From: a virus
DNA: 35,192 nt
Virus record (IMG/VR): IMGVR_UViG_3300048694_000665
Coordinates: 1-35,192 of that record
Strand: one strand, 5' to 3'
In this document: positions 1 through 35,192 of the stretch, piece by piece
Position numbering within the stretch: the stretch's first letter is position 1
Layout: each line of letters starts with the position of its first letter
Position numbers and translations under genes: made by a program
The notes under the pieces: generated by a model
Told to the model about the DNA's origin: nothing
The model's input: the letters and a program-made list of their open reading frames with translations, nothing else
Database searches by the model: none

Positions 1-199
1 AATATATCACTTTGCCGAGCATCGTTGGTGGCTTCATTGGTAACCACTGTTCACGGAAGTCTGTATATGCAAATGGGAACCGGTCACGAAGTTGTTTCGC
101 AAACCCGGCTCCCATTGCACCACGACAGTTACACCCATGTGCTATTACATAGTGGTTGTCAGCAAACAAGTCTCTGTTTATGTACACAAACTGTGTCAT
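1..199 (-). CDS. Macro-domain (ADP-ribose-binding) protein, 3' part outside window
   Basis: The first 66 codons are visible; the gene runs off the left edge. Residues 16-34 hold the ADP-ribose-binding block HGCNCRGAMGAGFA, followed by KQLRDRFP, the N-terminal signature of macro-domain (Appr-1''-phosphate processing) proteins. Such domains bind or hydrolyse ADP-ribose derivatives, and phage versions resemble the small stand-alone type. The ATG overlaps the TGA of the upstream metallophosphoesterase (ATGA), so the two are translationally coupled and end the P1 operon. Substrate and catalytic activity cannot be judged from the part seen. Confidence 0.85.
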   Translation of the reverse strand, partial: MTQFVYINRDLFADNHYVIAHGCNCRGAMGAGFAKQLRDRFPFAYTDFREQWLPMKPPTMLGKVIY

Positions 200-732
200 A
201 TTGAGTCCAATAGGTCTTCTATAGAGATCGGTGTGTACTGGCGATGCTCAACACAAACATTGACCCACGGCAACGGTAGTTTGTTTTGGTGAATGTGTCC
301 GTGAATATTAACACCAGTACTACCGGTTCGGTATGCAAATGACGACTCGTGAAGCGGGAAGTGAGTCAGCACAACCGGCCGCTTGAACTGTTTGCCGCCA
401 AACTGTCTCCAAGACATTACCTTCTCGAAGTATGGGTAGTACAGCTTTGCTTCATAGTCGTGGTTGCCAAGAACTAGCCGCTTATGGCCGTTCAGTTGTT
501 TGGCAAACTTCTCGATGTTGCGGGGATTACCAAATGTAAAGTCACCAAGGTGGTACACTTTGTCATTTGGCATTACGACGCGGTTCCAATTATCGATCAT
601 TGTTTGGTTCATATGATCGACGTCTTTGAAGCCCGGCCGTACGTGCTTGCTAACACCGTTGTCGTCATAGACGAACGACAAAATGTTAGCGTGTGCGAAG
701 TGTGTATCGCTGATTACGAAGATGTTAGACAA
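196..732 (-). CDS. Calcineurin-like metallophosphoesterase
   Basis: A 178-residue metal-dependent phosphoesterase. The five classic motifs are in order: SDTHFAH (8-14), HLGDF (61-65), GNHD (89-92), THFPLH (123-128) and HGHIH (144-148). These supply the two-metal site. The size fits compact phage and bacterial members that act on nucleotides or small phosphodiesters; the substrate is unknown. The start is a TTG, placing only four residues before the first beta strand; no ATG lies nearby and the Shine-Dalgarno sequence is weak. It overlaps the previous gene by 8 bases and couples by ATGA to the macro-domain gene, suggesting a joint role in nucleotide or ADP-ribose metabolism (inference). Confidence 0.88.
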   Translation of the reverse strand: MSNIFVISDTHFAHANILSFVYDDNGVSKHVRPGFKDVDHMNQTMIDNWNRVVMPNDKVYHLGDFTFGNPRNIEKFAKQLNGHKRLVLGNHDYEAKLYYPYFEKVMSWRQFGGKQFKRPVVLTHFPLHESSFAYRTGSTGVNIHGHIHQNKLPLPWVNVCVEHRQYTPISIEDLLDSI

Positions 733-997
733 TGTGTTTCGCTATATGTTGTATAAGTTTCCCGGCGGTTGCCCACCCGAACAGCCGCCACCACGAATGC
801 AGGGCTACAACGGTTTCGTGCTCTAGTTTGTTGAGCTCAGAATCCAGTGCAAATCGCTGGAGGATGTTCCCTGGCTTGACATCAGTCCCATCTGCTTCCA
901 TCTGCTCGACAATCTCTTTTGTCACGTTGTATAGTGCTGCAGTCTTCAATTCGGGAGGAAGGTCTCTCCACCACTGCTGATAGTATTGCAAGTCCAT
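725..997 (-). CDS. Hypothetical protein, 90 aa
   Basis: Not recognised. A soluble, mostly helical protein rich in Trp (WWRDLPPEL near the N-terminus, SWWRLFGWATAG near residues 68-79). The ATG overlaps the upstream TAA by one base (TAATG) and the end overlaps the metallophosphoesterase by 8 bases, so it sits inside the P1 operon. No catalytic motif is visible. Confidence 0.75.
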   Translation of the reverse strand: MDLQYYQQWWRDLPPELKTAALYNVTKEIVEQMEADGTDVKPGNILQRFALDSELNKLEHETVVALHSWWRLFGWATAGKLIQHIAKHIV

Positions 998-1236
998 TAT
1001 TTGTCATCTCCAACAAAGATTAGTAGTACAGCATTCGCAAGAAGGAATAACAACCCAAAGAAAATGTACCCCCAGTACAATAGATATAGGCCAAAAAGTC
1101 CAAGGCCAAACAACGGAATCATTGCAACAAACACGAGAACAATATATGCAAACGTGTACGCAATTGCCATCAATCCTGCAATGATAACAAGAACGACTAG
1201 CAATGCCAGATCAGTTAGGTCTTCTACCGCTTTCAT
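997..1236 (-). CDS. Small membrane protein, 79 aa
   Basis: Residues 10-74 are almost entirely hydrophobic and form two or three transmembrane segments, with a short acidic N-terminus (MKAVEDLTDL) and a charged end (GDDK). No family recognised. It is coupled by overlap on both sides in the P1 operon. A membrane or lysis-accessory role is possible but not shown. Confidence 0.78.
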   Translation of the reverse strand: MKAVEDLTDLALLVVLVIIAGLMAIAYTFAYIVLVFVAMIPLFGLGLFGLYLLYWGYIFFGLLFLLANAVLLIFVGDDK

Positions 1237-1472
1237 AGTTTTCTTTCCGTAATATTATCGATGGCGCAATAAACAGCGTTCCAGATTACTGGCGCTAATG
1301 TAAGTCCATTGGCAGCCTGAGCAGATGAGGTCACACCTCCCTCTCGTGGAATTAATTCTCGCATAACATCAAGCCGGGTGTCTGAGTCACATACAGCTTC
1401 CATTTCCCGTGTTTCGATAATCTTTAATCGTACTGCCCATTGGGAGACATTGCGGGTGCGGACAGCAATCAT
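1233..1472 (-). CDS. Hypothetical protein, 79 aa
   Basis: The frame stays open further upstream to 1649, but that extension is Cys-rich and implausible. The ATG at 1472 fits better: it overlaps the TGA of the 57-residue gene (TGATG), and the end overlaps the next ATG (ATGA). The N-terminus alternates hydrophobic residues (IAVRTRN, WAVRLKII) and the C-terminus is a short helix (IWNAVYCAIDN). This layout resembles the tandem small-gene family found elsewhere in the window, so it may be an outlying member. Function unknown. Confidence 0.7.
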   Translation of the reverse strand: MIAVRTRNVSQWAVRLKIIETREMEAVCDSDTRLDVMRELIPREGGVTSSAQAANGLTLAPVIWNAVYCAIDNITERKL

Positions 1473-1645
1473 CAGTTGATCATCGTTAGTTTCGAGGTGA
1501 CCACAAAAGCAACTGGAGTGTCTTTTGGTGACAAGATCATTCCAGTTGCACGAACTCTTCCTTGTTCGACATATGCCTTGACCTGCTCCCACGTGGGGAA
1601 AGCAGCATCTCGGGCATTGCCGTATAGACCGACAAATCGGAACAT
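1472..1645 (-). CDS. Hypothetical protein, 57 aa
   Basis: A short gene found by reading the frame: the ATG follows directly after the TGA of the upstream gene and the stop overlaps the next start (TGATG). The protein begins MFRFVGLYGNARDAAFPTW and continues with VKAYVEQGRV and VAFVVTSKLTMIN, a plausible alpha/beta composition unlike the Cys-rich reading of the overlapping frame. Function not recognised. Confidence 0.68.
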   Translation of the reverse strand: MFRFVGLYGNARDAAFPTWEQVKAYVEQGRVRATGMILSPKDTPVAFVVTSKLTMIN

Positions 1646-1864
1646 TCATGCCGCCTTTCGAAGGACATTGATCTCATAGGGGGGGTCGACGAACTGACCT
1701 GCACCGTCGATCACAACCATCTTTCGTGCACCATTGCGAATCAGAGCACTGTGATGCGTCAGGCGGTGCTGAATGAAGTTCCAGCAGTCAGCAGCAACCG
1801 CAGAACGATAGAACGTCCGCTCGCTGTAGCAGATCTTGTCGTCGATTTCAACTACGTTGTACAT
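1646..1864 (-). CDS. Hypothetical protein, 72 aa, first gene of P1 operon
   Basis: Not recognised; beta-rich start (YNVVEIDDKICYSE), helical middle (AADCWNFIQHRL) and a KMVVIDGAG strand. I chose the ATG at 1864 because AGGGAG lies at good Shine-Dalgarno distance. An in-frame ATGATG at 1888 falls exactly on the predicted transcription start of P1, so an 80-residue leaderless form is possible. It is immediately followed by the 57-residue gene. Confidence 0.72.
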   Translation of the reverse strand: MYNVVEIDDKICYSERTFYRSAVAADCWNFIQHRLTHHSALIRNGARKMVVIDGAGQFVDPPYEINVLRKAA

Positions 1865-1894
1865 CTGTGCTCTCCCTGTCGTCATCATATCTGT

Positions 1895-1923
1895 AATATA
1901 CCATGATCACTGTGATCAGTCAA
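1895..1923 (-). promoter_or_regulatory. Promoter P1 with internal palindromic operator
   Basis: Reading the minus strand, TTGACT (1923-1918) and TATATT (1900-1895) are separated by exactly 17 bases. The spacer holds a perfect odd palindrome, TGATCACTGTGATCA (1904-1918), where a repressor would block polymerase. The predicted +1 is the A of the ATG at 1888. Confidence 0.8.
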
Positions 1924-2002
1924 CAACGAACTTGTGGCAGATATCAATCGGTTAGCGGGTATGCTAACTGACTGGCAGGACTGGGAGATTTCGTCGAGAG
2001 AA

Positions 2003-2191
2003 CTACTTGATGTCTATTACACTAGTTCCGTGTATAGCACGAAGTGTTGCGGTTGGGTAACTACGCTTAAGCCCGGACAAATACTGTTCAACGTATTGTG
2101 TGCCGCTAGTAGCTGACACTCTCATCAACGTTAACCACATCCCCGAGCGGGTCAGTAGTTGTATCTCTACGTAATCTGTACTGTCCGGCAT
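2003..2191 (-). CDS. Hypothetical protein, 62 aa
   Basis: A small alpha/beta protein: VEIQLLTRSG and WLTLMRV strands, then a YVEQYLSGLKRSY helix, ending in SVIDIK. The ATG at 2191 is preferred over a GTG two codons upstream because GAGGTGACT precedes it. Last gene of the P2 operon; between it and P1 (about 80 bases) I see only a weak GTTAGC/GCTAAC hairpin without a T-run. Function unknown. Confidence 0.7.
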   Translation of the reverse strand: MPDSTDYVEIQLLTRSGMWLTLMRVSATSGTQYVEQYLSGLKRSYPTATLRAIHGTSVIDIK

Positions 2192-2212
2192 AGTCACCTC
2201 ATTGTTGGTGAC

Positions 2213-2392
2213 CTATTTAGTGTTTGCGCCTTTGATACGATTAATAATTATTTGGCAATATGGAGTTGGTTCTTTCTGTTCACGACAGATTGCTCTATCG
2301 CCTGCAGATATCATAGTACTTGTTTGATGTGCGATCGCTAATATACTTAATACCACAATAACAAGCCACAATATTGGCAATGGATTATACAT
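2213..2392 (-). CDS. Single-span membrane or secreted protein, 59 aa
   Basis: Residues 4-24 (PLPILWLVIVVLSILAIA) form one hydrophobic segment near the N-terminus, a membrane anchor or signal peptide; the rest is short and polar with two cysteines (ICREQ, YCQII). The ATG overlaps the end of the upstream gene by 8 bases. Function unknown. Confidence 0.68.
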   Translation of the reverse strand: MYNPLPILWLVIVVLSILAIAHQTSTMISAGDRAICREQKEPTPYCQIIINRIKGANTK

Positions 2393-2570
2393 TGTGTTTC
2401 CTTAGATGTTCTACCAATTGATAGTGAATTATTCCAATGGATCGAGTTGCCATGTAATCAAGGACTGTGCCTAATACTTCCTTGTGAGGAAAATCTTCGT
2501 TTTCCACAAGAAGTTTTTTTATTGTAGCAGTAGCAAGATGTGCTTTAGTAATGTTTTTGTAAGATTGCAT
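2385..2570 (-). CDS. Hypothetical protein, 61 aa
   Basis: Helical and basic, with a start MQSYKNITKAHLATATIKKLL and an end HYQLVEHLRKHNV. Starts with ATG inside the last 26 bases of the upstream gene. It lacks the strand-then-helix layout of the small array proteins and may be an unrelated small early protein. Confidence 0.65.
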   Translation of the reverse strand: MQSYKNITKAHLATATIKKLLVENEDFPHKEVLGTVLDYMATRSIGIIHYQLVEHLRKHNV

Positions 2571-2775
2571 GATTCAATCCTTCTCGGACAGGATGATTTC
2601 CAATGTTCTCGTGACCAAAAATAACGTTGAATCCGATTGCATCCTGAATCAGCTGATACATCCGACCTTGATTAACTTGTTTTGTTGACCGCAGTGCATT
2701 ATCGGTTTCAGTGGCCGGCTTGACATACGTATGCCATCTAATTCTCTCTCTGGTATCTCCTATCCAACTGTTCAT
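2545..2775 (-). CDS. Array-type small protein (array A1), 76 aa
   Basis: No known family. It contains DNALRSTK (26-33), identical over NALRSTK to the first gene of the array at 5982-7863. It then has a hydrophobic strand (FNVIFGH) and a C-terminal helix (VREGLNHAILQ), the layout repeated across the window's small-gene arrays. ATGA overlap with the upstream 42-residue membrane gene and a 26-base overlap downstream. Confidence 0.68.
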   Translation of the reverse strand: MNSWIGDTRERIRWHTYVKPATETDNALRSTKQVNQGRMYQLIQDAIGFNVIFGHENIGNHPVREGLNHAILQKHY

Positions 2776-2900
2776 TTTGTTGTTATCTCACCAATCATAA
2801 TAAGTGGGATAACCCACAAGACAATTGCGGCAACGACAATAACAGCAATTACGCCAATTGCAAACGGTCCACCATCAAACTGTTCGTTTTCGTCGTTCAT
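2772..2900 (-). CDS. Single-span membrane protein, 42 aa
   Basis: An acidic N-terminus (MNDENEQFDGG) is followed by one hydrophobic segment of about 23 residues (IGVIAVIVVAAIVLWVIPL). The ATG overlaps the upstream TGA (ATGA) and the stop overlaps the next ATG, so it is an intact member of the P2 operon despite its size. No family recognised. Confidence 0.72.
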   Translation of the reverse strand: MNDENEQFDGGPFAIGVIAVIVVAAIVLWVIPLIMIGEITTK

Positions 2901-3100
2901 TTTTTGTCCTCAAGGATAGCCTTTAGTGCAAAGTAGATATCAGTGTCAATTTGGAATGTGATTCTTGTGTGATGATCAGCATGTTCTTGCATTTCCCGCG
3001 TTACGAATTTTGTTTCAAGGATTGACATAATGTCCCAACACACCTTCGCACAATTAACAGCTGTATTACTACGCCGCCTAGTCGTTGAGTCCTGATTCAT
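2897..3100 (-). CDS. Array-type small protein with CWDIM motif (array A1), 67 aa
   Basis: Carries KVCWDIMSIL, a block repeated as ICWDITMHI, LCWTIMDSI and ICWDMMGTL in three other small proteins of this window (6574, 6785 and 30303). After a charged linker comes a strand (TRITFQIDT) and a C-terminal helix (IYFALKAILED). The ATG at 3100 is preferred over one ten codons upstream because the shorter form still overlaps the preceding gene by 23 bases. Function unknown. Confidence 0.7.
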   Translation of the reverse strand: MNQDSTTRRRSNTAVNCAKVCWDIMSILETKFVTREMQEHADHHTRITFQIDTDIYFALKAILEDKK

Positions 3101-3338
3101 GTCGATTCTGCCACTCTTGCATTTCTGCAAGTTCGTTCAATATCTCGGTATATGTGTTGCGAGCTTGCTCGAGGAGATCCGGGACAGTGATATCAAACCA
3201 CTGAACAATCTCTGCTTCTGACCAGCCACTTTTGATTGGCGGGTAGCCAAAGATTGTGCGGTACGTCGAAACAAACTTGTTCCATAGCTTGTCGTTGACA
3301 ACAAAGCATGGTTGGTCCGATGGGTTATCGAAGCTCAT
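3078..3338 (-). CDS. Hypothetical protein, 86 aa
   Basis: Not recognised. Starts MSFDNPSDQPCFVV; aromatic-rich middle (WFDITVPDLLEQARN) and a helical, acidic end. The ATG at 3338 is preceded by GAGGATCAAC, a good ribosome site, and lies after the stop of the upstream zinc-ribbon gene; a TTG six codons earlier is less likely. Confidence 0.72.
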   Translation of the reverse strand: MSFDNPSDQPCFVVNDKLWNKFVSTYRTIFGYPPIKSGWSEAEIVQWFDITVPDLLEQARNTYTEILNELAEMQEWQNRHESGLND

Positions 3339-3346
3339 GTTGATCC

Positions 3347-3469
3347 TCAGTGCCAATGCTCTACCTTACCACACTTTGAACACCGCTTCCGGCGTTCATT
3401 CGGGTTAAACCAGTTGATTTCATATGACCAATCATGTGCACACCGCAGCTGCCTTAGCCATCTTAACAT
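3347..3469 (-). CDS. Small zinc-ribbon-like protein, 40 aa
   Basis: A 40-residue protein with RCAHDW near the N-terminus and KRCSKCGKVEHWH at the C-terminus. The C-x-x-H plus C-x-x-C arrangement is typical of tiny phage and bacterial zinc-ribbon proteins. The ATG lies one base after the TAA of the upstream gene. Role unknown. Confidence 0.72.
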   Translation of the reverse strand: MLRWLRQLRCAHDWSYEINWFNPNERRKRCSKCGKVEHWH

Positions 3470-3470
3470 G

Positions 3471-3770
3471 TTAGTTTCCTAACCAGAAGAAGTATCGATC
3501 TTTCTTGAGATGCGCTCGCCCGGCCCGGCGGGAAGTCCAGCTGCGATCAAATTCAATCCGACGGTAGTTCCATGTGATGTTGCGGTTGCTAGTGTCGGCG
3601 AGAGCTCTTCGTGCAGTATAACCAATCATCGCCTTATTTTTATGTCTCGCTCCGGCGCCGAGTCGATACCGCGGCCGCTCAGCTCCAAACCGCCACCTCG
3701 CGTCACTGTCCGCTTTGCACCAACATAGGTACCGCTTTGCGCGGGTCAAGATCGGAATGTAAATTGACAT
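3471..3770 (-). CDS. Basic hypothetical protein, 99 aa, first gene of P2 operon
   Basis: Extremely Arg/Tyr/Trp-rich with a high net positive charge (RWRFGAERPRYRLGAGARHK, WNYRRIEFDRSW, SRRAGRAHLKKDRYF), suggesting nucleic-acid or ribosome binding, although no fold is recognised. ATG with GAGGACGCCAGCA upstream, about 30 bases from the -10 of P2. Confidence 0.7.
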   Translation of the reverse strand: MSIYIPILTRAKRYLCWCKADSDARWRFGAERPRYRLGAGARHKNKAMIGYTARRALADTSNRNITWNYRRIEFDRSWTSRRAGRAHLKKDRYFFWLGN

Positions 3771-3798
3771 TGCTGGCGTCCTCTGTGATCGTGATTAC

Positions 3799-3837
3799 AT
3801 CATAGGACAATTCGGCCGTCTTGTCAACGGCCGAATT
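3799..3837 (-). promoter_or_regulatory. Promoter P2 overlapping a perfect inverted repeat
   Basis: Minus-strand TTGACA (3827-3822), a 17-base spacer and TATGAT (3804-3799) make the best consensus match in the window. A perfect 11-base inverted repeat (AATTCGGCCGT at 3809-3819 and its complement at 3827-3837, 7-base loop) covers the -35 and most of the spacer. Read on the plus strand, a T-rich tail follows the repeat, so it could also stop antisense transcription. In the minus direction no T-run follows. Confidence 0.8.
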
Positions 3838-3864
3838 TCTTTATTGATCAGTAGGTTAACTGTC

Positions 3865-4836
3865 TCACACCTTCTCCGCAAATTTGACAGCCTGCTTGAG
3901 AGCAGCAACCTTCCGTTCGCGGTTTGGACCGTACCAAGCAGACTGCAGTCGAGTTTCCGGCGCATGACCAACAAGATGGTCGATTGCGAACGTTGCGCTG
4001 TTGTAAGCCTGCCACCAAGTTCCCTTACCAAACTCAGATCCCGGCTGGGTGTCGATAACAGACATTGCAAGCTTGGCAGGACGAGAGATCTTAATCTCAT
4101 CGGTATCATTTCGCTTCTTCGACATCGTCGGGAACACAGTAGCGTAGTATTCCTTCAACCCATCAACGGTGAACTTCTTACGAGAGATGAACTCTGCCAT
4201 CTCCTTGTAATTGTCCATGTTGCTCTTTGTCATCTTCAGAGTTGTTTTGACCAGCTCGGGATCAAACTTCTTTCGATGATTGAGACGAACAGAGAGATTG
4301 TTCAAAGCAGATGCATTCAGTGCGAGTGTCAGTGTGTTGTTGCAGACGACGCGGATTGCAGTGAATCGGATATCAACACATCGGCCGTAGTAGTGCGGAT
4401 TGCTGAATAGCAAGTACGCATCGACCTGATCTTTGCCCTTGAACAACGAGAACGACTCATTGACCTTGGCAAGCGCCCATACAGTAACTGGGCCATGGTC
4501 CGGATTTGTTGCTAGTGACCCGGCAACGTCCATTGACATGTCACCTGCGGCAACGAACTCCGACATGAAATCAAACTGGTCACCGTTCTGTACCGGCTGC
4601 CAATCTTCACTGACGGTTGTCAATACTCGCTGATCGGACTTGCGGATCAGGACGTGCTGCTTTGTAGGAAATTGCTTGTTGTTGACTTTGAAGTACGTTG
4701 GGACAGACTCAACTTCCCAATCGACACCGGCTTTCTTCATCATCTGACGGGGAGTCAAATCATTACTGACCTGTACACCAAGACCATGCCAAGGTGTCTC
4801 GCCGGCCCATGCGATAGTTTCAACATTGTGTGACAT
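3865..4836 (-). CDS. DUF932 phage/plasmid-like protein
   Basis: A 323-residue member of the DUF932 (TIGR03299 phage/plasmid-like) family, common in large phages and plasmids; role unsettled. Family features include WAGETPWHGLG near the N-terminus, DWEVE, the LTTVSEDWQPVQN block, and LFSNPHYYGRC..IRFTAIRVVCNNTL in the middle. Length fits the family. ATG with GGAGAACTTGA upstream. A strong terminator lies just upstream, so expression depends on read-through or on an unrecognised promoter within 4844-4905. Confidence 0.88.
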   Translation of the reverse strand: MSHNVETIAWAGETPWHGLGVQVSNDLTPRQMMKKAGVDWEVESVPTYFKVNNKQFPTKQHVLIRKSDQRVLTTVSEDWQPVQNGDQFDFMSEFVAAGDMSMDVAGSLATNPDHGPVTVWALAKVNESFSLFKGKDQVDAYLLFSNPHYYGRCVDIRFTAIRVVCNNTLTLALNASALNNLSVRLNHRKKFDPELVKTTLKMTKSNMDNYKEMAEFISRKKFTVDGLKEYYATVFPTMSKKRNDTDEIKISRPAKLAMSVIDTQPGSEFGKGTWWQAYNSATFAIDHLVGHAPETRLQSAWYGPNRERKVAALKQAVKFAEKV

Positions 4837-4860
4837 TCAAGTTCTCCGTTGTTTTGATTA

Positions 4861-4892
4861 TTGATCTTCCCTTACTTTTTTGGAAAGATCAA
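4861..4892. repeat. Inverted repeat in the leader of the DUF932 gene
   Basis: TTGATCTTCC (4861-4870) and GGAAAGATCAA (4882-4892) pair with a single bulged base around an 11-base loop. It lies between the terminator and the DUF932 start. It has no T-run on the minus side, so a binding site or leader hairpin is more likely than a second terminator. Confidence 0.55.
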
Positions 4893-4904
4893 CAGAAATT
4901 TTGA

Positions 4905-4943
4905 CAAAAAAAACAGCAGGTTAGCTTTCGCTAACACTGCTGC
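4905..4943 (-). terminator. Intrinsic terminator after the double-HTH gene
   Basis: On the minus strand CAGCAG-TGTTAGC pairs with GCTAAC-CTGCTG around a GAAA tetraloop, followed at once by eight T. This is the strongest terminator in the window and ends the P3 transcript 19 bases after the stop codon of the double-HTH gene. Confidence 0.9.
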
Positions 4944-4961
4944 AGTCAGGGAGTAACTTGA

Positions 4962-5579
4962 TCAGTCCTTGGCAACAGGACCCTCGATAGCAAGCCGCCA
5001 CGCAAGGATCTGCCACAGCTTGAGACCACGAGCTTTAGCAACCTTCGTCGGCGTTGCACCGAGCTTCTTGAGGTCAGCGAGGACTTCCTTCTTGAATTCG
5101 AGTGTGTACTTGACCTTGCGGGCAGTCGGTCCGTTTAGCTTCCGGCGCCAATTCTGGACCTTCCACTCAGGAAGATCATAGTCCTTTGCTACATCAGCAA
5201 CCGAGCGCGTTTTCAGCTGTTCGACAACTTCCTTCATCTGGTCGGATGTAGCTTTCGGCTTGCGATTGCTCACTGGCTTAGCCTTTTTTGCAGCGTTCTT
5301 TGTTGGTGCCTTACTCTTTGCCTTTGCGGCTTTTGCTTTCTTCCCCTTCTTCGGTTCCTGACCAAAATTCGGCTTGCTTTCGTCGTACGTAGCACAATCG
5401 ATGATTGCCGGCAGCTTCGACGTTGAAGACGGAATCACTTCGGTATCACCGGAATAATCCTCGACGGAAGGTGCGTCTTCTGCACGCGGAACAACGAGGA
5501 TTCCCAAGTTGTTACGAACGAGGTTCGCCGGCGGGAAAAGCTGCTTGGATTTGTTGGTAGATGTCTTGCTCTTACTCAT
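4962..5579 (-). CDS. Double helix-turn-helix DNA-binding protein with basic linker
   Basis: A 205-residue protein with an acidic N-terminal part (31-75), a Lys/Ala-rich histone-like linker (77-110) and two tandem transposase-like helix-turn-helix units. These are at 111-148 (EVVEQLKTRSVADVAKDY...WKVQNWRRKL) and 159-197 (EVLADLKKLGATPTKVAKAR...WQILAWRLAIEG). Both end in a W-x(5) recognition-type helix, so they are probably an internal duplication. Likely a phage transcription or nucleoid regulator. The ATG at 5579 has AAAGGACC upstream; a GTG eight codons earlier is less likely. It has its own promoter (P3) and terminator, as expected of a regulator. Confidence 0.75.
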   Translation of the reverse strand: MSKSKTSTNKSKQLFPPANLVRNNLGILVVPRAEDAPSVEDYSGDTEVIPSSTSKLPAIIDCATYDESKPNFGQEPKKGKKAKAAKAKSKAPTKNAAKKAKPVSNRKPKATSDQMKEVVEQLKTRSVADVAKDYDLPEWKVQNWRRKLNGPTARKVKYTLEFKKEVLADLKKLGATPTKVAKARGLKLWQILAWRLAIEGPVAKD

Positions 5580-5617
5580 AGTGTAGGTCCTTTGGTTGTT
5601 CACATCACTGTAGTTGT

Positions 5618-5646
5618 ACTATCGCGGATCGGGAGGGGAAAGTCAA
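5618..5646 (-). promoter_or_regulatory. Promoter P3
   Basis: TTGACT (5646-5641), 17 bases, GATAGT (5623-5618). The predicted +1 A is seven bases on, giving a leader of about 30 bases before the ATG at 5579. Its upstream flank is nearly identical to that of P8. Confidence 0.75.
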
Positions 5647-5671
5647 CTAGCTATTTTTCTGTTGTAGTTCA
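5640..5671. repeat. 32-base promoter-upstream repeat, copy 1
   Basis: This stretch, covering the -35 of P3 and the 26 bases before it, matches 26461-26492 (upstream part of P8) at 31 of 32 bases. The repeat lies between the end of one operon and the -35 of the next, consistent with a mobile or recombining promoter cassette or a conserved upstream element. Confidence 0.8.
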
Positions 5672-5672
5672 A

Positions 5673-5900
5673 TTAGTTAGGCATGTACACAACGTACCCC
5701 AGCCCAAGCTGGTCTTGGCTCGCGCCTCTGAATCCGAAATCTGCACCACGGTCCAAATAGACCGCGGGACATTTGGCGCCATACATGAATCGTCCGGAAT
5801 AGTCATAGCGGATCGAGTCGCCGAATCCTTCACGCTTCGCTTTTGCAACGAACCGCTTCTGACGCTCGGTAAGTGTATAAGATGGCTTAGATTTTGACAT
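5673..5900 (-). CDS. Conserved small phage protein, 75 aa
   Basis: Resembles a small conserved phage protein of unknown role: a basic N-terminus (ERQKRFVAKAKREGF), then YDYSGRFMYGAKCPAV and a C-terminal QLGLGYVVYMPN. Single-gene transcript from P4. AGGA lies before the ATG at 5900, which overlaps the stop (TGATG) of an eight-codon upstream frame starting at the predicted transcription start. Confidence 0.75.
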   Translation of the reverse strand: MSKSKPSYTLTERQKRFVAKAKREGFGDSIRYDYSGRFMYGAKCPAVYLDRGADFGFRGASQDQLGLGYVVYMPN

Positions 5901-5926
5901 CAGCAGAGTCCTGTTTGAGTTGTCAT
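5900..5926 (-). CDS. Possible leaderless 8-codon leader peptide
   Basis: ATG at the predicted +1 of P4 opens the frame MTTQTGLC-stop, whose TGA overlaps the ATG of the 75-residue gene. In the duplicated promoter P7 the same ATG starts the real gene. It could set translational coupling; it may also be a by-product of the promoter duplication. Confidence 0.4.
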   Translation of the reverse strand: MTTQTGLC

Positions 5927-5962
5927 ATTGCTATAGTAGCATAGAGGCGCCAGGAAGTCAAC
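5921..5962 (-). promoter_or_regulatory. Promoter P4 within a 42-base repeat, copy 1
   Basis: TTGACT (5961-5956), 17 bases, TACTAT (5938-5933), six bases, ATG. The whole 42-base block matches 16530-16571 at 41 of 42 bases, including the ATGAC of the start. Confidence 0.82.
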
Positions 5963-5981
5963 TAGCATTTAACTGATTGAA

Positions 5982-6221
5982 TTATGTATAAAATTGGTCA
6001 GCATCTTCTACCACAGAATCTAGCTGGAGATACACCGCTATCAGCAAGTCGCGAATCTCACCTAGACGATTTATTCCTGTCTCATTACGATGAACGATTC
6101 CGTCACTTTCGACGTATGTTGCCTGATCACAAGCATTAACCGTCGCTGAGAAAACATCTTCTTGCTTCTCTTGCAACTGATGTAACAATGATACTCCGTT
6201 GCTTTCTGACAGTCTAAACAT
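5982..6221 (-). CDS. Array A2 small protein 9, 79 aa
   Basis: Unrecognised; last gene of a nine-gene array. Helical N-terminus (SLLHQLQEKQEDVFSATV) and a long C-terminal helix (IRDLLIAVYLQLDSVVEDAD). The ATG at 6221 overlaps the upstream stop by 8 bases; longer in-frame starts would run deep into the neighbour. Confidence 0.62.
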   Translation of the reverse strand: MFRLSESNGVSLLHQLQEKQEDVFSATVNACDQATYVESDGIVHRNETGINRLGEIRDLLIAVYLQLDSVVEDADQFYT

Positions 6222-6405
6222 TGTCGACAAACTCTTGTAATCGATCGAAGATCGTTCTATATGAACGGAGAGAAAGCTCCCTAGCAGGAAACGTTTCTGT
6301 GTACAGATGAGCTGCTGTCGTACCATCTAGATATTGACATGATTTATCATATGTTGTTTTCTTAATTAGGTAGTTCAACTTCTCTTCAACACGTTGGTCT
6401 TTCAT
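6214..6405 (-). CDS. Array A2 small protein 8, 63 aa
   Basis: Unrecognised. Helical N-terminus (VEEKLNYLIKKTTY), a middle AAHLYTETF, and ELSLRSYRTIFDRLQEFVDNV at the end, with the LRS triplet seen in several array members. ATGA overlap with the previous gene. Confidence 0.65.
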   Translation of the reverse strand: MKDQRVEEKLNYLIKKTTYDKSCQYLDGTTAAHLYTETFPARELSLRSYRTIFDRLQEFVDNV

Positions 6406-6593
6406 TTAAATACCTTTTGCATTGTGTCAATGATGGCGAAATCTAAAGTAGCACCAATCATGGAGACCCTAACACCAATCTCAATATTAACATTACCGCC
6501 CCATTGAAGTGTATCAGAATTTGCTGTTGCTCGATAGCAATTGAATTCGATCACCGCTATCTTTTCTTCGGCGTCAGCTGGGTTGATTCTCAT
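6402..6593 (-). CDS. Array A2 small protein 7, 63 aa
   Basis: Clear strand-rich layout: EKIAVIEFNCYRA, then VNIEIGVRVSMIG, then the C-terminal helix FAIIDTMQKVFK. Start uncertain between ATG 6593 and ATG 6608; both lie within the end of the upstream gene and neither has a good ribosome site. Confidence 0.63.
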   Translation of the reverse strand: MRINPADAEEKIAVIEFNCYRATANSDTLQWGGNVNIEIGVRVSMIGATLDFAIIDTMQKVFK

Positions 6594-6813
6594 TTGAAAT
6601 ATCCGCATCAATTTGTCTAGAGATACTTGCCAACATATCATGCGCTATATGCATCGTAATGTCCCAACAGATGCTGCTTACATTACGAACTGATTGTTTG
6701 GCGGCGAATACCTTCGATGGATCAAACTCAACAGCCTTTTCGGTAACTGAAAAACAAACGTTTTCAATAAACTCAGTTCGGATGTTACATGGTGTTTTCG
6801 AGAACGACGTCAT
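6574..6813 (-). CDS. Array A2 small protein 6 with CWDI motif, 79 aa
   Basis: Strand VCFSVTEKAVEF, then SVRNVSSICWDITMHIAHDML, the CWDI block shared with the genes at 2897, 6785 and 30303. Starts within the last 29 bases of its upstream neighbour. Function unknown. Confidence 0.68.
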   Translation of the reverse strand: MTSFSKTPCNIRTEFIENVCFSVTEKAVEFDPSKVFAAKQSVRNVSSICWDITMHIAHDMLASISRQIDADISNENQPS

Positions 6814-7042
6814 CTATTGAATCCATAATTGTCCAACACAACGTAGGCATAGAAGTGTCCGTTTGTTCATATACAATGCTATAAACCTGTTGTTCGATGT
6901 ATGGTTGAACACTCCATCGAGGATTATTGGGATATTGCGCCGCGCGTTGCATCTCTCGGACAACAGTCTCCATCCGCTCGGCAGATTTGATCACTAGTGC
7001 CAGTGTGCTACTTAAAGTCAAGATCATAAATTCCTTCATCAT
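6785..7042 (-). CDS. Array A2 small protein 5 with CWTIM motif, 85 aa
   Basis: N-terminal hydrophobic stretch (MILTLSSTLALVIK), strand QQVYSIVYEQ, and LCWTIMDSIDDVVLE at the end. ATG codons at 7042, 7039 and 7027 are all possible; the last gives a 15-base overlap more like its neighbours. Confidence 0.65.
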   Translation of the reverse strand: MMKEFMILTLSSTLALVIKSAERMETVVREMQRAAQYPNNPRWSVQPYIEQQVYSIVYEQTDTSMPTLCWTIMDSIDDVVLENTM

Positions 7043-7238
7043 ACTTCAATCTGTCGTCTCGAATTATTCTGGTTATATGTTGATCGGCCGCATTTTGGGT
7101 TAACAGAATCGTTGCATAATCCATACACCAGTCGGACACCTTCAACCGTATAGTAAGGTCAACGCGTAGATCAACTTTACTTTGTATTTTGTTATTATAT
7201 GTGTCGAGACCCCTTGGCATTCGTTTATTCATATACAT
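7008..7238 (-). CDS. Array A2 small protein 4, 76 aa
   Basis: Textbook alternating strand (KVDLRVDLTIRLKV) followed by a helix (CMDYATILLTQNAADQHITRII) and an acidic tail (YDEGIYDLDFK). ATG start 14 bases inside the upstream gene. Function unknown. Confidence 0.66.
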   Translation of the reverse strand: MYMNKRMPRGLDTYNNKIQSKVDLRVDLTIRLKVSDWCMDYATILLTQNAADQHITRIIRDDRLKYDEGIYDLDFK

Positions 7239-7449
7239 TGAAATCAGTGACTTGTAGTATCAACGATCTTAATGGAACAAGTGTTACTGCGGTTGATCTT
7301 AAACCTTTAGTGGTATACATATTTGATAGCCACCTCAAATCCCCTCCAACACAATCATATGTCTGCAGCCGGCACTTAGTTTCGATGTCCCGTATCAATC
7401 GCTTTGGTTCAGTCTGACAGATCTTATTTACTAATTCTGAAGTACGCAT
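7225..7449 (-). CDS. Array A2 small protein 3 with LRST motif, 74 aa
   Basis: Helix SELVNKICQ, a Cys/Asp/Gly middle, then KGLRSTAVTLVPLRSLILQV, containing the LRST triplet shared with the genes at 2545 and 7639. The ATG at 7449 gives a 26-base overlap; the longer frame is unlikely. Confidence 0.65.
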   Translation of the reverse strand: MRTSELVNKICQTEPKRLIRDIETKCRLQTYDCVGGDLRWLSNMYTTKGLRSTAVTLVPLRSLILQVTDFNVYE

Positions 7450-7642
7450 CGTCGAGCAGCCTATTTGTATTTGTGTTGAGAATTGTCTGCATATGCTCAT
7501 GCTCAAATTGTATATACTTGAAAAGAGCACTCATATTCAGTTCATAGTGTGGGTAATCGATGCATCTGTACGTATGTGTCAGCGTTGGTTGCTGGCAGTT
7601 CGTCCATATAAGATCGGTAACCAATTGAGACGGTATTGTCAT
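7424..7642 (-). CDS. Array A2 small protein 2, 72 aa
   Basis: Unrecognised, rich in His and Tyr (LTHTYRCIDYPHYELN), with a helix SALFKYIQFEHEHMQTILN. Weakest fit to the shared layout, but held in place by an ATGA overlap upstream and a 26-base overlap downstream. Confidence 0.62.
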   Translation of the reverse strand: MTIPSQLVTDLIWTNCQQPTLTHTYRCIDYPHYELNMSALFKYIQFEHEHMQTILNTNTNRLLDDAYFRISK

Positions 7643-7863
7643 AAAACACTAACTTCCCTATAGGCAGCTAATTCAATATCCAAGAATAATTGCAAAGTAA
7701 ATATTTTTGTAGATCGTAACGCGTTGCGTGCCCCGTCCTCGACCGGAAATGATGTTGCGGCTGCGGTTCGCTTTTCGACGATCTGTGCAACGTCATCTGT
7801 ACGTATGTGAGAGCGTTCCAAAACACAGTCGTCGGGGATATATGTGTCCATGATTTCAGTCAT
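7639..7863 (-). CDS. Array A2 small protein 1 (leader gene), 74 aa
   Basis: First gene of the array. Contains ARNALRSTK followed by a hydrophobic strand (IFTLQLFLDI) and a final helix (ELAAYREVSVL); NALRSTK is identical in the gene at 2545. The ATG at 7863 lies exactly at the predicted +1 of P5 with no room for a ribosome site, so a leaderless message is predicted. A GTG at 7905 lies inside the promoter and is rejected. Confidence 0.68.
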   Translation of the reverse strand: MTEIMDTYIPDDCVLERSHIRTDDVAQIVEKRTAAATSFPVEDGARNALRSTKIFTLQLFLDIELAAYREVSVL

Positions 7864-7869
7864 AGTACA

Positions 7870-7898
7870 AATATCCCCGAGTGAGTGACAAAAGTCAA
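7870..7898 (-). promoter_or_regulatory. Promoter P5 of array A2
   Basis: TTGACT (7898-7893), 17 bases, GATATT (7875-7870), six bases, ATG. It begins right at the stop codon of the endolysin gene, with no terminator between. Confidence 0.8.
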
Positions 7899-7905
7899 CA
7901 GGCAC

Positions 7906-8373
7906 TTAACCGGTTGATACCCAGCGATATCCCAGTACCCGAGACGCCGGATACACAGAAACCGCGACACGATTGCCATGATTACCTGATATCAGAATTG
8001 GGTTGCCGCGATTGTCATATCCTTTGACAATCCCAACATGGCCACCGCCTTTCCTTGTCAATACGGCAACGCAATTTGTACATCCTTTGGTAGCAGGAGT
8101 ACCACGATGCAAATATGACTTTGCAGTCCTGTCTGTTCCAGAGTGGGTCAGTTTATTGAGAAAATCCGCACACCACAATGTTGACGGCAGACCTAGTTGT
8201 CGAGCGCCCATTCCAATGAACTTTGACGCAGCTGTTATCAAATCTTCTCCGGCAGCAACAACAACTGAAACCGGATTAGCAGGCTTTGGTTTATGAACTC
8301 GACGGGGGCGGGCATCAGCTGCAGTTGCAAAACAGACAACAGCGATGACAGCCAGAACTTTGATTCTGGTCAT
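7906..8373 (-). CDS. Secreted CHAP-like (TIGR02594-type) endolysin
   Basis: A 155-residue protein with a Sec signal (basic MTRIK, hydrophobic 6-18, AADA cleavage site near 21) and a C-terminal cysteine amidase/peptidase domain. Catalytic candidates are Cys68 in LWCADF and His112 in GGHVGIV, with SGNHGN (129-134) completing the site; this is the TIGR02594/CHAP pattern. It would cut peptidoglycan for release or entry. Export by its own signal would make a holin optional. It follows the metallopeptidase gene, with AGGATATCGAG before the ATG. Confidence 0.85.
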   Translation of the reverse strand: MTRIKVLAVIAVVCFATAADARPRRVHKPKPANPVSVVVAAGEDLITAASKFIGMGARQLGLPSTLWCADFLNKLTHSGTDRTAKSYLHRGTPATKGCTNCVAVLTRKGGGHVGIVKGYDNRGNPILISGNHGNRVAVSVYPASRVLGYRWVSTG

Positions 8374-8405
8374 CTCGATATCCTTGTTTTTGGTTAGAGG
8401 GTTGG

Positions 8406-8873
8406 TTACTCGGGGAACACTATTGACTGCTTGCGTAGGTGGTCGGTATATCTAATGTATAATCCGTACTCTCTTCCATACGCTTCGATCTCCCATGGGA
8501 GATCCCAGTATTCAGTCTGCTCGCAATTGACACTTTGTTTGTTCCAACGAACAACGTCAGGGTTGCGGCGATGGTCTTTCATTTCTCCATTTGCAAATTG
8601 CTTGACATGAACCATCTCATGCGCTAGCGTCAAAAGCTGGTTCTTTCTGCTAAGATTACTATCAATCCGGATTGTAAATGTACGAGGTGTTCGGCATCCA
8701 TCATCATAACATTCTGTTGATCCTTTCAGTCCATCATCATTGTTATTTGCAATCAGGATGTCAATCGTTTTGATCATCTTAGGTGACATCAACATCTCGG
8801 CAAACCACTTTGTTGCATATTTGATTTCGTCCGCAGAGATCTTGTCGTTGTTCTTTCTAACCTTAATATGCAT
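8406..8873 (-). CDS. Putative zinc metallopeptidase (HEXXH), 155 aa
   Basis: HEMVH (85-89) in LTLAHEMVHVKQF is a zincin signature, and PWEIEAYGRE (126-135) likely supplies the third ligand Glu, as in SprT-like and minigluzincin proteins. The N-terminal half holds strands (RTFTIRIDSNL) typical of the compact fold. No signal peptide, so cytoplasmic; the target is unknown. Its ATG overlaps the exonuclease end by 11 bases. Confidence 0.78.
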   Translation of the reverse strand: MHIKVRKNNDKISADEIKYATKWFAEMLMSPKMIKTIDILIANNNDDGLKGSTECYDDGCRTPRTFTIRIDSNLSRKNQLLTLAHEMVHVKQFANGEMKDHRRNPDVVRWNKQSVNCEQTEYWDLPWEIEAYGREYGLYIRYTDHLRKQSIVFPE

Positions 8874-9537
8874 TATAGTCAGTCCTATCTGTTATGAATA
8901 CCCGTTTAACTTGATCTGCATATTCGATTCGTTTCTTAACATATATCGCTGCACGATCGTTATCAATAGCAATAATCACAACAATTTGTGGTACAAGCAA
9001 CTTATAGATGCCCTGTGCCATAATGCTATAACATGTCGCTTGTAGAAAGTAGTCGTTGATCATCTCCTCTGGTTTCTTCCATCGCGCAGTCTTGAAGTCG
9101 ACTATTGATGGTGTTCCATCCCATTTGCAAACAAGATCAGCTGTCCCAGCAGTCTTCAGCAAATCGCTGTATAGTGGCAGTTCGATTCCATATACTTCTG
9201 TTACATGTTGATCAAGATGCGGTTTGATCTGGTTAAACGTGTCAATGTTGACTGGATTGACACCATCTAGGTACTGTGGATCGTTACTGACGTACTTCTC
9301 ACATATTGTATGTATTGCGGTACCGCGTACGTTTGCCTTCCTAGTTATCTTGTTCGCTTCGTCTGTTCCTACTCTCGCTCTCCATTTATCAAGAGCCGCT
9401 TTCTTCTGTGGATTACGAGAAAGGATTGTTGTCACCGATGGATAATAACGACGATCAGGGGTGAGATATCGTCTCCCCCCTGGATCACTGTCGTCTCGAA
9501 TCATCTTAATTGGTTCGAGTAGTTGCAACTCAAACAT
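8863..9537 (-). CDS. PD-(D/E)XK exonuclease (Cas4/RecB/MGME1-like)
   Basis: A 224-residue nuclease of the family common in T4-like and cyano-myoviruses. Motifs: YPSVTTIL (32-39), GTAIHTICEKY (72-82), GTADLV with Asp134, DFKT (147-150, the D...DxK core) and a final QATCYS (166-171). It would degrade or process single-stranded or linear DNA ends during replication or host-DNA breakdown. Its ATG overlaps the PhoH stop (TAATG). Confidence 0.88.
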   Translation of the reverse strand: MFELQLLEPIKMIRDDSDPGGRRYLTPDRRYYPSVTTILSRNPQKKAALDKWRARVGTDEANKITRKANVRGTAIHTICEKYVSNDPQYLDGVNPVNIDTFNQIKPHLDQHVTEVYGIELPLYSDLLKTAGTADLVCKWDGTPSIVDFKTARWKKPEEMINDYFLQATCYSIMAQGIYKLLVPQIVVIIAIDNDRAAIYVKKRIEYADQVKRVFITDRTDYNAY

Positions 9538-10292
9538 TACATTCTAGATAGTGGGGCGATTGCATTGCTATCCTCCAATTCATTTCGTATCATAATATAT
9601 TGCTTAACCAATCGCGAGCGGACAATGTCCTCTGGTTGAAATTCAACGAACTCAAATGAATTCATTCTTTTGATGATCTTGATGAAGTCTGCAGTACCAG
9701 AAGTCTCTTTTCCGCGTACGAGATCGGTCTGTCGCAAGTCGCCGCATATGATGATCTTGCAATTGACACCAACTCGAGTCATTACTGTATTTAACTCTGG
9801 TGCTGTCATGTTCTGGCATTCGTCAACAACCAATATACAGTTGTTGAATGTTAGTCCTCTAAGGTATGATGTTGATACAAACTCAATTTTGTCTTTGTTC
9901 TTGAGAACGTCATATGCATCTGATCTACCAAACAGCTCTGTGCATATTGCATAATATGGCTGCTCATAGACTCGCATCTTCTCTTTCTGGTTACCGGGCA
10001 GAAAACCAATGTCACGTGACGGAACAATCGATCGAATGATGTACACCTTCCGATGTATGTCACTATCAAGAGCTTGCGCAAGAGCAAGGCCTAGTGATAT
10101 GAACGACTTTCCTGTTCCAGCTGTTCCATAGAGGAACAAATTCTTACCATTGTAGTACTGATTAAATGTGACCTGTTGGTTTGGGGTTATTGGGGAGATC
10201 TGTTTTATTGTTATTCCGGGATTTGGCTCACTGTATGCACCTTGTTTACGAAGTGCACGACGTTGTTTCTTTGTAAGCTTTTCCTGAATCAT
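9537..10292 (-). CDS. PhoH-like ATPase
   Basis: A 251-residue P-loop ATPase. Walker A is GTAGTGKS (56-63) and Walker B is ILVVDECQ (153-160); GDLRQTD, the DVVRSRLV-type arginine region (EDIVRSRLV) and IGFLPG are PhoH hallmarks. A basic N-terminal tail (KLTKKQRRALRKQ) could bind nucleic acid. PhoH-type proteins are RNA helicase/ATPases and are widespread in marine phages; the phage role is unsettled. Confidence 0.93.
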   Translation of the reverse strand: MIQEKLTKKQRRALRKQGAYSEPNPGITIKQISPITPNQQVTFNQYYNGKNLFLYGTAGTGKSFISLGLALAQALDSDIHRKVYIIRSIVPSRDIGFLPGNQKEKMRVYEQPYYAICTELFGRSDAYDVLKNKDKIEFVSTSYLRGLTFNNCILVVDECQNMTAPELNTVMTRVGVNCKIIICGDLRQTDLVRGKETSGTADFIKIIKRMNSFEFVEFQPEDIVRSRLVKQYIMIRNELEDSNAIAPLSRM

Positions 10293-10308
10293 TGGTCTCC
10301 TATTCTGC

Positions 10309-10539
10309 CTACCAGGTATTGATTGTGCTCCCCTTATTTGCTTTCTTTATACTTTTGAGCACGTCACGGAAGCCACTGTCTGGTTTGCTATTGACGGTAT
10401 TATGCCCGATTAGAGGAGCGCCATGGACCAAGCGCTCGACGTCGGGGTTAGCTGTAAGGTAAGCCTCACATTCAGAGATCGACATTGATTCGATCCATGT
10501 TTTCCCAGTCGTCTTGTTATGAAGCTTGTATTGTGGCAT
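10309..10539 (-). CDS. Conserved T4-type small protein (FmdB-like), 76 aa
   Basis: Starts MPQYKLHNKTTGKTW, contains ECEAYLTANPDVE and ends KPDSGFRDVLKSIKKANK. This pattern is conserved in many T4-type phages and is sometimes annotated FmdB-like, although the zinc-ribbon cysteines are absent here. Role unknown. TGATG overlap with the 51-residue gene upstream. Confidence 0.78.
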   Translation of the reverse strand: MPQYKLHNKTTGKTWIESMSISECEAYLTANPDVERLVHGAPLIGHNTVNSKPDSGFRDVLKSIKKANKGSTINTW

Positions 10540-10694
10540 CAGTCATTCTCATCTTGCAATAAACGAAGATCTTTGGTTTTCAGTGCATTCTTAAGTCGCT
10601 TGTCCTTCCGGCGATCAGTCTGCTTCTTGATTCGCGTCCGGTCTGTGAAGTCTTCATCATCGAACCACTTCATCTTCTTGAAAGACTTACTCAT
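10539..10694 (-). CDS. Basic small protein, 51 aa
   Basis: A highly charged helical protein (MSKSFKKMKWFDDEDF, then TRIKKQTDRRKDKRLKNALK). It is intact between the DUF6433 gene and the FmdB-like gene, with its TGA overlapping the next ATG. Similar tiny basic proteins accompany these genes in other phages; function unknown. Confidence 0.72.
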   Translation of the reverse strand: MSKSFKKMKWFDDEDFTDRTRIKKQTDRRKDKRLKNALKTKDLRLLQDEND

Positions 10695-10718
10695 TTGAGT
10701 TTGTTCCTATTACCTTTC

Positions 10719-11255
10719 TTAACTTGCTGCTGCTACTTTTGGTTTATTCTTAGACCCCTTGGGACGGCCGCCCTTACGAGGTGCTGCAGGCGACTGCTTG
10801 CTCTCTGCAATCGGCGCCTGAGTTTCAGGAAACGTTGTCCGGGGCGGAATCAGCCCCGGGTAAGCTTTCTCTATAGTATCGTAACTTAGTGGATAAGGCA
10901 ACGTTTTATTTTTCACTGCTAACATCAGTTTAGCATCTTCAGGGTCTATAGACTCCAATAGTTCAATGAACAGCTGTTCACGTTTTGCCTGCTTAAGTGT
11001 CTGATGGCCTCCAGCGACGAATAGGTACATCTTCCGTGCTTCTGTATACAACATCCCTTGGGCATCAAGAAGCTCCTCGCCCTGAGTATAAGGAGGATCT
11101 GTCTCTGGAAGGAGAAACTTGACCTGTGGGTGGAATGCACTCTGTAAAATGATTCGAAGCGGTTCGCTATCATTGTTATGCAGCACTTTAATCTGCTTGT
11201 CTTGAGTTGGCTGTTTTGCAGCTTCTGCAAGAATTTCTGATATAGATTTTTTCAT
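10719..11255 (-). CDS. DUF6433 family protein with C-terminal AT-hook
   Basis: A 178-residue protein matching the DUF6433 family of T4-type phages. Features are ISEILAEAAK at the start, AFHPQVKFLLPETDPPY, EARKMYLFVAGG, a REQLFIELLESIDPEDAKLML block and YPGLIPP. The C-terminal tail (APRKGGRPKGSKNKPK) is an AT-hook, which binds the minor groove of AT-rich DNA. I do not recall an AT-hook as a fixed part of the family. Confidence 0.85.
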   Translation of the reverse strand: MKKSISEILAEAAKQPTQDKQIKVLHNNDSEPLRIILQSAFHPQVKFLLPETDPPYTQGEELLDAQGMLYTEARKMYLFVAGGHQTLKQAKREQLFIELLESIDPEDAKLMLAVKNKTLPYPLSYDTIEKAYPGLIPPRTTFPETQAPIAESKQSPAAPRKGGRPKGSKNKPKVAAAS

Positions 11256-11260
11256 TGTTA

Positions 11261-12235
11261 TTAATATCCGTTGTAGTCAATGCTATCTTCATTACGTGAT
11301 CTGAAGTACTGTCTTAGCTGATCTCTCAGACGTATAGACCGTATCCCATGACTCATATTTAGTTTGTATAGCCCATAGCTATCTTTCGTGAGGTCTTTGT
11401 AAGGATCAAAGTTGTTCTTTGTTAGGATCTCCCAACGCTCATTGTACTTACGGTTCTTCTTTTCCCCGTGCCAGTAATGAGTGATTGCTCCCGGAACGTA
11501 TCCAAGGTTTCTCTGGATTGCAAATTCAGCTTGATGTTGCCAATCAAGAACCATCTGACGATATGCTGGAGAGACCATCTTGTGTATTGACCGGGCACCC
11601 TGACCAATTAGGCACAGTGCCATATGATGATCACCGGATCCAAGGACGGCGCGGTCAAGCAATCCAATCTTGTCTATCGTTCGTCTCTTTGCGGCCCATG
11701 CATACCCAGGATGCCAATAGTCATTCTTGTCTGCAATGTAATAGCCGCCCTTGCCAGTACCGTCAGGTGGTGCATAGTTGTTCATATGGTACATATACGC
11801 AAAACTTTTGACACACTTCATCACTTCCTGATTTGGCCCCATGTCAACCGCTTGCGAGAACATCTGGACAATGTCATAGTGCTGCAACTGATGAGCTGTC
11901 TCTGCTATGATATCATCTCTCTGGAATCGTATGTCACCGTCGATCCATGCAACATACTGCCAATCAGGATCGATCTGCGAAAGGTAATTGATCCCAACGT
12001 TAATCATATTCTCCTTGTGCCACAGCTCATCGGTTGTTCTCACCTGAACGTGCATAACATTATCGCGCTCAGTGACAATAAAGTCACGAGCGCCAAAAGC
12101 CTGCTCTACAACGATCAGCTTTGCGCCGACCTCTTTCATGTGCTTCTTGAACTGCTCAAAAAGCGACCAACGTGCTTTGTATCGAACCGGGTTAGAACAT
12201 ATCGATATCACATAGAACTTACTAGTATCTATCAT
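11261..12235 (-). CDS. Glycosyltransferase, GT-A type
   Basis: 324 residues. The nucleotide-sugar site is the DxD in YVAWIDGDIRF (Asp99, Asp101), after an N-terminal Rossmann-like half (FYVISICSNPVRY, KLIVVEQAFG). Later GYAWAAKRRTIDKIGLLDRAVLGSGDHHMAL and ITHYWHG resemble galactosyltransferase-like acceptor regions. Likely sugar modification of phage DNA, capsid or host surface polysaccharide; the acceptor is unknown. It lies between RNase H and DUF6433 in the replication operon. Confidence 0.82.
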   Translation of the reverse strand: MIDTSKFYVISICSNPVRYKARWSLFEQFKKHMKEVGAKLIVVEQAFGARDFIVTERDNVMHVQVRTTDELWHKENMINVGINYLSQIDPDWQYVAWIDGDIRFQRDDIIAETAHQLQHYDIVQMFSQAVDMGPNQEVMKCVKSFAYMYHMNNYAPPDGTGKGGYYIADKNDYWHPGYAWAAKRRTIDKIGLLDRAVLGSGDHHMALCLIGQGARSIHKMVSPAYRQMVLDWQHQAEFAIQRNLGYVPGAITHYWHGEKKNRKYNERWEILTKNNFDPYKDLTKDSYGLYKLNMSHGIRSIRLRDQLRQYFRSRNEDSIDYNGY

Positions 12236-12250
12236 AGTTGCCCCATTACG

Positions 12251-13093
12251 CTAAAAATCATTGATGTTCTCCATCATACTCTTGAGTTTGTGCTTTGCAA
12301 AATATTTGAACAGCTGTGAGCGGTCTCGGATAGGTGCGTTGTAGAACTGATCAATTGCTGCAGTCTGCAGATCATTTGGAACAAATGACAGGTCAATTAA
12401 TCTTTGGTTTCGAACCCAGTTGTTATGCAGAGGATGTTTGTCATCGACTCGGATTGTCTCAAGCTGATCAACAATTGCTGCCGTAATCTTCTTCTGTCTT
12501 GCTCCGATTGCAAACACGTTGTCCGCAGATGCGATATTAGGAACACCGTCACCGCGATCACCATGGACTATATGGTCCATCAGCACCTGATCAGGATCTT
12601 TCGTATGCAAGTACTTCTTGTGGATACGATCGTACTGCCATATATTTGATCTTCTGTGCAGCTGCAGATAGTCCTTGTCGCCAGCTATGATCAACGTGTC
12701 TTCTTTCGTTTGATTGACCAACACACCTATCACGTCGTCCGCTTCACATCGATCAACGCACAGATATTTATATGGAAACGTAGTTTGAAGATCGCGCTTC
12801 ATCTCGTCTATTGCAGAATATATTTCTGGCCAGTTGAGATCACTGGCATCACGAGTCTTCTTGCGGCCATGTTTGTACAACGGGAATACGTCGCGACGCC
12901 AGTACCCAACAGTGCTATCGACTGCGAGTACTGGCGGTCCAAACTTACCAGCAAATTTCTTGTTGATTGTCACCAGAGACTTTAGTGTGATATGTCTAAC
13001 TAGCCCAGGATCAAACTGTTCGCCCTTTCTAGGCGCTCTTCCTCCTCCTAGGATTGCAGAGTACATCAGGTTGCTCAAATCAATTAATAGCAC
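12251..13093 (-). CDS. rnh: 5'-3' exonuclease / T4 RNase H-like (FEN family)
   Basis: A 280-residue FEN-superfamily nuclease. The acidic metal ligands are visible: Asp5 (LLIDLSN), Asp59 (LAVDS), Glu117/Asp119/Asp120 (CEADDVIG), Asp139/Asp141 (AGDKDY) and the GDRGDGVPN loop (178-186). It removes RNA primers and 5' flaps from lagging strands. The start is GTG at 13093, with AGAGGA at good distance; the nearby ATG at 13100 is out of frame. Confidence 0.92.
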   Translation of the reverse strand: MLLIDLSNLMYSAILGGGRAPRKGEQFDPGLVRHITLKSLVTINKKFAGKFGPPVLAVDSTVGYWRRDVFPLYKHGRKKTRDASDLNWPEIYSAIDEMKRDLQTTFPYKYLCVDRCEADDVIGVLVNQTKEDTLIIAGDKDYLQLHRRSNIWQYDRIHKKYLHTKDPDQVLMDHIVHGDRGDGVPNIASADNVFAIGARQKKITAAIVDQLETIRVDDKHPLHNNWVRNQRLIDLSFVPNDLQTAAIDQFYNAPIRDRSQLFKYFAKHKLKSMMENINDF

Positions 13094-13096
13094 GTT

Positions 13097-13309
13097 TCAT
13101 TTCCTCTGTAGGGCATCAACTCTTGCGAGAGCACGGCGGATCGATATATCAACGAAATATCCATCCTGATTAACAAAAACATATGTTTCATCATATACTC
13201 TAAATCTGGTACCACGATCACCTGAATTCATCGTCTTGGTCTGCATTGTACTAAGTACAGTTTGTTGAATTATATCTTTAGTGACATTGGATACTCGATC
13301 ATTTGTCAT
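13097..13309 (-). CDS. Array A3 small protein 7, 70 aa
   Basis: Helical N-terminus (SNVTKDIIQQTVL), then two strands (TRFRVYDETYVFVNQ and GYFVDISI) and the final helix RRALARVDALQRK: one of the clearest examples of the shared strand-strand-helix layout. ATGA overlap upstream; its stop lies just before the RNase H GTG. Confidence 0.7.
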   Translation of the reverse strand: MTNDRVSNVTKDIIQQTVLSTMQTKTMNSGDRGTRFRVYDETYVFVNQDGYFVDISIRRALARVDALQRK

Positions 13310-13575
13310 TGCAAATTCTCTACAATAAAAGACAATGAACGATAGACAACTGACCTCAATGGTTCCAATGGCTGCCGAGTAATTATAGATACGGTTGATG
13401 AAAGCTCCACATCATCAATTTCCACGGATCCATATTCTGGTATAATGACAGTATGATGATTAACTGCTGCTATTGATGTTGCTTTGTCTAATCTAGTGTG
13501 GCATACGTCCTTTATTCGATTGCGAGTGTGAAAATTATGCGTTGGAAATGGTTTGTATAGGACAGGCTCTTTCAT
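13306..13575 (-). CDS. Array A3 small protein 6, 89 aa
   Basis: Strands TVIIPEYGSVEIDDVEL and TVSIITRQ, then PLEPLRSVVYRSLSFIVENL. The LRS triplet and final helix match other array members. The ATG at 13575 forms an ATGA overlap with the upstream stop; longer in-frame starts are rejected. Confidence 0.68.
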   Translation of the reverse strand: MKEPVLYKPFPTHNFHTRNRIKDVCHTRLDKATSIAAVNHHTVIIPEYGSVEIDDVELSSTVSIITRQPLEPLRSVVYRSLSFIVENLQ

Positions 13576-13766
13576 TTGTAACTCTTGTAAATTTTTTCTA
13601 CTGCAGCGAGCAACGATAATTCTATTGATGAATACGTAGCAAAAGCAGCTGCTGAATACCCGGGTAATCCACGTACGTAGTTGCAGTAACATGTTGCCCG
13701 ATCAACCTCCGTCATAATATGATAAATCGATCGGCGTATACGTATATCGGGCTGCAAAGCTGTCAT
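13572..13766 (-). CDS. Array A3 small protein 5, 64 aa
   Basis: Strand DIRIRRSIYHI near the N-terminus, then a Cys/Tyr-rich middle and a C-terminal helix (IELSLLAAVEKIYKSYK). Coupled by ATGA overlaps at both ends. Function unknown. Confidence 0.66.
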   Translation of the reverse strand: MTALQPDIRIRRSIYHIMTEVDRATCYCNYVRGLPGYSAAAFATYSSIELSLLAAVEKIYKSYK

Positions 13767-13987
13767 TTGTGATCATCAATCTGTTGTTTTACTGCTGGGA
13801 ATATTGAATGAAACAAGTCAATTCGTGTTGAAATTGGATCATCAATCAGCTCATACAGTATGTTTGGTGACGCCATACCATATCCGCACCTCTTGGTCTC
13901 GTCAAGCATTTTTGACATTATGACGTGCGTATAGTAGTATCCTTGGTATCCTTGTAGATCAGAAGTGATGTATTTTCTATTTGACAT
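13763..13987 (-). CDS. Array A3 small protein 4, 74 aa
   Basis: Tyr-rich N-terminus (LQGYQGYYYTHVIMSKML), a Gly/Pro middle and the helix IDLFHSIFPAVKQQIDDHK. ATG at 13987, 11-base overlap upstream, ATGA downstream. Weak match to the shared layout, but the same size and arrangement. Confidence 0.65.
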   Translation of the reverse strand: MSNRKYITSDLQGYQGYYYTHVIMSKMLDETKRCGYGMASPNILYELIDDPISTRIDLFHSIFPAVKQQIDDHK

Positions 13988-14216
13988 TATTGTTACTGAG
14001 GGTTGTATTAATATTACCAAAAGCTGGCATTGCAATGATATCTAATAGCTGCAACTGTGACAATTTGCCCAAAGCTAGCAACTGTTGTTGATTGATTGTA
14101 TGATGACATGCATTCATCGTCGAATATAGGTTAGCAGAAAATACTTCATGTGTTTTGGTATATGAATCAAGTGCTCCCATCATATTCAGTCTTCGAAATT
14201 GCGGATCACCGTACAT
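13977..14216 (-). CDS. Array A3 small protein 3, 79 aa
   Basis: Helical, with LNMMGALDSYTKTHEVF and QQQLLALGKLSQLQLLDIIA, ending Asn-rich (INTTLSNNNVK). Starts 11 bases inside the upstream gene. Not recognised; placed in the array by size and overlap. Confidence 0.62.
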   Translation of the reverse strand: MYGDPQFRRLNMMGALDSYTKTHEVFSANLYSTMNACHHTINQQQLLALGKLSQLQLLDIIAMPAFGNINTTLSNNNVK

Positions 14217-14403
14217 CTTTAATTACCTTATCAAGGTAATTGTATACATCAAGCAACGTCAATCTTCTTATTGAAAATCGTTCATTGTCAAGCAACGTTT
14301 GTCTAACCTTGGCCCCAGCATCTGTCAACGTATAAGAATCAATTGTTCCGTAAAAAGATCGAACGCTAATCGTTCGATGATGAGTTGTTGTATCAAGTTT
14401 CAT
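14206..14403 (-). CDS. Array A3 small protein 2, 65 aa
   Basis: Strands RTISVRSFYGTIDSYTL and RFSIRRLTLL, then the C-terminal helix VYNYLDKVIKDVR. The ATG at 14403 gives an 11-base overlap with the upstream gene; ATGs at 14439 and 14490 would overlap it deeply and are less likely. Confidence 0.66.
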   Translation of the reverse strand: MKLDTTTHHRTISVRSFYGTIDSYTLTDAGAKVRQTLLDNERFSIRRLTLLDVYNYLDKVIKDVR

Positions 14404-14647
14404 TTTGCTGGCTCGATTCGTTGATTTTTCTCGTAACATCGTATATTTGGCCGATACATGAAAGTCCAGTTGCCTCTGCAGATGGTCCAATGCCCGACCA
14501 AATTGACCAATATACAGATTGCGTTGGTCTTATATCAATAACTTTATCAGAACAATCAACCGCAATCTTGCGTGTTCTTTCGCATGCAGCCATATGCGGA
14601 AGACGAACTCTAATTGCAACTGTCTTATTGTTGCTGTTCTGTTGCAT
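14393..14647 (-). CDS. Array A3 small protein 1, 84 aa
   Basis: Begins with strongly alternating strands (KTVAIRVRL, RKIAVDCSDKVIDIRP), then an aromatic YWSIWSGI and a C-terminal helix (IGQIYDVTRKI). The ATG at 14647 lies within the last 23 bases of the upstream conserved gene. First gene of array A3. Confidence 0.64.
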   Translation of the reverse strand: MQQNSNNKTVAIRVRLPHMAACERTRKIAVDCSDKVIDIRPTQSVYWSIWSGIGPSAEATGLSCIGQIYDVTRKINESSQQNET

Positions 14648-15110
14648 CGAATTCACCGGCATCAATCTGATCGTCAGTAACCATCGTTAGAGTGTTATTC
14701 TCTCGATCAACGATTGCAATATTGCCGGTCCCTCTCCACTTGATCACATTTGGTTGTTGAAATTCAAAGCACTCATCTGCAAGCTGATGGAACCCATGAT
14801 GGCCACGTTCCATTCGCCTCCACAGAAGAGCCTTGATTGCTTCCGCGGCAAAAAGAACACTGGTAATGTTCTCTTGGTCGTTCCATATAGAATAAGGAAC
14901 CGGAGATTGTTGATCTCCAAGTTCCTGCATAATGTATTCGAGAATGTCACAAGACAGTTTGTTGATTTTGTCCTGCTGAGAGATTACAGCTGATACAATA
15001 GCAGCCTCGTGTTCATTGACATCGTCGAGTGTGTCTAGTACCTGCTGATATGCAATTCCGGGTTGCTGGTTGTTCTTAGTTGGAAACGGAATTACGTTGT
15101 CTTCGTTCAT
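14625..15110 (-). CDS. Conserved phage protein, 161 aa, unknown function
   Basis: Starts MNEDNVIPFPTKN, then a long helical region (VLDTLDDVNEHEAAIVSAVISQQ) and a C-terminal strand pair (NIAIVDRENNTLTMVTDD). No catalytic motif seen. ATGA overlap with the large gene upstream; its end overlaps the first gene of array A3, so the array is co-transcribed with it. Confidence 0.72.
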   Translation of the reverse strand: MNEDNVIPFPTKNNQQPGIAYQQVLDTLDDVNEHEAAIVSAVISQQDKINKLSCDILEYIMQELGDQQSPVPYSIWNDQENITSVLFAAEAIKALLWRRMERGHHGFHQLADECFEFQQPNVIKWRGTGNIAIVDRENNTLTMVTDDQIDAGEFDATEQQQ

Positions 15111-16162
15111 TTAAATACCCTTACAATTATCGAGTGCTCATTGAGGCGACCACTCACATTGGACGGCTTGCTCTTCATTTGCTTAATCGTTTTGTCAACG
15201 TATGCCTTGCCATCAGTAGAGACAGACGTGATGATTTCTTTTGGCTTGCGAACCTTCTTAGAGTACGAAGTCTTGTCATCAAAGTTGATGATAGATGACC
15301 GTGAGATCGACAGGTTGGCATCAGTACCAACGTACTTCGCAAGCTTCCGTGTTTTCGTGTTGTACACCCATGCAACCGAAGCTCCAACAATCTTGTCTGG
15401 TGCCAGACCAACGACACCAAGAGTGTTGTCCGACTGCTGGTACTTTGCTTTGCCGGCGATCTGAGAGGCGCTTTTGACCTTCTTCTTTCGTGGCTTGCGA
15501 ACAACAGTCCGCTTTGCATTGACCTTCTGCTGCTGTAATCGACCAACGAACATAGCAACAACTTCACGGTACGTTGCGAGTTGCTTTTTGGTCAGATGAT
15601 CATACGCTTCCTTCGCATCCGGTCCGCTGAGTTCGTCTAGCAGCTGCTGATAATAGATTGCAGCCTGAGCGATGTCTGCAGACTTGCTCGACTCGATGAT
15701 AGTAGTAAGGTTTGCTTTGATCGGCTTATATTGATTGCGATAGAACCGATCGAGGACTGCATCGAGATCAGCAATCACAGTATTGTCCTTCTTACGAAGG
15801 ATGACAACATTCGTCTTTGCTTTCTTGTATGCGTGAATGATCGCAGCAAGCTTCTCGTTGAGAACCTTGCCGTGCTTGGAAGAAAGCCCACGGGTCAACA
15901 TGCGTGCAAACGCACACATTGTTGAAGACGTCATATGATCGGGGGAGCGGTTGTACGCATCGATATCAGAAATGCTATACTTATTGTCCTTCATGTACTC
16001 AACGACCCATTTGCGGTGGACCTTGATGTCATGGAAGTAGTTGTACCAGTTGAGAGCTCGAGCAATGTCAAGTTGCGAGCTTTTCGAGTTGCAGACCGGT
16101 TCAGCCCCCAACATAGCATAGTCAGAGTTCTTGATCCGCGGCGATGACGTCTTCGTTCGCAT
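15107..16162 (-). CDS. Large conserved hypothetical protein, first gene of P6 operon, 351 aa
   Basis: Not confidently recognised. N-terminal part (residues 20-110) is helical (LDIARALNWYNYFHDIKVHRKWVVEYM...); a central helical stretch and a basic segment (RTVVRKPRKKKVK) precede a beta-rich C-terminal third (GASVAWVYNTKTRKLAKYVG), suggesting nucleic-acid contact. The ATG at 16162 has GGAG six bases upstream; an in-frame ATG at 16174 lies only a few bases from the predicted transcription start. Confidence 0.75.
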   Translation of the reverse strand: MRTKTSSPRIKNSDYAMLGAEPVCNSKSSQLDIARALNWYNYFHDIKVHRKWVVEYMKDNKYSISDIDAYNRSPDHMTSSTMCAFARMLTRGLSSKHGKVLNEKLAAIIHAYKKAKTNVVILRKKDNTVIADLDAVLDRFYRNQYKPIKANLTTIIESSKSADIAQAAIYYQQLLDELSGPDAKEAYDHLTKKQLATYREVVAMFVGRLQQQKVNAKRTVVRKPRKKKVKSASQIAGKAKYQQSDNTLGVVGLAPDKIVGASVAWVYNTKTRKLAKYVGTDANLSISRSSIINFDDKTSYSKKVRKPKEIITSVSTDGKAYVDKTIKQMKSKPSNVSGRLNEHSIIVRVFK

Positions 16163-16185
16163 GCTGTTCTCCATCAGTCCTACTT

Positions 16186-16214
16186 AGGATAGGACATTGT
16201 TCGGGGAAAGTCAA
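16186..16214 (-). promoter_or_regulatory. Promoter P6 of the replication operon
   Basis: TTGACT (16214-16209), 17 bases, TATCCT (16191-16186). The predicted +1 gives a leader of about 17 bases with GGAG before the ATG at 16162, unlike the leaderless promoters. Confidence 0.75.
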
Positions 16215-16244
16215 CTGCTATAATTTAGCACGAATGTCAATCGG

Positions 16245-16535
16245 TTAGTCGTTCCATATTCGGAACCGCGTGCCGGTGCACTCCGGTGTTATCCGCTGAG
16301 CGCGTTCGGTTGGAGTATAGTCCCAGTACTGAACATCCCCTTCGTTGTCACGGTGGATAAACTGTTGATGATAAACAACAATATGCTGCTTACCCTGGAA
16401 GACGATCGACCTTGGTACCTCGCCGGGGGGTAAACCAAGTTCTGACGCTTCAACGAAGATCAACTTCTCTTCGGCTCTATAGCCAACGATTGGGTTACCC
16501 CATTTGATCAGGCAGGTGTCGGTTCGGTTTGTCAT
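16245..16535 (-). CDS. Hypothetical protein, 96 aa, predicted leaderless
   Basis: Beta-rich, not recognised (GNPIVGYRAEEKLIFVEA, RSIVFQGKQHIVVYHQQF, TGTRFRIWND). The ATG at 16535 is the only in-frame ATG and lies exactly at the predicted +1 of P7, so no ribosome site can precede it. A GTG at 16577 falls upstream of the -35 and is rejected. Single-gene transcript between two promoters. Confidence 0.72.
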   Translation of the reverse strand: MTNRTDTCLIKWGNPIVGYRAEEKLIFVEASELGLPPGEVPRSIVFQGKQHIVVYHQQFIHRDNEGDVQYWDYTPTERAQRITPECTGTRFRIWND

Positions 16536-16571
16536 ATTGCTATAGTAGCATAGAGGCGCTAGGAAGTCAAC
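16530..16571 (-). promoter_or_regulatory. Promoter P7 within a 42-base repeat, copy 2
   Basis: TTGACT (16570-16565), 17 bases, TACTAT (16547-16542), six bases, ATG. Matches the P4 block at 5921-5962 in 41 of 42 bases, the one difference lying in the spacer. Confidence 0.82.
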
Positions 16572-16582
16572 AGGCAACTAAC

Positions 16583-17590
16583 TCATTGAACTGAGTAAGA
16601 AAACATCGGCTCTGCAGGTGGAAGGCCGCGATTGTCGCCAACCTGATCGACCAACGCTTTCATCATCAGCGTCCATGCATGCTGTGCTTTATCAATACTG
16701 AACCGCAAGTCCGCATAATCCTTAACAAATGTTAAGTATTGTTGCGTCTGTTGTTCAGTTACTTGTTGACATGCAGTGTCCAATACATGATAGAATCTAC
16801 GGGCATGAGTATTACCGTCTTGATGGAACTGATATTGCATAGTCAATCCACCAGATGTGTCAGACAAACCTGCAAAGTTTGGATGAACGGCAAGAAGACC
16901 GGCACTCATTGCTTCCATTAGCATGATTGAGTTGCACTCTGGCCATATTGACGGATATGCAAGGATATGCATCGACTGGAGATCGTTTCTCAACTGGTCA
17001 TTAGTGACCGATCCATGATATACGATGTTTGGATGTAACTTGCATTGCTCGAACAAAGGAGCAAACCGAACGTGGTTGTCTGCATCTGGGTTACCATAGA
17101 TCTTGAATGAGCTATAGACATGCAGCTTAATGTTCGGTCTCGATTTAACAAGCTCATTGAATACCGGAATCAACAATTCGAGGCCGCGATGAGGTGTGCT
17201 AAGGTAGCATAGATTGATTCCGTCATCAAACAATTTCTGGTGGACCGGAATTGGATCGATTGCATTGTCGATCACCGAAATCTTGTCGTCATATGGAATC
17301 TGCAGCTGCGTCATGTACTGGTTGTATTGCCAATGACCGCAGAACACTATCTTATGAAATCTGTCACGACTGGTTTTGTTTTTGAGATGATTAGTCTCAG
17401 AGTCGTTCGGTAAATCATGGATCCAATAAATTCGGATCTTGTCGTCGCGTAATTGGCGAACACGAGAACATATGATTTGAAAGTTGCTAGCAAGGTCCTT
17501 GTCAATAAGAGAACCGAGCTTACGTTTAATTTGCTCGGTTCCCCCATTTGCGTTCTTTGAGATTTCGTTCTCTTCCCAAGGATTGTACAT
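16583..17590 (-). CDS. Glycosyltransferase, GT-B type (GT4-like)
   Basis: 335 residues. The N-terminal acceptor half starts with the ANGGTEQIKRKL glycine loop and has RIYWIHDLPND and KIVFCGHWQYNQY. The C-terminal donor half has LCYLSTPHRGLELLIPVF, NIVYHGSVTNDQLRNDL and the E-x7-E region WPECNSIMLMEAMSAG typical of GT4. Last gene of the P8 operon. The target may be phage structural protein, DNA or host glycan; not determinable. Confidence 0.85.
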   Translation of the reverse strand: MYNPWEENEISKNANGGTEQIKRKLGSLIDKDLASNFQIICSRVRQLRDDKIRIYWIHDLPNDSETNHLKNKTSRDRFHKIVFCGHWQYNQYMTQLQIPYDDKISVIDNAIDPIPVHQKLFDDGINLCYLSTPHRGLELLIPVFNELVKSRPNIKLHVYSSFKIYGNPDADNHVRFAPLFEQCKLHPNIVYHGSVTNDQLRNDLQSMHILAYPSIWPECNSIMLMEAMSAGLLAVHPNFAGLSDTSGGLTMQYQFHQDGNTHARRFYHVLDTACQQVTEQQTQQYLTFVKDYADLRFSIDKAQHAWTLMMKALVDQVGDNRGLPPAEPMFSYSVQ

Positions 17591-17844
17591 TACAAACCTA
17601 CGCTAATTACTGAGTCAACATAGAATGACCGCCATGCACGCTTCTCGACATCGAATGCTTTGATTAACGATGGGTTTGTGCGTGATACTGACGACTCGTT
17701 GCCCGACGGCTTCTTATCTTCGGGGATCTCAGCACTATTCATTGTAGCACGCATCACCCGTAACTCACCATTCTTTTTGGTGAACTTGACGGTACATGTA
17801 CCAGCTTGCAACTGACGTACGATTATTGTTCTATCACTGCTCAT
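17590..17844 (-). CDS. DUF2693 SH3-fold small protein, 84 aa
   Basis: Fits the DUF2693 family of T4-type phages (SH3-like beta barrel): CTVKFTKKNGELRVMRATM near the N-terminus, EIPEDKKP, and the conserved end IKAFDVEKRAWRSFYVDSV. Possibly nucleic-acid or protein binding. The stop overlaps the glycosyltransferase ATG (TAATG). Confidence 0.85.
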   Translation of the reverse strand: MSSDRTIIVRQLQAGTCTVKFTKKNGELRVMRATMNSAEIPEDKKPSGNESSVSRTNPSLIKAFDVEKRAWRSFYVDSVISVGL

Positions 17845-18193
17845 TCAAATATTCCTTCTTGACTTGTTCGCATATCTCACGCACTTGATCTTCTGTCACT
17901 ATGACAAATGTTTCTGGTTGAGATGTCAATATATCAAAGTCATCTTTGTGTACACGTATGCCATTGTGGGGTGTTACAAAGCAATCTAACCTGACAGGGA
18001 ATGGTAGTGTTGGAAGTAGGTACTTCTCAACAACACGCTTTAGCACTTCATCTGCAACCGTACGTGGCTGACTAGTCCATCGTACGTAATAATCGTTTTC
18101 ATTGACAAAATCTTGAAATAAATCGCCGTCATTGAATCCCCACTTTGACATTAATGAATTTGATGACAGAACGAAACATTGTAGCTCATGCAT
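17834..18193 (-). CDS. Hypothetical protein, 119 aa
   Basis: Alpha/beta composition with PRTVADEVLKRVVEKYLLP, then PVRLDCFVTPHNGIRVHKDD and a C-terminal helix (DQVREICEQVKKEYL). No family recognised. The ATG at 18193 overlaps the glutaredoxin stop by 8 bases; the longer frame would run far into that gene. Confidence 0.7.
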   Translation of the reverse strand: MHELQCFVLSSNSLMSKWGFNDGDLFQDFVNENDYYVRWTSQPRTVADEVLKRVVEKYLLPTLPFPVRLDCFVTPHNGIRVHKDDFDILTSQPETFVIVTEDQVREICEQVKKEYLNEQ

Positions 18194-18440
18194 CGTATGG
18201 TGTTTCTGCAATATATGAGTGTAGCTGTTGATATCCACCAATATTGACACCATCGATGACAACTATCGGCAGCATAATTGACTCCGCTCCCGGAAACCGA
18301 TCAAGTACTTGCTCTCTTGTAATGTTGTCTCCGATTGTGTATAATGTATACGACAACCGACGTTTTGTCAACAGGTCTTTTGCTTTGTCACAAAATACAC
18401 ATCCGTTCCGTGTGTACAATTCAATCTTCGAATGTTGCAT
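18186..18440 (-). CDS. Glutaredoxin
   Basis: An 84-residue thioredoxin-fold protein. Start IELYTRNGCVFCDKAKDLL puts the active-site CVFC at residues 14-17; MLPIVVIDG carries the cis-proline and INIGGY-type INGG loop (VNIGGYQQL) binds glutathione. It reduces disulfides, probably for ribonucleotide reductase during phage replication. The ATG at 18440 is chosen because the upstream gene ends at 18421. Confidence 0.9.
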   Translation of the reverse strand: MQHSKIELYTRNGCVFCDKAKDLLTKRRLSYTLYTIGDNITREQVLDRFPGAESIMLPIVVIDGVNIGGYQQLHSYIAETPYDA

Positions 18441-18627
18441 AGTGATTTTCCTTGACAGCAACAAAAGTACGCTTTTGGAAATCTGGGTTGACTACCAGGA
18501 TGTCCTCTTCTATCTTGTTAAGAATCTCTGCTAGCTTTTTTGCTCGCTTCTTACGGACCCACGGAGTATGAATTACTCGTTGTCCGCCATACAATATTGA
18601 TACAACGTGCCACTTAAATGTTTTCAT
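18421..18627 (-). CDS. Basic hypothetical protein, 68 aa
   Basis: Strand MKTFKWHVVSILYGG, then a very basic helix (WVRKKRAKKLAEILNKIEEDI) and a strand RTFVAVKENH. The ATG at 18627 starts two bases after the upstream stop. Function unknown; size and charge suggest nucleic-acid or protein binding. Confidence 0.72.
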   Translation of the reverse strand: MKTFKWHVVSILYGGQRVIHTPWVRKKRAKKLAEILNKIEEDILVVNPDFQKRTFVAVKENHYATFED

Positions 18628-18629
18628 AT

Positions 18630-19259
18630 TCAATCCCACAAGTTTTCGTAGTACTTTGCAAACAACAATCGGCCGCGGGTAATCCGTTCCTGATGTGCTT
18701 TTGTTCCCTCGCGATCGACAGTAAATGTATGATTGGGCCCTTCCTCAAGCGTATAATATTCGCTGTCCGGTTTCTTGACAAACTTATGATCGATCACGCC
18801 ACTATAATACTGCTGCTGCCACCCATTGTCAATCAGATCCTGAGAGAACGCCCAAATCATTTCATCTAGAACCCATTCCCACCGCTTAAAGTGGTTGTCG
18901 TCGACGTTCCCCTGGTTCTTCTGCTCGTCGGTCAGCGGTGCCCGATCGGAACGAAGGTGTGCAGGGACATCTGCATCATCAACATGTGGAGCGCCTTGTT
19001 TACTGACCTTCAGTTGAACAAGCAGTGGACATATGATTTGGGATAACGTATGATCAACATTCCATGTATCGTGGCAGTCAATACGGATCGATATCCGTTG
19101 TTTTGACCACCAACGATCGTTCCAAATAAAGTTCAATATTGGCTGGACAAAGTCGTCGATTCGCTCACAGAAGCGATCTTCGAACACCGACTCAAGATGT
19201 CGAGTAACAAGCGAATAGCTACTCAACCAACGCTCCGGCCGGCCAATATAGACTTTCAT
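18630..19259 (-). CDS. Conserved phage protein, 209 aa, unknown function
   Basis: Resembles a widespread hypothetical protein of T4-type and other phages. Features: starts MKVYIGRPERWL, has IRIDCHDTWNVDHTLSQII, the block LKVSKQGAPHVDDADVP, and DDNHFKRWEWVLDEMIWAF. The conserved D/H/W residues could form a metal or substrate site, but no activity is known to me. It sits between LemA and the small basic gene in the P8 operon. Confidence 0.8.
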   Translation of the reverse strand: MKVYIGRPERWLSSYSLVTRHLESVFEDRFCERIDDFVQPILNFIWNDRWWSKQRISIRIDCHDTWNVDHTLSQIICPLLVQLKVSKQGAPHVDDADVPAHLRSDRAPLTDEQKNQGNVDDNHFKRWEWVLDEMIWAFSQDLIDNGWQQQYYSGVIDHKFVKKPDSEYYTLEEGPNHTFTVDREGTKAHQERITRGRLLFAKYYENLWD

Positions 19260-19262
19260 AGG

Positions 19263-19856
19263 TTAGCTTCCTTTTTGGAATAGACGAGGTGACTTCTCGT
19301 TTGCCTTCTCGTCATCAAACTTAATCTGATCCTTCTTTGTCATTCCATGAATATTGGCAACGATGTTTGAAGGGAATCTCTTGAGAGCAGCATTGTATGC
19401 TCCAACATCCTCAATATATCGAGAACGAAGGACCGAACACTGCGTCTCAATGTTCTTGAGATCTCTCTGCAGCATTAGAAAGTTGATATTTGCCTTGATG
19501 CTGGGAACAGATTCAACAACACTGTTGATTCGAGCCATTACACCACTCTGTGCATTAAGGTATGCAGTGATCTGTTCTGGTGTTGCATTATCTGGAAGCT
19601 TAACTGAGTTGCCAGCCGCACGTGCCTGTGCATTGCCGATAACAACGTCCTTCTCATGTCCGGCTGCTTGCCGTACTGTTGCTTCCATGTTTGTAAGAAG
19701 GTCTGCTCGTTTCTGGTAGCAGCTAGCGATCTTACGCTCACCGTTTGTCACCATCATCTCTTTGTTCTGAAATCCGTTGAATGTACCAATGTACGTTGCA
19801 CCAGTCAACACGACTGCGGCAACAGCACCAATACCAACGATTGCACCTGTAGACAT
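19263..19856 (-). CDS. LemA family protein
   Basis: 197 residues: one N-terminal membrane span (5-22) followed by a long helical domain. NGFQNKEMMVTNGERKIASCYQKRADLLTNM matches the LemA signature of helical membrane-anchored proteins with the N-terminus outside. GGAGAACAA precedes the ATG at 19856; the open frame upstream to 20000 overlaps the next gene. LemA proteins are bacterial and their presence beside a DUF1190 lipoprotein and a membrane protein suggests an envelope-acting cassette. Confidence 0.88.
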   Translation of the reverse strand: MSTGAIVGIGAVAAVVLTGATYIGTFNGFQNKEMMVTNGERKIASCYQKRADLLTNMEATVRQAAGHEKDVVIGNAQARAAGNSVKLPDNATPEQITAYLNAQSGVMARINSVVESVPSIKANINFLMLQRDLKNIETQCSVLRSRYIEDVGAYNAALKRFPSNIVANIHGMTKKDQIKFDDEKANEKSPRLFQKGS

Positions 19857-19867
19857 TTGTTCTCCGT

Positions 19868-20071
19868 TCACTTTGGTTCTGTAAGATTGCGATACATTGT
19901 GCATAACATAGTAATTGCAAATGATGAAACAACGACCGCAAGTATTGACGCTAATGGGTAGTGGGGATTGGTCAGCAACTGAATCATTGCACCAAACCAA
20001 TTGCCAACTAGCATGCCAAAAATTGTTATAAGGGCACAGTCAACAAATCTAGCTTCACGAGGGGACATCAT
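19868..20071 (-). CDS. Two-span membrane protein, 67 aa
   Basis: Two hydrophobic segments (about 12-32 and 40-58) joined by a short loop (TNPHYPL). Starts at ATGATG, which overlaps the DUF1190 stop (GGAGGTGGATGATG supplies the ribosome site from inside that gene). Tight coupling with LemA and the lipoprotein suggests one membrane complex. Confidence 0.78.
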   Translation of the reverse strand: MMSPREARFVDCALITIFGMLVGNWFGAMIQLLTNPHYPLASILAVVVSSFAITMLCTMYRNLTEPK

Positions 20072-20622
20072 CCACCTCCGCTTGAGGATGAAAATCCGCG
20101 GCCGCTACTACTAAATCCACCTCGCGCCGTAGATGATGTCGAAGCGCCAGATCCACCGGCCGGCCTATTCGGCGCGCCGACGGTATAGGTAGGTAAACTA
20201 GATCGTATACCCGATGTCTTGCCTCCTGGGGAATAGGATATTGTTCTGGTATTAGTTGCCGGGTTGGTAACATATGTTGCCACTCGTTCGCTGTTATTTG
20301 CTTTTGCGACATATGTTTGTCCTGCTGGTGTTGTGTGGGTTCGACTTGTTCCGATGTATTCAGGTCCGAAGAACATAGGAACAATTGTAGGGATGACCGT
20401 TGACCCGCTTTGTTGTGCATGTGCTGCAGCAAGCTTCTCGGCATGTTCACGAGCTTCCTTCATTTGCTGTTCGCATAGCTCAACGTCCCCCCAATCAGCA
20501 ACGCAGTCTTCCAAAGAATGATAGACGTCGCGATGCGTTGTTGATGCAACTGGTCCTGTTGTATCACAACCAACGATTGATGTTGATATTGCGATCGCAA
20601 ACGGAAGCGTTCCGCGTTTCAT
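20068..20622 (-). CDS. DUF1190 (YgiB/YjfM-like) lipoprotein
   Basis: 184 residues. A lipobox (SIVGC, Cys19) ends the signal peptide, predicting an outer-membrane lipoprotein. The conserved YHSLEDCVADWGDVELCEQQ motif with two cysteines is diagnostic of DUF1190. The tail (from about 140) is Ser/Gly-rich and disordered (SSSGRGFSSSSGGG). Bacterial relatives lie next to PspA-like, DUF350 and glutathionylspermidine-synthase-like genes in stress operons; the phage function is unknown. Confidence 0.85.
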   Translation of the reverse strand: MKRGTLPFAIAISTSIVGCDTTGPVASTTHRDVYHSLEDCVADWGDVELCEQQMKEAREHAEKLAAAHAQQSGSTVIPTIVPMFFGPEYIGTSRTHTTPAGQTYVAKANNSERVATYVTNPATNTRTISYSPGGKTSGIRSSLPTYTVGAPNRPAGGSGASTSSTARGGFSSSGRGFSSSSGGG

Positions 20623-20625
20623 TTG

Positions 20626-20895
20626 TTATTTCCACAGAGAAGGATCTTGGGGGTTCCAAACAACAAGAGTCTTGCATGCGTTTTCATACCCACGAGACTC
20701 CGCAAGGTCAGTAAGTTCTTTGATCACAGGCAGCAATTGCTCTGCGATATATTGATATCGCAGAATGCCTACTTTAGCATCACGTCTGGTAAAAGGGGGG
20801 AGATTTGCAGGTAGCATTGGATCCCCCGCCGCATCATTGTTCCAGTACTCTACGTCGATATCAATTAGCTTTTCGACTAGCTGCTCTTTTGTCAT
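20626..20895 (-). CDS. Hypothetical protein, 89 aa
   Basis: Helical (QLVEKLIDIDVEYW, QYIAEQLLPVIKELTDLAES) with a C-terminal LVVWNPQDPSLWK. Not recognised. Starts inside the last 35 bases of the upstream gene and ends three bases before the lipoprotein ATG. Confidence 0.72.
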   Translation of the reverse strand: MTKEQLVEKLIDIDVEYWNNDAAGDPMLPANLPPFTRRDAKVGILRYQYIAEQLLPVIKELTDLAESRGYENACKTLVVWNPQDPSLWK

Positions 20896-21136
20896 TTGTC
20901 CTCATTGTATTATACTTTTCAATGATAGTCAACAGCTCGGAATTTGTCAGTCTCCACTGGATCTTAGAATAGCGGGAGACGTCAGGGCGATCGTGAGGAA
21001 ACGCAGTGTTCTTGAAATGTCGGCCCGGTTGCATTTGTTCGTCAATACGAAAGATCAAATCGAGAATACACTCGCCCGGACTATCAGCCATTGCAATTGC
21101 CAATTGTTCGAGTAACGCCTGGTCACTATACATCAT
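20861..21136 (-). CDS. Hypothetical protein, 91 aa
   Basis: Helical N-terminus (ALLEQLAIAMADSPGECILDLIF) and basic C-terminus (NDKRAASRKAN). No family recognised. ATGATG start overlaps the stop of the zinc-ribbon gene by one base. Confidence 0.7.
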   Translation of the reverse strand: MMYSDQALLEQLAIAMADSPGECILDLIFRIDEQMQPGRHFKNTAFPHDRPDVSRYSKIQWRLTNSELLTIIEKYNTMRTNDKRAASRKAN

Positions 21137-21279
21137 TATTCCACCAAAAGCTGCTTGGTGTCCTTGGTTGTTGATTCAATTTTGACACACTTGCATTTGT
21201 CCTTCTCAGGACTGTTAACGGATCCGCATCGTGGACATTCCCACCCTACCGGATACTTTACTGGTTTATCATCTGCCAT
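21136..21279 (-). CDS. Four-cysteine zinc-ribbon protein, 47 aa
   Basis: WECPRCGSVNSPEKDKCKC gives two C-x2-C/C-x-C pairs, a compact zinc ribbon, followed by a short Lys/Thr tail. ATG with AAGGAACAACA upstream; its TAA shares a base with the next ATG. Probably a protein- or nucleic-acid-binding accessory. Confidence 0.75.
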   Translation of the reverse strand: MADDKPVKYPVGWECPRCGSVNSPEKDKCKCVKIESTTKDTKQLLVE

Positions 21280-21288
21280 TGTTGTTCC

Positions 21289-22011
21289 TTATTTTAACAG
21301 ATTGTTCTGATCACACTCATATTTGACACCACTATCAACTACTCCATAGTGATATGTGTCATTGAGTCCATTGATAGGAGTAATAGCCTGGATTCCTATC
21401 ATCTCACAAAGTCTCATCTGTGTGCGAGGGTTACCAGTACCCTTTTCGAAGATTGCAAACCGTGACAAATGCGCAGACAGCTCAGTTCGCGCATCAATAA
21501 TTGCATGTAGCTGATCTTCCGACATGTTCTTTAACATAAGAGTCGGGTGGTCTTCAGATCCTATCGTCTTGAACAACTGATAGTAGTACTTGACTGTCTT
21601 ATCCGGATCGTTGTCGATTGCGGAGTCTAGGTTGTCTATCTCAAATGACGTAAACACATCCCAGTACGTCTGTTGATAGAATTTAACCTGTTCAACTACC
21701 TTGTCCTTCCATCCCCAGTCAATCCATTCTGCATGCCAGTTTTTCTTACTCGTGTCAATCCCAACAGACTTTGCATGACGGATGATCTGGTTTCGTTCCT
21801 GCGAAGACCAGCTAAGCATTCCGGGGCCAACAAAGTATACATGAACGGGAAGTGTCAATCTCTGACATTCAGCAAACATCGGCAATGCAACATCAGAAGG
21901 ACGATCGTCACCCGGATCAATGCCGACCAGGACGTCATTGAGATACTTCTGAGAGATCTGCTGTAGCTTCTTGGTAGAGATTCCATTGTTTGAATTAAAG
22001 AAGAACCGCAT
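21289..22011 (-). CDS. Putative TIM-barrel glycosidase (GH114-like), 240 aa
   Basis: Resembles a phage family of barrel-type proteins: RFFFNSNNG at the start, VLVGIDPGDDRPSD, VHVYFVGPGMLSW, FTSFEIDNLDSAI (acidic strand end as in GH114-type barrels) and a final AITPINGLNDTYHYGVV. The conserved Asp/Glu at strand ends would be catalytic. It may act on host polysaccharide. The ATG at 22011 has GGAGAAGTGAT upstream; an in-frame extension to 22035 is unlikely. Confidence 0.6.
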   Translation of the reverse strand: MRFFFNSNNGISTKKLQQISQKYLNDVLVGIDPGDDRPSDVALPMFAECQRLTLPVHVYFVGPGMLSWSSQERNQIIRHAKSVGIDTSKKNWHAEWIDWGWKDKVVEQVKFYQQTYWDVFTSFEIDNLDSAIDNDPDKTVKYYYQLFKTIGSEDHPTLMLKNMSEDQLHAIIDARTELSAHLSRFAIFEKGTGNPRTQMRLCEMIGIQAITPINGLNDTYHYGVVDSGVKYECDQNNLLK

Positions 22012-22012
22012 A

Positions 22013-22180
22013 TCACTTCTCCAGATTAACTTCAATCGTTAGCGCTGCAGTACTACTAATATCTGCTATCGTTTTATATTTAGCTGCAATCGCTCTCTTT
22101 GTCGTTTTCGTTGGAGGTTGTTGCTGAGACAATTCTGCAATCATCTTCAATAGCTCCTGTATCATCTGAAAATCGGACAT
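22013..22180 (-). CDS. Hypothetical protein, 55 aa
   Basis: An N-terminal helix (FQMIQELLKMIAELSQQQ), a Pro/Thr/Lys linker and ADISSTAALTIEVNLEK. The ATG shares a base with the upstream TGA (TGATG); GGAGAAG inside its end is the ribosome site of the barrel gene. Function unknown. Confidence 0.68.
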   Translation of the reverse strand: MSDFQMIQELLKMIAELSQQQPPTKTTKRAIAAKYKTIADISSTAALTIEVNLEK

Positions 22181-22479
22181 CAGAAGTTATCGTCTAGTGG
22201 TTGTAATTGCTTTTCTGGCTGTACCGGAAAAGATGACCGGTAAGCATCACGAGCAATCTTCATGTGCTCGAGATATAGATGCTGAACCTTGTCGTACGAC
22301 AACTCAACGTAGTCGTGCCCAATCAGATACAATGCAGCGCGGAGCTGTTTGATTGTGTCGATTGCATTGAGGACTTCTGCATATGTAGTGAATGCAGTAT
22401 AGTCATCTGGATTCTCTGTGCACAGGTTACCGAGACGACGTTGCAACTGATCAGTGATATCAAGTCCCTGCGGCTTCAT
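22180..22479 (-). CDS. Hypothetical protein, 99 aa
   Basis: Mostly helical (AEVLNAIDTIKQLRAALYLIG, YDKVQHLYLEHMKIARDAYR). Not recognised. The ATG at 22479 has GGAGAACGAAG upstream and overlaps the preceding gene by 20 bases; the longer frame is less likely. Confidence 0.7.
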   Translation of the reverse strand: MKPQGLDITDQLQRRLGNLCTENPDDYTAFTTYAEVLNAIDTIKQLRAALYLIGHDYVELSYDKVQHLYLEHMKIARDAYRSSFPVQPEKQLQPLDDNF

Positions 22480-22738
22480 CTTCGTTCTCCTTGGGTGGGG
22501 TGAATTTACCAGTTTGGTAGTACCAATCATCCAACTCGCTTATACAAGCAGGACAAAGATCCTTGTGCCTAACATCTCTGTATAATCCGTTGTTCCGCAG
22601 TTCAATTTTTCCTATTTTAATTGGACCATTGTGCTGTTCGGCATGAATGACCCCCCAGCGCCATTGATCCTCGAGATTATCAAATTGCTGCTTGAATCCA
22701 CATCGGTCGCATGAAGCGACGGTTACTTTCGTCTGCAT
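22460..22738 (-). CDS. Zinc-ribbon protein, 92 aa
   Basis: SCDRCGFKQQF near the N-terminus and DLCPACISELDDW near residue 70 supply a split four-cysteine zinc site, as in small phage zinc-finger proteins. The ATG overlaps the upstream TAA (TAATG). An acidic tail (PPKENEDEAAG) follows. Function unknown. Confidence 0.78.
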   Translation of the reverse strand: MQTKVTVASCDRCGFKQQFDNLEDQWRWGVIHAEQHNGPIKIGKIELRNNGLYRDVRHKDLCPACISELDDWYYQTGKFTPPKENEDEAAGT

Positions 22739-22974
22739 TACTTCTCCGCTCCCATTCCAACGAGGATCTTTGCAACGATTGCCAATAACCAAATAACAAC
22801 TGCGTTCTGGATTGTGTTGCCAATCAGCGCCGGCAGGTCCGGTTGACTAAATCCGCTATCCTTGATCAGCTGCGCAATGTGCCAGACCCAATATGCCTGA
22901 ACTCCCATTGCGATTGATAGGAAACAAGCAAGGAGGATTCCGGCGGCTAGACTAATTGCTCTTGCGTCTGACAT
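22738..22974 (-). CDS. Two-span membrane protein, 78 aa
   Basis: Hydrophobic segments at about 7-28 (SLAAGILLACFLSIAMGVQA) and 52-73 (NTIQNAVVIWLLAIVAKIL). No family recognised; inner-membrane location expected. Confidence 0.78.
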   Translation of the reverse strand: MSDARAISLAAGILLACFLSIAMGVQAYWVWHIAQLIKDSGFSQPDLPALIGNTIQNAVVIWLLAIVAKILVGMGAEK

Positions 22975-22984
22975 AATGTACCTT

Positions 22985-23341
22985 TTAGTTGAGATGTACG
23001 ACTGGCGGCGGATTAAGCATGTATCGTGTATTTGCTATCATATCATCTCGTTGTTCTAAAGTCAACCAGATTCGAGGGTAGACAGTTGACCGCGGATCAA
23101 AAGTCGTCGGATAGTAGCTGGTAATGTTGCCACCACGCGTCAGTACCTGAAACGCAATGTCTCCGAGACTTGCTTTTGTTAAACTGATTGTCTTGTACTT
23201 ACGATGTTGATCACCACGTAGCTCAGTGTCCCATGGGAACCGTCCATACAGATCACATGAGTACTGGTTATTGTATTGCTCGCGAGCTAGTTGATTCAAC
23301 TGTTGTTGATCAGCTTTGCTGTATGCTTGAAACTTTCTCAT
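22985..23341 (-). CDS. Hypothetical protein, 118 aa
   Basis: Tyr/Gln-rich N-terminus (YSKADQQQLNQLAREQYNNQY), then LYGRFPWDTELRGDQHRKYK and a C-terminal RIWLTLEQRDDMIANTRYM. No motif recognised. ATGA overlap with the Tat-signal gene upstream. Confidence 0.7.
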   Translation of the reverse strand: MRKFQAYSKADQQQLNQLAREQYNNQYSCDLYGRFPWDTELRGDQHRKYKTISLTKASLGDIAFQVLTRGGNITSYYPTTFDPRSTVYPRIWLTLEQRDDMIANTRYMLNPPPVVHLN

Positions 23342-23811
23342 ACATACACAATTTCAGTTGTTACTTCGACGCCATTTGGCCCAACAACAAACCGCTTTGC
23401 ATATGCCGGAAACGCTCCCCGCAACTGTTTGTAAAACACATCAACAATTAATTTATTGTTATCGACAATTGCTGGAGGGTTGTTTCGTTCGTCACAAATC
23501 AACATCCACTCATATAAATTATGAGTATCATCTTTTATGGCATACGGAACAGCAAGTGAGCCGTCGTATGTGTGATCTCGAAGTATGTTCCCGCAATGAT
23601 AGCCAACTAGCCGGCGTGTCGTCTGATCGTTGATTTCACCAACATGTGTCTTCAATAGATCGATGATCTGCTGTTCCCAAGTACCAGCTGCTACAGGAGG
23701 ATTAGATACAATCGCTGGTTGTAGAACAGTTTCAGCTATAGCCGTCGGTACTGCTACTACAACTGCACCTGCACCAGCTGCTTTCAATAATTGTCGTCTG
23801 GTAATCATCAT
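23338..23811 (-). CDS. Tat-signal exported protein, 157 aa
   Basis: The N-terminus reads MMITRRQLLKAAGAGAVVVA..., a twin-arginine signal with a TRRQLLK box, hydrophobic core and AIA cleavage site near residue 27. The mature part (about 130 residues) is not recognised; it has three cysteines (YHCGN, LICDE) and a C-terminal strand set (VEVTTEIVYV). AGGA precedes the ATG at 23811. Tat export implies folding before transport, unusual for a phage protein. Confidence 0.75.
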   Translation of the reverse strand: MMITRRQLLKAAGAGAVVVAVPTAIAETVLQPAIVSNPPVAAGTWEQQIIDLLKTHVGEINDQTTRRLVGYHCGNILRDHTYDGSLAVPYAIKDDTHNLYEWMLICDERNNPPAIVDNNKLIVDVFYKQLRGAFPAYAKRFVVGPNGVEVTTEIVYV

Positions 23812-23815
23812 ATAA

Positions 23816-24142
23816 TCAATCCTCAAATAATGATTGTTTCTTCTTCCGCTGTTTCGGTTTGCTACCTTTGAACACTCGCTCGTACGTACGTTTCAGTCCA
23901 TCGAGATCTGGGTGCTTACGAATCCACATTCCTGTGTGTGGATCATAGTTGTTCTTAAAGAACGCATCGAGTCTTCTATGGCCGGTCTTGACATTGACAT
24001 TGATTGCCAACGCTAGCTTATCGTACTCACCATCGCTGATAATTGACTCATTGAGGAACTCGTATGTATAAGCAGCAATAGAGAGACGGATTCTGTTCCG
24101 CCTCTCGTTTTCTATTTTCGTTGGCTTGTACTCGATGCCCAT
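23816..24142 (-). CDS. Conserved phage protein, 108 aa
   Basis: Resembles small T4-type phage proteins related to the N-terminal helical part of NAD-dependent DNA ligases: RIRLSIAAYTYEFLNESIISDGEYDKLAL, then DPHTGMWIRKHPDLDGLK, and a basic tail (KPKQRKKKQ). No nucleotidyltransferase domain is present, so it is not a ligase; role unknown. Confidence 0.75.
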   Translation of the reverse strand: MGIEYKPTKIENERRNRIRLSIAAYTYEFLNESIISDGEYDKLALAINVNVKTGHRRLDAFFKNNYDPHTGMWIRKHPDLDGLKRTYERVFKGSKPKQRKKKQSLFED

Positions 24143-24663
24143 CCGGCAACGTCTCCGTAGAATGTTATCTGTGTCTCATGCATCAGTCGTGTGAACATGT
24201 CGACCAGTTGACTATCGGTCAGACCGGTATCCAAATCAACCTTTATTTGATGTTGCGGAATGTTCAGCTCATAGTCATCTGCAACGACCCATCGGCATGC
24301 ATCAGTCGACGGAATGTTACGATGTAACCAGTCATAGATTGCAGTTACCCGACCATCAATTAGATCGGGGAACCGTGTTTTATGATGCGGGTGTATCAGA
24401 TTGCAATGGAGACCATTGCGGATTGCGCAGTTACGGACTTCATTCAGTCCCTCGGTGCCATTATGGGCAGTATTAAACACAACACGGATGTTCTGTGGCG
24501 GGCAGTGCTCGTTGAGAGTGCTGATCACATTTGAGTCCCATTTTAGGACGTTGTCTTCGTGATAGTCATACATTGCAATCCCGGAACTATACCGCTTGTG
24601 CAAGCGCGCTGGAATCAACGGACCATCAACGTCCATGAAAATTATCTTATGTAATGTCGACAT
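24112..24663 (-). CDS. HAD-superfamily phosphatase
   Basis: 183 residues. Motif I is FMDVDGPLI (Asp11, Asp13), motif II VVFNTAHN with a Thr/Asn, and motif IV VVADDYEL near 127-134. The insert-free layout resembles the HAD domain found with RNA-repair proteins (SAK-HAD). Likely a phosphatase on a nucleotide or nucleic-acid end. Overlaps the last gene of array A4 by 17 bases. Confidence 0.8.
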   Translation of the reverse strand: MSTLHKIIFMDVDGPLIPARLHKRYSSGIAMYDYHEDNVLKWDSNVISTLNEHCPPQNIRVVFNTAHNGTEGLNEVRNCAIRNGLHCNLIHPHHKTRFPDLIDGRVTAIYDWLHRNIPSTDACRWVVADDYELNIPQHQIKVDLDTGLTDSQLVDMFTRLMHETQITFYGDVAGWASSTSQRK

Positions 24664-24871
24664 ACTTACTCCAAATTATGTCATCAAAACGATCTGGCAT
24701 CATCGCCAAATCAGTACCAGTACTAGCAACAGCTCTATCTACAAGCGGCCAGATAAAATAGATAAAATAGCGCATTTCTTTCACTCGCAAATCATTTGAG
24801 TTGTTAACGATGACAAGAAGATCTTGTTTTATCTCCAAAGTCTTCCACATAGCATCTTCATTAATAATCAT
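24647..24871 (-). CDS. Array A4 small protein 4, 74 aa
   Basis: Strand TLEIKQDLLVIVNNSND, then LRVKEMRYFIYFIWPLVDRAVAS and a final RFDDIIWSKY. ATG at 24871 is chosen among several clustered ATGs (24874, 24871, 24850) because it gives an 11-base overlap. Function unknown. Confidence 0.63.
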   Translation of the reverse strand: MIINEDAMWKTLEIKQDLLVIVNNSNDLRVKEMRYFIYFIWPLVDRAVASTGTDLAMMPDRFDDIIWSKYVDIT

Positions 24872-25094
24872 CATAATCACTTTGCGTTACTGCAGCATCG
24901 ATAGCATCGTCTGCCAAGTTCATAATAGCACGCGCAGGTATCTGATCAGTACGATCTTTAACGTCAACCCATGTAAAAGATTTCACTGCTCTTCTCAATG
25001 TCAAATCACTTCGTTTAATGAGCTCATCATCATACCCTTCGAACCGGTATCTGGAGATTTTGTGCGCAATGATTTTCATCGGCCAATAGTGCAT
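24861..25094 (-). CDS. Array A4 small protein 3, 77 aa
   Basis: DLTLRRAVKSFTWVDVKD forms the LR-containing strand, followed by the helix AIMNLADDAIDAAV and an acidic tail. ATG 25094 gives a 65-base overlap and ATG 25079 a 50-base overlap with the upstream gene, both unusually long; the start is uncertain. Confidence 0.6.
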   Translation of the reverse strand: MHYWPMKIIAHKISRYRFEGYDDELIKRSDLTLRRAVKSFTWVDVKDRTDQIPARAIMNLADDAIDAAVTQSDYDDY

Positions 25095-25284
25095 GTTTGA
25101 TTAGTTGGGTGATTTGCAGTTCTAACCGATCAGCCGCGGTTGTCGGTACAGCAGTTAGTGTCGTTATATATACAATATTCCAATCTTTATTGAGCATTTC
25201 ACATGTAACCTGCATTGATTTAAAGTACGATCCAGCCGCAATAATACACGTATCGTTCCGGGGCCGAGCGCTATGTTGCGTCAT
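25030..25284 (-). CDS. Array A4 small protein 2, 84 aa
   Basis: Strands TCIIAAGSYF and MQVTCEML and NIVYITTLTAV, then a long helix (ADRLELQITQLIKHALL) and a short tail (NLQIPVRRV). ATG start 14 bases inside the upstream gene. Function unknown. Confidence 0.63.
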   Translation of the reverse strand: MTQHSARPRNDTCIIAAGSYFKSMQVTCEMLNKDWNIVYITTLTAVPTTAADRLELQITQLIKHALLADENHCAQNLQIPVRRV

Positions 25285-25513
25285 TTAAAATGCTCGATAT
25301 TTGACCGATAGTAGTTCCTTGAGCGGCAAGTGACACGGTGTACATCGTTCGGCCGTCACCTATAGCAGGTAACGTATAATACCCTTCGGACTGGGTAACA
25401 ACTGCATCCCACATAGCACAATATGGTTCAGACAGGCGGCGAATCAATGGCTGGGCAGCTAACCACTCCCCGTGGGTAGAATATGATAACTGGCTTTTTT
25501 TGTTTGACTGCAT
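25271..25513 (-). CDS. Array A4 small protein 1, 80 aa (start uncertain)
   Basis: Contains PYCAMWDAVV, strand RTMYTVSLAAQ and helix IGQISSILND, matching the layout of the gene at 2897. The first usable ATG (25513) overlaps the last 86 bases of the SLOG gene, an unusually long overlap of two plausible coding frames; the true start may be later and non-ATG. Confidence 0.58.
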   Translation of the reverse strand: MQSNKKSQLSYSTHGEWLAAQPLIRRLSEPYCAMWDAVVTQSEGYYTLPAIGDGRTMYTVSLAAQGTTIGQISSILNDAT

Positions 25514-25871
25514 AGTCATGTGTATACCAAGTTCCACCTTGTGGCTGCCACTGATCGTCTTTTGGTGCAACAATAAGAATCTCGGTCTCATTGACTATAT
25601 TGCGATTGCGCGCAAAGTAGGACAATGGCGGCCGAGATTCCTCACCTTGATGGAATGCACGAAGATCGGATTTGACGGGTGGATGAACAACTAACTTGAA
25701 CCCACACAGCTTAGCTATCTCTGCTATCTGTGCATCGGCCCCAACGCAGTCACCATGATGGAGCTCGAGTGGTTTTGTTGAATGATCTGCTATGCGAGCA
25801 AGGACAAGCTTAATTTTATCCAATTGGACTTGATTAAGAGCATTGCGAGTTCCAGTACATCCGACTTTCAT
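25428..25871 (-). CDS. SLOG-superfamily nucleotide-binding protein
   Basis: 147 residues with a Rossmann-like SLOG pattern (DprA/LOG/YspA group): KVGCTGTRN at the start, LELHHGDCVGADAQIA (37-50), YFARNRNIV (86-93) and GGTWYTHDYAVKQKKPV (112-127). SLOG proteins bind nucleotide-derived ligands; some cleave base-ribose bonds or read ADP-ribose-like signals. A metabolic, sensing or anti-defence role is possible. ATGA overlap with the upstream gene. Confidence 0.82.
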   Translation of the reverse strand: MKVGCTGTRNALNQVQLDKIKLVLARIADHSTKPLELHHGDCVGADAQIAEIAKLCGFKLVVHPPVKSDLRAFHQGEESRPPLSYFARNRNIVNETEILIVAPKDDQWQPQGGTWYTHDYAVKQKKPVIIFYPRGVVSCPAIDSPPV

Positions 25872-26062
25872 TCATCGATCTCTTCTATCAACTTGACATT
25901 GCTAACTGCTATCGGAACTAGATCAAGGCCGTTTACTTCCTGAAAGTGCTGGCCATCGAAACGGCCAGCCTTCAGTTGTTTTTCTACCGCAGCAAACGAC
26001 TTTGCATCGACCATTAGCTCAACATCAAATGTTAGATTTGCTCTAACAATGAATGTTGGCAT
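25868..26062 (-). CDS. Small alpha/beta protein, 64 aa
   Basis: Strand TFIVRANLTFDVELMVDA, helix SFAAVEKQLKAGRF and strand AVSNVKLIEEI. Resembles small phage proteins with a DpnD/PcfM-like compact fold, though I cannot confirm the family. Overlaps on both sides (TAATG upstream, ATGA downstream). Confidence 0.7.
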   Translation of the reverse strand: MPTFIVRANLTFDVELMVDAKSFAAVEKQLKAGRFDGQHFQEVNGLDLVPIAVSNVKLIEEIDE

Positions 26063-26403
26063 TAGTCCTGTACCTTACGGAACCCTTCCGGCGTATACTC
26101 ACGCTGACGAGTAACCTTGTACGTACCCTCGTCGAACATGATAGGCTCGTGAGTGTCATAATCACGAAGATGCTCAAGCGCAACCGGGTCGCTGACGACC
26201 AGCAAGCACTCCATAATAGAATCAGGAAGCTGGTACATCTTGACCTTTTCCTTTTCCATCACGTGGTGGTGACCGGTCTCACTATGAGTGACGATCACGT
26301 AGTTACCTTCCGGCTTGACCTCGACTGCATTAGCCGGCACAGCCATGTTCGTCCGGCGGATGTAGACATCACCCTGTGCACAGACATTGTTAAACTTTTT
26401 CAT
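26062..26403 (-). CDS. Conserved phage/bacterial protein, 113 aa, unknown function
   Basis: Resembles a widespread small protein: NNVCAQGDVYIRRT at the start, YVIVTHSETGHHHVME (metal-like His cluster), LEHLRDYDTHEPI and the conserved end YKVTRQREYTPEGFRKV. Function unknown to me; the His cluster could bind metal. First gene of the P8 operon; GGAG precedes the ATG. Confidence 0.83.
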   Translation of the reverse strand: MKKFNNVCAQGDVYIRRTNMAVPANAVEVKPEGNYVIVTHSETGHHHVMEKEKVKMYQLPDSIMECLLVVSDPVALEHLRDYDTHEPIMFDEGTYKVTRQREYTPEGFRKVQD

Positions 26404-26438
26404 TTCAAGTCTCCTGTTCGGTTTGTTACGGTAAGTTC

Positions 26439-26467
26439 AATATACCAGATGTTTGTTGGGAAGTCAA
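26439..26467 (-). promoter_or_regulatory. Promoter P8 of the long central operon
   Basis: TTGACT (26467-26462), 17 bases, TATATT (26444-26439). The predicted +1 A gives a leader of about 30 bases with GGAG. It should drive the roughly 10 kb operon down to 16583, since no terminator or other promoter is seen inside. Confidence 0.8.
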
Positions 26468-26492
26468 CTAGCTATTTATCTGTTGTAGTTCA
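26461..26492. repeat. 32-base promoter-upstream repeat, copy 2
   Basis: Matches 5640-5671 at 31 of 32 bases, covering the -35 of P8 and the flank up to the stop codon of the last array A5 gene. Confidence 0.8.
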
Positions 26493-26690
26493 CGGTGTTA
26501 CATCTTCTAGTCCTCTGTCAATTGCTGTACTAATTGACATGCTTCTCACGCATGCTCGGTTAGCTCGGTTGTTAACAACCGTTTTGGTCCGAAGAATCAC
26601 AGCAACATGCATATTGGTATCTTCTGCTATAGAAGTCGCATTGATCAGGCTTCGCTGAACATCTTCTATCTGTCGAAGCTTATCGGACAT
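26490..26690 (-). CDS. Array A5 small protein 5, 66 aa
   Basis: Helix LRQIEDVQRSLINATSIAE, strand MHVAVILRTKTVV, then ACVRSMSISTAIDRGLED. The RSM[ST][IL] block resembles IRSMTL in the gene at 27108. ATG start 11 bases inside the upstream gene. Confidence 0.68.
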   Translation of the reverse strand: MSDKLRQIEDVQRSLINATSIAEDTNMHVAVILRTKTVVNNRANRACVRSMSISTAIDRGLEDVTP

Positions 26691-26910
26691 TTATATTCCA
26701 GTGTTCAACATATCCCCAATTGATTTGATTATTCAATTTCCTTGTTATCACTGCAAATACGTTGTGGTCGACATCCGGAATAGTTCTAATTATGACGAGG
26801 TTGTACGTACGGTTGTCGACGGCTTCGGGTGCCTTCGCTACCCCGCATTGCGCGCAAAGATCATCCCTACAACTGGCAATTTTATCTCGAATATTCTGCA
26901 TATAGAACAT
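26680..26910 (-). CDS. Array A5 small protein 4, 76 aa
   Basis: Three or four cysteines near the N-terminus (ASCRDDLCAQCGV), strand TYNLVIIRTI, then FAVITRKLNNQINW. The start may be ATG 26910 or 26901. The Cys cluster is unusual within the family. Confidence 0.64.
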   Translation of the reverse strand: MFYMQNIRDKIASCRDDLCAQCGVAKAPEAVDNRTYNLVIIRTIPDVDHNVFAVITRKLNNQINWGYVEHWNINVR

Positions 26911-27097
26911 CGTTGATTGCTGACGTCACAATTAATGTGTATCTCAGATGTACTTGTGAACGCATGATCGACAGACTATCGATTCTACACAAATCAACAG
27001 ATTCTGTGGTCAGTCGCGCATCTTTATATACATCACCAGTTACAACTCGTGTCTTTTGATTACGTATCTGATGTTCAATCGAAATCTCAGAAGACAT
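26882..27097 (-). CDS. Array A5 small protein 3, 71 aa
   Basis: Strands TRVVTGDVYKDARL and SQVHLRYTLIV, then the helix TSAINDVLYAEYSR. The ATG at 27097 has AGGA eight bases upstream and lies ten bases after the previous stop, the only array junction here without overlap; a TTG at 27127 is rejected. Confidence 0.67.
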   Translation of the reverse strand: MSSEISIEHQIRNQKTRVVTGDVYKDARLTTESVDLCRIDSLSIMRSQVHLRYTLIVTSAINDVLYAEYSR

Positions 27098-27107
27098 CGA
27101 TATATTC

Positions 27108-27329
27108 CTAATATCCAACCGTGCCAAATGGCGTCTTTGGTAGGCTTCGATATATCGCTAATAATACCTCATCAGAGCGGATCGCATCTTGCGGCAAGGT
27201 CATACTACGTATCGTCAAAAAATTGACACGATTGTGGGTTGGTGTATCAACCGACAATCTCGTCTGGTGTTCCGTCCAGTCGTACAACCGACGTATTCTA
27301 TCACGAGAATGATAACGATCCATAGTCAT
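27108..27329 (-). CDS. Array A5 small protein 2, 73 aa
   Basis: Strand HNRVNFLTIRSMTL, then DAIRSDEVLLAIYRSL. The last block is nearly identical to VIRSDEILLALHRTV in the gene immediately upstream, the clearest direct evidence that array genes are paralogues. ATGA overlap with that gene. Confidence 0.7.
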   Translation of the reverse strand: MTMDRYHSRDRIRRLYDWTEHQTRLSVDTPTHNRVNFLTIRSMTLPQDAIRSDEVLLAIYRSLPKTPFGTVGY

Positions 27330-27571
27330 CGCTCATGTTCTTTGCGTTGTTGCCAGACAGAAACAGAAACGGTTCGATGTAACGCTAATAGTATTTCATC
27401 GGAGCGAATAACATTCCGTTGTATACTGTGAACCGCCAAGTTATGTGCAACGGTATTGTACGTCTTTAATTCGGCGGATGCAAACACCCGCCGTCTCACG
27501 ACACTTAATATTTCACGTGTCGATCGATACGTATGGTGATGATCGGGGGGCCGCGGCCCCCCTCCTCTCAC
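27326..27571 (-). CDS. Array A5 small protein 1, GTG start, 81 aa
   Basis: Starts with GTG overlapping the upstream TGA (GTGA). The N-terminus (RGGGPRPPDHHH) is encoded by an 18-base perfect palindrome of G and C. The rest matches the family: strand TVAHNLAVHSI, then NVIRSDEILLALHRTV, the twin of the gene at 27108. Confidence 0.66.
   Translation of the reverse strand: MRGGGPRPPDHHHTYRSTREILSVVRRRVFASAELKTYNTVAHNLAVHSIQRNVIRSDEILLALHRTVSVSVWQQRKEHER
27545..27562. repeat. 18-base perfect GC palindrome
   Basis: GGGGGGCCGCGGCCCCCC, 17 bases after the GTG of array A5 gene 1 and just past the DUF6745 stop. It would form a very stable hairpin in the message or DNA; no T-run follows in the transcribed direction, so it is not a standard terminator. 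Confidence 0.85.
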
Positions 27572-28602
27572 GTCCGGACCTCAGGTACAACAAAGTCCTC
27601 AATGTCCATTCCAAACGTCCACGCATTGGCCTGCAGCGCAGTCTTCATGTCAGGCGGGACCGGAAGAGCAAACTCTCGGCCAGTACCACAACGAACACGG
27701 AGGAACCGCTCCTTGCCGATATCTGGGAGCTCAACTTCGACTAGCTGACCAATCTCAGGGTCACCGTCGGTGTTGATCACCTTTGCGTTCAGCTCATTGA
27801 GGATCTTTGCCCAACCAAGGATCTCACAAGCAGCTCGACGCTGCTCGATATTAGCCCATGTAAGAGCAGTCTTTGCAGTCAGAGACTTTGGATTCGTGAT
27901 CCAGTTCTCCGGGATGTTGACTCCGTGCCAGTGATAGAGAGCCCAACCATCGCGCCAACGATGAGAAGGTCCATCCTGACCATGTGCACGATTCTCGTCA
28001 TCGATCTTCAATAGCTCGGGGAAGTCGGCAACGATACAGAACTTCTCGTGCATAACACGGAACGTCCCGTGGATTGCAGCCTCTTCCCAAAACTTATAGT
28101 TCTTGTGCTCCTCGAGGCGGAGACCAAGGATATCACGCATTGCGGTCAGGTAGCTATCGTACTGAGCCCAGTACGCACCACCCTGATAGACAGAAGACCA
28201 CTGCTTTGCGGCTTCGAGTCCGTCTCGTCCTGCGAGTTCTTTGCAGACAGAGACGTAATGAGCAATGCAGTCCTTGCCTTCCGGGATCGCTTCCATCTTG
28301 CTCTGGACAGTCGCAAGCATACTTGCGATTGCTTCGTTTCCAGTCAGCTTCTCGGAAAGGACGGCGCATGTGCCGTACATCAGAACCATTTCAATAGGAG
28401 ACTTGACCAATGCAACCTCAGGGATTGCAAGTCCAGCAGCATTATACAGCCCCTGGATAGCCGGCTTCAACTTGCTGAAATCGGCCGGTTCAGTAGAAAG
28501 AATTCGCTTAGTCCACATCTCGGCGTGCTGCTTGAGAAGGACCTTTTCCTCCTCAGTAATACCACCAGCAACCTTAGTGGGCGTACGAATGATCTTTGAC
28601 AT
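27568..28602 (-). CDS. DUF6745 family protein, 344 aa
   Basis: Features of DUF6745: RVMHEKFCIVADFPELLKID, HGQDGPSHRWRDGWALYHWHGVNIPENWI and an ITNPKSLTAKTALTWANIEQRRAACEILG region. The C-terminal part (PDIGKERFLRVRCGTGREFALPVPPDMKTALQANAWTF cut into repeats of the family) is as expected. Function unknown, but common in phages and actinobacteria. The ATG at 28602 has AAGGAACGC upstream; first gene of the P9 operon, leading into array A5. Confidence 0.83.
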   Translation of the reverse strand: MSKIIRTPTKVAGGITEEEKVLLKQHAEMWTKRILSTEPADFSKLKPAIQGLYNAAGLAIPEVALVKSPIEMVLMYGTCAVLSEKLTGNEAIASMLATVQSKMEAIPEGKDCIAHYVSVCKELAGRDGLEAAKQWSSVYQGGAYWAQYDSYLTAMRDILGLRLEEHKNYKFWEEAAIHGTFRVMHEKFCIVADFPELLKIDDENRAHGQDGPSHRWRDGWALYHWHGVNIPENWITNPKSLTAKTALTWANIEQRRAACEILGWAKILNELNAKVINTDGDPEIGQLVEVELPDIGKERFLRVRCGTGREFALPVPPDMKTALQANAWTFGMDIEDFVVPEVRT

Positions 28603-28636
28603 AGTGTAGCGTTCCTTTGTGTTGTTCGATAATGTC

Positions 28637-28665
28637 AATATAGCTTAGCAGCGGATAGAAGTCAA
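28637..28665 (-). promoter_or_regulatory. Promoter P9
   Basis: TTGACT (28665-28660), 17 bases, TATATT (28642-28637); predicted +1 A about 28 bases before the DUF6745 ATG. It begins shortly after the end of array A6, with no clear terminator. Confidence 0.78.
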
Positions 28666-28687
28666 CGGGGGCAATTGTCGTGGTTGT

Positions 28688-28897
28688 TCAGTCGGTTAGC
28701 GCCCTCCGGACCTGTTCCCTTATTCGATTGGTCAGCGTGGAGTCGATATCACTTGCAATCATAACCGACGAAGCTTGATATACTTGTCTATTCAAATGTC
28801 TATTCAGAATACCCGCGGTTGTTGACTCGGACATTGATTTCATTAACTTGTTGTGAATTTGGGTAATCTTGTTACGGCAATAGTCATTACTTGACAT
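28688..28897 (-). CDS. Array A6 small protein 9, 69 aa
   Basis: Helices (KITQIHNKLMKSM, AGILNRHLNRQVY), a short strand SSVMIASDID and the C-terminal helix TNRIREQVRRALTD. The ATG at 28897 overlaps the upstream stop by 11 bases; a TTG at 28939 is rejected. Confidence 0.66.
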   Translation of the reverse strand: MSSNDYCRNKITQIHNKLMKSMSESTTAGILNRHLNRQVYQASSVMIASDIDSTLTNRIREQVRRALTD

Positions 28898-29108
28898 TAT
28901 CTTCAACCCAATTGCGGACTGATTGGTCCGTTGTTCCAATAAATCCTGTTAATCTATCTAAAATCTTTTGTGACTCCTGGCTCGTTTGCCAGTCGACAAC
29001 GTTGGCATTTTCGCGAAATGGATTGTCATTTATTCGATCAGCTAGTTGATTGCGACTCCCGTTAAGAGCAAGCAACAGCTGATATTCCCGGCCGAATGTC
29101 ATTCTCAT
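28887..29108 (-). CDS. Array A6 small protein 8, 73 aa
   Basis: Helical: REYQLLLALNGSRNQLADRI, KILDRLTGFIG and the final SVRNWVEDNVK. GGAGAG precedes the ATG at 29108 by eight bases, placing it just after the upstream stop; ATG 29102 is also possible. Confidence 0.62.
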   Translation of the reverse strand: MRMTFGREYQLLLALNGSRNQLADRINDNPFRENANVVDWQTSQESQKILDRLTGFIGTTDQSVRNWVEDNVK

Positions 29109-29112
29109 TAGT

Positions 29113-29346
29113 TCATCTCTCCAATGCATGTTCAACTTGCTCCGCGATCCATCGATATGGTACTGCGAATGATCCTAGTGATCGAAGGGTATTGTGGTTA
29201 ATCATCTTCACATCAGCTCGAATCAATGCTTCTACCGGAGGAACACTTGTCGGGCGGTTTGCATCACCGAGACGAACTGATCGTAAAACAGCTGTTAGTG
29301 GGGCAACAACTTGTTCTGCAACGACTGTAGCCGTTGACCTTTTCAT
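29113..29346 (-). CDS. Array A6 small protein 7 with LRS motif, 77 aa
   Basis: HNTLRSLGSFAVPY is the N-x-LRS block of the arrays, followed by WIAEQVEHALER. N-terminal half is Val/Ala/Thr-rich (TATVVAEQVVAPLTAVLRSV). ATGA overlap with the upstream gene. Confidence 0.68.
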   Translation of the reverse strand: MKRSTATVVAEQVVAPLTAVLRSVRLGDANRPTSVPPVEALIRADVKMINHNTLRSLGSFAVPYRWIAEQVEHALER

Positions 29347-29549
29347 TGCAAAGCTCTTTTTAGACTAACAAACACCACATGATCGACTTTTCCGGTTTTT
29401 TTCAAAATTCCTTCATCAGCAACCTCAGCATATATCTTTCCGGACGTTACCTTATCGACAGCTCCTCTCATATGAGCTGTTGCGACGCGGTCTATACTAC
29501 CGCGGTCGATCTTGTCAAGAAGATGAGGATACAAACCAGGTTTAAACAT
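29343..29549 (-). CDS. Array A6 small protein 6, 68 aa
   Basis: Strands GKIYAEVADEG and VDHVVFVS, then the short helix LKRALQ. HMRGAVDKVTSGK precedes. The ending VVFVSLKRAL resembles ITFVDDHLEKAL in the gene at 29717. Overlap of 8 bases upstream, ATGA downstream. Confidence 0.68.
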   Translation of the reverse strand: MFKPGLYPHLLDKIDRGSIDRVATAHMRGAVDKVTSGKIYAEVADEGILKKTGKVDHVVFVSLKRALQ

Positions 29550-29742
29550 CTAATCGCCGTTCAATCTCATGTTGAATCTGGGAACGGACGTTCGTGTTCG
29601 TCGCGCGCTGGGTGGAAAATATCAAATACGAATTCAACACATCAAAACGAATTTTGATTTCAGAATGATATGTGACTTTTTTAGCAAGATCATCCACAAA
29701 ACAGTTCGTCAATTTCTTAGCTTGATCGCGATCGGATAGCAT
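29542..29742 (-). CDS. Array A6 small protein 5, 66 aa
   Basis: Helix LTNCFVDDLAKKV, strands SEIKIRFDVL and SYLIFST, then the C-terminal helix VRSQIQHEIERRLDV. ATG start inside the last 26 bases of the upstream gene. Confidence 0.67.
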   Translation of the reverse strand: MLSDRDQAKKLTNCFVDDLAKKVTYHSEIKIRFDVLNSYLIFSTQRATNTNVRSQIQHEIERRLDV

Positions 29743-29923
29743 TATATAAAGCCTTTTCTAAATGATCATCGACGAACGTTATCGAGTTGATCGGCAACCC
29801 CATTACTATACCATTCGTCGCAATATTAATCTCAACTTCAACTGCACGGTGGCTTCGATCAACTAACGGAATTACAACTAAAGATTGTGTTATATCCGCA
29901 ACGCCGTTGATATAATCATCCAT
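29717..29923 (-). CDS. Array A6 small protein 4, 68 aa
   Basis: Strands SLVVIPLVD, AVEVEINIAT and INSITFVDD, then HLEKALYNAI: the most complete strand-strand-helix example. The ATG at 29923 overlaps the upstream stop by 8 bases; the open frame to 30049 is ignored because it would lie inside a better neighbour. Confidence 0.68.
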   Translation of the reverse strand: MDDYINGVADITQSLVVIPLVDRSHRAVEVEINIATNGIVMGLPINSITFVDDHLEKALYNAIRSRSS

Positions 29924-30107
29924 TGATATCACCAAGTACCTTTTTGACGGCCGACGCGATGTACCATGCATGCGAGATGCCACTGGCAACAGCAGATCTA
30001 GCTTGACGTCGCACAAAAACATCCGCAACATTAATATACTTGCGCTCAAGAGGAGATGTGGTCACCTTTTGTGTTTCTAAGTTGAAATCAACGTCAGGGA
30101 AACTCAT
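29916..30107 (-). CDS. Array A6 small protein 3, 63 aa
   Basis: Strand KYINVADVFVRRQ, then AVASGISHAWYIASAVKKVLGD. ATGA overlap with the upstream gene and an 8-base overlap downstream fix both ends. Function unknown. Confidence 0.67.
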   Translation of the reverse strand: MSFPDVDFNLETQKVTTSPLERKYINVADVFVRRQARSAVASGISHAWYIASAVKKVLGDING

Positions 30108-30319
30108 CGTACTTTATTGCAATAAAAAAAGAGTGCACTTTGTATATCCCACCGCGCTACAGTAATTTCCTTAATGAAAAAATTTCTTATGTAACTGCGC
30201 AGCTGCGGGGTACAACAATCCAAATATGCATCGGAAAGAGATGTGGAAATCAGCCGATGGATGTGTACCGCTGGAGGTTGTCCCACCGGTACATCCACAT
30301 TATTAAATTCTGCCATCAT
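30104..30319 (-). CDS. Array A6 small protein 2, 71 aa
   Basis: N-terminal strand NNVDVPVG, helix ISTSLSDAYLDCC, then strand FFIKEITVARW and helix IQSALFFYCNKV. ATGATG start overlaps the upstream gene by 14-17 bases. The opening codons include an imperfect hairpin (TGTACCG arms) that may be chance. Confidence 0.66.
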   Translation of the reverse strand: MMAEFNNVDVPVGQPPAVHIHRLISTSLSDAYLDCCTPQLRSYIRNFFIKEITVARWDIQSALFFYCNKVR

Positions 30320-30512
30320 TGCACACTTCGTTCAAGGTTCCCATCATATCCCAGCAAATATTACTGCTAGTTCGTATAGAAGTTAACTTCACAACTGTCT
30401 TCCTCAACTTCATCGTGGCAGCCGTATAATACGCATTTGTAAGAGCAGTATACGTAGCAGCATCTATATCCGATTGAGGATTGGTTGGAGAACAATATGG
30501 ATCATACTTCAA
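30303..30512 (-). CDS. Array A6 small protein 1 with CWDMM motif, probable TTG start, 69 aa
   Basis: Helix YTALTNAYYTAATM, strand KLRKTVVKLTSI, then SSNICWDMMGTLNEV, the CWDIM-type block. No ATG fits: the only one would overlap the metallophosphoesterase by 95 bases. A TTG at 30512, with GGAG nine bases upstream and an 11-base overlap, gives normal family length. Confidence 0.63.
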   Translation of the reverse strand: MKYDPYCSPTNPQSDIDAATYTALTNAYYTAATMKLRKTVVKLTSIRTSSNICWDMMGTLNEVCNDGRI

Positions 30513-31317
30513 AGTGCGAAACTCCGTTCCATTGCCGATAACTCGACTCACCACGATACCCGCGGCAGTTTGCAAGTACCTGAGTGTCACCAACATTGTA
30601 CTGACTGATGATGTGTGTGTGACCGCTGATCCAATGAGTGATGTTCGGGTTGTCGAGGATCAGATTGGAAAGGTCCGAACAGTACCCACCATCAATCCCA
30701 TTGCCAACGTGCTCACGATGCAAGCTCTGGTTCGTCGGCCCATGATGGGTAACGACCAAGATCTTGTTATCAGCGAACTGAGCGGCACACTGAGCAATAT
30801 AGTCACGTGAGATCTGATGATCATTATACGTGACGGCGGGAGTAAGCGGCTTTCCGATCTCATTGTTCCAAATGATCCGATAGTCGTTCATTCCCTGAGC
30901 AACGTTTGCCATTGAGATTGGATTACCACGCTCGAAATCTGTCCATAGAGTTGCACCAACTAATTTATAGTCGCCAACTGTCACACACGTGTTGTTCAGC
31001 AACGTGATGTTGTGCAGATTGTTGTCGGCCAAGTACCGACGAAGGTACTCGTCAGTCTTTTGATAGATGCAGTGATAGTGCTCATGGTTACCAAGAACCA
31101 TGTATATCGCGCTGTACTTGTCAAGCAGCTGTGGCTTGAAATGATCAGCAAGGTACTTACGAAGCTTAATCGCACCCTTATCCGTACGCCATGGCGCAAG
31201 ACTGAATGCAGTTAGAATGTCTCCAGCAAGAATAAGAACATCGCCGCCCGGATCGTTTGAGAAATCCGGAAAGTCGAGAAACTCAAGATGAAGATCGCTT
31301 GTGTAACCTATTTTCAT
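30502..31317 (-). CDS. Metallophosphoesterase, second copy type, 271 aa
   Basis: A calcineurin-like phosphoesterase unlike the one at 196-732: SDLHLEF (7-13), ILAGDIL (29-35), LGNHEHYH (75-82), VVTHHGPT and SGHTHIIS supply the metal ligands in order. The longer form resembles bacterial Icc-like enzymes. Substrate unknown. It is embedded between arrays A7 and A6 in one operon. Confidence 0.88.
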   Translation of the reverse strand: MKIGYTSDLHLEFLDFPDFSNDPGGDVLILAGDILTAFSLAPWRTDKGAIKLRKYLADHFKPQLLDKYSAIYMVLGNHEHYHCIYQKTDEYLRRYLADNNLHNITLLNNTCVTVGDYKLVGATLWTDFERGNPISMANVAQGMNDYRIIWNNEIGKPLTPAVTYNDHQISRDYIAQCAAQFADNKILVVTHHGPTNQSLHREHVGNGIDGGYCSDLSNLILDNPNITHWISGHTHIISQYNVGDTQVLANCRGYRGESSYRQWNGVSHFEV

Positions 31318-31519
31318 TGTCTATCACTTTCCATATTGTAGTGCGGATCTGTTGATCTAGATCAGTTGCTATTTGTCGGATGTTTCGTGTAACGAATTCG
31401 GCGGGCGAACGCAGAGAACAAAACATCGGGAACTCCTCAATCCATATGTTTTGATTCGATATATCCCATGTTGGGGACTCCGTCGCATCATGGATTATCG
31501 TTTCGGTTGTCTTTCTCAT
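31283..31519 (-). CDS. Array A7 small protein 3, 78 aa
   Basis: FCSLRSPAEFVTRNIRQIATDL carries the LRS block, followed by the helix DQQIRTTIWKVIDN and a basic tail. ATGA overlap upstream; it overlaps the metallophosphoesterase start by 35 bases. Confidence 0.66.
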   Translation of the reverse strand: MRKTTETIIHDATESPTWDISNQNIWIEEFPMFCSLRSPAEFVTRNIRQIATDLDQQIRTTIWKVIDNENRLHKRSSS

Positions 31520-31728
31520 TTGTAGGGAACCAAATCAAGTAGAACCCGTTCAATCTCATTTGAGGGGGCATGTATGTTGACCTGTGTGATCCTAACAGCT
31601 CCACCTCGCGTCTGAGCATCACCGGCCTTTGTTGTTCGAAACCAGACTTCAAAATACATCAATTGATATGTGGTTGCATTTGTTGTGGGCACCGGAGGCG
31701 ACTTTATCGGGACGAATGGTTTATGCAC
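31516..31728 (-). CDS. Array A7 small protein 2, GTG start, 70 aa
   Basis: Two strong strands, TYQLMYFEVWFRTT and GAVRITQVNIHA, then SNEIERVLLDLV. No ATG is available; the GTG at 31728 gives family length and a 25-base overlap with the upstream gene. A TTG at 31803 would overlap it by 100 bases. Confidence 0.63.
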   Translation of the reverse strand: MHKPFVPIKSPPVPTTNATTYQLMYFEVWFRTTKAGDAQTRGGAVRITQVNIHAPSNEIERVLLDLVPYK

Positions 31729-31919
31729 TGTTCTATTGCACTCTCGATTAAAAATCGAATTACAAAACGATCTATTGTTCTTGTCGCATCGCGCACGTCG
31801 CAATACGCAATTTGGGTCACATGAAGTGCTCCGTGATTTGCGGAGATCGTTTTCGATGTCAACGAGTCGCTTATTGAAGCGGTTCGTGCATCAGCGTCTG
31901 CGAATGGACCATTTGACAT
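31704..31919 (-). CDS. Array A7 small protein 1 (leader gene), predicted leaderless, 71 aa
   Basis: N-terminal Asp/Ser/Thr-rich part (DADARTASISDSLTSK), strand ALHVTQIAYCDVRD, then a helix (RFVIRFLIESAIEQCI). Its ATG (31919) lies exactly at the predicted +1 of P10, within one arm of a perfect inverted repeat, so there is no leader. Confidence 0.7.
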   Translation of the reverse strand: MSNGPFADADARTASISDSLTSKTISANHGALHVTQIAYCDVRDATRTIDRFVIRFLIESAIEQCINHSSR

Positions 31920-31954
31920 TTGGTCAATATCAACTACAATCGACCAAATGTCAA
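31913..31954 (-). promoter_or_regulatory. Promoter P10 inside a perfect 13-base inverted repeat
   Basis: TTGACA (31954-31949), 17 bases, GATATT (31931-31926), six bases, ATG at 31919. Arms TTGACATTTGGTC (31913-31925) and its complement (31942-31954) flank a 16-base centre, so both the -35 and the start codon lie in the repeat. A dimeric repressor binding both arms, or an mRNA/DNA cruciform, would silence the operon. Confidence 0.85.
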
Positions 31955-31966
31955 CAGGGACGGTAA

Positions 31967-32440
31967 CTACTTGAAAATGCTAATGATATCGTCAAATGCG
32001 CCGCGAAGGTACTTCTGCATTTCCTCTGGGGTAGCATCCTCAATACCGTCACGGTCGGAATCGCCGTCCTTAATGATCTTGCCCTTCTTGTGAGCAGGCG
32101 CCGGAGGAGGTAAAACACTATCAACTGCATCTTTGACATACTTGCCAATCTCAGCTGGCGTGGCGTCCTCGATGCCGTCATGGTCAGAGTCATTTTCAAC
32201 GACTGGCTTCTTGGTAACCGGAACAACAACTGGCGCAGGAATCGTATTTGCAACTGGAGCCGGTGTAACCGGAACAATAACTGGTCCTGCAGGAATAGTA
32301 TTTGCTACCGGTTCAGGAGCCTTAACAGGTCCGCTATGCTGAACAAACGGCTCGTTATTCGATATTGCATCAATTACGCCCTGCAGGTAATCTTGAATCC
32401 CCTGCAGCTTAACCTGAGTTGTCTTTAGCTTGTCTTCCAT
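31967..32440 (-). CDS. Protein with two calcium-type DxDxDG repeats, 157 aa
   Basis: N-terminal helix (LKTTQVKLQGIQDYLQGVIDAI), a Pro/Val/Ala-rich linker with repeated VANTIPA (46-80), then two copies of a 28-residue unit: DSDHDGIEDATPAEIGKYV (84-) and DSDRDGIEDATPEEMQKYL (127-). The D-x-D-x-D-G loop followed by a helix is like dockerin, EF-hand and thrombospondin type 3 calcium sites. It could be a structural, adsorption or scaffolding protein. Last gene before P10. Confidence 0.75.
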   Translation of the reverse strand: MEDKLKTTQVKLQGIQDYLQGVIDAISNNEPFVQHSGPVKAPEPVANTIPAGPVIVPVTPAPVANTIPAPVVVPVTKKPVVENDSDHDGIEDATPAEIGKYVKDAVDSVLPPPAPAHKKGKIIKDGDSDRDGIEDATPEEMQKYLRGAFDDIISIFK

Positions 32441-32451
32441 CGTCGATCTCC

Positions 32452-32703
32452 TTAGTTATATTCGTTTGTCTCGACGAGATCACTGTACTGCTGATACTCA
32501 ATTCGGCCGAGTGGATTGTAAATCTTAACGGTGACAGATGTTGCCTGTGGATCAAGCGATGCAACATACTTTGGATCAGTCAAAGCATATGCGCTATCAC
32601 GATCGTCAAATTCGAATGTTAGTTTGTCTAGTTTTACATCATCCCACAGATACATCTCAACAACATAGACTTTTCTTTCGCTAGGTCTACGGCGATGTGG
32701 CAT
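32452..32703 (-). CDS. Hypothetical protein, 83 aa
   Basis: Starts MPHRRRPSERKVYVVEMYLW, then DKLTFEFDDRDSAY and VTVKIYNPLGRIEYQQY. Beta-rich, unknown. The ATG at 32703 overlaps the glycosyltransferase end by 17 bases; the extra upstream frame is ignored. Confidence 0.7.
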   Translation of the reverse strand: MPHRRRPSERKVYVVEMYLWDDVKLDKLTFEFDDRDSAYALTDPKYVASLDPQATSVTVKIYNPLGRIEYQQYSDLVETNEYN

Positions 32704-33751
32704 TGAAGTATCCTTTCCAGATTCTTTTTGTGTTGTTAGTATACTTATGAAGAGCGTCCTGATTAAGTCCCACATTCCAATCCGCATTGTCGTATGCTCT
32801 CTGTAATTTCGCTACTATGTCCTTGCTGTCTGTTGGATCAGCACTAAACCATTTCGAACCCCATGGGATCTCGTTTGTCGTAACAATTGGTACCCCCTGA
32901 GTAACCAAGTCTGCAGCAACGATATTAAACGTCTCGGTGAATGTCACCTGCATTCCTATATCCATTTGGCCGCATGTTTTTAAGAAGTCTGCGCGTTCTG
33001 TCCACTTGTGAACGACCATTCTATCACCACGATCAAACAAATGTTCAAACAGTCCTCTAAGATTGTTGACGACTGGCTGGCCCTTCATTTCAACACGGCC
33101 AGCATTGACATGGAATGCCAATTTTTTACCGTTGTTATGAGCAAACTCAGCAGCTGCAATCGCCTGCATCAGATGATTCTTCAAAGGACGAATTGCTCCA
33201 AAGCATCCAACGTCAATCACATCTTTCTTCTTGTTAAGCTTCTTAGCCGGGCGATAATCATCCTGCGGATAGAAGTTTGGAAGATAGACAACCTTCTGCT
33301 TGATCTGCTGTTCGCTGTACCCAAGTAGCTTTGCAAATGTTTCAATCTCTCTCAGCATACGTGGTGCATTTGGCGCAAGGACGATATTATCATGTGCAAG
33401 ATAATCACCAAACCAACTAACGGCGATTCCTTCATTTGCCATAAACGGAAGTTCGCTGTGAATACGAACAATCCAAGTTACTTCTGGGTGCAGCTTTGCA
33501 AGGATATCAAATTTCGATGGGACAACCCACAGCGCTTCAATAATACAATGAGTAGGACGATAGTTAGTCACCTCGCGATCAATATCATTGTTATCCTTGA
33601 CAACAACAAGACGAGAATTATGGCCAATCTCTCTTGCCATTTCACAGACAAACGTTGCTGAGTTATACAACCCAGTTGTTAGACCAATCGTCGAATGAGC
33701 GACTGCATTAAAGTCCTCTCGTCGCTTCAGTACAAATAAAATTCTAGACAT
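32687..33751 (-). CDS. Glycosyltransferase, GT-B type
   Basis: 354 residues, with the N-terminal RILFVLKRRED and GLYNSATFVCEMA, a middle VYLPNFYPQDDYRP, then the donor half: VIDVGCFGAIRPLKNHLMQAIAAAEFA, MDIGMQVTFTETFNIVAADLVTQGVPIV (the E-x7-E-like site) and NEIPWGSKWF. Three glycosyltransferases lie within 23 kb. Starts with GAGGAGCCTAG after a terminator. Confidence 0.83.
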   Translation of the reverse strand: MSRILFVLKRREDFNAVAHSTIGLTTGLYNSATFVCEMAREIGHNSRLVVVKDNNDIDREVTNYRPTHCIIEALWVVPSKFDILAKLHPEVTWIVRIHSELPFMANEGIAVSWFGDYLAHDNIVLAPNAPRMLREIETFAKLLGYSEQQIKQKVVYLPNFYPQDDYRPAKKLNKKKDVIDVGCFGAIRPLKNHLMQAIAAAEFAHNNGKKLAFHVNAGRVEMKGQPVVNNLRGLFEHLFDRGDRMVVHKWTERADFLKTCGQMDIGMQVTFTETFNIVAADLVTQGVPIVTTNEIPWGSKWFSADPTDSKDIVAKLQRAYDNADWNVGLNQDALHKYTNNTKRIWKGYFNATSP

Positions 33752-33762
33752 CTAGGCTCCTC

Positions 33763-33796
33763 AAGACAAAGAAAGCGCGCCAGTATATAGCGCGCT
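33763..33796 (-). terminator. Terminator after the holin-like gene
   Basis: On the minus strand AGCGCGC pairs with GCGCGCT around a 9-base loop, followed by TTTCTTTGTC. It ends the upstream transcript; the glycosyltransferase ATG follows 12 bases on with no recognisable promoter, so some read-through is expected. Confidence 0.75.
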
Positions 33797-33826
33797 CTCA
33801 TAAAATAGACTTACTTCATTTTGCTG

Positions 33827-34024
33827 TTACTTGCTTGGGGTTGTTCCACCAGGTGGTGTTGATGTAATTGTACGAAGAATCGCCATTACAATTGAAGCAC
33901 CGATTGCAACTAGCCCTGCAGGCTTGTCCATGATCGTGTTCCAATCAACCGTTGCAAGGACACCAAATGTCGCCATTAGCGCTGCAGCGATGTAAGTTCT
34001 ATATCCTACTAGTCCAGAAAACAT
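33827..34024 (-). CDS. Small membrane protein, holin-like, 65 aa
   Basis: Two hydrophobic segments (about 9-26 and 36-53: YIAAALMATFGVLATV and GLVAIGASIVMAILRTI) with a Pro/Gly/Thr/Lys tail (STPPGGTTPSK). This resembles small phage proteins often tagged as holins or tail-associated membrane proteins; the function is unproven. With the exported endolysin, holin action is plausible. Confidence 0.68.
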   Translation of the reverse strand: MFSGLVGYRTYIAAALMATFGVLATVDWNTIMDKPAGLVAIGASIVMAILRTITSTPPGGTTPSK

Positions 34025-34066
34025 TGCTAGATCTCCCTTAACATATGTGTATTTCGGTAGTACTAT

Positions 34067-34342
34067 TTAGCTTTCTGAATCTTTCATCTGCCTGTACGCT
34101 TGTATCACTGGGTCGTTTCTGACCCATTTCTCAAGGTCAATTTCATGTAAATTGATCTCGGTTTTAAACCATCGAGGGACAGCACGAGTTTTAATTGGTT
34201 CTATTGAAAACTCGACAGCCGTCTCATTAAACCCAGATTCGGTGACAGGGATTGGTTTAGCAAGGAGATCGGATACACGAATTGCAGGGGTCGCTATTGC
34301 TGCCCCTGCAATTGATCTTAGTAGTGCTCGACGTGATATCAT
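34067..34342 (-). CDS. Tat-signal exported protein, 91 aa
   Basis: Begins MISRRALLRSIAGAAIAT, a twin-arginine motif with a moderate hydrophobic region and a possible AKP cleavage near 28. The mature part (about 60 residues) has FSIEPIKTRAVPRWFKTEI and an acidic, helical end (VRNDPVIQAYRQMKDSES). Not recognised. Second Tat candidate in this window. ATGA overlap with DUF2828. Confidence 0.68.
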   Translation of the reverse strand: MISRRALLRSIAGAAIATPAIRVSDLLAKPIPVTESGFNETAVEFSIEPIKTRAVPRWFKTEINLHEIDLEKWVRNDPVIQAYRQMKDSES

Positions 34343-35192
34343 ACGTCGTAGCGAGGATTCATAATTGTCTTTAACATGATCGAACGAGGAGTAAACTGCT
34401 CGAGATCATTTGCCAAAACAGCCTTAAGGATCGTTGGTGAGAATCCTGAAACCAATGCGACGCCATTGTCTGTTGATCTTGCTGGGACGTTGTCCGTTCC
34501 ATTCAAGTTCCAGAAGACAATCTTCGGCACAGCGTATCCAGCGTTTGCGTACTTACGCTCGATCATCTGTTTTGCGTTGTCATCATACGATGTGCAGCGG
34601 TCAAACTGCATGTCCGATAGAATCAACAACGTGTCTGGCATGTCTGACTGAGGAACACCATTGCGACCTGCAACCTCAAGAATCTTATCAAGAGCAGCAT
34701 GAAGATTGGTGTTCATCTCCCAATGAGACTTCGTCATCTGGTCGATTTTCTGATTGATCGTACCATTCAAAACAACAAGCTCAGGACGTCCAGAGAACGT
34801 CAAAAACGTATCCTTGAATGGGCCGGTGTTCTTGTCTGCACAATACAAACCAAGAGATACCGATACTTCAAGAGCAGTTGTCTTGCCACCAACAACCGAA
34901 GTCATTGATCCAGAAACGTCAACAAGGGGAAGTACCTTGCTATCACCAACATAGTTTGGCAACGCAGCCCACTGAGCAGTAATCAAATCAAGCTCATTCT
35001 GCGTCCACGTTGTAACACGATTGTAGTAACTGGTGTTGAGTGAGATACGTCCCTTAAGAACATCGTGTGGGAATATAGCAGAGGCGTTGACCTTTGCTAC
35101 CTTGCCATCAATCTTCTCCCCAGTCTTTAGAGCCTGGATGTACTCACCGTACTTCGGCGTGTGGCGACCAAATGCCTTCTTGTATCGAGCAG
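34339..35192 (-). CDS. DUF2828 / VWA-domain protein, 5' end outside window
   Basis: The frame is open to the right edge, so the start lies beyond 35192. The visible part has a helical region (ARYKKAFGRHTPKYGEYI, ..GEKIDGKVAKVNASAIFPHD) then a von Willebrand A domain: VLPLVDVSGSMTS (the DxSxS metal site), a GGKTTALEVSVSLG helix, and LLILSDMQFDRC (further metal-site Asp). DUF2828 proteins pair a TROVE-like N-terminal part with a VWA domain. The role could involve RNA or protein assembly; unknown in phages. Confidence 0.85.
   Translation of the reverse strand, partial: ARYKKAFGRHTPKYGEYIQALKTGEKIDGKVAKVNASAIFPHDVLKGRISLNTSYYNRVTTWTQNELDLITAQWAALPNYVGDSKVLPLVDVSGSMTSVVGGKTTALEVSVSLGLYCADKNTGPFKDTFLTFSGRPELVVLNGTINQKIDQMTKSHWEMNTNLHAALDKILEVAGRNGVPQSDMPDTLLILSDMQFDRCTSYDDNAKQMIERKYANAGYAVPKIVFWNLNGTDNVPARSTDNGVALVSGFSPTILKAVLANDLEQFTPRSIMLKTIMNPRYDV

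What the first reader, a model, noticed from the sequence alone, without database searches (positions are those of the whole stretch)
5982..31919. About 39 tiny diverged paralogue-like genes in seven tandem arrays
Arrays lie at 2545-3100 (2 genes, split by a 42-residue membrane gene), 5982-7863 (9), 13097-14647 (7), 24647-25513 (4), 26490-27571 (5), 28688-30512 (9) and 31283-31919 (3). All genes are 63-89 codons, same strand and mostly end-overlapped. Seen directly: most proteins have alternating-hydrophobic strand(s) followed by a short C-terminal helix, and none matches a family I know. Sequence divergence with constant size, layout and order suggests gene amplification with fast diversification, as expected for host-takeover or anti-defence proteins. 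This is the best candidate here for an undescribed system.
Basis: partly seen in the sequence, partly recalled or inferred. Interest (0 to 1): 0.92.

Follow-up and report, generated by a model that had tools for sequence, protein, structure and literature searches.

The report
Tiny phage gene arrays around DUF6745
This virus of bacteria carries about 37 tiny, rapidly diverging genes in tandem arrays that appear to descend from a family of four-residue-repeat mini-proteins accompanying a conserved protein of unknown function (DUF6745), which is an undescribed arrangement that may help the phage tune its fight against host defences.

Summary
The arrays are real. About 37 ORFs of 58-89 codons lie on one strand in six arrays; runs of 9, 7, 5 and 9 were found where shuffled DNA never gave more than 3. 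The two genes at 2545-3100 are not supported as members. Members share almost no recognisable sequence, but collectively resemble each other more than 5000 control sets did.

The arrays' identity came from related contigs. At the same positions around a DUF6745 gene, and at the array-A2 site, related T4-like phages carry tandem tiny genes made of tetrapeptide repeats (NATx in L164/L166; QVx in L086/L116). Array proteins score like relatives of these against composition-matched, shuffled and same-phage controls. All four window arrays tested rank in the top 13 of 76 tiny-gene runs. In other phages and bacteria DUF6745 carries the repeat internally, next to the same partner gene.

Best reading: detached, diversified repeat mini-proteins of a DUF6745 module, probably host-interaction or counter-defence proteins, by analogy with phage Tweety gp54 (PMC9262239). 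Homology is statistical plus positional. The function is inferred. The AlphaFold models were uninformative.

The parts
5982..7863 (-). Array A1: 9 tiny genes (7639, 7424, 7225, 7008, 6785, 6574, 6402, 6214, 5982; 63-80 aa)
   Evidence: ORF chain 9 vs shuffled maximum 3; similarity to relatives' arrays 2.50 vs control 0.46, p 4e-5; rank 13 of 76 tiny-gene runs
7870..7898 (-). Promoter-like site TTGACT-N17-GATATT heading array A1
   Evidence: pattern TTGACT-N17-KATATT occurs 4 times in the window, chance 0.02; two other copies head DUF6745 and its partner gene
13097..14647 (-). Array A2: 7 tiny genes between the 5'-3' exonuclease (12251-13093) and gene 14625-15110
   Evidence: ORF chain 7 vs shuffled maximum 3; p 1.5e-9 vs controls; the same junction holds QVx-repeat tiny genes in L086 and nothing in L082 or L166
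24647..25284 (-). Array A3: 3 tiny genes; a doubtful fourth extends to 25447
   Evidence: p 2e-3 vs controls but not vs own shuffles with the HMMs; position matches the 7-gene array of L166 downstream of the partner gene
26490..27571 (-). Array A4: 5 tiny genes between DUF6745 and its partner gene; contains the recognisable pair 27108/27326; 26490 keeps both end motifs (MSDK...TAIDRGLEDV)
   Evidence: ORF chain 5; p 1.3e-8; rank 7 of 76; position matches the 4-gene NATx array of L166
28688..30512 (-). Array A5: 9 tiny genes between the metallophosphoesterase and DUF6745
   Evidence: ORF chain 9 vs shuffled maximum 3; p 3.5e-4; rank 10 of 76; position matches the 3-gene NATx arrays of L166 and L164
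31283..31919 (-). Array A6: 3 tiny genes upstream of the metallophosphoesterase
   Evidence: similarity to relatives' arrays 8.03 vs 0.36, p 5e-10; best array with the HMM
31926..31954 (-). Promoter-like TTGACA-N17-GATATT heading array A6
   Evidence: one mismatch
27568..28602 (-). DUF6745 protein (344 aa), without the internal tetrapeptide repeat
   Evidence: PF20530 E 4e-22; 75% identical in L164, 69% in L166; internal period-4 score 0.07
28637..28665 (-). Promoter-like TTGACT-N17-TATATT heading DUF6745
26062..26403 (-). Partner gene (113 aa; QGDV...HSETGHHHV...THE...REYTPEG), adjacent or near DUF6745 in many loci
   Evidence: no Pfam, NCBIfam or PADLOC hit
26439..26467 (-). Promoter-like TTGACT-N17-TATATT heading the partner gene
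26680..26690 (-). 11-nt gene junction ATGTCCGATAA, same form as relatives' junctions ATGTCAGATAA/ATGTCAAATAA; also at 13977-13987 and 28887-28897
   Evidence: all 3 minus-strand matches to ATGTCNRRTAR in the window are array junctions; 0.79 expected on both strands
30502..31317 (-). Metallophosphoesterase, syntenic anchor between A6 and A5
   Evidence: phrog_1649 E 1.5e-47; same place in L166 and L168
2545..3100 (-).
   Evidence: no similarity excess, p 0.8

Best explanation
The arrays are tandem families of tiny proteins that descend from tetrapeptide-repeat (12-bp unit) mini-genes belonging to a DUF6745 module. SHOWN: they are real, tightly overlapping ORF arrays, and they are collectively similar to each other and to the NATx and QVx tetrapeptide-repeat tiny genes that related T4-like phages carry at the same sites. 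SHOWN: DUF6745 occurs with the repeats either inside it or in neighbouring tiny genes, and with a conserved partner gene, in phages and bacteria. INFERRED: new copies arise by gene duplication at a conserved start/stop junction and by gain or loss of 12-bp units, then drift until the repeat is no longer visible, as in this window. INFERRED: each mini-protein is a variable binding element working with, or in place of, the repeat domain of DUF6745. The most likely use is in early host takeover or counter-defence, where repeat number and the variable residue set specificity, as reported for the tetrapeptide-repeat protein gp54 of mycobacteriophage Tweety.
For: ORF chains far beyond chance. Set-level pairwise similarity 1.46 vs 0.35 +- 0.26, above all 5000 control sets. 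HMM built from L164/L166 array proteins scores window array proteins above controls (AUC 0.87, p 5e-14), composition-matched controls (0.84, p 5e-9), same-phage small proteins (0.83, p 3e-6), own shuffles (0.73, p 4e-7) and reversed sequences (0.67, p 4e-3). Each of A1 to A6 positive in the pairwise test. Similarity to the independent QVx arrays of L086/L116 (per-protein p 5e-5). A4, A5, A2 and A1 rank 7, 10, 11 and 13 of 76 tiny-gene runs. Synteny: metallophosphoesterase - array - DUF6745 - array - partner gene - array in the window and L166; the A2 site is occupied in L086. Intermediates within one L166 array: repeat members and non-repetitive members share MSNK/MSDK...AIxRELEHV ends. DUF6745 with internal repeats lacks neighbouring repeat mini-genes in 12 of 13 loci, whereas L116, L164 and L166 have the reverse. 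Variation is concentrated in one codon of the unit (L236: AGC AGC CTC identical in 28 of 28 units, fourth codon GGG/GAG/TGG/AGG). Counter-defence analogy: PMC9262239 and PMC2884959.
Against: No tetrapeptide repeat is visible in the window, and residual 12-bp periodicity is weak and also present in controls. Individual pairs are not significant except 27108/27326. A3 is weak and A0 negative. The closest syntenic relative L082 and also L166 lack arrays at A1 and A2, so those arrays were gained in this lineage or lost elsewhere. The pairwise tests use non-independent pairs. Structure prediction failed to give a usable fold. No experiment or defence association exists for DUF6745 (no paper in the held library; no PADLOC hit for the window protein). 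Tweety gp54 has no DUF6745 or other Pfam match, so it is an analogy only.
Confidence: 0.55

Rival explanations
1. Ordinary hypervariable early-gene islands of a T4-like phage: unrelated small accessory ORFs that accumulated in tandem, and whose weak mutual similarity comes from shared composition or short helices.
For: T4-like phages are known to carry clusters of small early ORFs (own knowledge). Most pairs are insignificant. No PHROG or Pfam family at useful E-values.
Against: Similarity excess survives shuffling, composition-matched and same-phage controls. No other run of 7 or more tight tiny genes in the non-syntenic related loci screened. Positional match to repeat mini-gene arrays.
Confidence: 0.25
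2. Non-adaptive minisatellite expansion: 12-bp repeats grow by slippage, happen to be open in several frames, and are erased by drift; the ORFs have little function.
For: Unit-level expansion is obvious in relatives. The repeat differs between lineages (NATx, QVx, QATx, AATx, SSLx, QLxx). A 16-bp stretch is shared in different frames between neighbours 7639 and 7424.
Against: About 37 diverged frames stay open with coding-like base composition by codon position and tight coupling. Fixed codons are identical while one codon carries nearly all variation. Period 4 recurs at the same place in DUF6745 of unrelated phages and bacteria.
Confidence: 0.12
3. Substrate peptides: the mini-proteins are modified or processed by DUF6745 and the partner protein, like precursor peptides of a modification pathway.
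For: Short genes with constant ends and variable Asn/Thr-rich cores. Bacterial DUF6745 genes sit beside STM4011-STM4015 radical-SAM clusters. The partner carries conserved His/Glu, perhaps a metal site (inference).
Against: No radical-SAM or transporter gene was noticed in the window. In many loci the repeat lies inside DUF6745 itself. No recognisable leader-binding domain.
Confidence: 0.08

Closest known systems
Mycobacteriophage Tweety gp54 (PMC2884959, PMC9262239)
   Same: Phage protein with 12-bp/tetrapeptide repeats in which part of the unit is fixed and part varies. Reported as a tunable counter-defence: escape mutants against Phrann gp29/gp30 change the repeat number.
   Different: One 374-aa protein, not tiny tandem genes. 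No DUF6745 or other Pfam match. Unit AA-G/W-S/Y. No partner gene of the HSETGH type was looked for in Tweety.
DUF6745 (PF20530) proteins of phages, Actinobacteria, Deinococcus and Nostoc
   Same: The window protein 27568-28602 is a member. Same partner gene nearby. Many members carry period-4 repeats.
   Different: In the window the repeat is absent from DUF6745 and the arrays flank it. The function of the family is unknown.
NATx and QVx tiny-gene arrays in IMG/VR contigs L164, L165/L166, L086, L116 (found here)
   Same: Size, tandem layout, -11/-8/-23 overlaps, genome positions, statistical similarity.
   Different: Those keep visible tetrapeptide repeats; the window genes do not, and it has more genes and more sites.
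Small early-gene clusters of T4-like phages (own knowledge)
   Same: T4-like genome; short same-strand overlapping genes; dispensable-looking insertion sites.
   Different: Here the genes form one family, tied to a specific neighbouring module.

Membership tests
Tetrapeptide-repeat tiny-gene family (NATx/QVx arrays) | tandem same-strand genes of about 60-90 codons with short overlaps | tested here: met
Tetrapeptide-repeat tiny-gene family (NATx/QVx arrays) | visible 12-bp/tetrapeptide repeat | tested here: not met
   no period-12 array in the window; weak lag-12/24 signal not specific
Tetrapeptide-repeat tiny-gene family (NATx/QVx arrays) | sequence similarity to members beyond composition | tested here: met
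   collectively and per array A1-A6; not for A0
Tetrapeptide-repeat tiny-gene family (NATx/QVx arrays) | position around DUF6745, its partner gene, or the exonuclease junction | tested here: met
   A3-A6 vs L166, A2 vs L086; A1 site has no array in L082 or L166
Tetrapeptide-repeat tiny-gene family (NATx/QVx arrays) | common fold | tested here: inconclusive
   two AlphaFold jobs without usable alignments
DUF6745 (PF20530) | profile match above the curated cut-off | tested here: met
   27568-28602: 78.9 bits vs cut-off 27
Tweety gp54-type counter-defence proteins | tetrapeptide repeats between unique ends | tested here: not met
   absent in the window genes; present in relatives' genes
Tweety gp54-type counter-defence proteins | homologous flanking domains | tested here: inconclusive
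   gp54 has no Pfam match and DUF6745 tblastn does not reach Tweety; no direct profile comparison was made
Tweety gp54-type counter-defence proteins | neutralises a host defence, tuned by repeat number | not testable with these tools
   needs phage-host experiments
Diversity-generating retroelement targets | reverse transcriptase and template repeat nearby | tested here: inconclusive
   no reverse transcriptase among the larger proteins scanned, but the window is a 35-kb fragment

The most novel reading that the evidence does not exclude
A previously undescribed, widespread system: DUF6745 plus its partner protein use a hypervariable tetrapeptide-repeat element, fused inside DUF6745 or detached into tandem mini-genes, as an evolvable recognition repertoire. 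In this phage the detached repertoire has been amplified to about 37 genes at six sites and diversified beyond recognition.
Probability: 0.35. Interest if true: 0.88.

Novelty: new variant of a known kind. Interest (0 to 1): 0.72.

Why it matters
Phage genomes are full of tiny genes with no relatives. Here a large set of such orphans can be traced, through intermediates in related phages, to one repeat-born gene family with a conserved partner module, giving a concrete model of how orphan phage genes arise. The module also occurs in bacterial genomes, with the repeat inside DUF6745 and nearly all variation in one or two codons of the unit, which is the kind of pattern expected of a recognition element. 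The one studied tetrapeptide-repeat phage protein, Tweety gp54, is a tunable counter-defence, so the function is directly testable.

Tried and rejected
Ordinary similarity among the tiny genes: only one pair. PHROGs, Pfam, NCBIfam and PADLOC: no family for the tiny genes; NCBIfam and PADLOC also gave nothing for the module's window proteins. Viral scan with the 27108/27326 pair: nothing. MAFFT of all members: no usable alignment. Ungapped motif search: only slightly above controls. AlphaFold of 27108 with 27326, and of 29542 alone: uninformative; no fold search was run on such models. Residual 12-bp/4-residue periodicity in window genes: weak, and controls show lag-4 signal too. Codon-usage scoring trained on long genes was not decisive for the tiny genes. 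PDB search with DUF6745: nothing. PhoH as a probe for relatives was too general. Genome-collection scan with the phage DUF6745 alignment found nothing, but the mycobacterial prophage version did. tblastn with a repeat gene returned nothing, probably because low-complexity filtering masks it. Literature: no paper on DUF6745 in the held library.
Full report
WHAT THE WINDOW IS. The window is a whole IMG/VR record, a 35,192-base fragment of a T4-like phage: PhoH, a PD-(D/E)XK exonuclease, a 5'-3' exonuclease, glycosyltransferases and phosphoesterases, with a distant relative of its 355-aa protein in Sinorhizobium phage phiM12 and related records. Nearly all genes lie on the minus strand. No close annotated phage was found.

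OBSERVATION. Chains of tightly packed 58-95-codon ORFs reach 9, 7, 5 and 9 in A1, A2, A4 and A5; 500 shuffles of each never exceeded 3, and the opposite strand gave 0-2. Base composition by codon position is coding-like, though third positions are more A+T-rich than in the long genes, and in-frame codon usage was best of six frames in only 15 of 38. Of 37 array boundaries 31 overlap, and only 5 of 38 starts carry a Shine-Dalgarno-like sequence against 34 of 60 elsewhere, so translation probably passes from gene to gene by coupling. Array A1 is headed by the same promoter-like sequence (TTGACT-N17-KATATT, 4 in the window, 0.02 expected) as the DUF6745 gene and its partner gene.

ARE THEY A FAMILY? 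Ordinary search links only 27108 and 27326. A set-level test does better. The mean local-alignment score above shuffled expectation among array proteins is 1.46; 5000 sets of the same size drawn from 227 non-redundant small phage proteins gave 0.35 +- 0.26 with a maximum of 1.35; array proteins against other small proteins of the same phage gave 0.09. A seven-residue match (NALRSTK in 2545 and 7639) and in-frame DNA matches of 13-14 bases (CWDI, EIER) also occur. The NALRSTK match involves 2545, whose array A0 is otherwise unsupported, so I give it no weight.

WHAT THEY ARE RELATED TO. Using the DUF6745 gene between A4 and A5 as a probe brought in L164 (75% identical) and L165/L166 (69%; L166 lies in a 149-kb contig). 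In L166 the order is metallophosphoesterase, 3 tiny genes, DUF6745, 4 tiny genes, an HNH gene, the partner gene, 7 tiny genes; the window has metallophosphoesterase, A5 (9), DUF6745, A4 (5), partner gene, two other genes, then A3. Most L166 and L164 tiny genes are tetrapeptide repeats such as MLNKTKDATYNATWNATWNATYNATENAT...NAIVRELEHVE, joined by an 11-base overlap ATGTCAAATAA or ATGTTGAATAA. The same L166 arrays hold members whose repeat is largely gone but whose ends persist (MSDKTWNEIRNIT...TAIKRELEHVK). Window gene 26490 (MSDKLRQ...STAIDRGLEDVTP) keeps both ends, and three window junctions have the same 11-base form.

Tests of this link: an HMM from 14 L164/L166 array proteins scores window array proteins above unrelated small proteins (AUC 0.87, p 5e-14), composition-matched ones (0.84, p 5e-9), same-phage small proteins (0.83), own shuffles (0.73) and reversed sequences (0.67, p 4e-3). 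An HMM from non-repetitive L166 members gives similar results. By array, A1 to A6 are all positive in the pairwise test (p 2e-3 to 5e-10) and A0 is not; A3 is weakest. These pairwise p-values treat pairs as independent, which they are not; the per-protein versions are p 3e-6, 1e-8 and 5e-5 for the NATx, diverged and QVx sets.

Independent support came from two more T4-like contigs fetched earlier for another gene. L116 has four tiny QVx-repeat genes (MKSVKKQVDDQVEDHVRGQVW...) flanking DUF6745 (E 2.6e-32) and the partner gene. L086 has a cluster of three such genes, overlapping by 23 bases, exactly between the counterparts of 14625-15110 and the exonuclease, which is the A2 site. Scoring all 76 runs of three or more tiny genes in the collected loci for likeness to these families puts window arrays A4, A5, A2 and A1 at ranks 7, 10, 11 and 13, just below the arrays with visible repeats and near L168's array at the same metallophosphoesterase-DUF6745 site. 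L166 and L082 have no array at the A1 and A2 sites, so those were gained in this lineage or lost in others.

THE MODULE. In other phages and in bacteria DUF6745 itself carries a long period-4 repeat after its N-terminal part: QATx, AATx, EATx (L169, L171, L172, L174, L177), SSLx (MW202476), QLxD/G (mycobacterial prophage prophiGD102-1; Pseudonocardia, Gluconacetobacter, Sphingobium, Arthrobacter and a Gastranaerophilales genome). Of 13 loci with the internal repeat, 12 have no repeat mini-gene beside it (the thirteenth, L174, has one of unclear meaning), whereas L116, L164 and L166 have mini-genes and no internal repeat. A partner gene (QGDV...HSETGHxHV...REY) lies beside or near DUF6745 in most complete loci. 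The fixed codons of the unit are nearly identical at DNA level while one or two codons vary: in MW202476 AGC AGC CTC is the same in 28 of 28 units and the fourth codon is GGG, GAG, TGG or AGG. In Deinococcus and Streptomyces plasmids DUF6745 and the partner sit beside STM4011-STM4015 genes.

HOW IT MAY WORK (inference). The best-supported evolutionary model is: duplication at the conserved start/stop junction, growth and shrinkage by 12-bp units, then drift under selection to stay open. For function I choose variable binding elements working with DUF6745 in host takeover or counter-defence. The reason is analogy: Tweety gp54, a tetrapeptide-repeat phage protein, is reported to be a tunable counter-defence whose escape mutants change repeat number (PMC9262239; repeat described in PMC2884959). 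It is not shown to be related: gp54 has no DUF6745 or other Pfam match. I put about 0.75 on the family link, about 0.3 on a counter-defence or host-takeover role, and 0.55 on the statement as a whole.

NOVELTY. I found no description of DUF6745, the partner gene or detached tetrapeptide mini-gene arrays in the held library, which lacks most subscription papers. I file it as a new variant of a known kind (phage tetrapeptide-repeat proteins; T4-like small-gene islands) and give the bolder reading separately.

LIMITS. No usable fold; no population data; the window is a fragment; the window genes themselves show no repeat; gene starts are my choice among candidates.

Noticed in passing
L169 8074-8937; L237 4362-5372: Leucine-rich-repeat-like sequence next to DUF6745 (L169) or fused to it (Deinococcus), suggesting that different repeat types are swapped onto this domain.
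   Followed up: no
L237, L246: Bacterial DUF6745 genes and the partner-type gene lie beside STM4011-STM4015 radical-SAM clusters of unknown function.
   Followed up: partly
L166 11916-12527: An HNH-type gene sits between two tiny-gene arrays, possibly a mobile element at the array site.
   Followed up: no
window 1895-1923, 7870-7898, 26439-26467, 28637-28665: Four copies of TTGACT-N17-KATATT (0.02 expected), probably a phage promoter class; degenerate copies elsewhere in the window.
   Followed up: partly
window 7809 and 7578 (minus strand): A 16-bp identical stretch in neighbouring tiny genes 7639 and 7424, read in different frames.
   Followed up: no
L082 9605-9943, 9927-10259, 11615-11926, 13314-13469: Repeated promoter-like leader (translated ..DFFTRACIIMVQPL..) in front of several small genes in the related contig.
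   Followed up: no
L174 7570-7935; L230 47-214: Other period-4 ORFs (MALx, RPxL) near DUF6745; may be real mini-genes or spurious frames.
   Followed up: no
window 11261-12235: A 324-aa gene with no PHROG match lies between the exonuclease and gene 10719-11255, absent at that junction in L082; resembles a glycosyltransferase by eye only.
   Followed up: no
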